DNA from: Oscillospiraceae bacterium
Lineage (GTDB): Bacteria > Bacillota > Clostridia > Oscillospirales > CAG-272
DNA length: 45,384 nucleotides
Assembly (NCBI GenBank): GCA_015063485.1
Contig: SVUA01000013.1
Location: forward strand, 1-45,384
Direction of reading: 5' to 3'
Part shown: piece by piece, positions 1-45,384 of the stretch
Layout: every line of letters starts with the position of its first letter
Numbering within the stretch: the stretch's first letter is position 1
Position numbers and translations under genes: made by a program
Notes under the pieces: model-generated
Seen by the model: only the letters and a program-made list of their open reading frames with translations
Told to the model about the DNA's origin: nothing
Databases searched by the model: none

Positions 1-449
1 CAATAAATTTTCCGCTTCGGCTACGCCTTCGCTTCAAATTTATTGGTCGTATAAGTTGTAAACCATGTGCCTTCACAATTTGTAAACCATGTTTCTCTTG
101 ACATAATATCCTCCCCTACGGTGATAGAATATATGGTGTTTGTAGAGGAGGCTATCAGCCTCCCGTTTCCGTTCGGTTTTTTTGCTGTTTCCTCTCGGTG
201 CGTCGAGGTAGCGAAGCGACGACACGGTAGTGAATAACATCACAGTGTGATGTTAGAGCCGTAGCGTGACCGAACCGCAGTGAGACCGTCGCCCCCTACG
301 GAGTTAGATCAAATTTTATGGTTCGTGCATTACCGGTTCTATATTTCAAACTGCTCGATAAACCGCAATTTATTTAAATTTATCTAAACCAAAAGAAAAA
401 CGTTCGCCATAAAAAACAAAATTACGGCGAACGCTTTATTATGAAAAAT
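1..449. other. Gene-free repeat-rich region at window start
   Basis: No convincing gene is seen here. The stretch holds a hairpin at 1-45 (arms CAATAAATTT and AAATTTATTG around a GC-rich loop), two direct copies of TGTAAACCATGT at 57-68 and 81-92, an imperfect inverted repeat near 111-150 (arms CCTCCCCTAC and GTAGAGGAGG), a short hairpin at about 147-163, a perfect 19-base palindrome at 236-254, and at 350-371 an inverted, identical 22-base copy of the repeat end found at 12173-12194. It looks like accumulated repeat or mobile-element debris downstream of the MATE gene. Confidence 0.6.
57..92. repeat. Direct repeat TGTAAACCATGT, two copies 24 bases apart
   Basis: TGTAAACCATGT occurs at 57-68 and again at 81-92. 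Short tandem repeats of this spacing are found at the ends of IS21-family elements, so this may be the remnant of one end. No istA/istB gene is present, and the assignment is a guess from pattern only. Confidence 0.35.
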
Positions 450-1862
450 TTAATGTATAAGCTGTTTTACCTTAAGCCATCTTCCAGTAATATAACGGAA
501 CGTATAAAGCACTGTGCGAAGGATCCAATCGCCGAACATTGCTATCCAAGCTCCCCACATACCCATGCCAAAACCGGAAAAGCTGAAAAGTCCGAAAAAA
601 GATACTGTCTCAAGAGCCAACACGTACGCGAGAGCAACTCGAAGCACCCACATCGAAAGCATCGATACGACCATCGTAAATCGCACGTCGGCAGCCGCCT
701 GAAAAATAGCCGGAGTCAAAAATCCGAGAGGATATATAATGACGGCTACGATCACATGGGATATGATAAGCTGTTTTGAAAGCTCCACGCCCTCAGGCGA
801 GATATTATACAAATTCATCAAAGGGTCGATAAAAATGAAAATACCTAAACTGACTATGGCAAGAACTCCGTATTCCAGCAAGAGCAATTTTCGTGAAAAA
901 TATTTAGCCTGATCTATCTTTTTAGCTCCTATACAACGTCCGACTATCGGTATCATACAGGAGATAAACGCGCCGTTTACCGAATACTGAAACTGCACCA
1001 CGTTAAGCGCGACCGCGTTCGCGGCTATAACGGTCGTCCCGAGCATAGCGATAAGGGACTGCGTCAAAAGCCGTCCGAACTGGAACAAGGTATTCTCTAC
1101 ACCGTTTGGAATTCCGATATGAAGAATGTTTTTAACTATCCTGAAGTTAGGTTTATAATGCAAGATACGTTCAACGTGAACGGGATATTTCTTTCTATGT
1201 ATAAGGGCAAGGAGTATGACCGCACCCAAGAAGCGTGCGCAAAACGTAGCAAGTGCAGTTCCCTTTGCGCCCATACCCAAGCCGATTACGAAAATCGAGT
1301 TTCCGCCAATTACAAAAATGTTTATAAACAACGAGGTTATAAGTGAAATAACCGCATTTCCTGCCGATCGGAAACATGCGCCCACCGCCTCGGTTATCGC
1401 AAGCAACGGAAAAGAGAGTGAAACTATCGAAAAATAATCGACGGCATTTGCCATAACCTCCGCCTCGGCATCTCCAAAAAGCATATTAAGTATCGGGGTC
1501 TTGAATATCCATACAAATGCGGTCAAAAGTACGGCTACTATAGTGGCGGCGTAGATAAGCTGCTTTGCAACGTTGCTTATCTCATTTGTTTTCTTTGTTC
1601 CTAAGACCTGCGCCACGACGACCGAGCCGCCCGTAACAAGAGATGTAAAGAATACGATCAGAACGTTATCGAGCGTATTGACAAGAGAAACACCCGAAAC
1701 AGCTGCTTCTCCCGCGTTTGATACCATCATCGTATTTATCATACCGACAGTAAAATTCAGCACCTGCTGAATAAACATAGGTATCGTTATCTTCAAAACA
1801 TCTTTATTTGAAAAAAGCAATTCACTTTTGTTTATAGTCTGCCTTTTTTTGAAAAGTGCCAT
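450..1862 (-). CDS. MATE family efflux transporter
   Basis: A 470-residue polytopic membrane protein with about twelve hydrophobic segments arranged as two homologous halves (roughly 20-220 and 245-450). It begins with a short basic N-terminus followed by a segment that resembles the first helix of the MatE domain (TIPMFIQQVLNFTVGMINTM). Known members export cationic drugs or metabolites in exchange for Na+ or H+; the substrate here cannot be told. The ATG at 1862 is preceded by GGAGG at a spacing of eight bases. It is divergent from two AraC regulators, which makes drug- or signal-responsive control plausible (inference). An inverted repeat, GTCAGC-N5-GCTGAC, lies in its leader at 1885-1901. 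Length is normal for the family and no lesion is seen. Confidence 0.93.
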   Translation of the reverse strand: MALFKKRQTINKSELLFSNKDVLKITIPMFIQQVLNFTVGMINTMMVSNAGEAAVSGVSLVNTLDNVLIVFFTSLVTGGSVVVAQVLGTKKTNEISNVAKQLIYAATIVAVLLTAFVWIFKTPILNMLFGDAEAEVMANAVDYFSIVSLSFPLLAITEAVGACFRSAGNAVISLITSLFINIFVIGGNSIFVIGLGMGAKGTALATFCARFLGAVILLALIHRKKYPVHVERILHYKPNFRIVKNILHIGIPNGVENTLFQFGRLLTQSLIAMLGTTVIAANAVALNVVQFQYSVNGAFISCMIPIVGRCIGAKKIDQAKYFSRKLLLLEYGVLAIVSLGIFIFIDPLMNLYNISPEGVELSKQLIISHVIVAVIIYPLGFLTPAIFQAAADVRFTMVVSMLSMWVLRVALAYVLALETVSFFGLFSFSGFGMGMWGAWIAMFGDWILRTVLYTFRYITGRWLKVKQLIH

Positions 1863-1884
1863 TTTTGTACCTCCATAGGTCTGT

Positions 1885-1901
1885 GTCAGCCACTCGCTGA
1901 C
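1885..1901. promoter_or_regulatory. Inverted repeat GTCAGC-N5-GCTGAC, possible operator
   Basis: Perfect six-base arms separated by five bases lie between the MATE start codon and the divergent promoter. In MATE mRNA this would also form a small hairpin upstream of the ribosome binding site. Use as an operator is inference. Confidence 0.35.
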
Positions 1902-1919
1902 GAAAAAACATTTTCATTG

Positions 1920-1948
1920 TTGACAATCGACTTGTATTGTATTATAAT
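1920..1948 (+). promoter_or_regulatory. Consensus sigma-A promoter for the AraC pair
   Basis: TTGACA at 1920-1925 and TATAAT at 1943-1948 are both perfect consensus hexamers with a 17-base spacer. The predicted transcript start is near 1955, about 70 bases before the first AraC start codon. Confidence 0.8.
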
Positions 1949-2026
1949 TATATCATAAATTTTAAAATATTTGTGCCAAAATCCAACAAAATTGCGCCAT
2001 TTTTTTACTTTTTTGAGAGGTAAGCT

Positions 2027-2827
2027 ATGCAATCGGAATTTCGTTTACAAAGAGAAGCGATAAAATACGTATCCTGCGGTAAAATGCGAGGCTCGAGCTT
2101 TTATCCGCATTTCCATTCCCATATCGAGATATATCTTATTCTCTCGGGAGAGCTTGAGGTCTGCATAAATAACGAAAAAAGGATACTTAAAGAAGGAGAA
2201 TTGTCGATAGCTTTCAGCTACGACGTTCACTCATACAATGCCCCCGAAGATTCGGAGGTCTATTATCTCGTTATTCCTACGACATTCTGCGGAGATTTCT
2301 TGCCGCTTCTTTCAAGCAAATATTTTAATTCCTCTTATATTGATGACAAAAATGCATATGATACGATAAAAAGCGCCATAGCGCATATAATCGACGGAGC
2401 GAACAAGGTATCAAAACAAGGCTATATCTACGTTATCCTCGGCACGATATTGGACACTTTGGAAAAGAGCGAGGAGCCAAAAGAATACTCTTCTCCATTC
2501 TCTCCCGAGCTTCTGATATATATAAGCAATCATTTCAAGGAAGATCTGAGTATCCGCACTCTCTCATCAAATTTCGGATACAATCAAAATTATCTTTCAA
2601 AGACCTTTCAAAACACCTTTGGTATTTCGTTTGGAAAATACCTAACAATGCTCCGTCTCAGAGAGGTCTTATCACTTTTGCAAAAGGGCGAAAAAGGTAT
2701 TTCGTGGTGCGCACTTGAATGTGGATTCGGCTCTGTTCGAAGCTTTTACCGAGCTTTTAAAGAAGAATTTGGCTGTTCGCCAAAAGAGTATCTTGATACT
2801 AATACAAACGACCAGCTTTTGCTTTGA
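2027..2827 (+). CDS. AraC family transcriptional regulator (first of a tandem pair)
   Basis: This 266-residue regulator has an N-terminal cupin-like sensing domain, with the histidine-rich strand PHFHSHIEIY at residues 27-36, and a C-terminal AraC double helix-turn-helix at about 165-255. The latter contains the typical signature running from ALECGFGSVRSFYRAFKEEF to CSPKEY. Such proteins bind a small ligand and activate nearby genes. The start ATG follows GAGAGG six bases upstream. A second AraC gene follows after 44 bases, and a MATE exporter is divergent, so both the exporter and the pair itself are candidate targets. The ligand is unknown. Confidence 0.92.
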   Translation: MQSEFRLQREAIKYVSCGKMRGSSFYPHFHSHIEIYLILSGELEVCINNEKRILKEGELSIAFSYDVHSYNAPEDSEVYYLVIPTTFCGDFLPLLSSKYFNSSYIDDKNAYDTIKSAIAHIIDGANKVSKQGYIYVILGTILDTLEKSEEPKEYSSPFSPELLIYISNHFKEDLSIRTLSSNFGYNQNYLSKTFQNTFGISFGKYLTMLRLREVLSLLQKGEKGISWCALECGFGSVRSFYRAFKEEFGCSPKEYLDTNTNDQLLL

Positions 2828-2871
2828 CGTTTTTCTATATAGCTCATTACACAGTTTTTACGAGGTAGATC

Positions 2872-3666
2872 ATGCAATCTGAATTTCTTTTATTAAGAGA
2901 AACGAAAAAGAATCTTGAATTCGGGCATATTACTAATTCCTCCTTCCGCCCACATTTTCATTCTCATATAGAAATATACGCTGTGAAATCGGGACAGCTT
3001 GAGGTTTTTATAAACAACGAGCGGCAAGTGCTTAAAGCGGGAGAATTATCGGTTGCCTTCAGCTATGACGTACACGCATACAACAAACAAAAAGACGCGG
3101 AAGTTTATTTTCTTATAATACCTACCTCTTTTTGCGGAGATTTTTTACAGCTCGTTTCGGACAAATACATCAGCTCGCCGTTTATAAATGACAAAAAAAC
3201 ATTCGAGACGGTTCTATATTCTTTGGAAAATATGACCCAAGAAAAATTTTATCTCAATGATATCTCCAAGCAAGGATACGTATACACGGTACTCGGCGCG
3301 ATACTTAGCCTGATGTCACCGCAAAAAATGCCCGAAGCCCAGAATTCCATGCTCTCTTCGGACATACTGATATATATAAGCAATCATTTTAAAGAGGACT
3401 TATCTCTTTCCGCGCTTGCCGCCGCATTTGGATATAACCCAAGCTACTTATCAAGAAGCTTTCACAAGACGTTTGGCATATCTTTTAACGAATACGTAAA
3501 AATGTTGCGTTTGAGAGAAGCGATCCTTTTGCTGAACAAAAACGATTTCAGCATTACGGACTGCGCGTTTGAAAGCGGATTTGGCTCGACGAGAAGCTTT
3601 TACCGCGCCTTCTCGGAGGAATTCGGCTGCTCACCAAAAGAATATTTAAAGCTTGAAAAAGAATAA
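2872..3666 (+). CDS. AraC family transcriptional regulator (second of a tandem pair)
   Basis: This is a 264-residue paralogue of the preceding gene. It shares the opening MQSEF, the cupin strand PHFHSHIEIY at the same position 27-36, the segment AFSYDVH, a conserved STLS-like linker (QGYVYTVLGAIL), and the C-terminal AraC helix-turn-helix with AFESGFGSTRSFYRAF. Ligand-pocket residues differ between the copies, which suggests a tandem duplication that then diverged in sensing. GAGG precedes the ATG. The two genes probably share the promoter at 1920 and end at the palindrome at 3692. Whether the two proteins act together or on different signals cannot be seen. Confidence 0.92.
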   Translation: MQSEFLLLRETKKNLEFGHITNSSFRPHFHSHIEIYAVKSGQLEVFINNERQVLKAGELSVAFSYDVHAYNKQKDAEVYFLIIPTSFCGDFLQLVSDKYISSPFINDKKTFETVLYSLENMTQEKFYLNDISKQGYVYTVLGAILSLMSPQKMPEAQNSMLSSDILIYISNHFKEDLSLSALAAAFGYNPSYLSRSFHKTFGISFNEYVKMLRLREAILLLNKNDFSITDCAFESGFGSTRSFYRAFSEEFGCSPKEYLKLEKE

Positions 3667-3691
3667 TTGCTTGCTTACATATAAAAACAAT

Positions 3692-3717
3692 TACCCCGAC
3701 AGATATCTGTCGGGGTA
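3692..3717. terminator. Bidirectional terminator between AraC pair and GNAT gene
   Basis: A near-perfect palindrome with TACCCCGACAGA and TCTGTCGGGGTA arms stands between convergent genes. The minus-strand reading continues into AATTGTTTTT, a better U-tract than the plus-strand reading. Confidence 0.75.
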
Positions 3718-3724
3718 TTATAAT

Positions 3725-4210
3725 TTATGTAAGGATCAGTTCCATATATCCACAGGTAAACGGAAAGAAATCGAATTTTTTTGTTTTGATATGCTTGAAA
3801 CCGAAAGATTCATACCATTCTTTTAGAATTTGATTTTCTTCAACAATTCCAATATTCATTTTTAAACAGCCCAAACTTTTTGCCGTCTGAAATGAATGCA
3901 ACAATAGTTTTTCTCCTATTTCTTGATGTCTAAACTGAGGCAGAACACACAAATTGTTCAGTTCACATTCCTTATTTTCTTGTAGCGCCAATGAATAATA
4001 TCCAATAATGTTTCCATCAACAACAAAAGCATACATAGGTCTGTTTTCGTTATTCAGCTGCCAAGACAAACGCTGTTCTGTTGTAGCAAAAGCAGTAAAA
4101 CGAGGTGCGTTTTCGATTGTAAAACCAAACTCATTGGCTACAGTCAAAAAACTTTCTTTAATTACATCGACACATTCTTTGATATTGTTATTCTTTACGG
4201 GGTGTATCAT
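3725..4210 (-). CDS. GNAT family N-acetyltransferase
   Basis: A 161-residue protein with the GCN5-related acetyltransferase fold. The strand LNNLCVLPQF leads into the acetyl-CoA pyrophosphate-binding loop RHQEIGEKLL at about 94-103, where the usual Q/R-x-x-G-x-G/A pattern ends in E instead of G/A. The C-terminal WYESFGFKHI motif of motif B is also present. It transfers an acetyl group from acetyl-CoA to an amine on an unknown small molecule or protein. AGGAG lies ten bases upstream of the ATG. Its codons are AT-richer than the neighbouring housekeeping genes, which may reflect later acquisition (weak inference). Confidence 0.88.
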   Translation of the reverse strand: MIHPVKNNNIKECVDVIKESFLTVANEFGFTIENAPRFTAFATTEQRLSWQLNNENRPMYAFVVDGNIIGYYSLALQENKECELNNLCVLPQFRHQEIGEKLLLHSFQTAKSLGCLKMNIGIVEENQILKEWYESFGFKHIKTKKFDFFPFTCGYMELILT

Positions 4211-4474
4211 ATAGCTACTTCTCCTTTTATTATCAGTTTTGCCTTTGTATTACCAAGGCACAGAGCAAAACCCATACCCCTATTCTTCGGCATATAATTC
4301 GTCATAATACCACCGCATAGGGTTTTCATAAATATATCGCAAATGCTCCTCATAATCCTGGCGGTTGCGGATAATATGATCATTGGAACGGTATTGCCAT
4401 ATATTTATACCGTATTCCTTATTGCAAAATCTTTTGAACGTAGACACGAACCGCGACGGAACGGAATTCTGCAC

Positions 4475-4501
4475 TGTAGGGACCGGCGTCCTCGACGGTC
4501 C
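4475..4501 (+). repeat. REP-like palindrome inside the transposase gene (copy 1)
   Basis: TGTAGG leads into a stem GGACCG / CGGTCC around the ten-base loop GCGTCCTCGA. On the coding strand it contributes the GPSRTPVPT part of the protein. The same loop and a changed but still paired stem occur at 22751-22873. Confidence 0.75.
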
Positions 4502-4646
4502 GTTTCCCGTGCCTTTTACCCACAGCATAATATGGATATGGTTTGGCATTATCACATAACTCTCGACCGATAGATCATCGTAAAAATCGTTTAATTGATG
4601 GATGTATTTATCCGCGATTTGTCCGTATTTTGTCAATTCGATTTGC

Positions 4647-4673
4647 GGACCGTCGAGGACGCCGCTCCCTACA
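4647..4673 (-). repeat. REP-like palindrome inside the transposase gene (copy 2, inverted)
   Basis: Read on the minus strand this is TGTAGG followed by GGAGCG, the loop GCGTCCTCGA and CGGTCC, with one mismatch in the stem. It encodes the residues GSGVLDGP near the start of the open part of the transposase and is in opposite orientation to copy 1. Confidence 0.72.
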
Positions 4674-4818
4674 ATATGTGAAAGGATACATTTCTTTCCT
4701 TCGTACATATCGTTAGAAAAATGGCTTGATTTCGATTATAGTCAGCTACCTTCAAACGAGTGGTCTTGCGATTTTTCAGCTCGTCCATTTTCATCACCTA
4801 CTCCATTATAACACAAAT

Positions 4819-4843
4819 CGGCAGAGGAAACACCCCTCTGCCG
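4819..4843. terminator. Hairpin terminator downstream of asd
   Basis: Perfect nine-base arms CGGCAGAGG and CCTCTGCCG with a seven-base loop stand 68 bases after the asd stop codon. The plus-strand side has the better T-run (AAATTTTTG); as an asd terminator its U-tract is short. Confidence 0.6.
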
Positions 4844-4910
4844 AAATTTTTGTGTCTGCCAATTCTCCGTTAAGAACAGTTTGAAAACTCTGCGGAGCTT
4901 TTTATTTATT

Positions 4911-5987
4911 TCAGTTGAAATATCCCTCTTTGTAAAGAAGCTCTGCGATAAGGACTGCTCCGCCTGCCGCACCTCTCAAGGTATTGTGCGAAAGACCTAC
5001 GAACTTGTAGTCGTAAACGGTATCCTCACGAAGTCTGCCCACGGTAACTCCCATACCTCCGTATATATCACGGTCGAGAGCAGCTTGAGGACGGTTATCC
5101 TCCTCAAAGTAAGTAATAAACTGCTCGGGTGCGTTAGGAAGCTTATATTCCTGAGGCTTGCCCGAGAACTCTGCCCATGCCTTGAGTATCTCTTCCTTCG
5201 ACGGCTTATTCTCAAACTTTACGAATACAGCCGCGGTATGACCGTCGGATACGGGAACGCGGATACACTGGGTGGTGATAACGGGTGCTTCTGCCTTAAC
5301 GATCTCGCCGTTTTCAACAGTACCCCAAACGCGAAGAGGCTCTTGCTCACTCTTCTCTTCCTCACCGCCTATGTAAGGAATTATATTGTCTATCATTTCG
5401 GGCCACTCGCGGAAGGTCTTACCTGCGCCCGAGATCGCCTGATAAGTAGTAGCTACAACTTCCTTGATACCGTACTTGCGCAGAGGAGTAAGCGCGGGAA
5501 CGTAAGACTGGATAGAGCAGTTAGGCTTAACCGCGATAAATCCGCGCTTTGTTCCGAGTCTCTTCTTCTGAGCCTCGATAACGGCAAGGTGAGCGTCGTT
5601 GATCTCCGGAATTACCATAGGAACGTCGGGAGTCCAACGGTGAGCGGAGTTGTTGGAAACGACGGGGATCTCGTGCTTTGCGTATGCTTCCTCAAGCGCA
5701 CGGATCTCGTCCTTCTTCATATCAACAGCGCAGAAAACGAAAGAAACCAGTTCTGCCATAGCATCGATATCTGCCGCATCTCTTACTACCATATTCTTAT
5801 ATTTTTCGGGCATGGGAGTCTTCATCTTCCAACGAGCTCCTACTGCATCCTCATAGCTCTTTCCTGCAGAACGCGCGGACGCAGCAAGTGCTACGACCTC
5901 AAAATAAGGGTGATTTTCAAGAAGGGTCAAAAAGCGCTGACCGACCATACCTGTCGCGCCGACCACACCAACTTTCATTTTTTCCAT
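4911..5987 (-). CDS. asd: Aspartate-semialdehyde dehydrogenase
   Basis: This enzyme reduces aspartyl phosphate with NADPH to aspartate semialdehyde, the branch point to lysine, diaminopimelate, threonine and methionine. The 358 residues carry an N-terminal GATGMVGQRF nucleotide-binding loop (10-19), the catalytic cysteine C157 in KPNCSIQ, and R243 and H250 in IRVPVSDGH. The KPNCSIQ form and overall length match the archaeal/yeast-type branch of the family, not the E. coli type. It is monocistronic in view: a promoter is at 6055-6083 and a hairpin terminator follows at 4819. The ATG at 5987 has GAAAGG about eleven bases upstream; the ATG at 5978 is an alternative start. Confidence 0.95.
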   Translation of the reverse strand: MEKMKVGVVGATGMVGQRFLTLLENHPYFEVVALAASARSAGKSYEDAVGARWKMKTPMPEKYKNMVVRDAADIDAMAELVSFVFCAVDMKKDEIRALEEAYAKHEIPVVSNNSAHRWTPDVPMVIPEINDAHLAVIEAQKKRLGTKRGFIAVKPNCSIQSYVPALTPLRKYGIKEVVATTYQAISGAGKTFREWPEMIDNIIPYIGGEEEKSEQEPLRVWGTVENGEIVKAEAPVITTQCIRVPVSDGHTAAVFVKFENKPSKEEILKAWAEFSGKPQEYKLPNAPEQFITYFEEDNRPQAALDRDIYGGMGVTVGRLREDTVYDYKFVGLSHNTLRGAAGGAVLIAELLYKEGYFN

Positions 5988-6054
5988 GATAAGTATTTCC
6001 TTTCAGATATCTTTTTTGAGAGCAAGATACTCTCCAAGAAATTTTAATGATAAT

Positions 6055-6083
6055 ATAATACCATATAAACGCGAAAAAATCAA
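6055..6083 (-). promoter_or_regulatory. Promoter of asd
   Basis: On the minus strand TTGATT (6083-6078) and TATTAT (6060-6055) are spaced by 17 bases, giving a predicted start near 6048 and a leader of about 60 bases. No riboswitch was recognised in the leader. Confidence 0.6.
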
Positions 6084-6095
6084 GCCTTTTCACTA

Positions 6096-6126
6096 AAAAT
6101 TATACACAAATTTTGTGCATAATTTT
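6096..6126. terminator. AT-rich palindrome after rsmI
   Basis: Fifteen-base arms (6096-6110 and 6112-6126) pair with a single mismatch around one central base. It lies between the rsmI stop codon and the asd promoter on the same strand, where it could end rsmI transcription or bind a regulator; the sequence does not decide. Confidence 0.45.
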
Positions 6127-6143
6127 GAGGTTTTTTTGAATTT

Positions 6144-7022
6144 TTATTCACTTGCCCAAATTTTGAGCATTTTATCGTACAATTCGTTGCGTGAGACCGA
6201 GCATTCCTTAGCCGCCGCCTTTATGGCGTCCTTTTTACTCATTCCGCTTTCAATATAATATGCGACTCGCTCCTCTGCCGACACAGCTTCCGTATCGTTC
6301 GGAATATCGGACGCATCCGCGCCCTCTATTACGAGTACGTACTCACCCCTCGGCTCATGCTCCGAGTAATATTCAACCGCTTTTCCGAGAGTTGTGCGCA
6401 TTACCTCCTCGTTGAGCTTCGTAAGTTCACGGCAAAGAGCTATTCTGCGGCTCTCGCCAAAGCTTTTTATAAGGTCGTCGAGCGTCGCCTTTAATTTATG
6501 CGGAGCTTCGTGCAAGATAAAAGTCCTCTCTTCCCTCTCAAGAGCCGCAAGTCTCTCTCGCCTTTCCTTTTTCTGTACAGGCAAAAAGCCCTCGAAAACG
6601 AATCTTCTCGTCGGAAGTCCCGACAAAGTAAGCGCGGTTATCATAGCGCACGCTCCAGGGATAGAGGTAACGGGTACGCCACGCTCGGCGCAAAGAGCAA
6701 CGAGGTCTTCACCCGGATCGGATATTGCGGGAGTTCCCGCGTCGGTAACGAGTGCGCAAGACTCTCCCGAAGATAAACGGGAAACTATTTCCTCACCCTT
6801 TTCCTTTTTGTTATGCTCGTGATATGACACAAGCGTTGCGGAGATTCCAAAATGCGTAAGCAGACGAAGCGTGTTTCTCGTATCCTCCGCGGCAATAAAA
6901 TCTACCTCCGAAAGCACCTTGAGTGCCCGCTCGCTGATATCCGACAGATTGCCTATCGGAGTCGCTACTATGTAAAGAGTTCCGTCTTTTACTTTGTTTT
7001 TTTCTGTCATTATTTCACTCAC
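6144..7022 (-). CDS. rsmI: 16S rRNA (cytidine(1402)-2'-O)-methyltransferase
   Basis: The protein methylates the ribose of C1402 in the decoding centre of 16S rRNA using S-adenosylmethionine. It has the tetrapyrrole-methylase fold with TPIGNLSDIS at 21-30, AEDTR near 45 and the SAM-binding TDAGTPAISDPG at 93-104, plus the C-terminal helical region typical of RsmI. Length is normal at 292 residues. The start is uncertain: GTG at 7022 and ATG at 7010 are both poorly served by a ribosome binding site. It faces away from the amidase gene. Confidence 0.94.
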   Translation of the reverse strand: MSEIMTEKNKVKDGTLYIVATPIGNLSDISERALKVLSEVDFIAAEDTRNTLRLLTHFGISATLVSYHEHNKKEKGEEIVSRLSSGESCALVTDAGTPAISDPGEDLVALCAERGVPVTSIPGACAMITALTLSGLPTRRFVFEGFLPVQKKERRERLAALEREERTFILHEAPHKLKATLDDLIKSFGESRRIALCRELTKLNEEVMRTTLGKAVEYYSEHEPRGEYVLVIEGADASDIPNDTEAVSAEERVAYYIESGMSKKDAIKAAAKECSVSRNELYDKMLKIWASE

Positions 7023-7091
7023 ACTTTCTCATTTTTCAGAATATCCTATCGTTGAGGCTATCTAAAAACCAGTTACGAAAGGATATAAGAT

Positions 7092-7652
7092 ATGGCGATA
7101 AAAATATACATAGACCAAGGTCACAATCCTCAAAACCCAAACGCAGGTGCGGAAGGAAGCGGTCTGCGCGAGCAGGACATAGTTTTCCGCGTTGGCATTG
7201 AACTTGCCGAACTTCTTCGCGCAAACGGAAATTTTGAGGTAAGGCTCTCACGTCCGACAGCAGACACGCAAATAGGCACTTCAAATACGACGAGCCTTCG
7301 TTTGCGCGTCTCGGACGCAAACGCGTGGGGCGCGGATTATTTTATAAGCCTCCATACGAACGCTTCAAGCATACAGAGCGCCACGGGCTCGGAGGCGTTT
7401 GCATTTTCAAGACCGAGTGCAGCATTCTCTTTAGGCGAGGATATCCTCGAAAATCTGAGTCAAACGACGGGACTTCGCAACAGAGGCATGCAGGTACGCA
7501 CGAATCTCTACGTTCTGCGTAAAACGACAATGCCCGCCGTTCTCGTTGAGCTTGGATTTATCACAAACGCGTCCGACGCCGCTCTTATGAACAACCGCCC
7601 CGACCTTTTCGCGCAAGGCATATATCAAGGCATCGTTGAATACACACTTTGA
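7092..7652 (+). CDS. N-acetylmuramoyl-L-alanine amidase (Amidase_3)
   Basis: A zinc amidase that cleaves the bond between N-acetylmuramic acid and the first L-alanine of peptidoglycan. Zinc ligands fit H11 (DQGH), E27 (LREQD) and H88 (SLHTNAS); the catalytic glutamate fits E153 in LVELGFI. The 186 residues are just the catalytic domain. There is no signal peptide, membrane anchor or cell-wall-binding repeat, which is unusual for a host autolysin. It may be released by lysis or by another route, or be a domesticated phage-type enzyme (inference). GAAAGG lies upstream of the ATG. It converges on ligA with a hairpin between them. Confidence 0.93.
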   Translation: MAIKIYIDQGHNPQNPNAGAEGSGLREQDIVFRVGIELAELLRANGNFEVRLSRPTADTQIGTSNTTSLRLRVSDANAWGADYFISLHTNASSIQSATGSEAFAFSRPSAAFSLGEDILENLSQTTGLRNRGMQVRTNLYVLRKTTMPAVLVELGFITNASDAALMNNRPDLFAQGIYQGIVEYTL

Positions 7653-7690
7653 AGTAAGAGGTAATAGTGAAGAAGTAATAAGTAATGTAG

Positions 7691-7711
7691 ATTTTCGCCG
7701 ATGGCGAAAAT
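7691..7711. terminator. Hairpin between amidase and ligA
   Basis: ATTTTCGCC and GGCGAAAAT pair perfectly around GAT between two convergent genes. The arms themselves provide the T-runs on both strands, so it can serve as a terminator in either direction. Confidence 0.6.
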
Positions 7712-7744
7712 TCTCCAAACTTTTCAACTTTTCACCATTAATTT

Positions 7745-9763
<2,019 letters not shown>

Positions 9764-9787
9764 TCACAATGAGATTTTTGATAAAAT

Positions 9788-10273
9788 TTACTTTATCTTT
9801 CCCTCAAATAAGCTCTCAAATTCTTCGAGAGTTCCACTAATGAGGAGTGATTTTTCACAAATAAATGAATCTATAAGCGCATAATGTAACAAATAATATT
9901 CTCCTTTATCCGATACCTTGCGTATCTTGCTAAGCTCCTTACGCATACGAATGTTGTCGGTAACGTTCGTGACCGAAATATTTTCTTCGGTTATCTTTAC
10001 TCTGAATTCCCAGGTTTGCTCCCTTTGCCTTTTGGAATAAGGAGCTATAATGAGCCACAAGGAAAGAAGCGTACAACCGATAAGCATTATCAAAACGTCC
10101 TTTATATATCCGTTTTCACGCGCTGATACCGATCCGTCAAGAAAAATGACTGTAAACATACATATTCCAAAGACCGCGACGAAGCTTAAAACTATAAGAC
10201 CCATTATCCGAAGTCTTTTCTTATATATGCTCATTTTTATATGCTCCGATATCTTTCCTTTAAATTCTATCAT
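9788..10273 (-). CDS. YcxB-like membrane protein
   Basis: A 161-residue protein with two transmembrane segments (about 23-45 and 60-78) and a cytoplasmic C-terminal half rich in beta strands, beginning WEFRVKITEENISVTN. The layout and this strand pattern resemble the YcxB-like family, whose function is unknown. It starts 36 bases upstream of ligA and may be cotranscribed with it, but that placement suggests nothing specific about its role. The ATG follows an A-rich GGAAAAGC region. Confidence in the gene is high, in the family moderate. Confidence 0.75.
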   Translation of the reverse strand: MIEFKGKISEHIKMSIYKKRLRIMGLIVLSFVAVFGICMFTVIFLDGSVSARENGYIKDVLIMLIGCTLLSLWLIIAPYSKRQREQTWEFRVKITEENISVTNVTDNIRMRKELSKIRKVSDKGEYYLLHYALIDSFICEKSLLISGTLEEFESLFEGKIK

Positions 10274-10487
10274 TTTAATATTGCTTTTCCTTTCAATGTA
10301 TATCTAAAGAAAATTATATCAAAAAAACGAATATATGTCAATAAAAAGCCGTTAAAGATTTTTTTAATATCTTCCTTATGAATGAGTCAAGCCTCGCTCA
10401 CATAATGATTAAAATAGCAAAAGCTTTATTTGCGGCTAGTTTTTTATTATTTCATTCTTCCCTCTCTCTTTCATAGGCGGTATCGGA

Positions 10488-11501
10488 ATGATAGTCATAT
10501 TCACCATACTTATACTTTTAGTCATGATCGAAAACGGTTTTTCGGATTCCTCAAGCGCAATAACCGGATGTGTTTCGGCACGTTCCATGAGCCATGAGGG
10601 AGCTGTTCGACTTGCAACCGTATGCACATTTTTAGGCTCTTTTGTAATAACCCAGCTCGATCCGAGAGTTACTCGCATCTTTTTTGGAATAGCGGATTTT
10701 GGAGATGACCGCAACGCCGCCCTTGTTTCTCTATGCTCGGCGCTTTGCGCAGTCCTTCTTTTGTCTCTTTTATCTCACAGGATAGGACTGCCTACGAGTG
10801 ACAGCCACGCTCTCGTTTCAGGGCTTACGGGCGCGGCTCTGGCAAACAAAATGAATTTTTCCGCGATAAACGCAAACGAATGGAAGCTCGTGCTTTTTGG
10901 CTTTTTGCTCTCAACTTTGCCGAGCTTTTTATTTGGATTCATCTTCAATGCCTTCCTGCAAGGCTTTCTCTCTCGGATATTGAAAATAAGCCGACGCTCT
11001 GCCGTTTATCACTTCAAGCGTTCGCAAAAGTGGAGCGCCGCGTGGAACGCAACACTTCACGGAGCGCAGGACTGTCAAAAATTCATGGGAGTATACATAC
11101 TCGGACTCTCCCTCCATTCGCAAAAAGCGGCAAACAGCACAGATATTCCAATATCAGTGTTACTTTTATGTGCCGCCGCGCTTACGCTTGGTACTACATT
11201 CGGCGCATCTAACGTAATAAAAAAGGTCGGATTTGAGTTGTGTGAGCTCGACGCGCCATCATACAGTGCCGCAAGTGCCGCGGCTTCTGCGGTAGTAACG
11301 TTATGCACTCTTCTCGGTATGCCCGCCGATATACTTCAGTCAAGAGCCTGCGCTATCATAGGCGCGGGACTTTCCGTAAAAAAACGCCCCGATATCCGTA
11401 TCGTGTCGCAAATAATAGGCTCGTGGCTTCTCACCTTTCCCGTATGCACGAGCGTTGGTTTTCTTCTATCATACGTCGCAAGAAGCTACATTCTTCGATA
11501 A
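10488..11501 (+). CDS. Inorganic phosphate transporter, PiT family
   Basis: A cation-coupled phosphate permease of 337 residues with about ten membrane segments in two homologous halves. The half-signatures are recognisable but altered: GFSDSSSAI (from G17) where GFHDAANAI or GANDVANA is usual, and HGAQDCQKFMG (from H191) where HGANDAQK is usual, so the conserved Asn is Ser or Gln. GLPTSDSHALVSGL at 100-113 matches the following membrane loop. The next gene, 27 bases downstream, is a DUF47/PhoU-like accessory protein, the standard partner of PiT. AGGCGG lies about eight bases before the ATG. Altered motifs may change the ion or affinity (inference). Confidence 0.9.
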   Translation: MIVIFTILILLVMIENGFSDSSSAITGCVSARSMSHEGAVRLATVCTFLGSFVITQLDPRVTRIFFGIADFGDDRNAALVSLCSALCAVLLLSLLSHRIGLPTSDSHALVSGLTGAALANKMNFSAINANEWKLVLFGFLLSTLPSFLFGFIFNAFLQGFLSRILKISRRSAVYHFKRSQKWSAAWNATLHGAQDCQKFMGVYILGLSLHSQKAANSTDIPISVLLLCAAALTLGTTFGASNVIKKVGFELCELDAPSYSAASAAASAVVTLCTLLGMPADILQSRACAIIGAGLSVKKRPDIRIVSQIIGSWLLTFPVCTSVGFLLSYVARSYILR

Positions 11502-11528
11502 TTCTTTTATTTGAAAGGCTTTACCGTT

Positions 11529-12104
11529 ATGGCTAAATTTCGTTACTTTGAATCTCTCGAGGAGCTTTCAAATTCCGCCTTACAGGCGGTACAGCTCTCT
11601 TGTAAAAGCAAAGGCTGTACGAAAAAAGAAAAGGAAGAGCTTTCGTCTATCCGTCTCTCCGCCGACAAATGCGTATGCGAGCTTGAGGATGCGCTTTTCG
11701 CGGATTTTCTGCCGCCGCTTGAGCGCGACAGTATCGCCGCCTGCGCCCACTGTCTGTCGAGAGTTATAGACAGAGCGGCAGACCTTGCTTCGTCTATCGT
11801 TTATATCCCGACAAATTCGCACTATGACGAAGAACCCAAAATATGTATCCGCCTTTGCGAAACGCTTCATGCGGATATAGCTCTGCTTAAAAAAATACGT
11901 AAACCAAGCGAAATGCCCTCCCATCGTGCCTTCCGCGCTCTTTTGGCGAAGGGAAGAAACGCGCACACTAAAGCTTTAGCCAAAATAAGCTCAGGAGTTC
12001 TTCCGCGCAGCACCGCAAATTCTATCATCCTTTGCGCAAAGCTCCGAAGCGAGCTTGCGCGCTCCTATGACGAATTACTCGAAATAATGTTAAATAATAT
12101 ATGA
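11529..12104 (+). CDS. DUF47/PhoU-like PiT accessory protein
   Basis: A 191-residue all-helical protein resembling the DUF47 (YkaA, PhoU-like) family encoded next to PiT phosphate transporters, where it is thought to regulate transport. Helices with regularly spaced acidic residues (ADFLPPLERDSIAACAHCLS and RVIDRAADLAS) fit the metal-binding helical bundle. The ATG at 11529 is chosen because GAAAGG is ten bases upstream; a TTG at 11511 would lie on top of that site. Unusually, it follows the transporter instead of preceding it. A terminator follows at once. Confidence 0.85.
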   Translation: MAKFRYFESLEELSNSALQAVQLSCKSKGCTKKEKEELSSIRLSADKCVCELEDALFADFLPPLERDSIAACAHCLSRVIDRAADLASSIVYIPTNSHYDEEPKICIRLCETLHADIALLKKIRKPSEMPSHRAFRALLAKGRNAHTKALAKISSGVLPRSTANSIILCAKLRSELARSYDELLEIMLNNI

Positions 12105-12106
12105 TT

Positions 12107-12142
12107 AAAAAGCTTCGGAACAATAGATATCCGAAGCTTTTT
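12107..12142 (+). terminator. Intrinsic terminator of the phosphate transport operon
   Basis: Thirteen-base perfect arms (12107-12119 and 12130-12142) centred on AGCTTCGGA end in TTTTT directly after the stop codon. Confidence 0.88.
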
Positions 12143-12171
12143 ATTAAATCCAATACTAAAAAACAAATAAA

Positions 12172-12426
12172 CAAATTGCGGTTTATCGAGCAGTGTGTTC
12201 GCACAAACCAAGAGCCTTCTCCAGTGGGAGAATCTTGTTGCAAGCAACAGCCAAGTCCGACAAGTCGGACATTGGGTGGATTTTGCGAAGCAAAAGACGG
12301 ATGAGGTGTCTTTAAACGCAAAGCAACTCCTCATCCACCGCTGCGGCGGTCCCCCTTCTCCCACAGGAGAAGGCTAGGAAATGTACCCATTTCGTCAAAT
12401 CAAACTCCCCGATAAATCAAAATTTG
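12172..12426. repeat. Foldback repeat element A
   Basis: Ends are an imperfect inverted repeat: CAAATTGCGGTTTATCG on the left and CGATAAATCAAAATTTG on the right. Inside, a 20-base inverted repeat with one mismatch (12213-12232 and 12356-12375, core AGCCTTCTCC / GGAGAAGGCT) lies almost on the same centre. It shares its right-end 40 bases with element B. No open reading frame is present, so it would be non-autonomous. Confidence 0.7.
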
Positions 12427-12433
12427 AAGCAGA

Positions 12434-12713
12434 CAAATTGCGGTTTATCGGGGCGTTTGAAATATTAAAATATTGAGAATAAAAGTAAACGATGAGAGAC
12501 AAAGGCTTCTCCAGCGGAGAAGCTGTCACCGAAGGTGACTGATGAGGAGAGCAAATTATGCATAGGCTAAATGGCGATCTCCTCATCCGTCAAAACGGGC
12601 GTTACGTCCGCCCGTTTTGCCACCTTCTCCGCTGGAGAAGGCTCTTGGTGAAAACCGTTTCGTTTGTACGTTGCCATTTCGTCAAATCAAACCAACCGAC
12701 AAATCAAAATTTG
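12434..12713. repeat. Foldback repeat element B
   Basis: The same end types as element A enclose 280 bases. An inner 19-base inverted repeat (12504-12522 and 12624-12642, CTTCTCC-GC-GGAGAAG type) has the same centre, about 12573, as the element ends. A further hairpin, ACGGGCG / CGCCCGT around TTACGTC, lies at about 12594-12615. The A-right and B-left ends together form a near-palindrome at 12407-12452. Confidence 0.7.
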
Positions 12714-12745
12714 AAATCATATCTCATATAAGAAGATCGATATTA

Positions 12746-14089
12746 TCACTTATCATTTTTACCAAAAAATCTATATGTCTCGTCCTTTATCTCCGCTCGG
12801 CTCAAAACAAGAACGGGAACGTTTATAACGGTCATTATTCCGATGGCAAGGTCGGCGCTTTGCCATATCCATTCGCTTGCCGCAAAAGCCCCTGCAAAGA
12901 CCGAAAGACAATACAACGCTATAAACAAAGGCTTTGCAAAGCGTTTTTTAGTAAGATAATCAACGCTCTCGATTCCGTAATGCGCCCAACACACGATAGT
13001 CGCAAAGCCAAAGCAAAGCACGGCTATGCTCATAAAATATGAAGCAAAGCTTCCGAGCACCGCCTCGTATGCGCCGATAGTCATCATTATAAAATTCTCT
13101 CCGAAATGCGCGACCTCACCGTACGAAACTATTACAACAAGAGCCGTAAGCGTACATAAAAGTATGGTATCGACGAAGACCTCGAATATACCGAAAACGC
13201 CTTGCCTTGCAGGCTCTTTACAATCCGACACCGCATGAGCCGCGGGAGCTGTACCGCACCCCGCCTCGTTGGACACAAGTCCTCTCATCGTTCCGAATCT
13301 TAAAGCCTTTGAGAACAAAAATCCGCCTATGCCGAACGCTCCCGCCTTGAAAGAAAAGGCATCCTTAAATATGAGCACGAACGCTTCTCCCACGGCATCT
13401 GCGCGCAAAACGAGAACGGCAAGGGAGAGCACCACGTATCCGAGAGTCATAACGGGAACGAGCTTTTCGGTAAACCGAGCCATGCCCTCCCCTCCTTTGC
13501 GAACAAGAAAAAAAGCAATACTGGCAAGGACTGCTCCCGTAATTGCGGGAGAAATCGAAAATACTCCGTCAAGCGCGCCGACAACAGCGTTCGCTTGAAT
13601 CACACTTCCCATAGTTATTGAATTCAGAATACAAAAAAGCGCAAATATTCCCGCAAGGAAAACGCCTAAACGCTTCATTCCTCTCGACGAAAAACATTCT
13701 TTTATATAGTACATCGCTGCGCCGTGACCCTTTCCGTCCTTACCGTATCTCCTATGACGCATAGCTAAAACGATCTCAGCATATTTTAATACCATGGCGC
13801 AAAGCGCGCTTACCCACATCCAGAAGACTGCTCCGAAGCCTCCCATAAAGATAGCCGCCGACACCCCGACGATATTCCCCACGCCAAGCGTTCCCGCAAG
13901 AGCGAGAGTCAACGCGCGGAACGACGACGTTCCCCCTCCCGTCTGCCGTCCCCACAAAGCCTTTATGAGCTTTATCGGATGCATTAAAAAGAAAAATCTT
14001 AATTTAAAGCAAAAAAACAGTCCTCCCGCAATAAGAAGAAACGGCACAGCCGCTCCTAAAACGTAACGGTTTATTTGTTCAAGCATCAT
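12746..14089 (-). CDS. Sodium:alanine/glycine symporter (AGCS family)
   Basis: This 447-residue transporter imports alanine or glycine with Na+. It shows the family motifs GTLGVGNIVGVSAAI in the second membrane region and SNEAGCGTAPAAHAVS near the middle, and about ten to eleven membrane segments. The N-terminal helix is followed by the usual LRFFFLMHP stretch. Two adjacent ATG codons (14089, 14086) follow GGGGGA; either may be used. It stands alone, divergent from the groESL promoter. Exact substrate preference cannot be read from the sequence. Confidence 0.93.
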   Translation of the reverse strand: MMLEQINRYVLGAAVPFLLIAGGLFFCFKLRFFFLMHPIKLIKALWGRQTGGGTSSFRALTLALAGTLGVGNIVGVSAAIFMGGFGAVFWMWVSALCAMVLKYAEIVLAMRHRRYGKDGKGHGAAMYYIKECFSSRGMKRLGVFLAGIFALFCILNSITMGSVIQANAVVGALDGVFSISPAITGAVLASIAFFLVRKGGEGMARFTEKLVPVMTLGYVVLSLAVLVLRADAVGEAFVLIFKDAFSFKAGAFGIGGFLFSKALRFGTMRGLVSNEAGCGTAPAAHAVSDCKEPARQGVFGIFEVFVDTILLCTLTALVVIVSYGEVAHFGENFIMMTIGAYEAVLGSFASYFMSIAVLCFGFATIVCWAHYGIESVDYLTKKRFAKPLFIALYCLSVFAGAFAASEWIWQSADLAIGIMTVINVPVLVLSRAEIKDETYRFFGKNDK

Positions 14090-14191
14090 GAATATCCCCC
14101 ATTATTAAGCTTAAATTTCCTTTTTTCGTCTGATTAGCGCTACTATAACAAAAATCAAATGTTAATTAAATGTTAAATATTGAAAAAACAC

Positions 14192-14219
14192 TTGATTTTT
14201 CTAAAAAAAAGTGTAAAAT
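14192..14219 (+). promoter_or_regulatory. Promoter of groES-groEL
   Basis: TTGATT at 14192-14197 and TAAAAT at 14214-14219 with a 16-base spacer place the transcript start near 14226, immediately before the CIRCE element. Confidence 0.7.
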
Positions 14220-14230
14220 AAGTGTAGCAG

Positions 14231-14257
14231 TTAGCACTCCGCAAGTTTGAGTGCCAA
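14231..14257 (+). promoter_or_regulatory. CIRCE operator (HrcA binding site)
   Basis: TTAGCACTC, nine bases, then GAGTGCCAA. This matches the CIRCE consensus TTAGCACTC-N9-GAGTGCTAA with one change in the right arm. HrcA is known to bind this element and repress groESL until heat stress. hrcA is not in the window. Confidence 0.95.
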
Positions 14258-14307
14258 CGCAAAAAAAATACGTCTTGTTTAATATTTATTATAAGGAGGA
14301 ACAAAAA

Positions 14308-14592
14308 ATGACGATAAGACCTTTGGCAGACAGAGTCGTTGTCAAATTGATGGAGGCTGAGGAAAAAACAAAGAGCGGACTTATTCTCACCGCCGCTTCT
14401 CAGGAAAAGCCTCAGATCGCAGAAGTCATCGCAGTAGGTCCCGGCGGGATCGTTGACGGCAAAGAAGTCGTTATGACGGTCAAGGTTGGCGACAAGGTCA
14501 TCACTTCTAAGTATGCAGGAACTGAAGTAAAGGCAGACGGTGTGGAATACAACATCGTTCGTCAGAGCGATATTCTCGCTATCGTTGAATAA
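14308..14592 (+). CDS. groES: Co-chaperonin GroES
   Basis: A 94-residue cap subunit that forms a seven-membered ring on GroEL and controls folding-chamber closure in the cytoplasm. The opening IRPLADRVVVKLMEAEEKT, the mobile loop KSGLILTAASQEKPQ and the C-terminal YNIVRQSDILAIVE are typical. ATG 14308 follows AAGGAGG; the frame extends further upstream but has no matching translation signal. groEL follows 41 bases later. Expression is set by the promoter and CIRCE element just upstream. Confidence 0.97.
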   Translation: MTIRPLADRVVVKLMEAEEKTKSGLILTAASQEKPQIAEVIAVGPGGIVDGKEVVMTVKVGDKVITSKYAGTEVKADGVEYNIVRQSDILAIVE

Positions 14593-14603
14593 TTTTACAT
14601 TAA

Positions 14604-16277
<1,674 letters not shown>

Positions 16278-16380
16278 GGACGCGGAGGACGCGGGGGATG
16301 CGATGAGGGAACTTTTTGTAAAAAGTTCCCTCAAACTCCCTCAAAAACTTTCAATAAGGGGTTATTATAAATAACCGTTT
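16278..16380 (+). repeat. Stop-fused 3' module after groEL
   Basis: TAAGGACGCG begins at the stop codon and is followed by a second GGACGCG copy. Then comes a hairpin with perfect 13-base arms GAGGGAACTTTTT and AAAAAGTTCCCTC (16305-16317, 16320-16332), a CTCCCTCAAAAACTTT segment, and a small hairpin at 16360-16380 that is repeated identically at 22701-22721. Confidence 0.75.
16305..16332 (+). terminator. Hairpin terminator of groESL
   Basis: A perfect 13-base stem with a two-base loop lies 27 bases after the stop codon. The U-run is inside the stem and not after it, so termination strength is uncertain. Confidence 0.6.
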
Positions 16381-16423
16381 GTGGACAACTAAACTTGATA
16401 GTTTTTTCTATAAGGAAGAAAGT

Positions 16424-16628
16424 GGTCGGACGAGTCTTTTGACTCACCGACCACACTTTCTTTGGGTAAATGAAATTATTTTTTCTATTTAACAAAATTA
16501 CGCCCAATATCGTTAATTAAAGTAACTTATTACTCTAAACGATATTGGGCGTATTTCTTTATTTAGAAAAGCAAAACAAAATTATACCCATAAAACAGCG
16601 GTCGGTGAGTCAAAAGACTCGTCCGACC
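16424..16628. repeat. 205-base foldback element with hairpin ends
   Basis: The end sequences at 16424-16452 and 16600-16628 are perfect 29-base inverted repeats of each other. Each end is itself a hairpin (GGTCGG, GAGTC, TTTT, GACTC, CCGACC). In the middle a further perfect 15-base inverted repeat (16500-16514 and 16538-16552) has exactly the same centre, 16526. The region between is AT-rich with weaker mirrored similarity. No gene is seen. Together with the flanking 3' modules this accounts for the 487-base gap between groEL and pgsA. Confidence 0.85.
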
Positions 16629-16680
16629 TGTTTTTACATCAGAGAAAAAACATTCCCTTTTAATTTAACTAAACGTTTTT

Positions 16681-16764
16681 CCTATAAACTTCTTTCAAGA
16701 AGTTCTTTGAAGGTGTGGAAACTTTCTTTCAAGAAAGTTTCCACAAAACGCGTCCCCCGCGTCC
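16681..16764 (-). repeat. Stop-fused 3' module after pgsA
   Basis: On the minus strand the pgsA stop reads TAAGGACGCG and continues GGGGACGCG. A hairpin follows with perfect 15-base arms (16714-16728 and 16731-16745, TGTGGAAACTTTCTT type), then CTTCAAAGAACTTC. The same order of parts is seen after groEL and the DUF4830 gene. Confidence 0.75.
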
Positions 16765-17376
16765 TTATTTCTCGGGATCGAGATATTTCCAATAAGCCAT
16801 AATGTAATTTATTCCCGACCAAACGGTCATAAACATCATAAAGGCGATAGATGCCCAAGTTATCGGAACGATATCGGTACGCCAATCGGCGTTGAATATA
16901 ATACGAACGATCCACTGAAGAACAGGCTCGATAAAGACACTGCAAATAGCAACTATCTGCGACACGGTCTTTATTTTACCGAGATTATTTGCGGCAATAA
17001 CTATATTGCTTCCCGTAGAAACGACGAGTCTCATAGAGGTAACGGCAAGCTCGCGGAAAACGACTACTATAAGCGCGAATATCATGATGGTGCGAAGATT
17101 CGCGAACTTATAAAGGATAACGAACATAGCGCCTATTACCATAAATTTATCGGCAACAGGGTCTAAAAACTTACCGAAATCGGTGATAAGATTATATTTT
17201 CTCGCTATCTTTCCGTCAAGCATATCGGTTATAGACGTACCGATAAAAAGGATGGCGCAGATAATGCAAGAAATATAGAACGGCAGTATGCTTTCGGGCA
17301 ACATTCCCACGATAATGATAACGGGAACGAGGCACAAGCGAAGAACTGAAAGCTTATTTGGTAAATTCATTTTCAT
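16765..17376 (-). CDS. pgsA: CDP-diacylglycerol-glycerol-3-phosphate 3-phosphatidyltransferase
   Basis: An integral membrane enzyme that joins CDP-diacylglycerol and glycerol 3-phosphate to make phosphatidylglycerol phosphate, the first committed step to anionic phospholipids. The CDP-alcohol phosphotransferase motif D-G-x2-A-R-x8-G-x3-D-x3-D is complete at D54, G55, A58, R59, G68, D72 and D76. At 203 residues with about six membrane segments it is of normal size. GGGGGA precedes the ATG. It is the last gene of an operon behind rimO with a 16-base gap, a frequent arrangement in Firmicutes. Confidence 0.96.
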   Translation of the reverse strand: MKMNLPNKLSVLRLCLVPVIIIVGMLPESILPFYISCIICAILFIGTSITDMLDGKIARKYNLITDFGKFLDPVADKFMVIGAMFVILYKFANLRTIMIFALIVVVFRELAVTSMRLVVSTGSNIVIAANNLGKIKTVSQIVAICSVFIEPVLQWIVRIIFNADWRTDIVPITWASIAFMMFMTVWSGINYIMAYWKYLDPEK

Positions 17377-17392
17377 AATGATCCCCCTGAAT

Positions 17393-18739
17393 TTATTCGG
17401 CAGTAACGAGTCTGCCTATAAGATCGTAATCCATTACCTCACGGATCTTCACCTTAACGAACGATCCGGGAGCTACGCGCATATCCGCGCGGAAATATAT
17501 CTTTCCGTCTATCTCGGGAGCGTCATCAGTTCCGCGGCCGAAATGTATCTGCGCTACGGGATCGTACTCCTCGCAAAGAACGGTTATCACCTTACCGACC
17601 ATAGACTCATTTCTCTTTTCATTTATCTCAAGCTGTTCGCTCATGAGAATATCAAGTCTGTCTTGTTTGACCTGCTCGTCTATCTGATCAGGAAGATCGT
17701 ATGCGGCAGTTCCCTCTTCTCTCGAATACGGAAACGCACCCATATGCTCAAATTTTGCTTCTTTAACAAATTCGCAAAGCTCAACGAAATCTTCCTCGGT
17801 CTCACCCGGGAATCCAACGATAAACGTAGTACGAATAACGATATTGGGTATCTCTTTACGAAGCTTTGATATGACCTCGCGTATCATCTTACTGTCACCG
17901 TGACGATTCATGGCACGCAACATATTATCACTTATATGCTGAATGGGAAGGTCGATATACTTAAGTATTCTGTCGTTATCGCGAATTTCCGCGATAAGCT
18001 CGTCCGTGACCTTGTCGGGATAGCAGTAAAGAAGTCTTATCCACGGGATACTCGTCTCGTCGGTTATACGGCGGAGCAATTTTGCAAGGCTGTATTCACC
18101 GTAAAGGTCGAGTCCGTAACGCGTTATATCTTGCGCCACGATACAAAGCTCACGCACGCCAAGTGCTTCCATCTGCTTTGCTTCCTCAACGATGTCATTC
18201 ATCTCGCGGCTGCGGAATTTTCCGCGTATTGATGGAATTGCACAGTAAGCACAACGGTTGTCACAGCCTTCTGCAATTTTGAGATACGCCATATATTCGG
18301 GAGTCGTGAGAATACGGTCACCTCCAAGACGGACGGTATCCTTATCCTCAAACGAAGTATACTTTCTCTTCGAGCCCTTTTTCTTCTTTACCGTTACAGC
18401 TTCAATTGCCTCAACGATATTGTGTATACTTCCCACGCCGAGTACAGCATCGACCTCGGGAAGCTCGTCAAGTATAGCTTCTCTGTAACGCTCTGCAAGA
18501 CAACCCGTAACGACTATCGCTTTAAGTGTTCTGTTCTTTTTGAGCCAAGCGATATCGAGAATATTCTCAATAGACTCACGCTTTGCGCTTTCAATAAATC
18601 CGCAAGTATTTATAATAACTACGTCCGCCTCGGTCTCATCGGGTGTGATCTCATATCCCGCCATAGCGACCTCGTGCAACATAACCTCGGTGTCAAGCTG
18701 ATTTTTCGGACAACCGAGTGAAACAAATCCTACCTTCAT
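17393..18739 (-). CDS. rimO: Ribosomal protein S12 methylthiotransferase
   Basis: RimO attaches a methylthio group to the conserved Asp of ribosomal protein uS12. The 448 residues contain the N-terminal UPF0004 domain with iron-sulfur ligands C10, C46 and C80, the radical-SAM cluster cysteines C159, C163 and C166 in CDNRCAYCAIP, and a C-terminal TRAM domain (about 380-445) for substrate binding. The opening VGFVSLGCPKNQLDTE distinguishes it from MiaB. AAGGAG precedes the ATG. It sits between the HAD phosphatase and pgsA in a tight operon. Confidence 0.97.
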   Translation of the reverse strand: MKVGFVSLGCPKNQLDTEVMLHEVAMAGYEITPDETEADVVIINTCGFIESAKRESIENILDIAWLKKNRTLKAIVVTGCLAERYREAILDELPEVDAVLGVGSIHNIVEAIEAVTVKKKKGSKRKYTSFEDKDTVRLGGDRILTTPEYMAYLKIAEGCDNRCAYCAIPSIRGKFRSREMNDIVEEAKQMEALGVRELCIVAQDITRYGLDLYGEYSLAKLLRRITDETSIPWIRLLYCYPDKVTDELIAEIRDNDRILKYIDLPIQHISDNMLRAMNRHGDSKMIREVISKLRKEIPNIVIRTTFIVGFPGETEEDFVELCEFVKEAKFEHMGAFPYSREEGTAAYDLPDQIDEQVKQDRLDILMSEQLEINEKRNESMVGKVITVLCEEYDPVAQIHFGRGTDDAPEIDGKIYFRADMRVAPGSFVKVKIREVMDYDLIGRLVTAE

Positions 18740-18759
18740 TTTTGCTCCTTGTTTTATTA

Positions 18760-19413
18760 TTACTTAAATATTTTTTCAAGCTCAGATGGGTGATCTATCA
18801 CGATATCCGCGCCGGTCTCCTCAAGAACAGCTCGTCCGCGATATCCCCAAGCGCAACCCACGGAAAGCATTCCGGCGTTTTTGCCTGTCAGTATATCTAC
18901 GTCACTGTCTCCTATAAACGCCGTTTCGGACGCGTCAAAGCCAAGCTCCTTGGCTATCATGAGAGGCACTGTGGGATCGGGCTTTTTGGGCAGGTCTGTT
19001 TGCCCCATCGAGATAGATATTATACCGTCCGAGAACAAAATCTCGGATATCTTTTTGACATACCGATCCTGCTTATTTGAAAGTATCGCAAGTGTATATC
19101 CACGCTCTTTAAGAGTGTGCATCGCCTCGCTCATTCCCTCGTAACAGCCGTCTATGTGTGTATACGTTTGACCGTAAATATTATCGTAATATTTCAATCC
19201 CTCATTAACGAGCTCTTCGGGATCATCTGATGAAAACGACTTGCGTATAAGCACCAACGCTCCGTTTCCGATAGCCTCGCATATCTCATCGTAGCTGCGC
19301 GTAGGCTTTCCGAAACGCTCAAGAGTCAAATTCACAGCTTCTTGTATAGAAGGAAGCGTGTCCGCTATCGTTCCGTCAAGATCAAACATCAAAAGCTTTA
19401 TATTTTTATTCAT
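18760..19413 (-). CDS. HAD family hydrolase, phosphoglycolate phosphatase-like
   Basis: A cytoplasmic phosphatase of 217 residues with HAD motifs FDLDGTIADT (nucleophile D11, D13), LAILSNKQDR, and KPDPTVPLMI followed by FIGDSDVDI. A helical cap between motifs I and II places it with phosphoglycolate phosphatase and related PGP/PpaX enzymes; the true substrate is not certain. ATG 19413 is chosen because AGGAG is seven bases upstream. A longer GTG start at 19440 would lie upstream of the predicted transcript start. First gene of the operon with rimO and pgsA. Confidence 0.9.
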   Translation of the reverse strand: MNKNIKLLMFDLDGTIADTLPSIQEAVNLTLERFGKPTRSYDEICEAIGNGALVLIRKSFSSDDPEELVNEGLKYYDNIYGQTYTHIDGCYEGMSEAMHTLKERGYTLAILSNKQDRYVKKISEILFSDGIISISMGQTDLPKKPDPTVPLMIAKELGFDASETAFIGDSDVDILTGKNAGMLSVGCAWGYRGRAVLEETGADIVIDHPSELEKIFK

Positions 19414-19443
19414 AAAAATACTCCTTATATAATTTATCACTAT

Positions 19444-19472
19444 ATTATATCACACAACTAAGATTATGTCAA
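19444..19472 (-). promoter_or_regulatory. Consensus promoter of the HAD-rimO-pgsA operon
   Basis: On the minus strand TTGACA (19472-19467) and TATAAT (19449-19444), both perfect, are spaced by 17 bases. The start near 19437 leaves a leader of about 24 bases before ATG 19413. Confidence 0.82.
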
Positions 19473-19524
19473 TTCTCAAAGAAATGCTTTTAGCATATTT
19501 TTGCGTTTTTTTGAGAAAAAACGA

Positions 19525-19553
19525 TTGATTTTATCATAAAAATATGGTAAAAT
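19525..19553 (+). promoter_or_regulatory. Promoter of the tyrosine phosphatase gene
   Basis: TTGATT at 19525-19530 and TAAAAT at 19548-19553 with a 17-base spacer lie 30 bases before the start codon. Confidence 0.65.
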
Positions 19554-19582
19554 TTATTTAATATGTTTTTAGAGGTACAATT

Positions 19583-20620
19583 ATGAACATCTGCTTGAAA
19601 TCACCATTAGACAATGTAATAATTGAACAGCTTACAGAAAACCAACTCAAATTTCTTGAGGACAGAAAGCATCAGGAAATAGTCGCGGAAAATCCCGACT
19701 GGTTGAATCTTGTGAGAAAAGGTGAGGAAGATTCTATCCCTGATCCCGCAAAATTTGAATTTGATGCGGACGGCTTTGACGGGGACGTAAAATTTTACGT
19801 TCTTCTTTCCGAGAATGATGATATGTCAAATGCAAAAGAAACGCTTTGCGAAAGAAACTCGTGCGAGATATACAATCTATTCCTTGGGAAGCAATATTTT
19901 TGGAAAGTCGCGGCAAAACTCGGTGAAAAGCAGATAGACGAGTCCGAAACACGAAGCTTTACCACCTCTGCGCGCACACCTCGCTCTATCCGTGCGGGAG
20001 GTCTTAGCAATATCCGCGACCTTGGCGGTTACAAATGTTCGAACGGCAGACAGGTCAAGCAAGGACTTATTTACCGAGGTTGTGAGATGGAATTTCATCA
20101 CACCATTACCGAGCATGGAATATCGGTTCTCAAAGACGAGTTAAAGATACGCACAGACCTTGATCTCCGTATTGAAGCTGTTGACAAGGTATTTGCTTCC
20201 GCGCTTGGCGATAGTGTAAGCTTTACACTTATTCCAACGCTTGCGTACGAAAAATTTTTCGAAGACAAAGAGACTTGTAAGAAGTTGTTTAAGCTTCTTA
20301 CGGACGAGTCTACCTATCCCCACTATATGCACTGTTGGGGCGGTGCTGACCGCACGGGAACTTTTTCTCTCGTAATACTCGGAATGCTTGGCGTTGACAA
20401 GGAATTTCTTTTTGAGGACTATGAATACACTTCCCTCTCTATCTGGGGCAAGCGCAGTATTACCTCCGATCACTTCAAGGATCTTCTCGCCTCTCTTGAC
20501 GAATACGGAACTGAAAACGATTCCATTAACGAAAAGTGCAAGAACTTCTTACGCGCCTGCGGTATCACCGACGATGATATGGCAAAGATCCGCGATATCA
20601 TGACAGAACCCTGCAACTGA
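19583..20620 (+). CDS. Tyrosine-protein phosphatase with N-terminal Fn3-like domain
   Basis: The C-terminal half (about 140-345) is a DSP/IphP-like tyrosine phosphatase with the signature HCWGGADRTGT: nucleophile C251 and phosphate-binding R257 in C-x5-R. The preceding SNIRDLGGY and LIYRG are also hallmarks of this family. Residues about 55-130 form beta strands ending YFWKVAAKLG and RSFTTSARTPRSI, resembling a fibronectin type III-like domain. There is no signal peptide, so action is probably cytoplasmic. The substrate, protein phosphotyrosine or phosphoinositide, is unknown. AGAGG precedes the ATG. It has its own promoter and precedes typA without clear functional link. Confidence 0.9.
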   Translation: MNICLKSPLDNVIIEQLTENQLKFLEDRKHQEIVAENPDWLNLVRKGEEDSIPDPAKFEFDADGFDGDVKFYVLLSENDDMSNAKETLCERNSCEIYNLFLGKQYFWKVAAKLGEKQIDESETRSFTTSARTPRSIRAGGLSNIRDLGGYKCSNGRQVKQGLIYRGCEMEFHHTITEHGISVLKDELKIRTDLDLRIEAVDKVFASALGDSVSFTLIPTLAYEKFFEDKETCKKLFKLLTDESTYPHYMHCWGGADRTGTFSLVILGMLGVDKEFLFEDYEYTSLSIWGKRSITSDHFKDLLASLDEYGTENDSINEKCKNFLRACGITDDDMAKIRDIMTEPCN

Positions 20621-20727
20621 TCTTAAAAATCATTAAAAAATCTCTCATTTTTTGCGATATGCACAACAACTTTTTTCTATAAGGAGAAAAAATCGTCGTT
20701 TCTAACATTTCGCAAAATCAAAAAATG

Positions 20728-20736
20728 TGGTATAAT
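20728..20736 (+). promoter_or_regulatory. Extended -10 element upstream of typA
   Basis: TGGTATAAT contains a perfect TATAAT with an upstream TG. No good -35 hexamer lies at the right distance, consistent with an extended -10 promoter. Confidence 0.5.
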
Positions 20737-20788
20737 AATAAATTGTGAAAATATAATTCGGATTTTGTATATTAAAGGAGATCACGTT

Positions 20789-22624
20789 GTGATAAGAAAC
20801 GATTTAAGAAACATTGCTATCATCGCGCACGTTGACCACGGTAAAACTACCCTCGTTGACGAAATGCTAAAGCAGGGCGGTATCTACCGTGAAAATCAGG
20901 AAACGGTTACTCGCGTTATGGACTCGAACGACCTCGAAAAAGAGAGAGGTATTACTATCCTCGCTAAAAATACGGCTGTACACTACAAGGACGTTAAAAT
21001 AAACCTTATCGATACCCCAGGTCACGCTGACTTCGGCGGTGAGGTAGAGCGTATTCTCAAAATGGTAAACGGAGTTATCCTTCTCGTTGACGCGGCAGAA
21101 GGTCCTATGCCTCAGACGCGCTTCGTTCTTCAGCGTGCGCTTGAGCTTAACCACCGCGTTATTATCGTTATAAACAAGATAGACAAGCCCGACGCTCGCC
21201 TAGGTGAAGTCGAGGACGAGATACTTGAGCTTCTCATTGACCTCAACGCCTCTGACGAACAGCTCGACAGCCCCATGCTCTACTGCTCGGGAAGAGCGGG
21301 TACGGCTACCGAAGACCCAAGCGTTGCGGGAACCGATCTCGTTCCTCTCTTTGAAAAGATACTCAATTACATTCCCGCTCCCGAGGGTGATGAGAACGGA
21401 GAGCTTCAGCTCCTCGTATCATCTATCGACTACAACGATTACGTTGGTCGTATCGGTATCGGACGTATCGAGCGCGGTTCTATCAGAACCAATCAGGAAG
21501 CGTATATCTGCAACTATCACTCGGGCGCTGCTCCAAAGCGCACGAAGATAGTCGCGCTCTTCCAGATAGACGGTCTTTTGCGCGTTCCTGTTGAGAACGC
21601 AAAAATGGGTGATATCGTATGCTTCTCGGGTGCTGAAAACATCACTATCGGAGATACTATAACGAGTATTTCCGCCCCCGAACCGCTTGAATTCGTTAAG
21701 GTCAGCGAGCCGACACTTGAGATGACCTTCTCGGTAAACGACAGTCCCTTTGCAGGAAAGGAAGGTAAATTCGTTACCTCCCGCCAGCTCCGCGACCGTC
21801 TTTACAAGGAAACGCTCAAAGACGTTTCTCTTCGTGTTTCTGACGGTGAGACTACCGATGAATTTAAGGTTGCGGGAAGAGGCGAGATGCATCTCTCTAT
21901 CCTTATCGAAAATATGCGCCGCGAGGGCTATGAGATGCTTTGCTCCAATCCACGCGTGCTTTACAAGGAAATAGACGGAGTTAAATGTGAGCCTATGGAG
22001 CGCGTTACGCTTGACGTTCCCTCCGATTACGTTGGAGCGGTCGTTGAAAAGCTCGGTCAGCGCAAGGGAGATCTTCTTGAAATGAATCCCGTCGGAAACC
22101 GTATGCGTATCGAATATTCTATTCCCTCCCGTTGCCTCTTCGGTTATCGTTCCGAATTTCTTACCGCTACTCGCGGAGAAGGTATTATGAACTCTATCTT
22201 CGACGGATATCAGGCTTACAGAGGAGAGGTAATTATGAGATTTACAGGCTCGCTCGTCGCTTCCGAAACGGGTGAAACCACTCGCTACGGTCTGTTTAAC
22301 ACGCAGGAACGCGGCAACCTCTTCGTCGGTCCTCAAACTCCCGTTTACGAGGGTATGATAGTCGGTGAAAACCCTAAGAACGACGATATCGCCGTTAATC
22401 CTTGTAAGAAAAAACAGCTTACCGCTATCCGTTCAGCAGGTGCTGATGAAAAGCTCCTCCTTACCCCTCCGATAATCTTTAGCCTTGAAGAAGCTATCGA
22501 ATTCATCACCGATGACGAGCTTATTGAGGTCACGCCTAAATCTATTCGTCTCCGTAAAAAGATCCTTAATACCGAGCTTCGTATGAAAGCTATGATGAAA
22601 GCCCGCCGCGAAGCCGGTAAATAA
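20789..22624 (+). CDS. typA: Translational GTPase TypA/BipA
   Basis: A ribosome-associated GTPase of 611 residues that aids 50S assembly and stress adaptation. G-domain motifs are AHVDHGKTTLVDEML (G1), RGITI (G2), DTPGHADFGGEV (G3) and NKIDKPDA (G4). They are followed by EF-Tu domain 2, EF-G-like domains III and V and the BipA-specific C-terminus ending ELRMKAMMKARREAGK. The start GTG at 20789 is chosen because AAAGGAG is eight bases upstream and homologues begin MIRNDLRNIAI. The stop codon opens a stop-fused repeat module. Confidence 0.97.
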   Translation: MIRNDLRNIAIIAHVDHGKTTLVDEMLKQGGIYRENQETVTRVMDSNDLEKERGITILAKNTAVHYKDVKINLIDTPGHADFGGEVERILKMVNGVILLVDAAEGPMPQTRFVLQRALELNHRVIIVINKIDKPDARLGEVEDEILELLIDLNASDEQLDSPMLYCSGRAGTATEDPSVAGTDLVPLFEKILNYIPAPEGDENGELQLLVSSIDYNDYVGRIGIGRIERGSIRTNQEAYICNYHSGAAPKRTKIVALFQIDGLLRVPVENAKMGDIVCFSGAENITIGDTITSISAPEPLEFVKVSEPTLEMTFSVNDSPFAGKEGKFVTSRQLRDRLYKETLKDVSLRVSDGETTDEFKVAGRGEMHLSILIENMRREGYEMLCSNPRVLYKEIDGVKCEPMERVTLDVPSDYVGAVVEKLGQRKGDLLEMNPVGNRMRIEYSIPSRCLFGYRSEFLTATRGEGIMNSIFDGYQAYRGEVIMRFTGSLVASETGETTRYGLFNTQERGNLFVGPQTPVYEGMIVGENPKNDDIAVNPCKKKQLTAIRSAGADEKLLLTPPIIFSLEEAIEFITDDELIEVTPKSIRLRKKILNTELRMKAMMKARREAGK

Positions 22625-22721
22625 GGACGCGTGGACGCGATTATGTTACTTTCTTCTTTCGCGAAAGAAGAAAGTAACCAAAGAAGAAAGCATTGCAAGC
22701 GGTTATTATAAATAACCGTTT
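22625..22721 (+). repeat. Stop-fused 3' module after typA
   Basis: TAAGGACGCG starts at the stop codon and GGACGCG follows. Then a hairpin with perfect 16-base arms (22645-22660 and 22663-22678, GTTACTTTCTTCTTTC type) is followed by CCAAAGAAGAAAG and by a small hairpin at 22701-22721 identical to 16360-16380. The hairpin type matches that after icd. Confidence 0.75.
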
Positions 22722-22750
22722 GGAAAATTTAAATTTGTTTGTTTTTTTAG

Positions 22751-22873
22751 GACAGTCGAGGACGCCTGTCCCTACAGAGTTAATTTGAATCAAATTGTTT
22801 TTTCATCGCCTTACGGCGAGGTATATATAAACGATTTTCTCAAATCTTGTAGGGACAGGCGTCCTCGACTGTC
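22751..22873. repeat. REP pair in inverted orientation (BIME-like)
   Basis: Two perfect 26-base inverted copies (22751-22776 and 22848-22873) each contain a stem GGACAG / CTGTCC around loop GCGTCCTCGA, flanked by TGTAGG. A central hairpin TCGCC-TTAC-GGCGA (22806-22819) has the same centre. The loop is identical to that of the palindromes in the transposase gene at 4475 and 4647. With the two 3' modules these elements fill the 366-base gap between typA and the DUF4830 gene; no gene is seen. Confidence 0.85.
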
Positions 22874-22917
22874 TGCTTTATTCAATCAAAGCCAAACAAA
22901 TTGGCTACATATAAAAC

Positions 22918-22990
22918 CTTCTTAGTGAAGTTCTTTGAGAGCTCGAGAACTTTCTTTCAAGAAAGTTCTCGAACGCCTCCCCCCGCATCC
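22918..22990 (-). repeat. Stop-fused 3' module after the DUF4830 gene
   Basis: On the minus strand the stop reads TAAGGATGCG followed by GGGGGAGGCG. A hairpin with perfect 14-base arms (22943-22956 and 22959-22972, TCGAGAACTTTCTT type) and CTCTCAAAGAACTTC follow. It is the same class as after pgsA, with altered but still paired outer stem bases. Confidence 0.7.
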
Positions 22991-23473
22991 TTATTTTTCA
23001 AAGCCGTGGATAAAGCCTGTAACGTCAGCGGAGCAGATATCGCCGCCTATAACGCGGTTACGGTAGACAAGTACGTTTGCGTAGACCGTACCGTTTGCGC
23101 CCTCGTAATTTGTGACCTCGTATGTATAGCGCATGACCTTTTTCTTTTTATATTTTGAGAGGTCAAGACCTTGACGGCGTTGTATCTCGTTATACCCCGT
23201 AAATATCTTATCGAACTCCGAGGGAATAGTAACTTCAACGCTCTCACGAGGCTGTGCCGAGACCTCCCAACCGAACTGAGCGAGAAAGGCTATACGGTCT
23301 TCATTCGTTTTCACGTCATCATATTTAATTTCAACGTCCTTTGACGAAGCGATGAAGCCGTCGTCATTTCCGTATGCGGGAATAAAAGCTATCAAGGTTA
23401 TGAGCATAACGAGTGAAACGCAGATGACCGCAAAAAATTTAAGCGTGCTTGCGCGCAAGGAATAGATAAACAT
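22991..23473 (-). CDS. DUF4830 domain protein, membrane-anchored
   Basis: A 160-residue protein with a single N-terminal membrane segment (about 9-30) and an extracytoplasmic domain containing FLAQFGWEVSAQPRESVEVT, IPSEFDKIF, YNEIQRRQGLDLSKY and VYANVLVYRNRVIGGDICS, a pattern matching DUF4830 of Clostridia. Function is unknown. The start at 23473 is chosen for GGGAGG five bases upstream; the frame also allows ATG 23494, which sits inside a hairpin arm. That hairpin covers the ribosome binding site. It follows rodA and proS on the same strand and may respond to cell-envelope state (inference). Confidence 0.85.
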   Translation of the reverse strand: MFIYSLRASTLKFFAVICVSLVMLITLIAFIPAYGNDDGFIASSKDVEIKYDDVKTNEDRIAFLAQFGWEVSAQPRESVEVTIPSEFDKIFTGYNEIQRRQGLDLSKYKKKKVMRYTYEVTNYEGANGTVYANVLVYRNRVIGGDICSADVTGFIHGFEK

Positions 23474-23531
23474 AAGATCCTCCCGTTTTTCCATATAATT
23501 CTAATCAATTATATGGAGACGAGAGGATCTT
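23474..23531 (-). promoter_or_regulatory. Leader hairpin sequestering the DUF4830 ribosome binding site
   Basis: The arms AAGATCCTC and GAGGATCTT, together with an 11-base perfect inner pair (TCCATATAATT / AATTATATGGA), fold the 70-base gap between rodA and the DUF4830 start. In mRNA the GGAGG-containing arm, directly before ATG 23473, would be paired. Control of translation or a processing site are both possible. Confidence 0.55.
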
Positions 23532-23543
23532 TATGATTACGTA

Positions 23544-24677
23544 TTACAGTTGTTGACTAAAATAAAATTTCTTTTCCTTAGCCGCAACGCTATGCGCAAG
23601 ACCTATCATTATATAAAGAGCGAGAACCGACGAACCGCCCGCGCTCATAAACGGCAAAGTAATACCTATAACGGGGACTTTGGCAATACACATCCAAAGA
23701 TTTTCAACCGTCTGAAAAATGATCACCGCGGAAATTCCCGCACAGATAAGCTTTCCAACGGTATCTCGGCATTTAAGCGCAAGCCAGATCAAACGCAAGA
23801 CAAGAACAACGAGACAAGCGACCACGACAAAACCTCCGACGAAGCCGAATTTTTCGCAGACCGTCGCGAAAATAAAGTCTGTATGCGACGCGGCAAGATC
23901 CTCGTAAACTCCGCCACTGAAAAGTCCTCTTCCGAACATTCCTCCGCGTGAGATAGCCTCAAGGCTCATAAGCGGTTGTCTGACTATATCCGCAGGACCG
24001 CCCTCGGGAGAAAAGCCGTAAATTATTCTCTGTTGCTGATACGGCTTTAAAAGATCCCACAAAAAAGGAACACATACGGCAACAAGGATTCCTCCTCCAA
24101 GGAAATACCACCCCGAAACACCCGCGCAATAGAGCATAAAAAGGATTATTCCAAAATAAACGAGCGCAACGCCAAGGTCGCCTGAAAGAAGAATAAGTCC
24201 TACTATCGCTCCCGCATGAACAAGAAGTCCCAAAAGCGAAAGCGGGTGGTTGAGCTTGTCCTTTATCATATCTATATGCTTTGAGAAAGTACATAAAAAA
24301 GCTATCTTTACAAACTCGGACGGCTGTATCGAAATACCGATAAACGGAATAGTCAGCCAGCTTTTGTTTCCCGTTTCCATCGTCTGACCGCTTATACCAA
24401 AAATAAGCGTAATACCTAGCAAAATCACCGAAAGAGCAAAAAGTATTATATAAAATCGATCAACGAAAAAGCGATAATCAAGATTCGCTATTATAAATAC
24501 GGCTATCATTCCCGCGATCGTCATAGCGATCTGCATAACGAGCTTACTTCGCCCGAAGTTCTCAACGCTTCCGAAAATAGTCAGAATACTGATAGCCGAA
24601 AGAATAGTGGAGAATATAAAAATTATAGGGTCTATGCTCTTTATACGCTCTCCGAGCGTTTTTCCGAATATTCTCAT
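23544..24677 (-). CDS. rodA: Rod shape-determining protein RodA (SEDS peptidoglycan polymerase)
   Basis: A polytopic SEDS-family glycosyltransferase that polymerises lipid II during cell elongation together with a class B PBP. The 377 residues show about ten membrane segments and the family signatures QPSEFVKIAFLC, SHTDFIFATVCEKFGFVGG and the C-terminal PFMSAGGSSVLALYIMIGLA. ATG 24677 follows AAAGGAGG; longer forms reach into the gap before proS and lack a translation signal. FtsW is the alternative, but the short loops and lack of division genes nearby favour RodA. Likely cotranscribed with proS and DUF4830. Confidence 0.93.
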   Translation of the reverse strand: MRIFGKTLGERIKSIDPIIFIFSTILSAISILTIFGSVENFGRSKLVMQIAMTIAGMIAVFIIANLDYRFFVDRFYIILFALSVILLGITLIFGISGQTMETGNKSWLTIPFIGISIQPSEFVKIAFLCTFSKHIDMIKDKLNHPLSLLGLLVHAGAIVGLILLSGDLGVALVYFGIILFMLYCAGVSGWYFLGGGILVAVCVPFLWDLLKPYQQQRIIYGFSPEGGPADIVRQPLMSLEAISRGGMFGRGLFSGGVYEDLAASHTDFIFATVCEKFGFVGGFVVVACLVVLVLRLIWLALKCRDTVGKLICAGISAVIIFQTVENLWMCIAKVPVIGITLPFMSAGGSSVLALYIMIGLAHSVAAKEKKFYFSQQL

Positions 24678-24765
24678 TTTATCCTCCTTTCTACCCTTTA
24701 TGCCTACTAATAAGAGTGAAGAGCAAAGAGACAAGACCTCTTCACTTTTCACTCTTACCTTTTTC

Positions 24766-26205
24766 TTAATATTGTCTTCCCCAAACGACCATATGCTTTG
24801 CGGGCTTTCCGCAGCATACGCACTTATCGGAGATATGCTCTTCAACAAAAGGAATACAACGGGATTTTACGCCGCCCGTTTCGTCCTTGAGCTTATCCTC
24901 ACACTCGGAGTCTCCGCACCACATAGCCTTGATAAATCCGGGGTGGTTCGCTGCAATATCAAGGAACTCGGCGTAGTCGTGAGCGACGCTCGTCTTCTCC
25001 GCAAGGTTCTTCTCCGCTCTTGCGACAAGCTCGTCGTGAACCGCCTTAAGAGCTGCCTCAACCTCTTCCACGATATTGTCGAGCGAAACTATCTTCTTCT
25101 CGCGGCTTACGCGGCTAACGAGAACGCAGCAATTGTTTTCGATATCACGAGGTCCGAGTTCGAGACGAAGCGGAACGCCCTTCATCTCGTACTGGCTAAA
25201 CTTCCAACCGGTAGAGAAATCGCTATCGTCGAGCTTAACGCGGAACTTCTCGCAAAGCATATCGCGAACCTCGCCTGCCTTTTCGAGAACACCCTCCTTA
25301 TGCTGCGCTATCGGTATAAGAGCTACCTGAATAGGTGCTACCTTAGGAGGCAAGATAAGTCCGTTATCGTCACCGTGAGTCATGATAAGCGCACCTATCA
25401 TACGAGTCGAAACACCCCAAGACGTTTGGTGAGGATATTTTACGGTATTATCTTTATCCGTAAAGGTTATGTCAAACGCTCTTGCAAAGCCGTCTCCAAA
25501 GTAGTGTGACGTGCCGCCCTGAAGAGCTACGCCGTTGTGCATCATAGGCTCGATGGTATAAGTCTCCTTTGCACCCGCAAACTTCTCCTTTTCGGTCTTT
25601 CTTCCCGTAACCGCGGGAATAGCGAGCGTTTCAAGATAAAAGTCCTCGTAGCACTTAAGCATGCGGAGAGTCTCCTCGCGAGCCTCCTCCTCGTTTGCGT
25701 GCATGGTGTGACCCTCCTGCCACAAGAACTCGGACGTGCGGAGGAAAGGACGGGTAGTCTTTTCCCATCTTACAACGTTACACCACTGGTTATAGAGTTT
25801 GGGAAGATCGCGGTAAGAGTGGATTATATTCTTATAGTGGTCGCAGAAAAGAGTTTCCGAGGTAGGACGTACAACAAGTCTTTCAGCAAGCTTATTCTGT
25901 CCTCCGATAGTAACGATAGCGCACTCGGGAGCAAAGCCCTCTACGTGATCCTTCTCCTTTTGGAGCAAACTTTCGGGAATAAACATGGGCATATAAACGT
26001 TTTCATGTCCAAGTTTCTTAAAACGAGAATCAAGGTCATGCTGAATATTCTCCCAAATAGCGTAGCCGTAGGGTCTGATTATCATACAGCCCTTAACACC
26101 CGAATAATCGGCAAGCTCCGCCTTTTTTACTACATCGGTATACCATTGAGCGAAATCAACGTCCATCGACGTGATCTGCTCCACCATTTTCTTATCGTTT
26201 GCCAT
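24766..26205 (-). CDS. proS: Prolyl-tRNA synthetase, archaeal/eukaryotic type
   Basis: A class II aminoacyl-tRNA synthetase of 479 residues that charges tRNA-Pro. Motif 2 lies in [19 protein letters not shown] and motif 3 near [17 protein letters not shown]; the anticodon-binding domain and a C-terminal zinc-binding region (CIPF ... CVCCGKP) with terminal tyrosine QY follow. It lacks the INS editing insertion of the bacterial type, so it belongs to the ProS3/archaeal-like form found in many Clostridia. A perfect promoter stands at 26259-26287. rodA starts 88 bases downstream. Confidence 0.96.
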
Positions 26206-26258
26206 TTCTATATCATGCCTTTCTTTAAAGTTATTCGAATATATAAGTTATCTTATAT

Positions 26259-26287
26259 ATTATAAATCATATTGCGAAAATTGTCAA
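26259..26287 (-). promoter_or_regulatory. Consensus promoter of proS
   Basis: On the minus strand TTGACA (26287-26282) and TATAAT (26264-26259) are both perfect with a 17-base spacer. No T-box leader was recognised in the short leader. Confidence 0.82.
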
Positions 26288-26363
26288 TATCCTACCACTT
26301 ATAATTTTTACAAAAGCGGAGAAAATTAAAATATAAAACGTTTTTTGTAGGAGAATTTCTGCC

Positions 26364-27125
26364 ATGCCAACTAACCGAAGCACAAAAAAAGTCAAAATAC
26401 TTACTTTAAATATTCCAAACCTTAGCGAAGACGAAGCCAAGAAAAAAATAAGTAATATGCTAAAGAAAAGAAACTGCGCTAAAATATACACGCCGAATCC
26501 ACAAATGGCTCTCGGTTGCAAGAACGCTCGCTCTCTTACCGCTTTATTTAAGCGCGCCGACCTGCTTTTACCTGACGGGATAGGTCTTATCATAGCCTCT
26601 CATATTCTCAAAGATCCGTTAAAGGAGCGCATAACGGGAATCGACACCGCAGAGTTTATTCTCTCTTTTGCCGAAAAAAACAACTTGTCGGTCGCTCTGC
26701 TCGGAGCAAAGCCTAACGTTGCAACTCTTGCCAAAAAGCGTTTAAAGACAAGATTTCCCTCGCTTGATATATGCTTTACGCATCACGGATATTTCGAAAA
26801 AAGCGGACGTGAAAATGAAATTGTTTTGAAAAAATTAAATTTCGCATCTCCCGATATCCTTTTCGTTTGCTTTGGCTTTCCCGCGCAAGAAAAATGGATA
26901 GACGAAAACGCAAAAAAGATCGCTTCCTTACGGGTTTGTATGGGACTTGGCGGAGCGCTTGACGTTTGGTCGGGCAAGACAAAACGTGCGCCAAAGTTCG
27001 TACAGAGAATTAAACTCGAATGGCTGTGGCGTACCCTTTCGGATAAACAGAGATATCATAATTTTTCCGACGTGAGCCGTTTCCTTTTTCTTATATTTTT
27101 GCAAAGAAAAAACAAAAAATATTGA
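26364..27125 (+). CDS. WecG/TagA/CpsF family glycosyltransferase
   Basis: A 253-residue GT26-family enzyme, which in relatives transfers N-acetylmannosamine or similar sugar to a lipid-linked acceptor in wall teichoic acid or capsule synthesis. Motifs include NPQMALGCKNARS, ADLLLPDGIGL, RITGIDTAEFIL, LLGAKPNVA, PDILFVCFGFPAQEKWI and the C-terminal RAPKFVQRIKLEWLWR membrane-association region. AGGAG is ten bases before the ATG. It is not surrounded by other polysaccharide genes, so the product cannot be named. A short gap separates it from the protease gene, which has its own promoter. Confidence 0.93.
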   Translation: MPTNRSTKKVKILTLNIPNLSEDEAKKKISNMLKKRNCAKIYTPNPQMALGCKNARSLTALFKRADLLLPDGIGLIIASHILKDPLKERITGIDTAEFILSFAEKNNLSVALLGAKPNVATLAKKRLKTRFPSLDICFTHHGYFEKSGRENEIVLKKLNFASPDILFVCFGFPAQEKWIDENAKKIASLRVCMGLGGALDVWSGKTKRAPKFVQRIKLEWLWRTLSDKQRYHNFSDVSRFLFLIFLQRKNKKY

Positions 27126-27150
27126 CTTTTTAAGTTCCTTATGATATGAT
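27122..27150 (+). promoter_or_regulatory. Promoter of the lipoprotein protease gene
   Basis: TTGACT at 27122-27127 and TATGAT at 27145-27150 are spaced by 17 bases and overlap the glycosyltransferase stop region. The predicted start is near 27157. Confidence 0.7.
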
Positions 27151-27216
27151 ATATTTAAATTATATCTTGTTATGAAAGGAGTCATTGAGAGTAAACGATC
27201 TCATCGAAAAACACGT

Positions 27217-28161
27217 ATGAAAAAAATAATTGCTCTTACCATATCCGTTTTTCTCCTTTTTAGCATGACTTCCTGTGCAAGCATATCCAATATTTCGGAT
27301 TTTATAGGAGATACCGTTCCAAACGCTATCGCGACACAGATCAAGAACGATATTATTCCCGCGGATAACGGCGAAAATTCTACAAACGCACAGAAAAACA
27401 ACGTCTCTGACGATCAAAGCACTCCGTTGCCGTCTTCACCATCCTCCTCAACCGACGGCGACGTCGACTACGCAAAGCTTATAAACAAGATAACGACGGA
27501 TACGATCAAAGCCTGCGTAAACATAACCACCGCCGAGTTTAACACCCAAAATGCAACTATTCCGCTAAAATCATCTATCGGAAGCGGAGTTATATTCAAG
27601 GCAACTAAAAAAACGGCTGATATCTATCACTATTACGTTCTTACAAATTATCACGTCGCCGAGCTTTCCGACGCCTATAAATACTATAAATACACGATAA
27701 CCGATTACCAAGGAAACGAGTATAACGCTCTCGATCCCTCGTGGCTCTACAATGACAATATTAAAAATCTTTGCAAAAAAAATGACCTGACCATTCTTGA
27801 GTTTGAGACGACCACAGAGCTAAAGGTCTTATCTATGGAAACAAAAGATCCCGCCATTAACGATACCTTAATATCTATCGGTCAACCCCAAGGACAGCAA
27901 AACGCTATTACTATGGGAAATGTCAAAGGATATACCTCCGTTTCACTGCAAGGCGGATTCGTTCCAAGCTTTAATGTTATTGCTCACGACGCGCCGATCG
28001 ACCACGGTAATAGCGGCGGAGCTATTCTTAACACTGACCTCAAGCTCATAGGTATCAATTTCGCGGGCTCGTGGGAAGACGACGGAACGTTTGCCTACGG
28101 ATACGGTATTCCCATTAAAACAGTCAGAAAATTTCTCTCCGATTACGGAATATCTTTATAA
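27217..28161 (+). CDS. Trypsin-like serine protease, predicted lipoprotein
   Basis: The protein begins MKKIIALTISVFLLFSMTSC, a lipoprotein signal peptide with lipid-attachment cysteine C20, so it is probably anchored outside the membrane. A low-complexity Ser/Pro linker follows, then an HtrA-like chymotrypsin fold with catalytic H146 (TNYHVAEL), D190 (KKNDLTILEF) and S266 (DHGNSGGAIL). No PDZ domain is present, unlike HtrA/DegP. Targets are unknown; roles in envelope quality control are plausible. The start is uncertain: ATG 27172 is in frame but lacks an upstream ribosome site, while ATG 27217 is 35 bases after a strong AAAGGAG. Confidence 0.9.
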   Translation: MKKIIALTISVFLLFSMTSCASISNISDFIGDTVPNAIATQIKNDIIPADNGENSTNAQKNNVSDDQSTPLPSSPSSSTDGDVDYAKLINKITTDTIKACVNITTAEFNTQNATIPLKSSIGSGVIFKATKKTADIYHYYVLTNYHVAELSDAYKYYKYTITDYQGNEYNALDPSWLYNDNIKNLCKKNDLTILEFETTTELKVLSMETKDPAINDTLISIGQPQGQQNAITMGNVKGYTSVSLQGGFVPSFNVIAHDAPIDHGNSGGAILNTDLKLIGINFAGSWEDDGTFAYGYGIPIKTVRKFLSDYGISL

Positions 28162-28173
28162 CATAAAAAATCA

Positions 28174-28212
28174 CCGCGCATACTTGTAATCAAGTATGCG
28201 CGGCTTTATTTT
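28174..28212 (+). terminator. Intrinsic terminator after the protease gene
   Basis: Perfect arms CCGCGCATACTTG and CAAGTATGCGCGG with a four-base loop are followed by CTTTATTTT. Confidence 0.88.
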
Positions 28213-28276
28213 GCTTAATTTTCCGAATTAAGTGACAGGTCAATCAGCGGAATGTAAGGCTTGAAAATTACCGACG

Positions 28277-28519
28277 TTAATTTTTAATATATTTTTCAAA
28301 TTCGTGATAGTGATCCTGTTCCATCACTATCTTAAGGTCTGCCCAGTTAAGCTTTTTCGCAAGCATAACTCCGAGAAGACTTTTTGCATTTACCGAAAAC
28401 TTAGTACCGCTTTTAAGTACTATCTTTCCCTTGAGCTTGGTTGCTATGCCAACAAGCTCTTTTGCATCCTGCATGGTGTCGATTTCAATTTCGTAAACAA
28501 AGTTGCCATTCACGCTCAT
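28277..28519 (-). CDS. HPr-like protein lacking the active-site histidine
   Basis: An 80-residue protein with the HPr fold: the segment KIVLKSGTKFSVNAKSLLGV matches the region around regulatory Ser46 (AKSLLGVM), and the C-terminal helix is present. The His15 phosphorylation site (usually GLHARPA) is replaced by DTMQDAKELVG, so phosphotransfer to PTS enzymes is not expected. It may act like Crh, as a target of HPr kinase and a CcpA cofactor, or in another way (inference). An AAAGGAG lies 15 bases before the ATG, a long spacing. It is transcribed alone, convergent to the protease gene. Confidence 0.82.
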   Translation of the reverse strand: MSVNGNFVYEIEIDTMQDAKELVGIATKLKGKIVLKSGTKFSVNAKSLLGVMLAKKLNWADLKIVMEQDHYHEFEKYIKN

Positions 28520-28712
28520 AATTTTAGATTAGATCTCCTTTCAAACATGGAATCGGTAAAATCAAAATCCTATTCCGTGTAAATCAGATGCTGATCTTCC
28601 TGTACCTATATTTTACAAAACAAATGTTTCTAAATTGTTACACATATTTTAATTTATTGTAAAACTGCACAAAATATTTAGTTATAAAATGTGCACTTTT
28701 CACAATACATTT

Positions 28713-29426
28713 TTATTTATCTTTCTTTTTGCCCTTTTTTATCATAAGAAACAAAAAATATCCCAAAGCACTTACGAACGCAGCAATAATAAATATCCAT
28801 ATAGCTTTTGTAAGATCTTTGTTTATAAGAGCGTCTCCGCCTATCGTCGAGATAATGATCGAAGGAAATCTCACCGCTGTGAGTAAAATATACGTCGGAA
28901 TACTCATCTCGGTAAGTGCTATTACGTAAGTCAAAAGGTCTTTTGGCGTTCCCGGTATCAAGAAAAGCATTGCCGTCAGCGAGTCTCTTTTTTTAGGTTC
29001 GTTGAGTATGGGCAGAGATTCAAGCTTTTCACGCGGACAAAGTGCCTCGATAAATCTCCGACCTATCTTTCTTGTAAGGAAGATCACAATAACGCTCCCT
29101 ATCATTGTTCCGATAAAGCATATAAGCGCTCCAAACCACGCACCGAAAATATATCCCGCCGCTATTTCTACAAGCTCACCAGGGACAAGAGCTACTATTA
29201 CCTGCAAAGCGCAAATAAATATCATAGCTATCACGCCAAGGATAATATGCTCGTCTATCCAATCACGAACGACAGACGGGTCTTTAAAGGCGTATCTAAT
29301 ATAAAGATAACCGAGAACCGCTAAAACGCATGACAAAACGGAAAACACGCTCAAGGCTATGAGCGATGCTTTTTTTGACACCGCTTTTACGTCGATAAAG
29401 CTTTTTGTTTTTTTCCTTTTTTTCAA
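28713..29426 (-). CDS. TVP38/TMEM64 (VTT/DedA-like) membrane protein
   Basis: This 237-residue membrane protein has the VTT-domain signature: an N-terminal basic region, then LVPGELVEIAAGYIFGAWFG, GTMIGSVIVIFLTRKIGR, and the C-terminal FLIPGTPKDLLTYVIALTEM and TAVRFPSIIISTIGGDAL. Family members act in lipid scrambling or membrane homeostasis; the exact task of this one is unknown. It is about 60 bases downstream of the PTS EIIC-like gene on the same strand and could be cotranscribed. No odd features. Confidence 0.9.
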   Translation of the reverse strand: MKKRKKTKSFIDVKAVSKKASLIALSVFSVLSCVLAVLGYLYIRYAFKDPSVVRDWIDEHIILGVIAMIFICALQVIVALVPGELVEIAAGYIFGAWFGALICFIGTMIGSVIVIFLTRKIGRRFIEALCPREKLESLPILNEPKKRDSLTAMLFLIPGTPKDLLTYVIALTEMSIPTYILLTAVRFPSIIISTIGGDALINKDLTKAIWIFIIAAFVSALGYFLFLMIKKGKKKDK

Positions 29427-29486
29427 TATTTTTCTCCCGCTCTTTTAATTTTAACAACGTCAAATAAACAGTCTTTTTATTGTTCC

Positions 29487-30554
29487 TTAATTATCAAGCT
29501 TCATGTATCCGTCTTTAACAAGACCTGTACGGCGCAAGATCTCATTAAAAATAACCGAAAGAACTACGGGAAGAACGAAGCATATAAGGGCAAGTCCTAC
29601 CCAATTAAGAAGGGTCACGTCATAAGGATACGCGTTTGCGGGGTCGAGCCAACCGAGTATTATACCGATAGGTCCTAACAGACCGCAAGTTCCCATACCA
29701 GAGTTTATTGCCGCGCCATACATACGAAGGTCGAATACGCAGACGGCAAGAGGTCCCGTTATAGCCGAAGTAAGCGTGGGCGCTATCCAGATCTGCGGAT
29801 GGCGGATTATGTTGGGCATCTGGAGCATACTCGTTCCGATCCCCTGCGAAAGGACTCCGCCCCACTTATTGTCACGAAAGCTGATCGCCGCAAATCCTAA
29901 CATCTGCGCACAACATCCCGCGACTGCCGCCGCTCCCGCAATAGCAAGTCCCTCGGACGAGCCCTGTGCCACGGCGCTTCCCGTCAGAACGAGTCCCGCG
30001 CAGATAGCCGCGCTTGATATCGGAAGAGTCAGACAAATGCCTATAACTACCGAAACTATTATTCCCGTAACGAGCGGAGCTTGTGTTGCAGCCCAACCGA
30101 TAAATGTGCTGATAAATCCAACTAATGCGCCTATATACGATGCGCAAAAAATAGACAAAAGTCCACCTACAAGTATTGTAATAAAAGGAGTTACGATAAT
30201 ATCCACCTTTGTTTTTTTAGAAACGAGCATTCCTATCTCCGCGGCGATTATTACAATAAAGAACACCGCAAGAGGACCTCCTGCACCCCCTAACTGATTC
30301 GCCGCATATCCAACAGCCGCGCACGAAAATATAACGAGCGGATGAGAACCGAGCGAATAAGCGATAGCCGCCGCCATAGCGGGCCCTGCCATAGCCTGCG
30401 CGAATCCTCCTATATCGGCAAGTATACTAAGATAAGGGATCATTCCAAGAGCCTTGAATATAGTTCCTATCAAGAGCGAAGCAAAAAGTCCCGCCGCCAT
30501 TGACGACATTGCGTCAATAAAATAACGCTTAAAATATTTTTTCAACGGTTCCAT
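29487..30554 (-). CDS. PTS sugar transporter EIIC-like membrane protein (PTS_EIIC_2)
   Basis: A 355-residue glycine- and alanine-rich integral membrane protein with about ten segments, matching the PTS_EIIC_2 family. Conserved pieces include the N-terminal RYFIDAMSSMAAGLFASLLI, LPISSAAICAGL, and MLQMPNIIRHPQIWIAPTLT. No EIIA or EIIB domain or gene is nearby, so a PTS role is unproven; these proteins often occur alone. The ATG follows a GGAGGAA region. A DUF554 gene precedes it by 40 bases and the VTT gene follows, suggesting a small membrane-protein operon. Confidence 0.88.
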   Translation of the reverse strand: MEPLKKYFKRYFIDAMSSMAAGLFASLLIGTIFKALGMIPYLSILADIGGFAQAMAGPAMAAAIAYSLGSHPLVIFSCAAVGYAANQLGGAGGPLAVFFIVIIAAEIGMLVSKKTKVDIIVTPFITILVGGLLSIFCASYIGALVGFISTFIGWAATQAPLVTGIIVSVVIGICLTLPISSAAICAGLVLTGSAVAQGSSEGLAIAGAAAVAGCCAQMLGFAAISFRDNKWGGVLSQGIGTSMLQMPNIIRHPQIWIAPTLTSAITGPLAVCVFDLRMYGAAINSGMGTCGLLGPIGIILGWLDPANAYPYDVTLLNWVGLALICFVLPVVLSVIFNEILRRTGLVKDGYMKLDN

Positions 30555-30594
30555 AAGTATTCCTCCAAAGTTATCGTTTATTGAATTGCTCTAA

Positions 30595-31335
30595 TCAAAA
30601 AGGAAACCAAGGTATCATACGTAAAAGCTCGTACACAACAGGTATCAAAAGCGCGGGTAAGAGATTTCCCACTTTTACTTTTTTGGGCGAGAGCAGATTC
30701 AAGCCAACCGCAAATATAAGTACAGAACCAACGCCCGAGAGCATCATTATAAGATGATCGGACATAAAGGGTTTGATAAGTCCCGCAAATATCGTAAAAA
30801 ATCCTTGATAAACACCTATCGCAAGCGCGGAAAATATCGCTCCCAAGCCATACACCGACGCAAACACCGCAACTATAACCATATCGAGTATGGATTTCAC
30901 AAAAAGTGTTTGTGAGTTTCCCGTGAGTGCCTCGTCAAGAGGCCCGCATATTGCCATCGCGCCGACGCACGTAACAAGAGATGCCGTTACAAAGCCGTCA
31001 ACGAATTTATTGTCTCCGGAGCGCTTCACCGCTTTTTTTAGCTTTTCACCCATGGTATCAAGTCCATGTTCTATGTTGATAAGCTCTCCGAGCAAGCCAC
31101 CAAGCACGAGTGATATTACTATTAGCATAGTATATCCCGAGCTGAGTGTACCGTCTTCATTGATTGTAAAAATCATCTGAAACGCGCCTGCCGCTCCTAT
31201 AAATATAGTAGCAAGTCCGCACGCCTGCATAAGCGTTTGCCGATAACGTTCTTTCAATCCACCCTTACACAAAAGTCCGATCAGACCTCCGACAATGACT
31301 GCCAGAACGTTTACGAGAGTTCCTAAGCCTCTCAT
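30595..31335 (-). CDS. DUF554 family membrane protein
   Basis: A 246-residue protein with about seven membrane segments. It carries the DUF554 (YdfK-like) features LGTLVNVLAVIVGGLIGLLC at the N-terminus, LGGLLGELINIEHGLD in the middle and VTCVGAMAICGPLDEALTGN. The function of the family is unknown. AAGGAAG precedes the ATG. It is probably the first gene of the run with the EIIC-like and VTT genes. The glycosylase gene upstream is on the same strand about 60 bases away. Confidence 0.92.
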   Translation of the reverse strand: MRGLGTLVNVLAVIVGGLIGLLCKGGLKERYRQTLMQACGLATIFIGAAGAFQMIFTINEDGTLSSGYTMLIVISLVLGGLLGELINIEHGLDTMGEKLKKAVKRSGDNKFVDGFVTASLVTCVGAMAICGPLDEALTGNSQTLFVKSILDMVIVAVFASVYGLGAIFSALAIGVYQGFFTIFAGLIKPFMSDHLIMMLSGVGSVLIFAVGLNLLSPKKVKVGNLLPALLIPVVYELLRMIPWFPF

Positions 31336-31398
31336 TTTTTATCACTTCCTTGAAATTTAAATTGCATTTTTTATCATGTAATTTATGATTTGAAAAAT

Positions 31399-31923
31399 TT
31401 AGCTTGTCGCAATAAATCTCCATGGTCTGTCACGATCTTCGGGTTTAGCATAATCTATCCCAACACGCTTGCCCGTTATATATTTCGACACAAATCCATC
31501 ATCTTCTAGCCAAAGTCCGTTTTCACGAACAAGTTCCTTTTTGTTTAACGTGCGATCAATCCGCATGAACTTTGTTACCCTCCCGGGCCCTGTAACATTT
31601 TCAACTCCGCGTATAAGTACAGCCTCGGGATGACCTTCTTCACCCGTTGTAATATTCAACAGCGAATGTATTCCGTAGCAAAGATAAACGTAAGCGTTTC
31701 CACCCGCGTGATACATAATATCAGTCCTTTGCGTTCTGCCCTTATGAGCATGACACGCCGTATCCTCTTCTCCAAAATAGCACTCGGTTTCGGTAATACG
31801 GGCGCGCAAGACCTTACCGTCTTCTTCTCTGCACAGTATCTTTCCGATAAGCCAGGGCGCGATATCAACAGCGGAACGCCTGAATTCACTTGGCAGTATA
31901 ACTCTGCCTTTAGGCAAACTCAT
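31399..31923 (-). CDS. DNA-3-methyladenine glycosylase (AAG/MPG family)
   Basis: A base-excision repair enzyme that removes alkylated purines from DNA. The 174 residues contain the catalytic region RITETECYFGEEDTACHAHK, where the glutamate of ITETE fits the general base, then GRTQRTDIMY, GGNAYVYLCYGIHSLLNITT, and GPGRVTKFMRID. The ATG at 31923 is used because GGGAG is eight bases upstream; a longer form of 194 residues has no such site. It is slightly shorter than the usual 190-200 residues. It diverges from the hydratase operon. Confidence 0.93.
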   Translation of the reverse strand: MSLPKGRVILPSEFRRSAVDIAPWLIGKILCREEDGKVLRARITETECYFGEEDTACHAHKGRTQRTDIMYHAGGNAYVYLCYGIHSLLNITTGEEGHPEAVLIRGVENVTGPGRVTKFMRIDRTLNKKELVRENGLWLEDDGFVSKYITGKRVGIDYAKPEDRDRPWRFIATS

Positions 31924-32021
31924 AAGATAAACTCCCTTTTTCCGTAATAAAAAAATTATATCACAAAAAAAGAAGATTTTCAATAGCAGGATGATTTTTC
32001 TTTTAAATATCGTTATTTTTA

Positions 32022-32050
32022 TTGACTTTTTTTAAATTTTGAGGTATAAT
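32022..32050 (+). promoter_or_regulatory. Promoter of the hydratase-icd operon
   Basis: TTGACT at 32022-32027 and TATAAT at 32045-32050 with a 17-base spacer. The predicted start near 32057 leaves a 60-base leader. Confidence 0.8.
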
Positions 32051-32076
32051 ATTTCGTGTGCGTCTTTAATTAATAT

Positions 32077-32088
32077 TGAAACGTTTCA
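32077..32088. promoter_or_regulatory. LacI-family-type operator TGAAACGTTTCA
   Basis: This perfect 12-base palindrome with central CG lies about 20 bases downstream of the predicted transcript start. Its form matches operators of LacI/GalR-type sugar repressors and is two bases shorter than a standard CcpA cre site. Binding here would block transcription. Confidence 0.6.
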
Positions 32089-32118
32089 CAAAGCAAATTC
32101 TAAAAAAGAGGTATCAAA

Positions 32119-34368
32119 ATGTTAGACACAGTAAAGCTCAATGCAAACGGTGTATTTCTTGTAGACGGCAAACTCTCAAATTCGGCAGATATTGCTCCCG
32201 CAGAGGCAAGAAAGAACACTATTGCTTATTCAATTCTTAACGCTCATAACGTATCAGATAATGACGAGGCTCTTCGCATTCGCTTCGACGCTCTCGTCTC
32301 ACACGATATTACATACGTCGGAATCATTCAAACCGCCCGTGCAAGCGGACTTACGGAATTCCCTATCCCTTACGCTCTTACCAACTGCCACAACTCCTTG
32401 TGCGCAGTCGGAGGAACTATCAACGAGGACGACCACGTTTTCGGTCTTTCGGCGGCTAAAAAGTACGGCGGTATCTATGTTCCCGCAAACCAGAGCGTAA
32501 TACACTCCTACGCAAGAGAAGAGCTTTCGGGCTGCGGTAAAATGATACTTGGCTCTGACTCCCACACCCGTTACGGCGCGCTTGGAACGATGGGCGTCGG
32601 CGAGGGCGGTCCTGAGCTTGTAAAGCAGCTCCTTAAGAATACATACGATATCAAAGCGCCCGAGGTCGTTCTCGTTTATCTCACGGGAACACCCAAAAAG
32701 GGTATCGGACCGCACGACGTGGCTATCGCTCTCGTCGGAGCTACCTTTGGCAACGGATTCGTTAAGAACAAGGTCCTTGAATTTGTAGGACCCGGAGTTA
32801 AGAATCTTTCTATCGATTTCAGAAACGGAATCGACGTTATGACGACCGAAACTACTTGTCTGTCTTCTATTTGGGAGACCGACGAGATAACGAAGAAGCA
32901 CTACGAGGCTCACGGAAGAGTCGAAGACTACAAGGAATTGAAGCCGGGTAAAGTTGCTTATTACGATTCGCTTATCGAAATTGACCTTTCGAAGATGGAA
33001 TCTATGATAGCTCTTCCCTTCCACCCCTCGAACGCATATACGATACATGAGTTCGTTGAGAACGCGGACGAGATACTTGCAAAGGTCGAAGAAGAAGCTA
33101 AAGCAAAGTTCGGCAAGTGCAACCTTGACCTTCGTTCAAAGGTCAAGAACGGAACTGTCCTTGCAGACCAAGGTATTATCGCGGGTTGCGCGGGCGGTAT
33201 GTTCGACAGTATCGATGAAGCCGCTTCTATACTTCGCGGAGAAAGCACGGGCAACGGCTACTTCTCGCTCTCGGTTTATCCCACGAGCGTTCCCGTTTCG
33301 CTTGAATTAACCAAAATAGGCGTTACCGCAGATCTTCTTTCCGCGGGCGCTGTAATAAAGCCCTCCTTCTGCGGTCCTTGCTTTGGCGCGGGAGACGTTC
33401 CCGCTAACAACGGTCTGTCCTTGAGACATACTACGCGTAACTTTCCCAACCGCGAAGGCTCAAAGCCCGGTGAAGGTCAGCTTGCGGGTGTTGCGCTCAT
33501 GGATGCTCGCAGTATCGCGGCGACCGCTCGTAACGGCGGTATAATAACTGCGGCTACCGATATTGATTACGAATATACTCCCCACGAGTATCATTTTGAC
33601 GCCTCGGTCTACGGCAAACGCGTTTACAACGGCTACGGAAAGCCTGACGCAGACGCGGAGCTTATCCTCGGTCCGAACATAACCGATTGGCCTAAGCAAT
33701 ATGAGCTTGCGGATAATCTGCTCGTCAAGCTTGCGGCGGTAATTCACGACCCCGTAACGACGACCGACGAGCTTATTCCCTCGGGTGAGACATCTTCTTA
33801 CCGCTCAAATCCCCTCCGTCTTTCCGAATTTGCGCTCTCTCGCCGCGTTCCCGAATACGTTGGACGCTCGAAGGCTGTAAGCGCGGTCGAGTCAAAGAGA
33901 CGCTCGGGCGAAAATCCCGAAGAGCTTATGAATGTTCTTTCAAAGGTCGGAAACGCGGAAGAGCTTATTAAAACTACGCAGTTCGGCTCTTGCGTATTCG
34001 CAAACAAGCCCGGTGACGGCTCTGCGCGTGAGCAGGCGGCTTCCTGTCAGAAGGTTCTCGGCGGATTTGCAAATATCTGCTACGAATTCGCTACCAAGCG
34101 TTACCGCTCCAACTGCATCAACTGGGGTATTCTTCCCTTTACGCTTGCGGAAGGCACGGAGTTCCCCTATGCAGAAGGCGATTACGTATTCGTCGGCGGT
34201 ATCCGCGAGGCAATTATAAACAACAAAGAAGAATTTGATGCAACGGTTATCCGCGCAAACGGCGAGACATCTTCCATAAAGCTTTACGTAAAGGGACTTA
34301 CCGAGGACGAAAAGGAAATAATCCTCGACGGTTGCCTTATGAATTATTACGCGGCACAGAATAAATAA
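32119..34368 (+). CDS. Aconitase-family hydratase
   Basis: A 749-residue member of the aconitase superfamily, predicted to interconvert citrate and isocitrate in the cytoplasm. The [4Fe-4S] ligands fit C357 (IIAGCAGGMF), C418 and C421 (SFCGPC), at almost the same spacing as in mitochondrial aconitase (358, 421, 424). Substrate-site pieces GSDSHTRYGALGTMGVGEGG, TTRNFPNREGS, GSAREQAAS and RSNCINWGILPF are present. The usual SCTNS is replaced by GCAGG, which places it in the divergent hydratase branch (YbhJ-like), so true aconitase activity is inferred mainly from icd in the same operon. AAAGAGG precedes the ATG. Confidence 0.9.
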   Translation: MLDTVKLNANGVFLVDGKLSNSADIAPAEARKNTIAYSILNAHNVSDNDEALRIRFDALVSHDITYVGIIQTARASGLTEFPIPYALTNCHNSLCAVGGTINEDDHVFGLSAAKKYGGIYVPANQSVIHSYAREELSGCGKMILGSDSHTRYGALGTMGVGEGGPELVKQLLKNTYDIKAPEVVLVYLTGTPKKGIGPHDVAIALVGATFGNGFVKNKVLEFVGPGVKNLSIDFRNGIDVMTTETTCLSSIWETDEITKKHYEAHGRVEDYKELKPGKVAYYDSLIEIDLSKMESMIALPFHPSNAYTIHEFVENADEILAKVEEEAKAKFGKCNLDLRSKVKNGTVLADQGIIAGCAGGMFDSIDEAASILRGESTGNGYFSLSVYPTSVPVSLELTKIGVTADLLSAGAVIKPSFCGPCFGAGDVPANNGLSLRHTTRNFPNREGSKPGEGQLAGVALMDARSIAATARNGGIITAATDIDYEYTPHEYHFDASVYGKRVYNGYGKPDADAELILGPNITDWPKQYELADNLLVKLAAVIHDPVTTTDELIPSGETSSYRSNPLRLSEFALSRRVPEYVGRSKAVSAVESKRRSGENPEELMNVLSKVGNAEELIKTTQFGSCVFANKPGDGSAREQAASCQKVLGGFANICYEFATKRYRSNCINWGILPFTLAEGTEFPYAEGDYVFVGGIREAIINNKEEFDATVIRANGETSSIKLYVKGLTEDEKEIILDGCLMNYYAAQNK

Positions 34369-34380
34369 AGGAATTTCACC

Positions 34381-35211
34381 ATGACAGAATATAAACTGGG
34401 TCTTGCAACTCTTACCTCAAACGTTGACATTGTCGATCAGCTTGATATTATTAAAGGGGTTGGATTTGATGCTTTCTTTACAGGTTGGATACCTGACAGA
34501 ACCGAGGAGATCGCCAACAAAGCTGCAAAATTAGGTCTTATCCAACAGTCTATCCACTCCCCTTTCAGCAGCAATTATAGAGTCAGCCATCTTTGGAACG
34601 GAGGGGAGGAAGGCGATCGCGTAACTAACGCACTCATTGATTGTGTAAAGGACTGTGCGCGCTTCGACATTCCCGTAATGGTCATTCACCCATTTATAGG
34701 ATTCAAGGATCACACTCCGACAGAGGTTGGCCTTGACAATTACGCTCGCGTCATCGAAGTTGCTAACAAGCTCGGAGTAAAGCTCGGATTTGAAAATGTT
34801 GAGGGTGAGGAATATCTTGCCGCTATCATGGAGCGTTTTTGGAATGAACCCTCTCTTGGTTTCTGTCTTGATACGGGACACGAGATGTGTTACAACAGAC
34901 ACAAGGATATGTTAGCGCTTTACGGTGAAAAGCTTGTACATACGCACTTCAATGACAACCTCGGTGTTCGCGGCGAAGATATAACCTTTGAGGACGATCT
35001 TCATTTCATCCCCACCGACGGAATCGCAGATTGGCACAATATAATGGAACGCATAAGAAAAACGGGATACCAAGGTATTATTATGAGTGAGCTTATTATG
35101 AACCCAAGTCGCCCGGGAACTAACCCCATAACCGACGGATACTCTAAAATGACAATAGAACAGTTTATAGCTCTGGCATATGAAAAGATAACAAAAGCAA
35201 TTTCAATGTAA
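34381..35211 (+). CDS. Sugar phosphate isomerase/epimerase-like TIM barrel protein
   Basis: A 276-residue AP-endonuclease-2-type TIM barrel. Probable metal ligands are the glutamate in GFENVEG, D and H in FCLDTGHE, H in LVHTHFNDN, and the terminal glutamate in IIMSELI, as in xylose isomerase-like and IolE/IolI-type enzymes. PTDGIADWHNIMERI is the usual C-terminal loop. It acts on a sugar, ketose or inositol derivative that cannot be named. It begins 12 bases after the hydratase stop, with its AAAGGA overlapping that stop, and is followed by a glycosidase-like gene. Confidence 0.88.
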   Translation: MTEYKLGLATLTSNVDIVDQLDIIKGVGFDAFFTGWIPDRTEEIANKAAKLGLIQQSIHSPFSSNYRVSHLWNGGEEGDRVTNALIDCVKDCARFDIPVMVIHPFIGFKDHTPTEVGLDNYARVIEVANKLGVKLGFENVEGEEYLAAIMERFWNEPSLGFCLDTGHEMCYNRHKDMLALYGEKLVHTHFNDNLGVRGEDITFEDDLHFIPTDGIADWHNIMERIRKTGYQGIIMSELIMNPSRPGTNPITDGYSKMTIEQFIALAYEKITKAISM

Positions 35212-35236
35212 TTATAAAATAAAAAGGAGTTTTATC

Positions 35237-37252
35237 ATGAAAACACGTAAGGAATCTTTCTTTGGTATACATTGTGACTTTCACGCAAAGCCCTCAAAGT
35301 GCGACACGATAGGCGCGACTCTTCGTGAAGAGGATATCCGCGAGATCTGTCAAACCTTGAAGCCCGATTTTATTCAGATAGACTGTAAGGGACATCCCGG
35401 TTGGGCATCCTACCCCTCAAAGATAGGCAATGCTATGCCTAATTTCGTCGGAGACCCTCTGGCTCTTTGGAGAAAGGTCACTCGCGAGGAAGGCGTTGCG
35501 CTTTATATGCATTATTCGGGTGTTTATGATATCAAATACTGCGACGAGCACCCCGAGGAATGTACGCTCCGTGCTGACGGAAAGCTTGATCAAGGTACGA
35601 CAAGACTTGACGGAAAATACGTTGACGAGCTTTTGATCCCTCAGCTTTGCGAGCTGGCAGAAAAATATGAAGTCGACGGCTTCTGGGTAGACGGCGAATG
35701 CTGGAGAGCTGTTCCCGACTACCACCCAGAAACGCTCGCGGCTTTTGAAAAGGCTACGGGGATCGATCTTGACGGAAAAATACCAGCAACAAAAGAAGAT
35801 GAATATTATTTTGAATATAAGGAATACCACAGAGAGCTTTTCCGCAAGTATCTGAGGCATTACGTAGACACGCTTCACGAAAAGTTCCCGAATCTCCAGA
35901 TCACTTCCAACTGGGCGTTCAGCGACCATATGCCCGAAAAGGTATCGGTAAACGTTGACTATCTCTCGGGTGACTTCAGCAGCATGAACTCCTTCAACTC
36001 CGCAAGATACGCGGGACGCGCTCTCGCTCAACAGAATTACGCATGGGATCTCATGTCGTGGAACTTCCGTATAAAAGCTTGCGGAAGAGCGACCTGCGTT
36101 ACAAAGCACGATGTTCAGATGCTTCAGGAAGCAGCGGCTGTTCTTTCTCTCGGCGGAGCTTATCAGAACTACGTTATGCAGAACCCCGACGGCTCACCTC
36201 AGATGCACGAGCTTCGCAACCTCAAAAAGCTTTCCGAGTTCGTTCGCGAGCGCAAGGAGTTCTGTTTCCGCGGAAAGATAGTTCATCAAGCGGCTATTCT
36301 GCTTTCAACCTATGATAGAGCGAGAGAAATGAGCCGACTTTACTCCCGTAACGGCTACAAAAAGGTTATCGGTCTTACCGCACTTATGGCAGATATCGGT
36401 CAGTCCTTTGAGATAGTCGGTGAGCACACACTTGAGGGCAACTGCAACGATTACAAGATGATAGTTATCCCCGAGCTTTACTACGGTCTTGCGCCCGAGA
36501 CGGTAAAAGAGCTTCTTGACTACGCAAAGAACGGAGGAAAGCTCGTGCTTGTCGGAAAGAATACCTGTAATTTCTTTGCAAACATGGGCGCTCCTTTCAC
36601 CTACGTTGATCATTCCGATTATTATGAGATCGGCAAAAAGGCGTACGATAACGGCGGTGATGACGGTCACGGCGGACCTGCCGAGGCGGTCTACAAGTCC
36701 TATTACTTCTCGCTCGACAACGAAAAATTCGGCACGTTCTTCTCTCCCTGTGAGATACAGGCTGAAAACGGTACAGTAATTGCTTCGCTTTCCGAGGAGA
36801 TGCGCGGAAAGAGCTATCCTCTGGCTGTAACCGTTCCCCATGGAAGCGGAAGCGTGACCGCTATCGGATTTGACGTAGGCTCACAGTATATGGACGGAAC
36901 GCAGTATCTGCACCGTACTCTTATGAAGACAGTCGCAGACAGTCTTTACATTCCTATGCTCAAGGTCGAAAACGCGCTCGGGTTCCTTGAGGTCGTTTGT
37001 CTTGAAAAAGACGGCAAGTTGATGCTCCAGCTCTTGAACGCAAACGGTCACCACTCCGATCCCAATGCGGTAACCGAGGACTTTATCTCGCCTATCGTCG
37101 ACATAAAGCTCTCTATCGAGCTTGACGCAAAGCCCGAAAAGCTTATTCTTCAGCCTGAGGGCCGTGAGCTTGCGTTCGAGTACAAGGACGGCAGAGCTTA
37201 TGTAGAGCTTAACAGACTCGATATCCACAGCGTTATCGAGGTAGTAAAATAA
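35237..37252 (+). CDS. Glycoside hydrolase-like protein (GHL6 / GH42 trimerisation-like)
   Basis: A cytoplasmic protein of 671 residues without signal peptide. Residues about 1-340 form a TIM-barrel of the hypothetical glycosyl hydrolase 6 (alpha-amylase-like) type: FFGIHCDFHA, DFIQIDCKGHPG, VALYMHYSGVYD, VDGFWVDGECW and LQITSNWAFSD. The acidic residues of WVDGE and the later YLSGDF are candidates for catalysis. Residues about 370-560 resemble the GH42-type trimerisation/class I glutaminase-like domain (IVIPELYYGL, LLDYAKNGGKLVLVGKN). The C-terminal beta domain is short. AAGGAG precedes the ATG. The substrate is unknown; the neighbour isomerase suggests an intracellular sugar or glycoside. 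Confidence 0.75.
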   Translation: MKTRKESFFGIHCDFHAKPSKCDTIGATLREEDIREICQTLKPDFIQIDCKGHPGWASYPSKIGNAMPNFVGDPLALWRKVTREEGVALYMHYSGVYDIKYCDEHPEECTLRADGKLDQGTTRLDGKYVDELLIPQLCELAEKYEVDGFWVDGECWRAVPDYHPETLAAFEKATGIDLDGKIPATKEDEYYFEYKEYHRELFRKYLRHYVDTLHEKFPNLQITSNWAFSDHMPEKVSVNVDYLSGDFSSMNSFNSARYAGRALAQQNYAWDLMSWNFRIKACGRATCVTKHDVQMLQEAAAVLSLGGAYQNYVMQNPDGSPQMHELRNLKKLSEFVRERKEFCFRGKIVHQAAILLSTYDRAREMSRLYSRNGYKKVIGLTALMADIGQSFEIVGEHTLEGNCNDYKMIVIPELYYGLAPETVKELLDYAKNGGKLVLVGKNTCNFFANMGAPFTYVDHSDYYEIGKKAYDNGGDDGHGGPAEAVYKSYYFSLDNEKFGTFFSPCEIQAENGTVIASLSEEMRGKSYPLAVTVPHGSGSVTAIGFDVGSQYMDGTQYLHRTLMKTVADSLYIPMLKVENALGFLEVVCLEKDGKLMLQLLNANGHHSDPNAVTEDFISPIVDIKLSIELDAKPEKLILQPEGRELAFEYKDGRAYVELNRLDIHSVIEVVK

Positions 37253-37328
37253 TCGTATCATATCCGCTTTTGCGGTATTGATAAATAAACAAATCCAAAT
37301 TTTTCAAACTGTTCGGAGGTATTGAACT

Positions 37329-38555
37329 ATGAAAAAAATCGAAAAAATCCAAATGAAAACGCCGCTCGTTGAAATGGACGGCGACGAAATGACCAGAATT
37401 CTCTGGAAAATGATCAAAGACGAACTTATTCTTCCTTTTGTTGACCTCAAGTCCGAGTATTATGACCTCGGTCTTGTTGAGCGCGAAAAGACGAAGGACA
37501 AGGTCACATTTGACAGCGCTTACGCTACGCAGAAGTACGGCGTTGCTGTAAAGTGCGCTACCATCACGCCCAACAAGCAAAGAGTTGAGGAGTACAACCT
37601 CACTGAAATGTGGAAGAGCCCCAACGGAACTATCCGCGCTATCCTTGACGGTACTGTTTTCCGCGCTCCTATCCTCATTGACTCGATAAAGCCCGTTGTA
37701 CGCAACTGGACAAAGCCGATAACCATCGCGCGTCACGCATACGGTGATGTTTACAAGGCAACCGAGCACCGCGTTACAGAGCAAGGCAAGGCTGAACTTG
37801 TTTTCACAAACGAAAAGGGCGAGGAGACCTTCCGCGAGACTATCTATGACTTCGAGTGCGGCGGTGTTCTTCAGGGTCAGTACAACAAGGATTCCTCTAT
37901 CGAGTCCTTTGCTCACTCTTGCTTCAAATACGCAATAGACACAAAGCAGGATCTCTGGTTTGCTACAAAGGATACCATCTCCAAGAAGTACGACCAGACC
38001 TTTAAGCTTACCTTCCAAGAGATATTCGACAGAGATTACAAGGCTAAATTTGACGAGCTTGGAATCGAGTATTTCTATACCCTTATCGACGACGCAGTCG
38101 CTCGCGTTATCCGCAGCGAAGGCGGTTACATCTGGGCGTGCAAGAACTATGACGGAGACGTTATGTCCGACATGGTATCTACCGCGTTCGGCTCGCTCGC
38201 TATGATGACCTCAGTTCTCGTTTCTCCCGACGGAAAGTACGAGTACGAGGCGGCTCACGGCACTGTTACCCGTCACTACTACCGCTACTTAAAGGGCGAG
38301 GACACCTCGACGAACCCCATGGCGACTATCTACGCTTGGTCGGGCGCGTTCCGCAAGAGAGGTGAGCTTGATGATCTTCCCGAGCTTGTCGACTACGCAA
38401 ATAAGCTTGAAGAGGCTTGCATCGATACCCTTAACGACGGTATTATGACTAAAGACCTCGTTGGTCTTGTAAGCGAAGGCTATAAGGCTACCGCTGTCAA
38501 CTCCGCCGACTTCATTAAGGCTATCCGCGAAAGACTTGAAAAGAAGTTAGCTTAA
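37329..38555 (+). CDS. icd: NADP-dependent isocitrate dehydrogenase
   Basis: It oxidises isocitrate to 2-oxoglutarate and CO2, giving NADPH. The 408 residues are of the eukaryotic-like homodimeric type (subfamily II), with [20 protein letters not shown] at the start, [13 protein letters not shown] and [19 protein letters not shown] for substrate binding, and [13 protein letters not shown] with [14 protein letters not shown] for NADP. GGAGG is nine bases upstream of the ATG. It is the last gene of the operon headed by the hydratase. Its stop codon is joined to a stop-fused repeat module, and a terminator follows. Citrate synthase is not in the window. Confidence 0.97.
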
Positions 38556-38640
38556 GGAAACGCGGGGACGCGAGGGACGCGTGTTACTTTTCTTCTTTTA
38601 AAAAAGAAGAAAAGTAACCAAAAGAAGAAAACGAAATAGT
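38556..38640 (+). repeat. Stop-fused 3' module after icd
   Basis: From the stop codon the sequence reads TAAGGAAACGCGGGGACGCG and then another GGGACGCG. A hairpin with perfect 17-base arms (38583-38599 and 38602-38618, GTTACTTTTCTTCTTTT type) and CCAAAAGAAGAAAA follow, the same order as after typA. Confidence 0.75.
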
Positions 38641-38661
38641 TAAAGGTTTTCCACAAAAATG

Positions 38662-38699
38662 GGGACAGTTCAAAAATGTGAACTGTCCCTTGTTTTTTA
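38662..38699 (+). terminator. Intrinsic terminator of the hydratase-icd operon
   Basis: GGGACAGTTCA and TGAACTGTCCC pair perfectly around a six-base loop and are followed by TTGTTTTTT. Confidence 0.92.
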
Positions 38700-39449
38700 G
38701 AAATTTATATAAACTATCTCAGGTTCGTTAAAGATTCTCGGAATACGCCCGCTTTTTTTCAGTCCCGTGCTTACGACAAGGCGTTTATCATAAACGCCCT
38801 TTGTGTATTTCGGAAATATTCCCTGCCCCGGAGCAAAGGCGGCAAGCCTGCCAAGTCTCCATTGACCTCCGTGTGCGTGTCCCGCTACGATGAGGTCGAT
38901 TTTTTTATCCTTAAGATATGTCTTATAATATTCGGGGTGGTGGCAAAGAAGTATCTTTGTGCCGTCGACCGAGCAAAAATCGTCAAGCCAATCTAAATTC
39001 GGAATATGCTCATCACTGCTAAGCCCAGAGGTAAGACCGCCAAAGGCTATACCGTCACGCAGAACAAAACTATCGTCAAGAAAAATTGCTCCGATTTCTT
39101 TTATTCGCGCGACATCTTCATTCAAAAGCTCTCTCTTTTTTCCTCGCTTTTTATCCCACCCGGGCTTCCACGATCCCACACCGCCGTTCTCGTGATTGCC
39201 TATCGAATAAAACGTGGGCGCAATTTTTACCGCTTCATTTAAAAGGCGAAAGCCGTTTTCGTTTCTCCCGTCGGTTATTCTGTCGCTAAATTCAAAAATA
39301 TCACCCGGCATAAGAATGTAGTCGGGGCTTTTCTTTTTTAGCGATGCTATAACCTCGTCAGGCTCTTGCGCGTGAAGGTCGGAAACGACCGCTATACAAA
39401 GGCTCTTACCAATACGCGCTATATTAAAATTATAATTAGTTTCTTTCAT
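38697..39449 (-). CDS. Metallophosphoesterase
   Basis: A calcineurin-like phosphoesterase of 250 residues with the dinuclear metal motifs in order: VVSDLHA, MPGDIFEF, GNHENGG, LCHHPEYY and GHAHGGQW. It lacks the membrane anchor seen in many YkuE/YaeI relatives, so it is probably cytoplasmic. Targets may be phospholipid head groups or nucleotides (inference from family). The ATG at 39449 is used because GAGAGG is five bases upstream; the longer form has no site. It is convergent with the icd operon across a terminator. Confidence 0.9.
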   Translation of the reverse strand: MKETNYNFNIARIGKSLCIAVVSDLHAQEPDEVIASLKKKSPDYILMPGDIFEFSDRITDGRNENGFRLLNEAVKIAPTFYSIGNHENGGVGSWKPGWDKKRGKKRELLNEDVARIKEIGAIFLDDSFVLRDGIAFGGLTSGLSSDEHIPNLDWLDDFCSVDGTKILLCHHPEYYKTYLKDKKIDLIVAGHAHGGQWRLGRLAAFAPGQGIFPKYTKGVYDKRLVVSTGLKKSGRIPRIFNEPEIVYINF

Positions 39450-39503
39450 GTATACCTCTCGGTAGATTATTTTAATTGTGTTATAAAAGTCTTTGGATTT
39501 AAA

Positions 39504-39651
39504 CAAATTGCGGTTTGTCGGTGGCGAGTTAAAAACTCGCCACCTCCGTCAACAAAGTGATTCGCGGTTGCGTCCCGCGAATTTGCTACGCAAAACACAC
39601 TTTGTTGCATCTTCTATTCATTACTTCATCTCACCGATAAATCAAAATTTG
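39504..39651. repeat. Foldback repeat element C
   Basis: Ends CAAATTGCGGTTTGTCGGTG and CACCGATAAATCAAAATTTG form a 20-base inverted repeat with four mismatches, the same type as elements A and B. Inside are a hairpin GGTGGCGAGTT / AACTCGCCACC (39520-39544), CAACAAAGTG / CACTTTGTTG (39550-39559, 39598-39607) nearly on the element centre, and ATTCGCGG / CCGCGAAT around TTGCGTC. The element contains no gene. Confidence 0.7.
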
Positions 39652-39688
39652 AAATTCTCAATCATATGATACGATATAATAATTATTC

Positions 39689-40666
39689 TTATTGAAATAT
39701 CTCCGCAAGTCTTCCGTCGCTGAAAAGCTCTTTTGCGCACTCGACGAATCTATCGATAATACGGCGCGATGCCGAATCTGACGACACATTATGTATTATC
39801 GAAAATTCCTGCTTCGCTTCGGGACTGTCTATCGCAAAATAAAGACAATCCTCGCTTGGAGGCGTAATCGCAAGTGCGCTGTCGGTCGTAAAAAGCGCGC
39901 CGAATCCCGCGAGCATCAAATTATAATTAAGACGGTAGCTACCCGTATTTGAAGTAATATGCTTTGACAAACTCGATTCACCGAAAAACAGCTTTCGCTT
40001 CTTATAAAGATTACTGTTCGGCGGAGCGTATACAAATTCTATTCCCGAAAAAAGCATCATATCCGATATCGCTTTCCCTTTTGAATAGCTTTTGTTTATC
40101 ATTTCTTCATAGCTTATGGCATACGGCAAAAGATGCTCTATTCCCTCGTGATCCCTTTTTATTACTATTATACATCTTTCTTCAAATAACGGCTCAACAA
40201 CAAAATTATTTTCTTTCATATCACTTGAGGTGAAGATCAGATCAACATTTTTTTCCTCAAGAAGATTCGGAAGCTCTTTAGTCGTGCTCCAGATAATATT
40301 TATATCTATTTTCGGATATTTTTCTTGGAATCGCTCGCATATCTTCGGGATAGCATATGACGACAGATGTGTTGCCGTACCAACGGTTATCTTTCCGCTG
40401 TTCATAGTGCTTATTCCCATAATATTTTCATGCATCTCTTCTTCGATAACGAGTATTCTTTCTATTGCTTCTATGTAAACCTTTCCCTCAGGCGTAAGCG
40501 TGAATGGCAAAGTCTCTCGGTTGAAGATAGGTGCGCCAAGCTCCTCCTCTGCTTTTTTTATAGACGATGACAGCGCGGGCTGTGAAATATAAAGCTTTTT
40601 TGCAGCCGCAGAAACGCTTTTGCATCTATATACCTCATAAACATATTTTGAAACGTTATCGAGCAT
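39689..40666 (-). CDS. LysR family transcriptional regulator
   Basis: A 325-residue LysR-type regulator. The winged helix at about 1-60 contains SVSAAAKKLYISQPALSSSI followed by KKAEEELGAPIFNR. The periplasmic-binding-protein-like effector domain spans about 90-310 (GKITVGTATHLSSYAIPKIC). It is divergent from an M20 peptidase and a YitT gene with overlapping promoters, the typical LysR arrangement, so these are the expected targets and the effector may be a peptide or amino acid derivative (inference). Confidence 0.93.
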   Translation of the reverse strand: MLDNVSKYVYEVYRCKSVSAAAKKLYISQPALSSSIKKAEEELGAPIFNRETLPFTLTPEGKVYIEAIERILVIEEEMHENIMGISTMNSGKITVGTATHLSSYAIPKICERFQEKYPKIDINIIWSTTKELPNLLEEKNVDLIFTSSDMKENNFVVEPLFEERCIIVIKRDHEGIEHLLPYAISYEEMINKSYSKGKAISDMMLFSGIEFVYAPPNSNLYKKRKLFFGESSLSKHITSNTGSYRLNYNLMLAGFGALFTTDSALAITPPSEDCLYFAIDSPEAKQEFSIIHNVSSDSASRRIIDRFVECAKELFSDGRLAEIFQ

Positions 40667-40715
40667 ATCTGCCCCCTATAATTTAAATTTATATATCTCA
40701 TAAAGTTATTTGTAT

Positions 40716-40747
40716 TTGATTATACCATATTTTTATGATATAATCAA
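40716..40747. promoter_or_regulatory. Palindromic overlapping divergent promoters of lysR and the M20 gene
   Basis: TTGATTATA at 40716-40724 and TATAATCAA at 40739-40747 form a perfect inverted repeat, with further pairing CATA / TATG inside. Each strand reads TTGATT-17-TATAAT, so the -35 of one promoter overlaps the -10 of the other. The same dyad is a suitable LysR binding site. Confidence 0.75.
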
Positions 40748-40774
40748 GATGGAAATCAAAAAAGAGGTGTTTTT

Positions 40775-41923
40775 ATGATCATAAACAAGCTTTTTGAAGA
40801 AATAGACCGCCTTTATCCCGAATATCTCGATTTTTTAGAGGACGTAGCAAAGATAGAGAGTCCGTCGAGACACAAGGAAGGCGTTGACGCGGTAGGTAAA
40901 TATTTTATAGACAAGGCGCAAAAACACGGCTGGAAAATAGAGACCTTGCATGAGGAGGTTGCGGGAGACGTTGTTTGCATTACGATGAATCCTGACGCAA
41001 AAGCCGCTCCGATAGCACTGTCGGGGCATATTGATACCGTTCACCCCTTGGGACTTTTCAAAGCTCCCATAGTAAGACGTGACGAAGAAAAAATGTATGG
41101 TCCCGGAGTGCTTGATTGCAAGGGCGGAGTCGTTGCCGCGTTTTTAGCTATGGACGCGCTTGAGCGTTGCGGATTTAAGGAGCGCCCCATTATGCTCCTT
41201 CTCCAGACCGATGAAGAGGTATCAAGTGCTATCAGTTCTCAAAGAACCATAAATTACATATGCGACAAAGCGAAGAACGCCGTAGCATTTCTCAACCTTG
41301 AAGGAGCGGACGGCGATACTCTGGTCCTTTGGCGAAAAGGTATCTTGAGATATGAATTTACAGTTCACGGAATCGCGAGACATTCATCAAAGTGCTTCGA
41401 AGCGGCAAACGCCGTGACCGAGGCGGCGCATAAGATAATCGAGCTTGAGAAAATGAAGGATGAGGACGGGCTTACCTGCAACTGCGGTGTTGTCCACGGC
41501 GGAACTGTCGCAAATTCGGTTGCCGACACATGCGTATTCACCGCTGACATAAGATTTACCACTCAAGATGAGCTTGAAGAGGTCAAAAAGAAGCTTCAAG
41601 AGGTCGCTGAGCACACTTATGTTTCGGGTTGTTCTTGCGATATTAAAGAAGTCAGCTTACGTCCCGCAATGGAAAAATGCGACAGAAATTTTGTTCTGCT
41701 TGACAAAATAAACGAAATAAACAAAAAAGCGGGACTTCCTACACTCACCGCCCGTATGGCTCTCGGAGGCTCGGATGCGGCTTACACGACCCTTGCGGGT
41801 ATCCCTTGTGTTGACAGTATCGGTGTATCGGGAAAATTTCATCATTCCGTCAACGAATATATTGTAATGAAGTCTCTCGCTCATTCCGCAAAGCAGCAAG
41901 CGGTGATAGCATTAATGATATAA
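40775..41923 (+). CDS. M20 family metallopeptidase (ArgE/DapE/CPG2-like)
   Basis: A cytoplasmic dizinc hydrolase of 382 residues that removes acyl or amino acid groups from small peptides or amino acid derivatives. Metal and catalytic residues fit H85 and D87 (SGHIDTVH), D114 (GVLDCKGG), E147 and E148 (QTDEEVS), and the C-terminal H in SGKFHHSVNEY. The dimerisation domain occupies about 185-300. It could be deacetylase, desuccinylase or aminoacylase; the sequence alone does not tell. AGAGG precedes the ATG. YitT follows after 16 bases, and LysR is divergent. Confidence 0.92.
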   Translation: MIINKLFEEIDRLYPEYLDFLEDVAKIESPSRHKEGVDAVGKYFIDKAQKHGWKIETLHEEVAGDVVCITMNPDAKAAPIALSGHIDTVHPLGLFKAPIVRRDEEKMYGPGVLDCKGGVVAAFLAMDALERCGFKERPIMLLLQTDEEVSSAISSQRTINYICDKAKNAVAFLNLEGADGDTLVLWRKGILRYEFTVHGIARHSSKCFEAANAVTEAAHKIIELEKMKDEDGLTCNCGVVHGGTVANSVADTCVFTADIRFTTQDELEEVKKKLQEVAEHTYVSGCSCDIKEVSLRPAMEKCDRNFVLLDKINEINKKAGLPTLTARMALGGSDAAYTTLAGIPCVDSIGVSGKFHHSVNEYIVMKSLAHSAKQQAVIALMI

Positions 41924-41939
41924 AAGCAGGTAATGTAAA

Positions 41940-42836
41940 ATGAAAAACGTAAAATTCAAATTTATTTTTGACTATATTGTGATCTTTTTCATAGCCGTTC
42001 TTCTCGCGTTTAACTATCAGCTTTTCATTGTAAAGAACGATTTCGCGCCCGCGGGACTTAACGGTATCGCTACAATGATACAGTATAAAACGGGGTTCAG
42101 TATAGGTTATATGTCTCTTATTATCAATATACCCTTGTGTATCCTCGCTTATTTTCTCGTTGATAAGCGTTTCGCAAAGCGTTCGCTTTTCTTCTGCCTT
42201 ACGTATTCATTTGTCTATCTGCTTTTGCAAAAGCTCGGACTCGAAGCTTTTCAGTATGATGCGCAAGGACACGATACTATCTTCCCCGTTATTTTGAGCG
42301 GAGTGCTCAGCGGTGTCGTTTACGGTATCTGCTTTAAGAATAGCGCGTCTACGGGCGGTACGGATATCGTATCAAAATACATAAGCAAAAAAAAGCCCGA
42401 ATTGAACTTCTTTTACGTTACCTTTACGCTGAACGCAATTGTCGCTATAACGTCATTTTTCGTTTACGCAAAGCCCGATATCGAAGGCTCGCTCTCTTAC
42501 GACTATAAGCCCGTCTGCCTGTGTATTATGTACTGCTTTATCTCTACTTACATAGGAAATTATATAATTTCGGGAACGAAAAAGGCGTGTCAATTCACGG
42601 TCATAACGACGCACCCCGACGAGATAACAAAGGATATCTTTACTATTTTAAAGCACGGAACTACAAAAATAAAGGTAATAGGCTCGTATAACAACGAAGA
42701 AAAGACGCTCCTTATATGTGTCGTAAATCGTCATCAGATAGTTGATTTCAAAAATATTCTTCAAAAATACGACAACACGTTTTCCTATTGCGAAACAATA
42801 AACGAAACGTACGGTAATTTCAAGAAGATAAAATAA
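41940..42836 (+). CDS. YitT family membrane protein (DUF161/DUF2179)
   Basis: A 298-residue protein with five or six membrane segments in the DUF161 region (FIAVLLAFNYQLFIVKNDFA, PAGLNGIATMIQYKTGFSIG, SASTGGTDIVSKYISKK) and a cytoplasmic DUF2179 domain (about 220-295) containing FTVITTHPDEITKDI and VVNRHQIVDFKNIL. Function in the family is not firmly established; transport has been suggested. It is cotranscribed with the M20 peptidase gene, which could mean import or export of its substrate or product. A hairpin terminator follows. Confidence 0.93.
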   Translation: MKNVKFKFIFDYIVIFFIAVLLAFNYQLFIVKNDFAPAGLNGIATMIQYKTGFSIGYMSLIINIPLCILAYFLVDKRFAKRSLFFCLTYSFVYLLLQKLGLEAFQYDAQGHDTIFPVILSGVLSGVVYGICFKNSASTGGTDIVSKYISKKKPELNFFYVTFTLNAIVAITSFFVYAKPDIEGSLSYDYKPVCLCIMYCFISTYIGNYIISGTKKACQFTVITTHPDEITKDIFTILKHGTTKIKVIGSYNNEEKTLLICVVNRHQIVDFKNILQKYDNTFSYCETINETYGNFKKIK

Positions 42837-42844
42837 GCAATAAC

Positions 42845-42885
42845 ACACACAGAGGATGGTTCAAAAATGACCGTCCTCTGTGTGT
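42845..42885. terminator. Terminator between yitT and the convergent small gene
   Basis: ACACACAGAGGA and TCCTCTGTGTGT pair perfectly around a 17-base loop. The right arm reaches the stop codon of the minus-strand gene ending at 42885. T-runs are short on both sides. Confidence 0.6.
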
Positions 42886-43268
42886 TAATACGCCATTGTA
42901 TATGTTTCATCCTCTTGCTCACAGCCGTGCAAAGTTATATCCACTTCTCTATCTTTCCATATCACAGTCGCATTTTCTCTGTAAAGTCTTGAGCCGTCAT
43001 TAGATATCGAAGTTTGAATCTCATCTATTTTCTTTCCGTTTTCATTCGTTAAAGTCAGCTTTACACTTGAAGGTCCAAAGAAAAAAGGCACTCCCATCTC
43101 TTCAAAGGTCACACTATATCCCGTATCCTCATTTCCATAAACCCCAATAGTCCTGTCTATGTCTATGTCTATATTTCTTATAGCATTATCTAATCCGGAT
43201 AAAAAGAATCCGAATACAATAACCATGACAAAAACTACCAAGAGAAATTCTTTTATCATTTCTTTCAT
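42885..43268 (-). CDS. Hypothetical membrane-anchored protein
   Basis: Not recognised. The 127 residues have one N-terminal membrane segment (about 8-26) and an extracytoplasmic beta-rich part with VTFEEMGVPFFFGPSSVKLT. Its ATG overlaps the stop codon of the preceding gene in an ATGA junction, which implies translational coupling, and it closes the DUF2975-XRE run. It may be part of the same regulated unit. No lipobox and no catalytic motif are visible. Confidence 0.75.
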   Translation of the reverse strand: MKEMIKEFLLVVFVMVIVFGFFLSGLDNAIRNIDIDIDRTIGVYGNEDTGYSVTFEEMGVPFFFGPSSVKLTLTNENGKKIDEIQTSISNDGSRLYRENATVIWKDREVDITLHGCEQEDETYTMAY

Positions 43269-43864
43269 TTTATTATCTCCGTCGAACTGCTATCCGAATT
43301 GCAAAAATGCCCCTCTCTGTATTCAAGATATATGTCATCTTCGAATCCGTCGTGTTCTATCAAAATTCCGTTTTCAACGACGGTTAATTCACGCCACGGA
43401 GGTATTCCGTCATCTCCGCTGAAGCTTGCCACCTTTTTTATCAATATTCCATTTTCGGTCTCGTAAACAATGGTATTTCCAGCAAGCAGAAACCTGTAAT
43501 CGATGATTAGTATATCTTGATCAAACTCATCGTAGCTATATACCTCGGGATTTGATTGCACCATTACAAAAGAAATCGAAAAAAGATAAAGCAATATAAC
43601 AGGTAAAGCAAGCAACACGGGCAAGGAAAGCAATAATTTGCGGCGTACGACAGCCAATATAACAAACATAACTATCTCCGTCATTACGGCTAAAAAAAGC
43701 ATCGTGGTGTGTATCGTATCCAAACTTGCTTTACCAAAAAGAAAAATATCATAACCGTTATTTGCCAAAAGAGCGCAACAAAATCTTAGCACCAAAAACA
43801 CAAGTGCTATCGCTTGGCAAATAAATATTATCTTTCTTGCTTTCTTTTTTATTACTCTATCCAT
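43265..43864 (-). CDS. Hypothetical polytopic membrane protein
   Basis: Not recognised. A 199-residue protein with a short basic N-terminus, four probable membrane segments within the first 125 residues, then a soluble beta-rich tail containing VYSYDEFDQDILIIDYRFLL and TVVENGILIEHDG. The ATG at 43864 is used because AGGAAG of the upstream gene's end is ten bases before it; the reading frame also has an ATG at 43873 too close to that site. It starts one base after the XRE stop and overlaps the next gene by four bases, so the three are coupled. Confidence 0.75.
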   Translation of the reverse strand: MDRVIKKKARKIIFICQAIALVFLVLRFCCALLANNGYDIFLFGKASLDTIHTTMLFLAVMTEIVMFVILAVVRRKLLLSLPVLLALPVILLYLFSISFVMVQSNPEVYSYDEFDQDILIIDYRFLLAGNTIVYETENGILIKKVASFSGDDGIPPWRELTVVENGILIEHDGFEDDIYLEYREGHFCNSDSSSTEIIK

Positions 43865-43865
43865 A

Positions 43866-44168
43866 TCAGTCATTCTTCCTGAATTCAAGAACGTCTCCGG
43901 GCTGGCAATCAAGAGCCGCGCAGATAGCCGCAAGAGTGGTCACTCTTATCGCTCTTGCTTTTCCGTTCTTTAAGATAGAAATATTCGCCATGGTTATACC
44001 CACGCGCTCGGAGAGCTCGGTAACGCTCATTTTTCTCTTTGCGAGCATTACGTCTATGTTGAATATGATCTCTCCCACAGAAGAAGACGTCTCCGCGATC
44101 TCGATGATATCGCTGTTACCGACAGCACTTTGTGTAAGATTTGAACCGATCTTTTTTACGTTTTCCAT
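43866..44168 (-). CDS. XRE family transcriptional regulator
   Basis: A 100-residue helix-turn-helix regulator. The domain at about 35-98 contains IIFNIDVMLAKRKMSVTELS, ERVGITMANISILKNGKARA and LAAICAALDCQPGDVLEF. This matches the small YozG-like XRE proteins encoded with DUF2975 membrane proteins. The first 33 residues are an extra, low-complexity extension not usual in the family, but GGAGG eight bases upstream of ATG 44168 supports this start. It follows DUF2975 after 18 bases. It probably regulates this operon. Confidence 0.92.
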   Translation of the reverse strand: MENVKKIGSNLTQSAVGNSDIIEIAETSSSVGEIIFNIDVMLAKRKMSVTELSERVGITMANISILKNGKARAIRVTTLAAICAALDCQPGDVLEFRKND

Positions 44169-44186
44169 AATATACCTCCAAAAAAT

Positions 44187-44657
44187 TTAAATCGTAAGAT
44201 CATTCTGGCTTTGAAGCAAAGCCGCTTTTGCTACAAGGTGTGAAAGTGCCGCCGCAACAATAGAAATTGCGACGCCTAAAAATACAAACATAAAAAGTAT
44301 TATAAACGACATAACGTTCATTGCATCTATAATGATCAATACAATATTTCCTATAAGCAGATAGGTCGAATCGATCATAGCAAGAGTAGATATCCATTTG
44401 AGAAGTTTTGCGTTTTCGTTCGTAAATGAAAGATCCTTACCGATATTGTCGGCTATGCGGTAGGCAATGAACAGAACCACATAACACGGTATTCCCGAGC
44501 TACACAAAAACAAAATAGATAATAGCAGCTTGTCGAATGTATTTTCAAACAGCTCAATACATAAATACGGAATTACGACCTGATAAAATATAAGACCGAA
44601 AATTCCTACGCCGAAAATGATACTTTTTAACCGTTTTGCGAGTGCCGCTTGTGTCAT
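44187..44657 (-). CDS. DUF2975 domain membrane protein
   Basis: A 156-residue protein with four membrane segments and the FIAYRIADNIGKDLSFTNEN stretch followed by AKLLKWIS, typical of DUF2975. Function is unknown; genes of this family are usually paired with a small XRE regulator, as here, and the membrane protein may sense a signal and control that regulator (inference). GAGGGAAG lies just before the ATG. It heads the four-gene run reaching 42885. Confidence 0.9.
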   Translation of the reverse strand: MTQAALAKRLKSIIFGVGIFGLIFYQVVIPYLCIELFENTFDKLLLSILFLCSSGIPCYVVLFIAYRIADNIGKDLSFTNENAKLLKWISTLAMIDSTYLLIGNIVLIIIDAMNVMSFIILFMFVFLGVAISIVAAALSHLVAKAALLQSQNDLTI

Positions 44658-44754
44658 ACTTCCCTCTCGTTCGTTATTTTTATACTTTATTATAGCACGA
44701 AAATGTCATTATGTCAATATATTTTTCTCGAGTTGCAATAATTTTTGAATCAAA

Positions 44755-44798
44755 CAATAAAAAAAGAGGACAGTTCCGCATACTTGGAGCTGTCCTCT
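44755..44798 (-). terminator. Intrinsic terminator of the SpoVT-like gene
   Basis: On the minus strand AGAGGACAGCTCC and GGAACTGTCCTCT pair with one G-U around eight bases and are followed by TTTTTTTATTG. Confidence 0.88.
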
Positions 44799-44818
44799 GT
44801 ATTTTTGGGGTAAAGATT

Positions 44819-45384
44819 TCAAGATTCGAGTTGTCGTCCGAGAAATCCCGCGGCGGTAAGAATGAGCTTTGATTCAACGTCGGCAGACGTCATTTCCTTT
44901 GCGCGATCGTTTGAGCCGTCAGTAAGCGACATAACGCACCCTACCACATCCCCCTCACTGATTATAGGCATGGCACAGCTGACGTAGTGTGTCATCGACC
45001 CATCGGCTATGGGAGAAAACCTCTCGCTTCCCTCACGCCACGTGTACATTCCTCTGCTCTCTATAATTTTTTCGACCTCGTCGGACAATGACTTTTCTGA
45101 ATATTCCTTGCGCGATACGCCCGATGTCGCTATCACGGCATCGCGGTCACTAATAAGGATCGCCATATTGCAGGTCTTATGAAGCGTTTCCGCATATTGC
45201 GACGCAAACGCGGCAAGCTCTCCGATAGGAGAGTATTTTTTGAATATCACTTCCCCCTCGCGATCGGTATATATCTCAAGAGGGTCACCGCCACTGATAA
45301 CATTGACACTAAAAACCTTGTCGAGCTGGTTTTTAGCCGACTGAACTGCCACAGAATGGTATTTATCTGCGACTTTTTCGATAT
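44819..45384 (-). CDS. spoVT: SpoVT-like regulator, C-terminal region joined to unrelated N-terminus (partial)
   Basis: From GDPLEIYTDREGEVIFKKYS onward the protein matches SpoVT, a sporulation regulator with an AbrB DNA-binding domain and a C-terminal GAF domain. The GAF part (LISDRDAVIATSGVSRKEY to the terminal TAAGFLGRQLES) is intact. Upstream, where the AbrB swapped-hairpin domain should be, the same frame stays open to the window edge but reads VADKYHSVAVQSAKNQLDKV, which is not AbrB. The reading frame has a GTG at 45352 but no ribosome site. Either the window ends in an assembly joint, or this is a real rearranged or fused gene. Confidence 0.7.
   Translation of the reverse strand, partial: IEKVADKYHSVAVQSAKNQLDKVFSVNVISGGDPLEIYTDREGEVIFKKYSPIGELAAFASQYAETLHKTCNMAILISDRDAVIATSGVSRKEYSEKSLSDEVEKIIESRGMYTWREGSERFSPIADGSMTHYVSCAMPIISEGDVVGCVMSLTDGSNDRAKEMTSADVESKLILTAAGFLGRQLES

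Follow-up and report, generated by a model that had tools for sequence, protein, structure and literature searches.

Five genes in the window (the whole stretch of DNA analysed, 45,384 nucleotides), encoding GroEL, TypA, NADP-isocitrate dehydrogenase (icd), PgsA and a DUF4830 protein, were found to end in copies of a dispersed non-coding family, and 79 copies, these five included, were parsed in the genome of an uncultured gut member of the Clostridia. We give a probability of roughly 0.5 to the reading that this family is a mobile or formerly mobile non-autonomous element, PIT/REP-like, whose landing sites are stop codons where operons end. That reading draws on direct observation of the family and its placement, the mirror covariation of arm and tail, presence and absence among congeners, the enrichment of TAG and the excess of convergent junctions.

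Each copy consists of a GGAYGCG tract, then a perfect hairpin, then a tail. As the preliminary description had it, all five stop codons exist, and after each come a tract and a perfect hairpin (Table 1). Its TAAGGA followed by a GACGCG-type tract is seen at these stops except at icd, which has TAAGGAAACGCG and not GACGCG directly, and its two hairpin classes proved to be four sequence types. The mirror relation between arm and tail was absent from that description.

Table 1. Parts of the element at the five gene ends of the window
Gene	Part	Position	Strand	Description
groEL	stop	16275-16277	+	TAA
groEL	tract	16278..16303	+	GGAYGCG, 3 units, directly after the stop
groEL	hairpin	16304..16333	+	class B, stem 13, loop 4
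groEL	tail	16334..16352	+	3' arm mirrored, TG->C at the switch between purines and pyrimidines
pgsA	stop	16767-16765	-	TAA
pgsA	tract	16746..16764	-	2 units
pgsA	hairpin	16714..16745	-	TGTGGAAACTTTCTT type, stem 14, loop 4
pgsA	tail	16699..16713	-	mirror
typA	stop	22622-22624	+	TAA
typA	tract	22625..22644	+	2 units
typA	hairpin	22645..22678	+	class A, GTTACTTTCTTCTTT type, stem 15
typA	tail	22679..22690	+	mirror, CAAAGAAGAAAG
DUF4830 gene	stop	22993-22991	-	TAA
DUF4830 gene	tract	22973..22990	-	
DUF4830 gene	hairpin	22943..22972	-	class D, TCGAGAACTTTCTT type, stem 13
DUF4830 gene	tail	22929..22942	-	mirror
icd	stop	38553-38555	+	TAA
icd	tract	38556..38582	+	3 units, the first diverged
icd	hairpin	38583..38618	+	class A, stem 16
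icd	tail	38619..38631	+	mirror, CAAAAGAAGAAAA

The 79 copies divide into 40 of class A and 39 of classes B-D. Most have one to three tract units with a period of about 9 nt, the number of units varying from copy to copy; stems are of at least 10 bp and the hairpin loop is 4 in the 26 copies measured for it. The outer stems differ and pairing is kept across the classes, as had been said of the original sites. Class A arms are A/T-rich and of simple sequence, and the class A spacer is about six bases long, GTAACC or GTAAGC. Left outside the count were seven sites without a perfect hairpin, three of 15 tandem tracts with no perfect hairpin after them (C35 44647, C35 111105, C38 1226) and, at C1 57804, a class A-like hairpin lacking the tract. 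The pattern that retrieved 27 of the 40 class A host copies and all 20 congener copies required CAAA after the hairpin; 10 of the 13 class A copies derived from the sample described below fit this pattern, and two non-matching ones have quite different tails.

Enrichment at stop codons was measured in a sample of 433,667 bases of the host genome with 304 called genes. Flanking positions predict 0.35 occurrences of GGA[CT]GC[GA] with a start 0-3 nt past the stops of these genes; 20 were counted, and there are echoes at offsets +8 to +11 and +16 to +19. The signal is tract and hairpin together, not the tract motif alone: TAAGGA[ACT]GCG occurs 20 times in the sample, 10 times beginning an element at the stop or 3 nt after it and 10 times elsewhere, without a hairpin, and in the genome as a whole TAAGGANGCG by itself is barely enriched (44 host-genome matches versus 36 for the reversed pattern). 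Within the family, 54 of the 79 copies lie no more than 30 nt after an ORF stop, and in 44 of these 54 the first GAYGC-like unit is 0-5 nt past it. Stops are not the sole site, since 20 of the 79 copies have no ORF stop; 11 of these 20 adjoin the TTTRTC end of another repeat. The next called gene is convergent at 16 of 21 element stops, compared with 66 of 283 ordinary stops. Copy number, strict placement and presence or absence in congeners support the earlier suggestion that this is a dispersed element of 3' ends that prefers a particular insertion point.

The 54 stop-linked copies follow TAA (38), TGA (9) and TAG (7). TAG, although rare, is enriched at element stops (7/54 versus 6/285, p = 0.0014) and among rnc orthologues (6/9 versus 1/19, p = 0.0014, counted by reading), and therefore the purine-rich left end of the element probably contributes the final base of the stop at times. 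The nine TGA stops are not explicable by insertion after TA. With TGA and TAG in the family, the stop codon as a fixed part of the module was rejected; the claim that it belongs to the module survives in the weaker form that its last purine seemingly comes from the element in some copies.

In class A the tail is the mirror of the 3' arm in 36 of 40 host copies, a count reached by none of 10,000 tail permutations (mean 8.0, maximum 18), and in 19 of 20 copies in other congeners. Where the arm type clearly separates a mirror from a direct repeat, the mirror is seen in 26/29 host copies and 8/8 copies elsewhere and the direct repeat in none; these 26/29 are used and not the 35/39 "asymmetric" copies, because the latter take in arms made symmetric by an added loop-side T. 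A pattern open to either arrangement, applied to 391 genomes of the class, gave 14 matches, all mirror, from two genomes only: nine in the host, overlapping the class A set, and five in a genome of another family. Among classes B-D, the 27 of 39 copies with an AC/pyrimidine junction have a mean exact mirror run of 10.8, against a mean of 7.25 and a maximum of 8.67 in 1,000 permutations of the tails, and 90 control hairpins presented no mirror (3.64 versus 3.68 with shuffled tails). Three other relations of the tail, direct copying of the 3' arm, direct copying of the 5' arm and mirroring of the 5' arm, had lower mean scores than the mirror of the 3' arm for class A and classes B-D alike, and were rejected. 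In classes B-D the purine run passes from one strand to the other inside the stem. Judged from its sequence, class A has the arm-tail geometry of a PIT (potential intrastrand triplex) element.

Comparison of orthologous 3' ends in relatives, as had been proposed, found most stops in congeners without the element and some with it; typA, groEL, icd and rnc orthologues present the element at the same stop in some congeners and lack it in others. Hairpins also lie close to orthologous stops in several congeners, where a related hairpin is retained with quite different left ends, and in two typA relatives the hairpin has the opposite orientation. The orthologous 3' ends compared were too diverged for a clean empty site or target duplication to be recovered. 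Three class A pattern scans of viral contigs matched 1, 1 and 0 contigs, both matches being mirror, and one class C scan matched 0 contigs.

In the reading that we prefer, the five sites would all be copies of a single palindromic element, dispersed, non-coding and non-autonomous, with a core of 5' arm, short loop, 3' arm and a tail mirroring the 3' arm, and an intrastrand triplex could in principle form from one DNA strand. Class A would have its purine motif on the coding strand of the gene and its pyrimidine motif on the template strand, and upstream of the core would come a purine-led left end, which in the host genome is the GGAYGCG tract. The element would settle at stop codons at operon ends, where purines of the element would complete TAA, TAG or TGA after a T or TA from the gene, and the protein would consequently be unchanged. 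Perhaps the copies spread as mobile DNA recognised via the folded single strand; the triplex may really form, the last base of the stop would come from the element, and any effect of a 3'-UTR hairpin on the transcript would be at most secondary. Tentatively, one may go further and see here mobile elements of a new class, which selection would maintain as a three-stranded DNA fold and among which would be strand-switching triplexes with a TG to C junction rule recurring across subfamilies; such elements would insert into stops and rebuild these from purines of their own.

A rather doubtful but possible alternative is that transcript-end function comes first, a hairpin being kept by the stop through selection, and not through insertion preference, to protect or define mRNA 3' ends, either as an exonuclease barrier or as a block to convergent transcription. 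The strict placement, the conserved pairing of the stems, the excess of convergent gene ends and the hairpins near orthologous stops are all consistent with this. However, the element is missing from most orthologous stops, and the mirror tail would be superfluous for an RNA hairpin; RNA is described as unable to form purine-motif triplexes (available text of PMC4666352). In addition, the hairpins have no U-tract, and none of 21 scored as an intrinsic terminator in an insensitive scan that flagged 35 of 155 ordinary ends, which argues against an intrinsic terminator and lends no support to the conserved transcript-end function suggested earlier. A candidate separate terminator after the element came up in 2/21 and then 4/21 cases in insensitive scans (25/283 ordinary ends within 80 nt, and 35/155).

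It is improbable that the family is a REP mobilised by a Y1 (RAYT) transposase that the host assembly has lost or is missing. Palindromes downstream of genes would fit, as would the 12 of 30 genus genomes that match Y1_Tnp, 10 of them above the cut-off, but the host genome, despite its many copies, gave no match (87% complete assembly; the search covered Y1_Tnp only), and the RAYT-driven REP was rejected on this ground; by reading, moreover, none of the 79 copies carries GTAG ahead of the hairpin or CTAC behind it. Two other candidates were set aside: a CsrA sponge with the GGA units as CsrA sites, PF02599 being present in 0/30 genus genomes by a search positive in 3/14 controls, and an Rfam family, for which four matches up to E=1 were all under gathering scores and none was on the five hairpins.

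We regard as quite improbable a control of translation, by which the hairpin near the stop, or TAAGGA, which resembles the Shine-Dalgarno core, would stall or recycle terminating ribosomes as described for E. coli REPs. The hairpin does begin no more than 15 nt after the stop in 26 of the 54 stop-linked copies, but the distances are spread over 0-27 nt (30-nt cut) with no cluster, the related hairpin of congeners has quite different left ends, and the mirror tail is left unexplained. Chance or low complexity, with slippage-born hairpins and A/G-rich tails whose short runs look mirrored, would suit the simple class A arms and the varying tract repeats, but is very improbable and strongly disfavoured by the mirror tests, given that arm-specific covariation beats permuted tails, that the mirror is also found in the mixed-sequence classes B-D and that direct copying yields direct or inverted repeats, not mirrors.

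Triplex-capable repeats have been studied mainly in E. coli, and neither their job nor their route of spreading is known. The joint change of arm and tail in several subfamilies is three-way covariation in nature, evidence that the third strand matters; their constant position at stop codons offers a direct approach to their mode of insertion or their function. New here are the arm-tail mirror covariation and the strand-switching variants. Among the hits listed in our literature searches there was no description of such repeats in gut Clostridia.

PIT elements/BoxC/TMECO are known from Hoyne and Maher and from Holder et al. 2015 (PMC4666352). According to the available text of the latter, triplex-capable bacterial repeats were named in 2000 and are still without assigned function; the E. 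coli PIT motif has one consensus, no promoter or terminator activity is reported for it, and stable triplexes are unsupported in vivo. Class II is defined there by Y-R-R blocks on one strand, the third mirroring the second, with stems of 6-15 nt and loops of 1-6 nt. This block arrangement is present in class A (36/40 host and 19/20 other genus copies); in classes B-D the purine block does not stay on the same strand along the whole stem, and because of this switch only class A is compared with PIT. The preliminary description knew of no name for the element, and one is now partly available, the class A core having the PIT layout. Strand-switching variants would escape the PIT search as published there. 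Class A-like motifs may sit unremarked among the nearly one million potential triplexes that the paper's database lists; its main text, as available, lacks the terms stop codon, Clostridi- and Firmicutes, and describes scrambled-genome triplex motifs as mostly A/T-rich too. Class A and PIT (as given in PMC4666352) are both dispersed, with a pyrimidine arm, a purine arm and a mirror purine block on one strand, the pyrimidine motif on the other, and a presence that varies between related strains. Unlike PIT as described there, the present family is A/T-rich, occurs in Clostridia, sits at stop codons, has GGAYGCG at its left end and comprises several subfamilies in which arm and tail covary.

GTAG- and CGTC-tagged REPs are, in the available text of PMC3733652, short palindromes mostly downstream of coding regions and often head-to-head, and the CGTC group also lacks a known transposase. 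Short palindromes downstream of genes are common to these and to our family. Firmicutes are not among the phyla listed there, the stems here are at least 10 bp and not 8-9 bp as in the CGTC group, and neither GTAG nor, by reading of the 79 copies, CGTC stands at either hairpin foot. E. coli REPs less than 16 nt from the stop are described as stalling or recycling terminating ribosomes (Liang et al. 2015, as cited in the available text of PMC12306157); they share with our family a palindrome a few nucleotides past the stop, whereas here it is usually the tract that starts at the stop, with the hairpin following at a variable distance.

All five sites of the preliminary description, at the ends of the genes for GroEL, TypA, NADP-dependent isocitrate dehydrogenase, PgsA and a DUF4830 protein, proved to be real when the sequence at each was inspected. 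Their genome is represented by an assembly of 1.97 Mb, 87% complete, and among the matches listed the best-matching named TypA loci come from genomes of gut and rumen Clostridia. It also carries a second GroEL gene (locus L166), 78% identical and without the element.

By itself TAAGGANGCG is weak, with 44 matches in the genome versus 36 for the reversed pattern, and of the 20 occurrences of TAAGGA[ACT]GCG in the part of the genome sampled (433,667 bases with the window; 304 genes called by a simple caller), 10 open an element that starts on a stop or shortly beyond one, and the other 10 lie elsewhere with no hairpin. In this sample GGA[CT]GC[GA] starts 0-3 nt past the stop 20 times, against 0.35 expected from flanking positions, and has additional peaks at 8-11 and 16-19 nt; these peaks are the tract, of period about 9 nt, anchored on the stop. 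A perfect family hairpin follows 12 of the sample's 15 tandem tracts. Our first compilation of hairpin and tract held 26 copies, 22 after a gene stop (18 TAA, 3 TGA, 1 TAG; one of the 22 has no tract) and 4 without a gene. Pattern searches for each hairpin class, targeted stretches and two more sample copies brought the set to 79 parsed copies, seven sites without a perfect hairpin being dropped. An ORF stop lies at most 60 nt ahead of 59 of the 79 copies and at most 30 nt ahead of 54, and after these 54 stops the first GAYGC-like unit begins at 0-5 nt in 44 and at 6-9 nt in 4, and is unrecognised in 6.

The stop codon had been assigned to the module as a fixed TAA, which is not borne out by these 54 copies (38 TAA, 9 TGA, 7 TAG). 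Compared with ordinary stops of the sample (190 TAA, 89 TGA, 6 TAG), TAG is commoner at element stops (p = 0.0014) and TGA somewhat rarer (p = 0.033). The rnc gene, which here ends in TAG with GGGACGCG directly 3' of it, allows an independent comparison. Among 29 orthologues, one end was lost to a contig edge; of the 28 readable ends, 9 have a family hairpin as judged by eye, and TAG is the stop in 6 of these 9 versus 1 of the 19 others (p = 0.0014, kinship among genomes ignored). The C-terminus of RNase III falls at roughly the same position whether the element is present or absent. We infer that T or TA would be kept from the gene and the stop completed by the purine-led end of the element. 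In rnc of four congeners (L281, L283, L274, L278) a different, GTTAGTTTGTG-like left end abuts the TAG stop and is followed by a related hairpin; because this left end still starts at the stop, the tract serves as a left end that can be exchanged, not as the core.

Comparison of orthologous 3' ends agrees with a dispersed element, as had been suggested, since tract and hairpin occur together in few relatives. Assigned by eye, they are present at the typA stop in two of 23 relatives (G022 and G026, the latter some 20 nt past the stop), with a hairpin without tract in 3, an opposite-orientation hairpin in 2 and ordinary ends in the others; at groEL in 3 of 24, recognisable or degenerate, with a hairpin only in 3; and at icd in 3 of 22 (G018, G014, G022), with a hairpin only in four or five. 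The hairpin class at one stop can vary from relative to relative, which is what recurrent gain and loss, and not plain inheritance, would predict. With CAAA required directly after it, the class A hairpin turned up in 24 of the genus's 30 genomes, with 39 matches in the own genome and 67 in G016; the reversed pattern gave 3 matches in all.

After 16 of 21 element stops in the sample, the called gene that comes next is convergent. The figure for ordinary stops is 66 of 283 (p = 1.5e-6), or 66 of 155 once close tandem genes are excluded (p = 0.005); the caller covers 74% of sample bases, and some neighbouring genes may be missed. One copy (contig C35, 53601) separates two genes that seem to belong to one operon. 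Ten element-bearing genes tested, including those for a P-type ATPase, serine hydroxymethyltransferase, an ornithine carbamoyltransferase family protein, RNase III and DUF4830, have no common function. A possible explanation, and the chief rival to ours, is that placement at stops reflects a transcript-end function. The family, its position at stops, the covarying mirror tail, its turnover and the surplus of TAG stops and convergent sites are observed. In the explanation we favour, the element would move as a folded single strand and settle at stops because its purine end preserves the stop; operon ends may tolerate it, and any effects on RNA would be secondary only.

Other repeats accompany the family. 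A second dispersed inverted-repeat element, with GGACAGTCGAGGACGCCTGTCCCTACA-like ends and a CTTACGGCGA core, comes after several family copies, and a third repeat, of CAAATTGCGGTTTATCG type, has a TTTRTC end. A similar TTTRTC end stands directly before 11 of 20 gene-less family copies, some being head-to-head composites. Two repeat copies with GGTCGGACGAGTCTTTTGACTCACCGACC face each other in the convergent groEL-pgsA gap.

Positions of accompanying repeats in the window
Feature	Positions
Second inverted-repeat element	22745-22776, 22848-22878; also 4475-4505, 4642-4673
Third repeat	12168-12188, 12430-12450, 39500-39520
Facing copies, groEL-pgsA gap	about 16424-16455 and 16599-16630

The tail of class A, whose A/T-rich arms read TTACTTT...AAAGTAA, mirrors the purine 3' arm, which makes it the parallel-orientation complement of the 5' arm, and it varies along with the T-run lengths from copy to copy. 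The full arm is mirrored in 36 of 40 own copies, against a mean of 8.0 and a maximum of 18 in 10,000 permutations of tails among copies, and in 19 of 20 from other congeners. The 40 comprise 13 from the sample (10 mirrored) and 27 (26 mirrored) fetched with a pattern that requires CAAA after the hairpin and leaves the position of the tail G free. Where arm types separate a mirror from a direct repeat, the mirror was found in 26 of 29 own copies and 8 of 8 from congeners, and the direct repeat in none. A pattern open to both gave 14 matches among 391 genomes of the taxonomic class, in 2 genomes, all 14 of them mirrors and 5 from a genome of a different family. In classes B-D the stems are mixed and the tail mirrors the 3' arm, outer stem included, except that C stands in place of TG at the point where the arm switches between purines and pyrimidines. 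Of 39 copies, 27 show this junction, and their mean exact mirror run is 10.8, versus 7.25 for permuted tails (maximum 8.67 in 1,000) and 6.2 without the junction rule; for all 39 the mirror score is 6.59, versus 5.08-5.41 for three other arm-tail relations and a permuted mean of 5.18 (maximum 5.72 in 300). No mirror tail was seen at other intergenic hairpins of the sample. Because DNA copying gives direct or inverted repeats, the mirror covariation points to a selected structure in which the tail would lie along the stem. Purines on the 3' arm go with a purine tail antiparallel to them, and purines on the 5' arm with a parallel pyrimidine tail, a geometry that fits a possible triplex.

Turning to known systems, the family falls outside both the GTAG REP and the CGTC REP definitions (PMC3733652). 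No Y1 transposase match was found in the 87% complete genome, and none of the literature hits listed was seen to describe these repeats from gut Clostridia, most subscription journals lying outside the search. The core has the same layout as the potential intrastrand triplex elements of PMC4666352. In that paper, the E. coli element has neither promoter nor terminator activity and a stable triplex in vivo is not supported; in RNA, purine-motif triplexes are impossible and pyrimidine-motif ones possible. Scrambled genomes there yielded many A/T-rich motifs, a caution for class A, which satisfies the published block definition. Classes B-D lie outside it because that search, as set out there, requires one purine-rich and one pyrimidine-rich block (PMC4666352).
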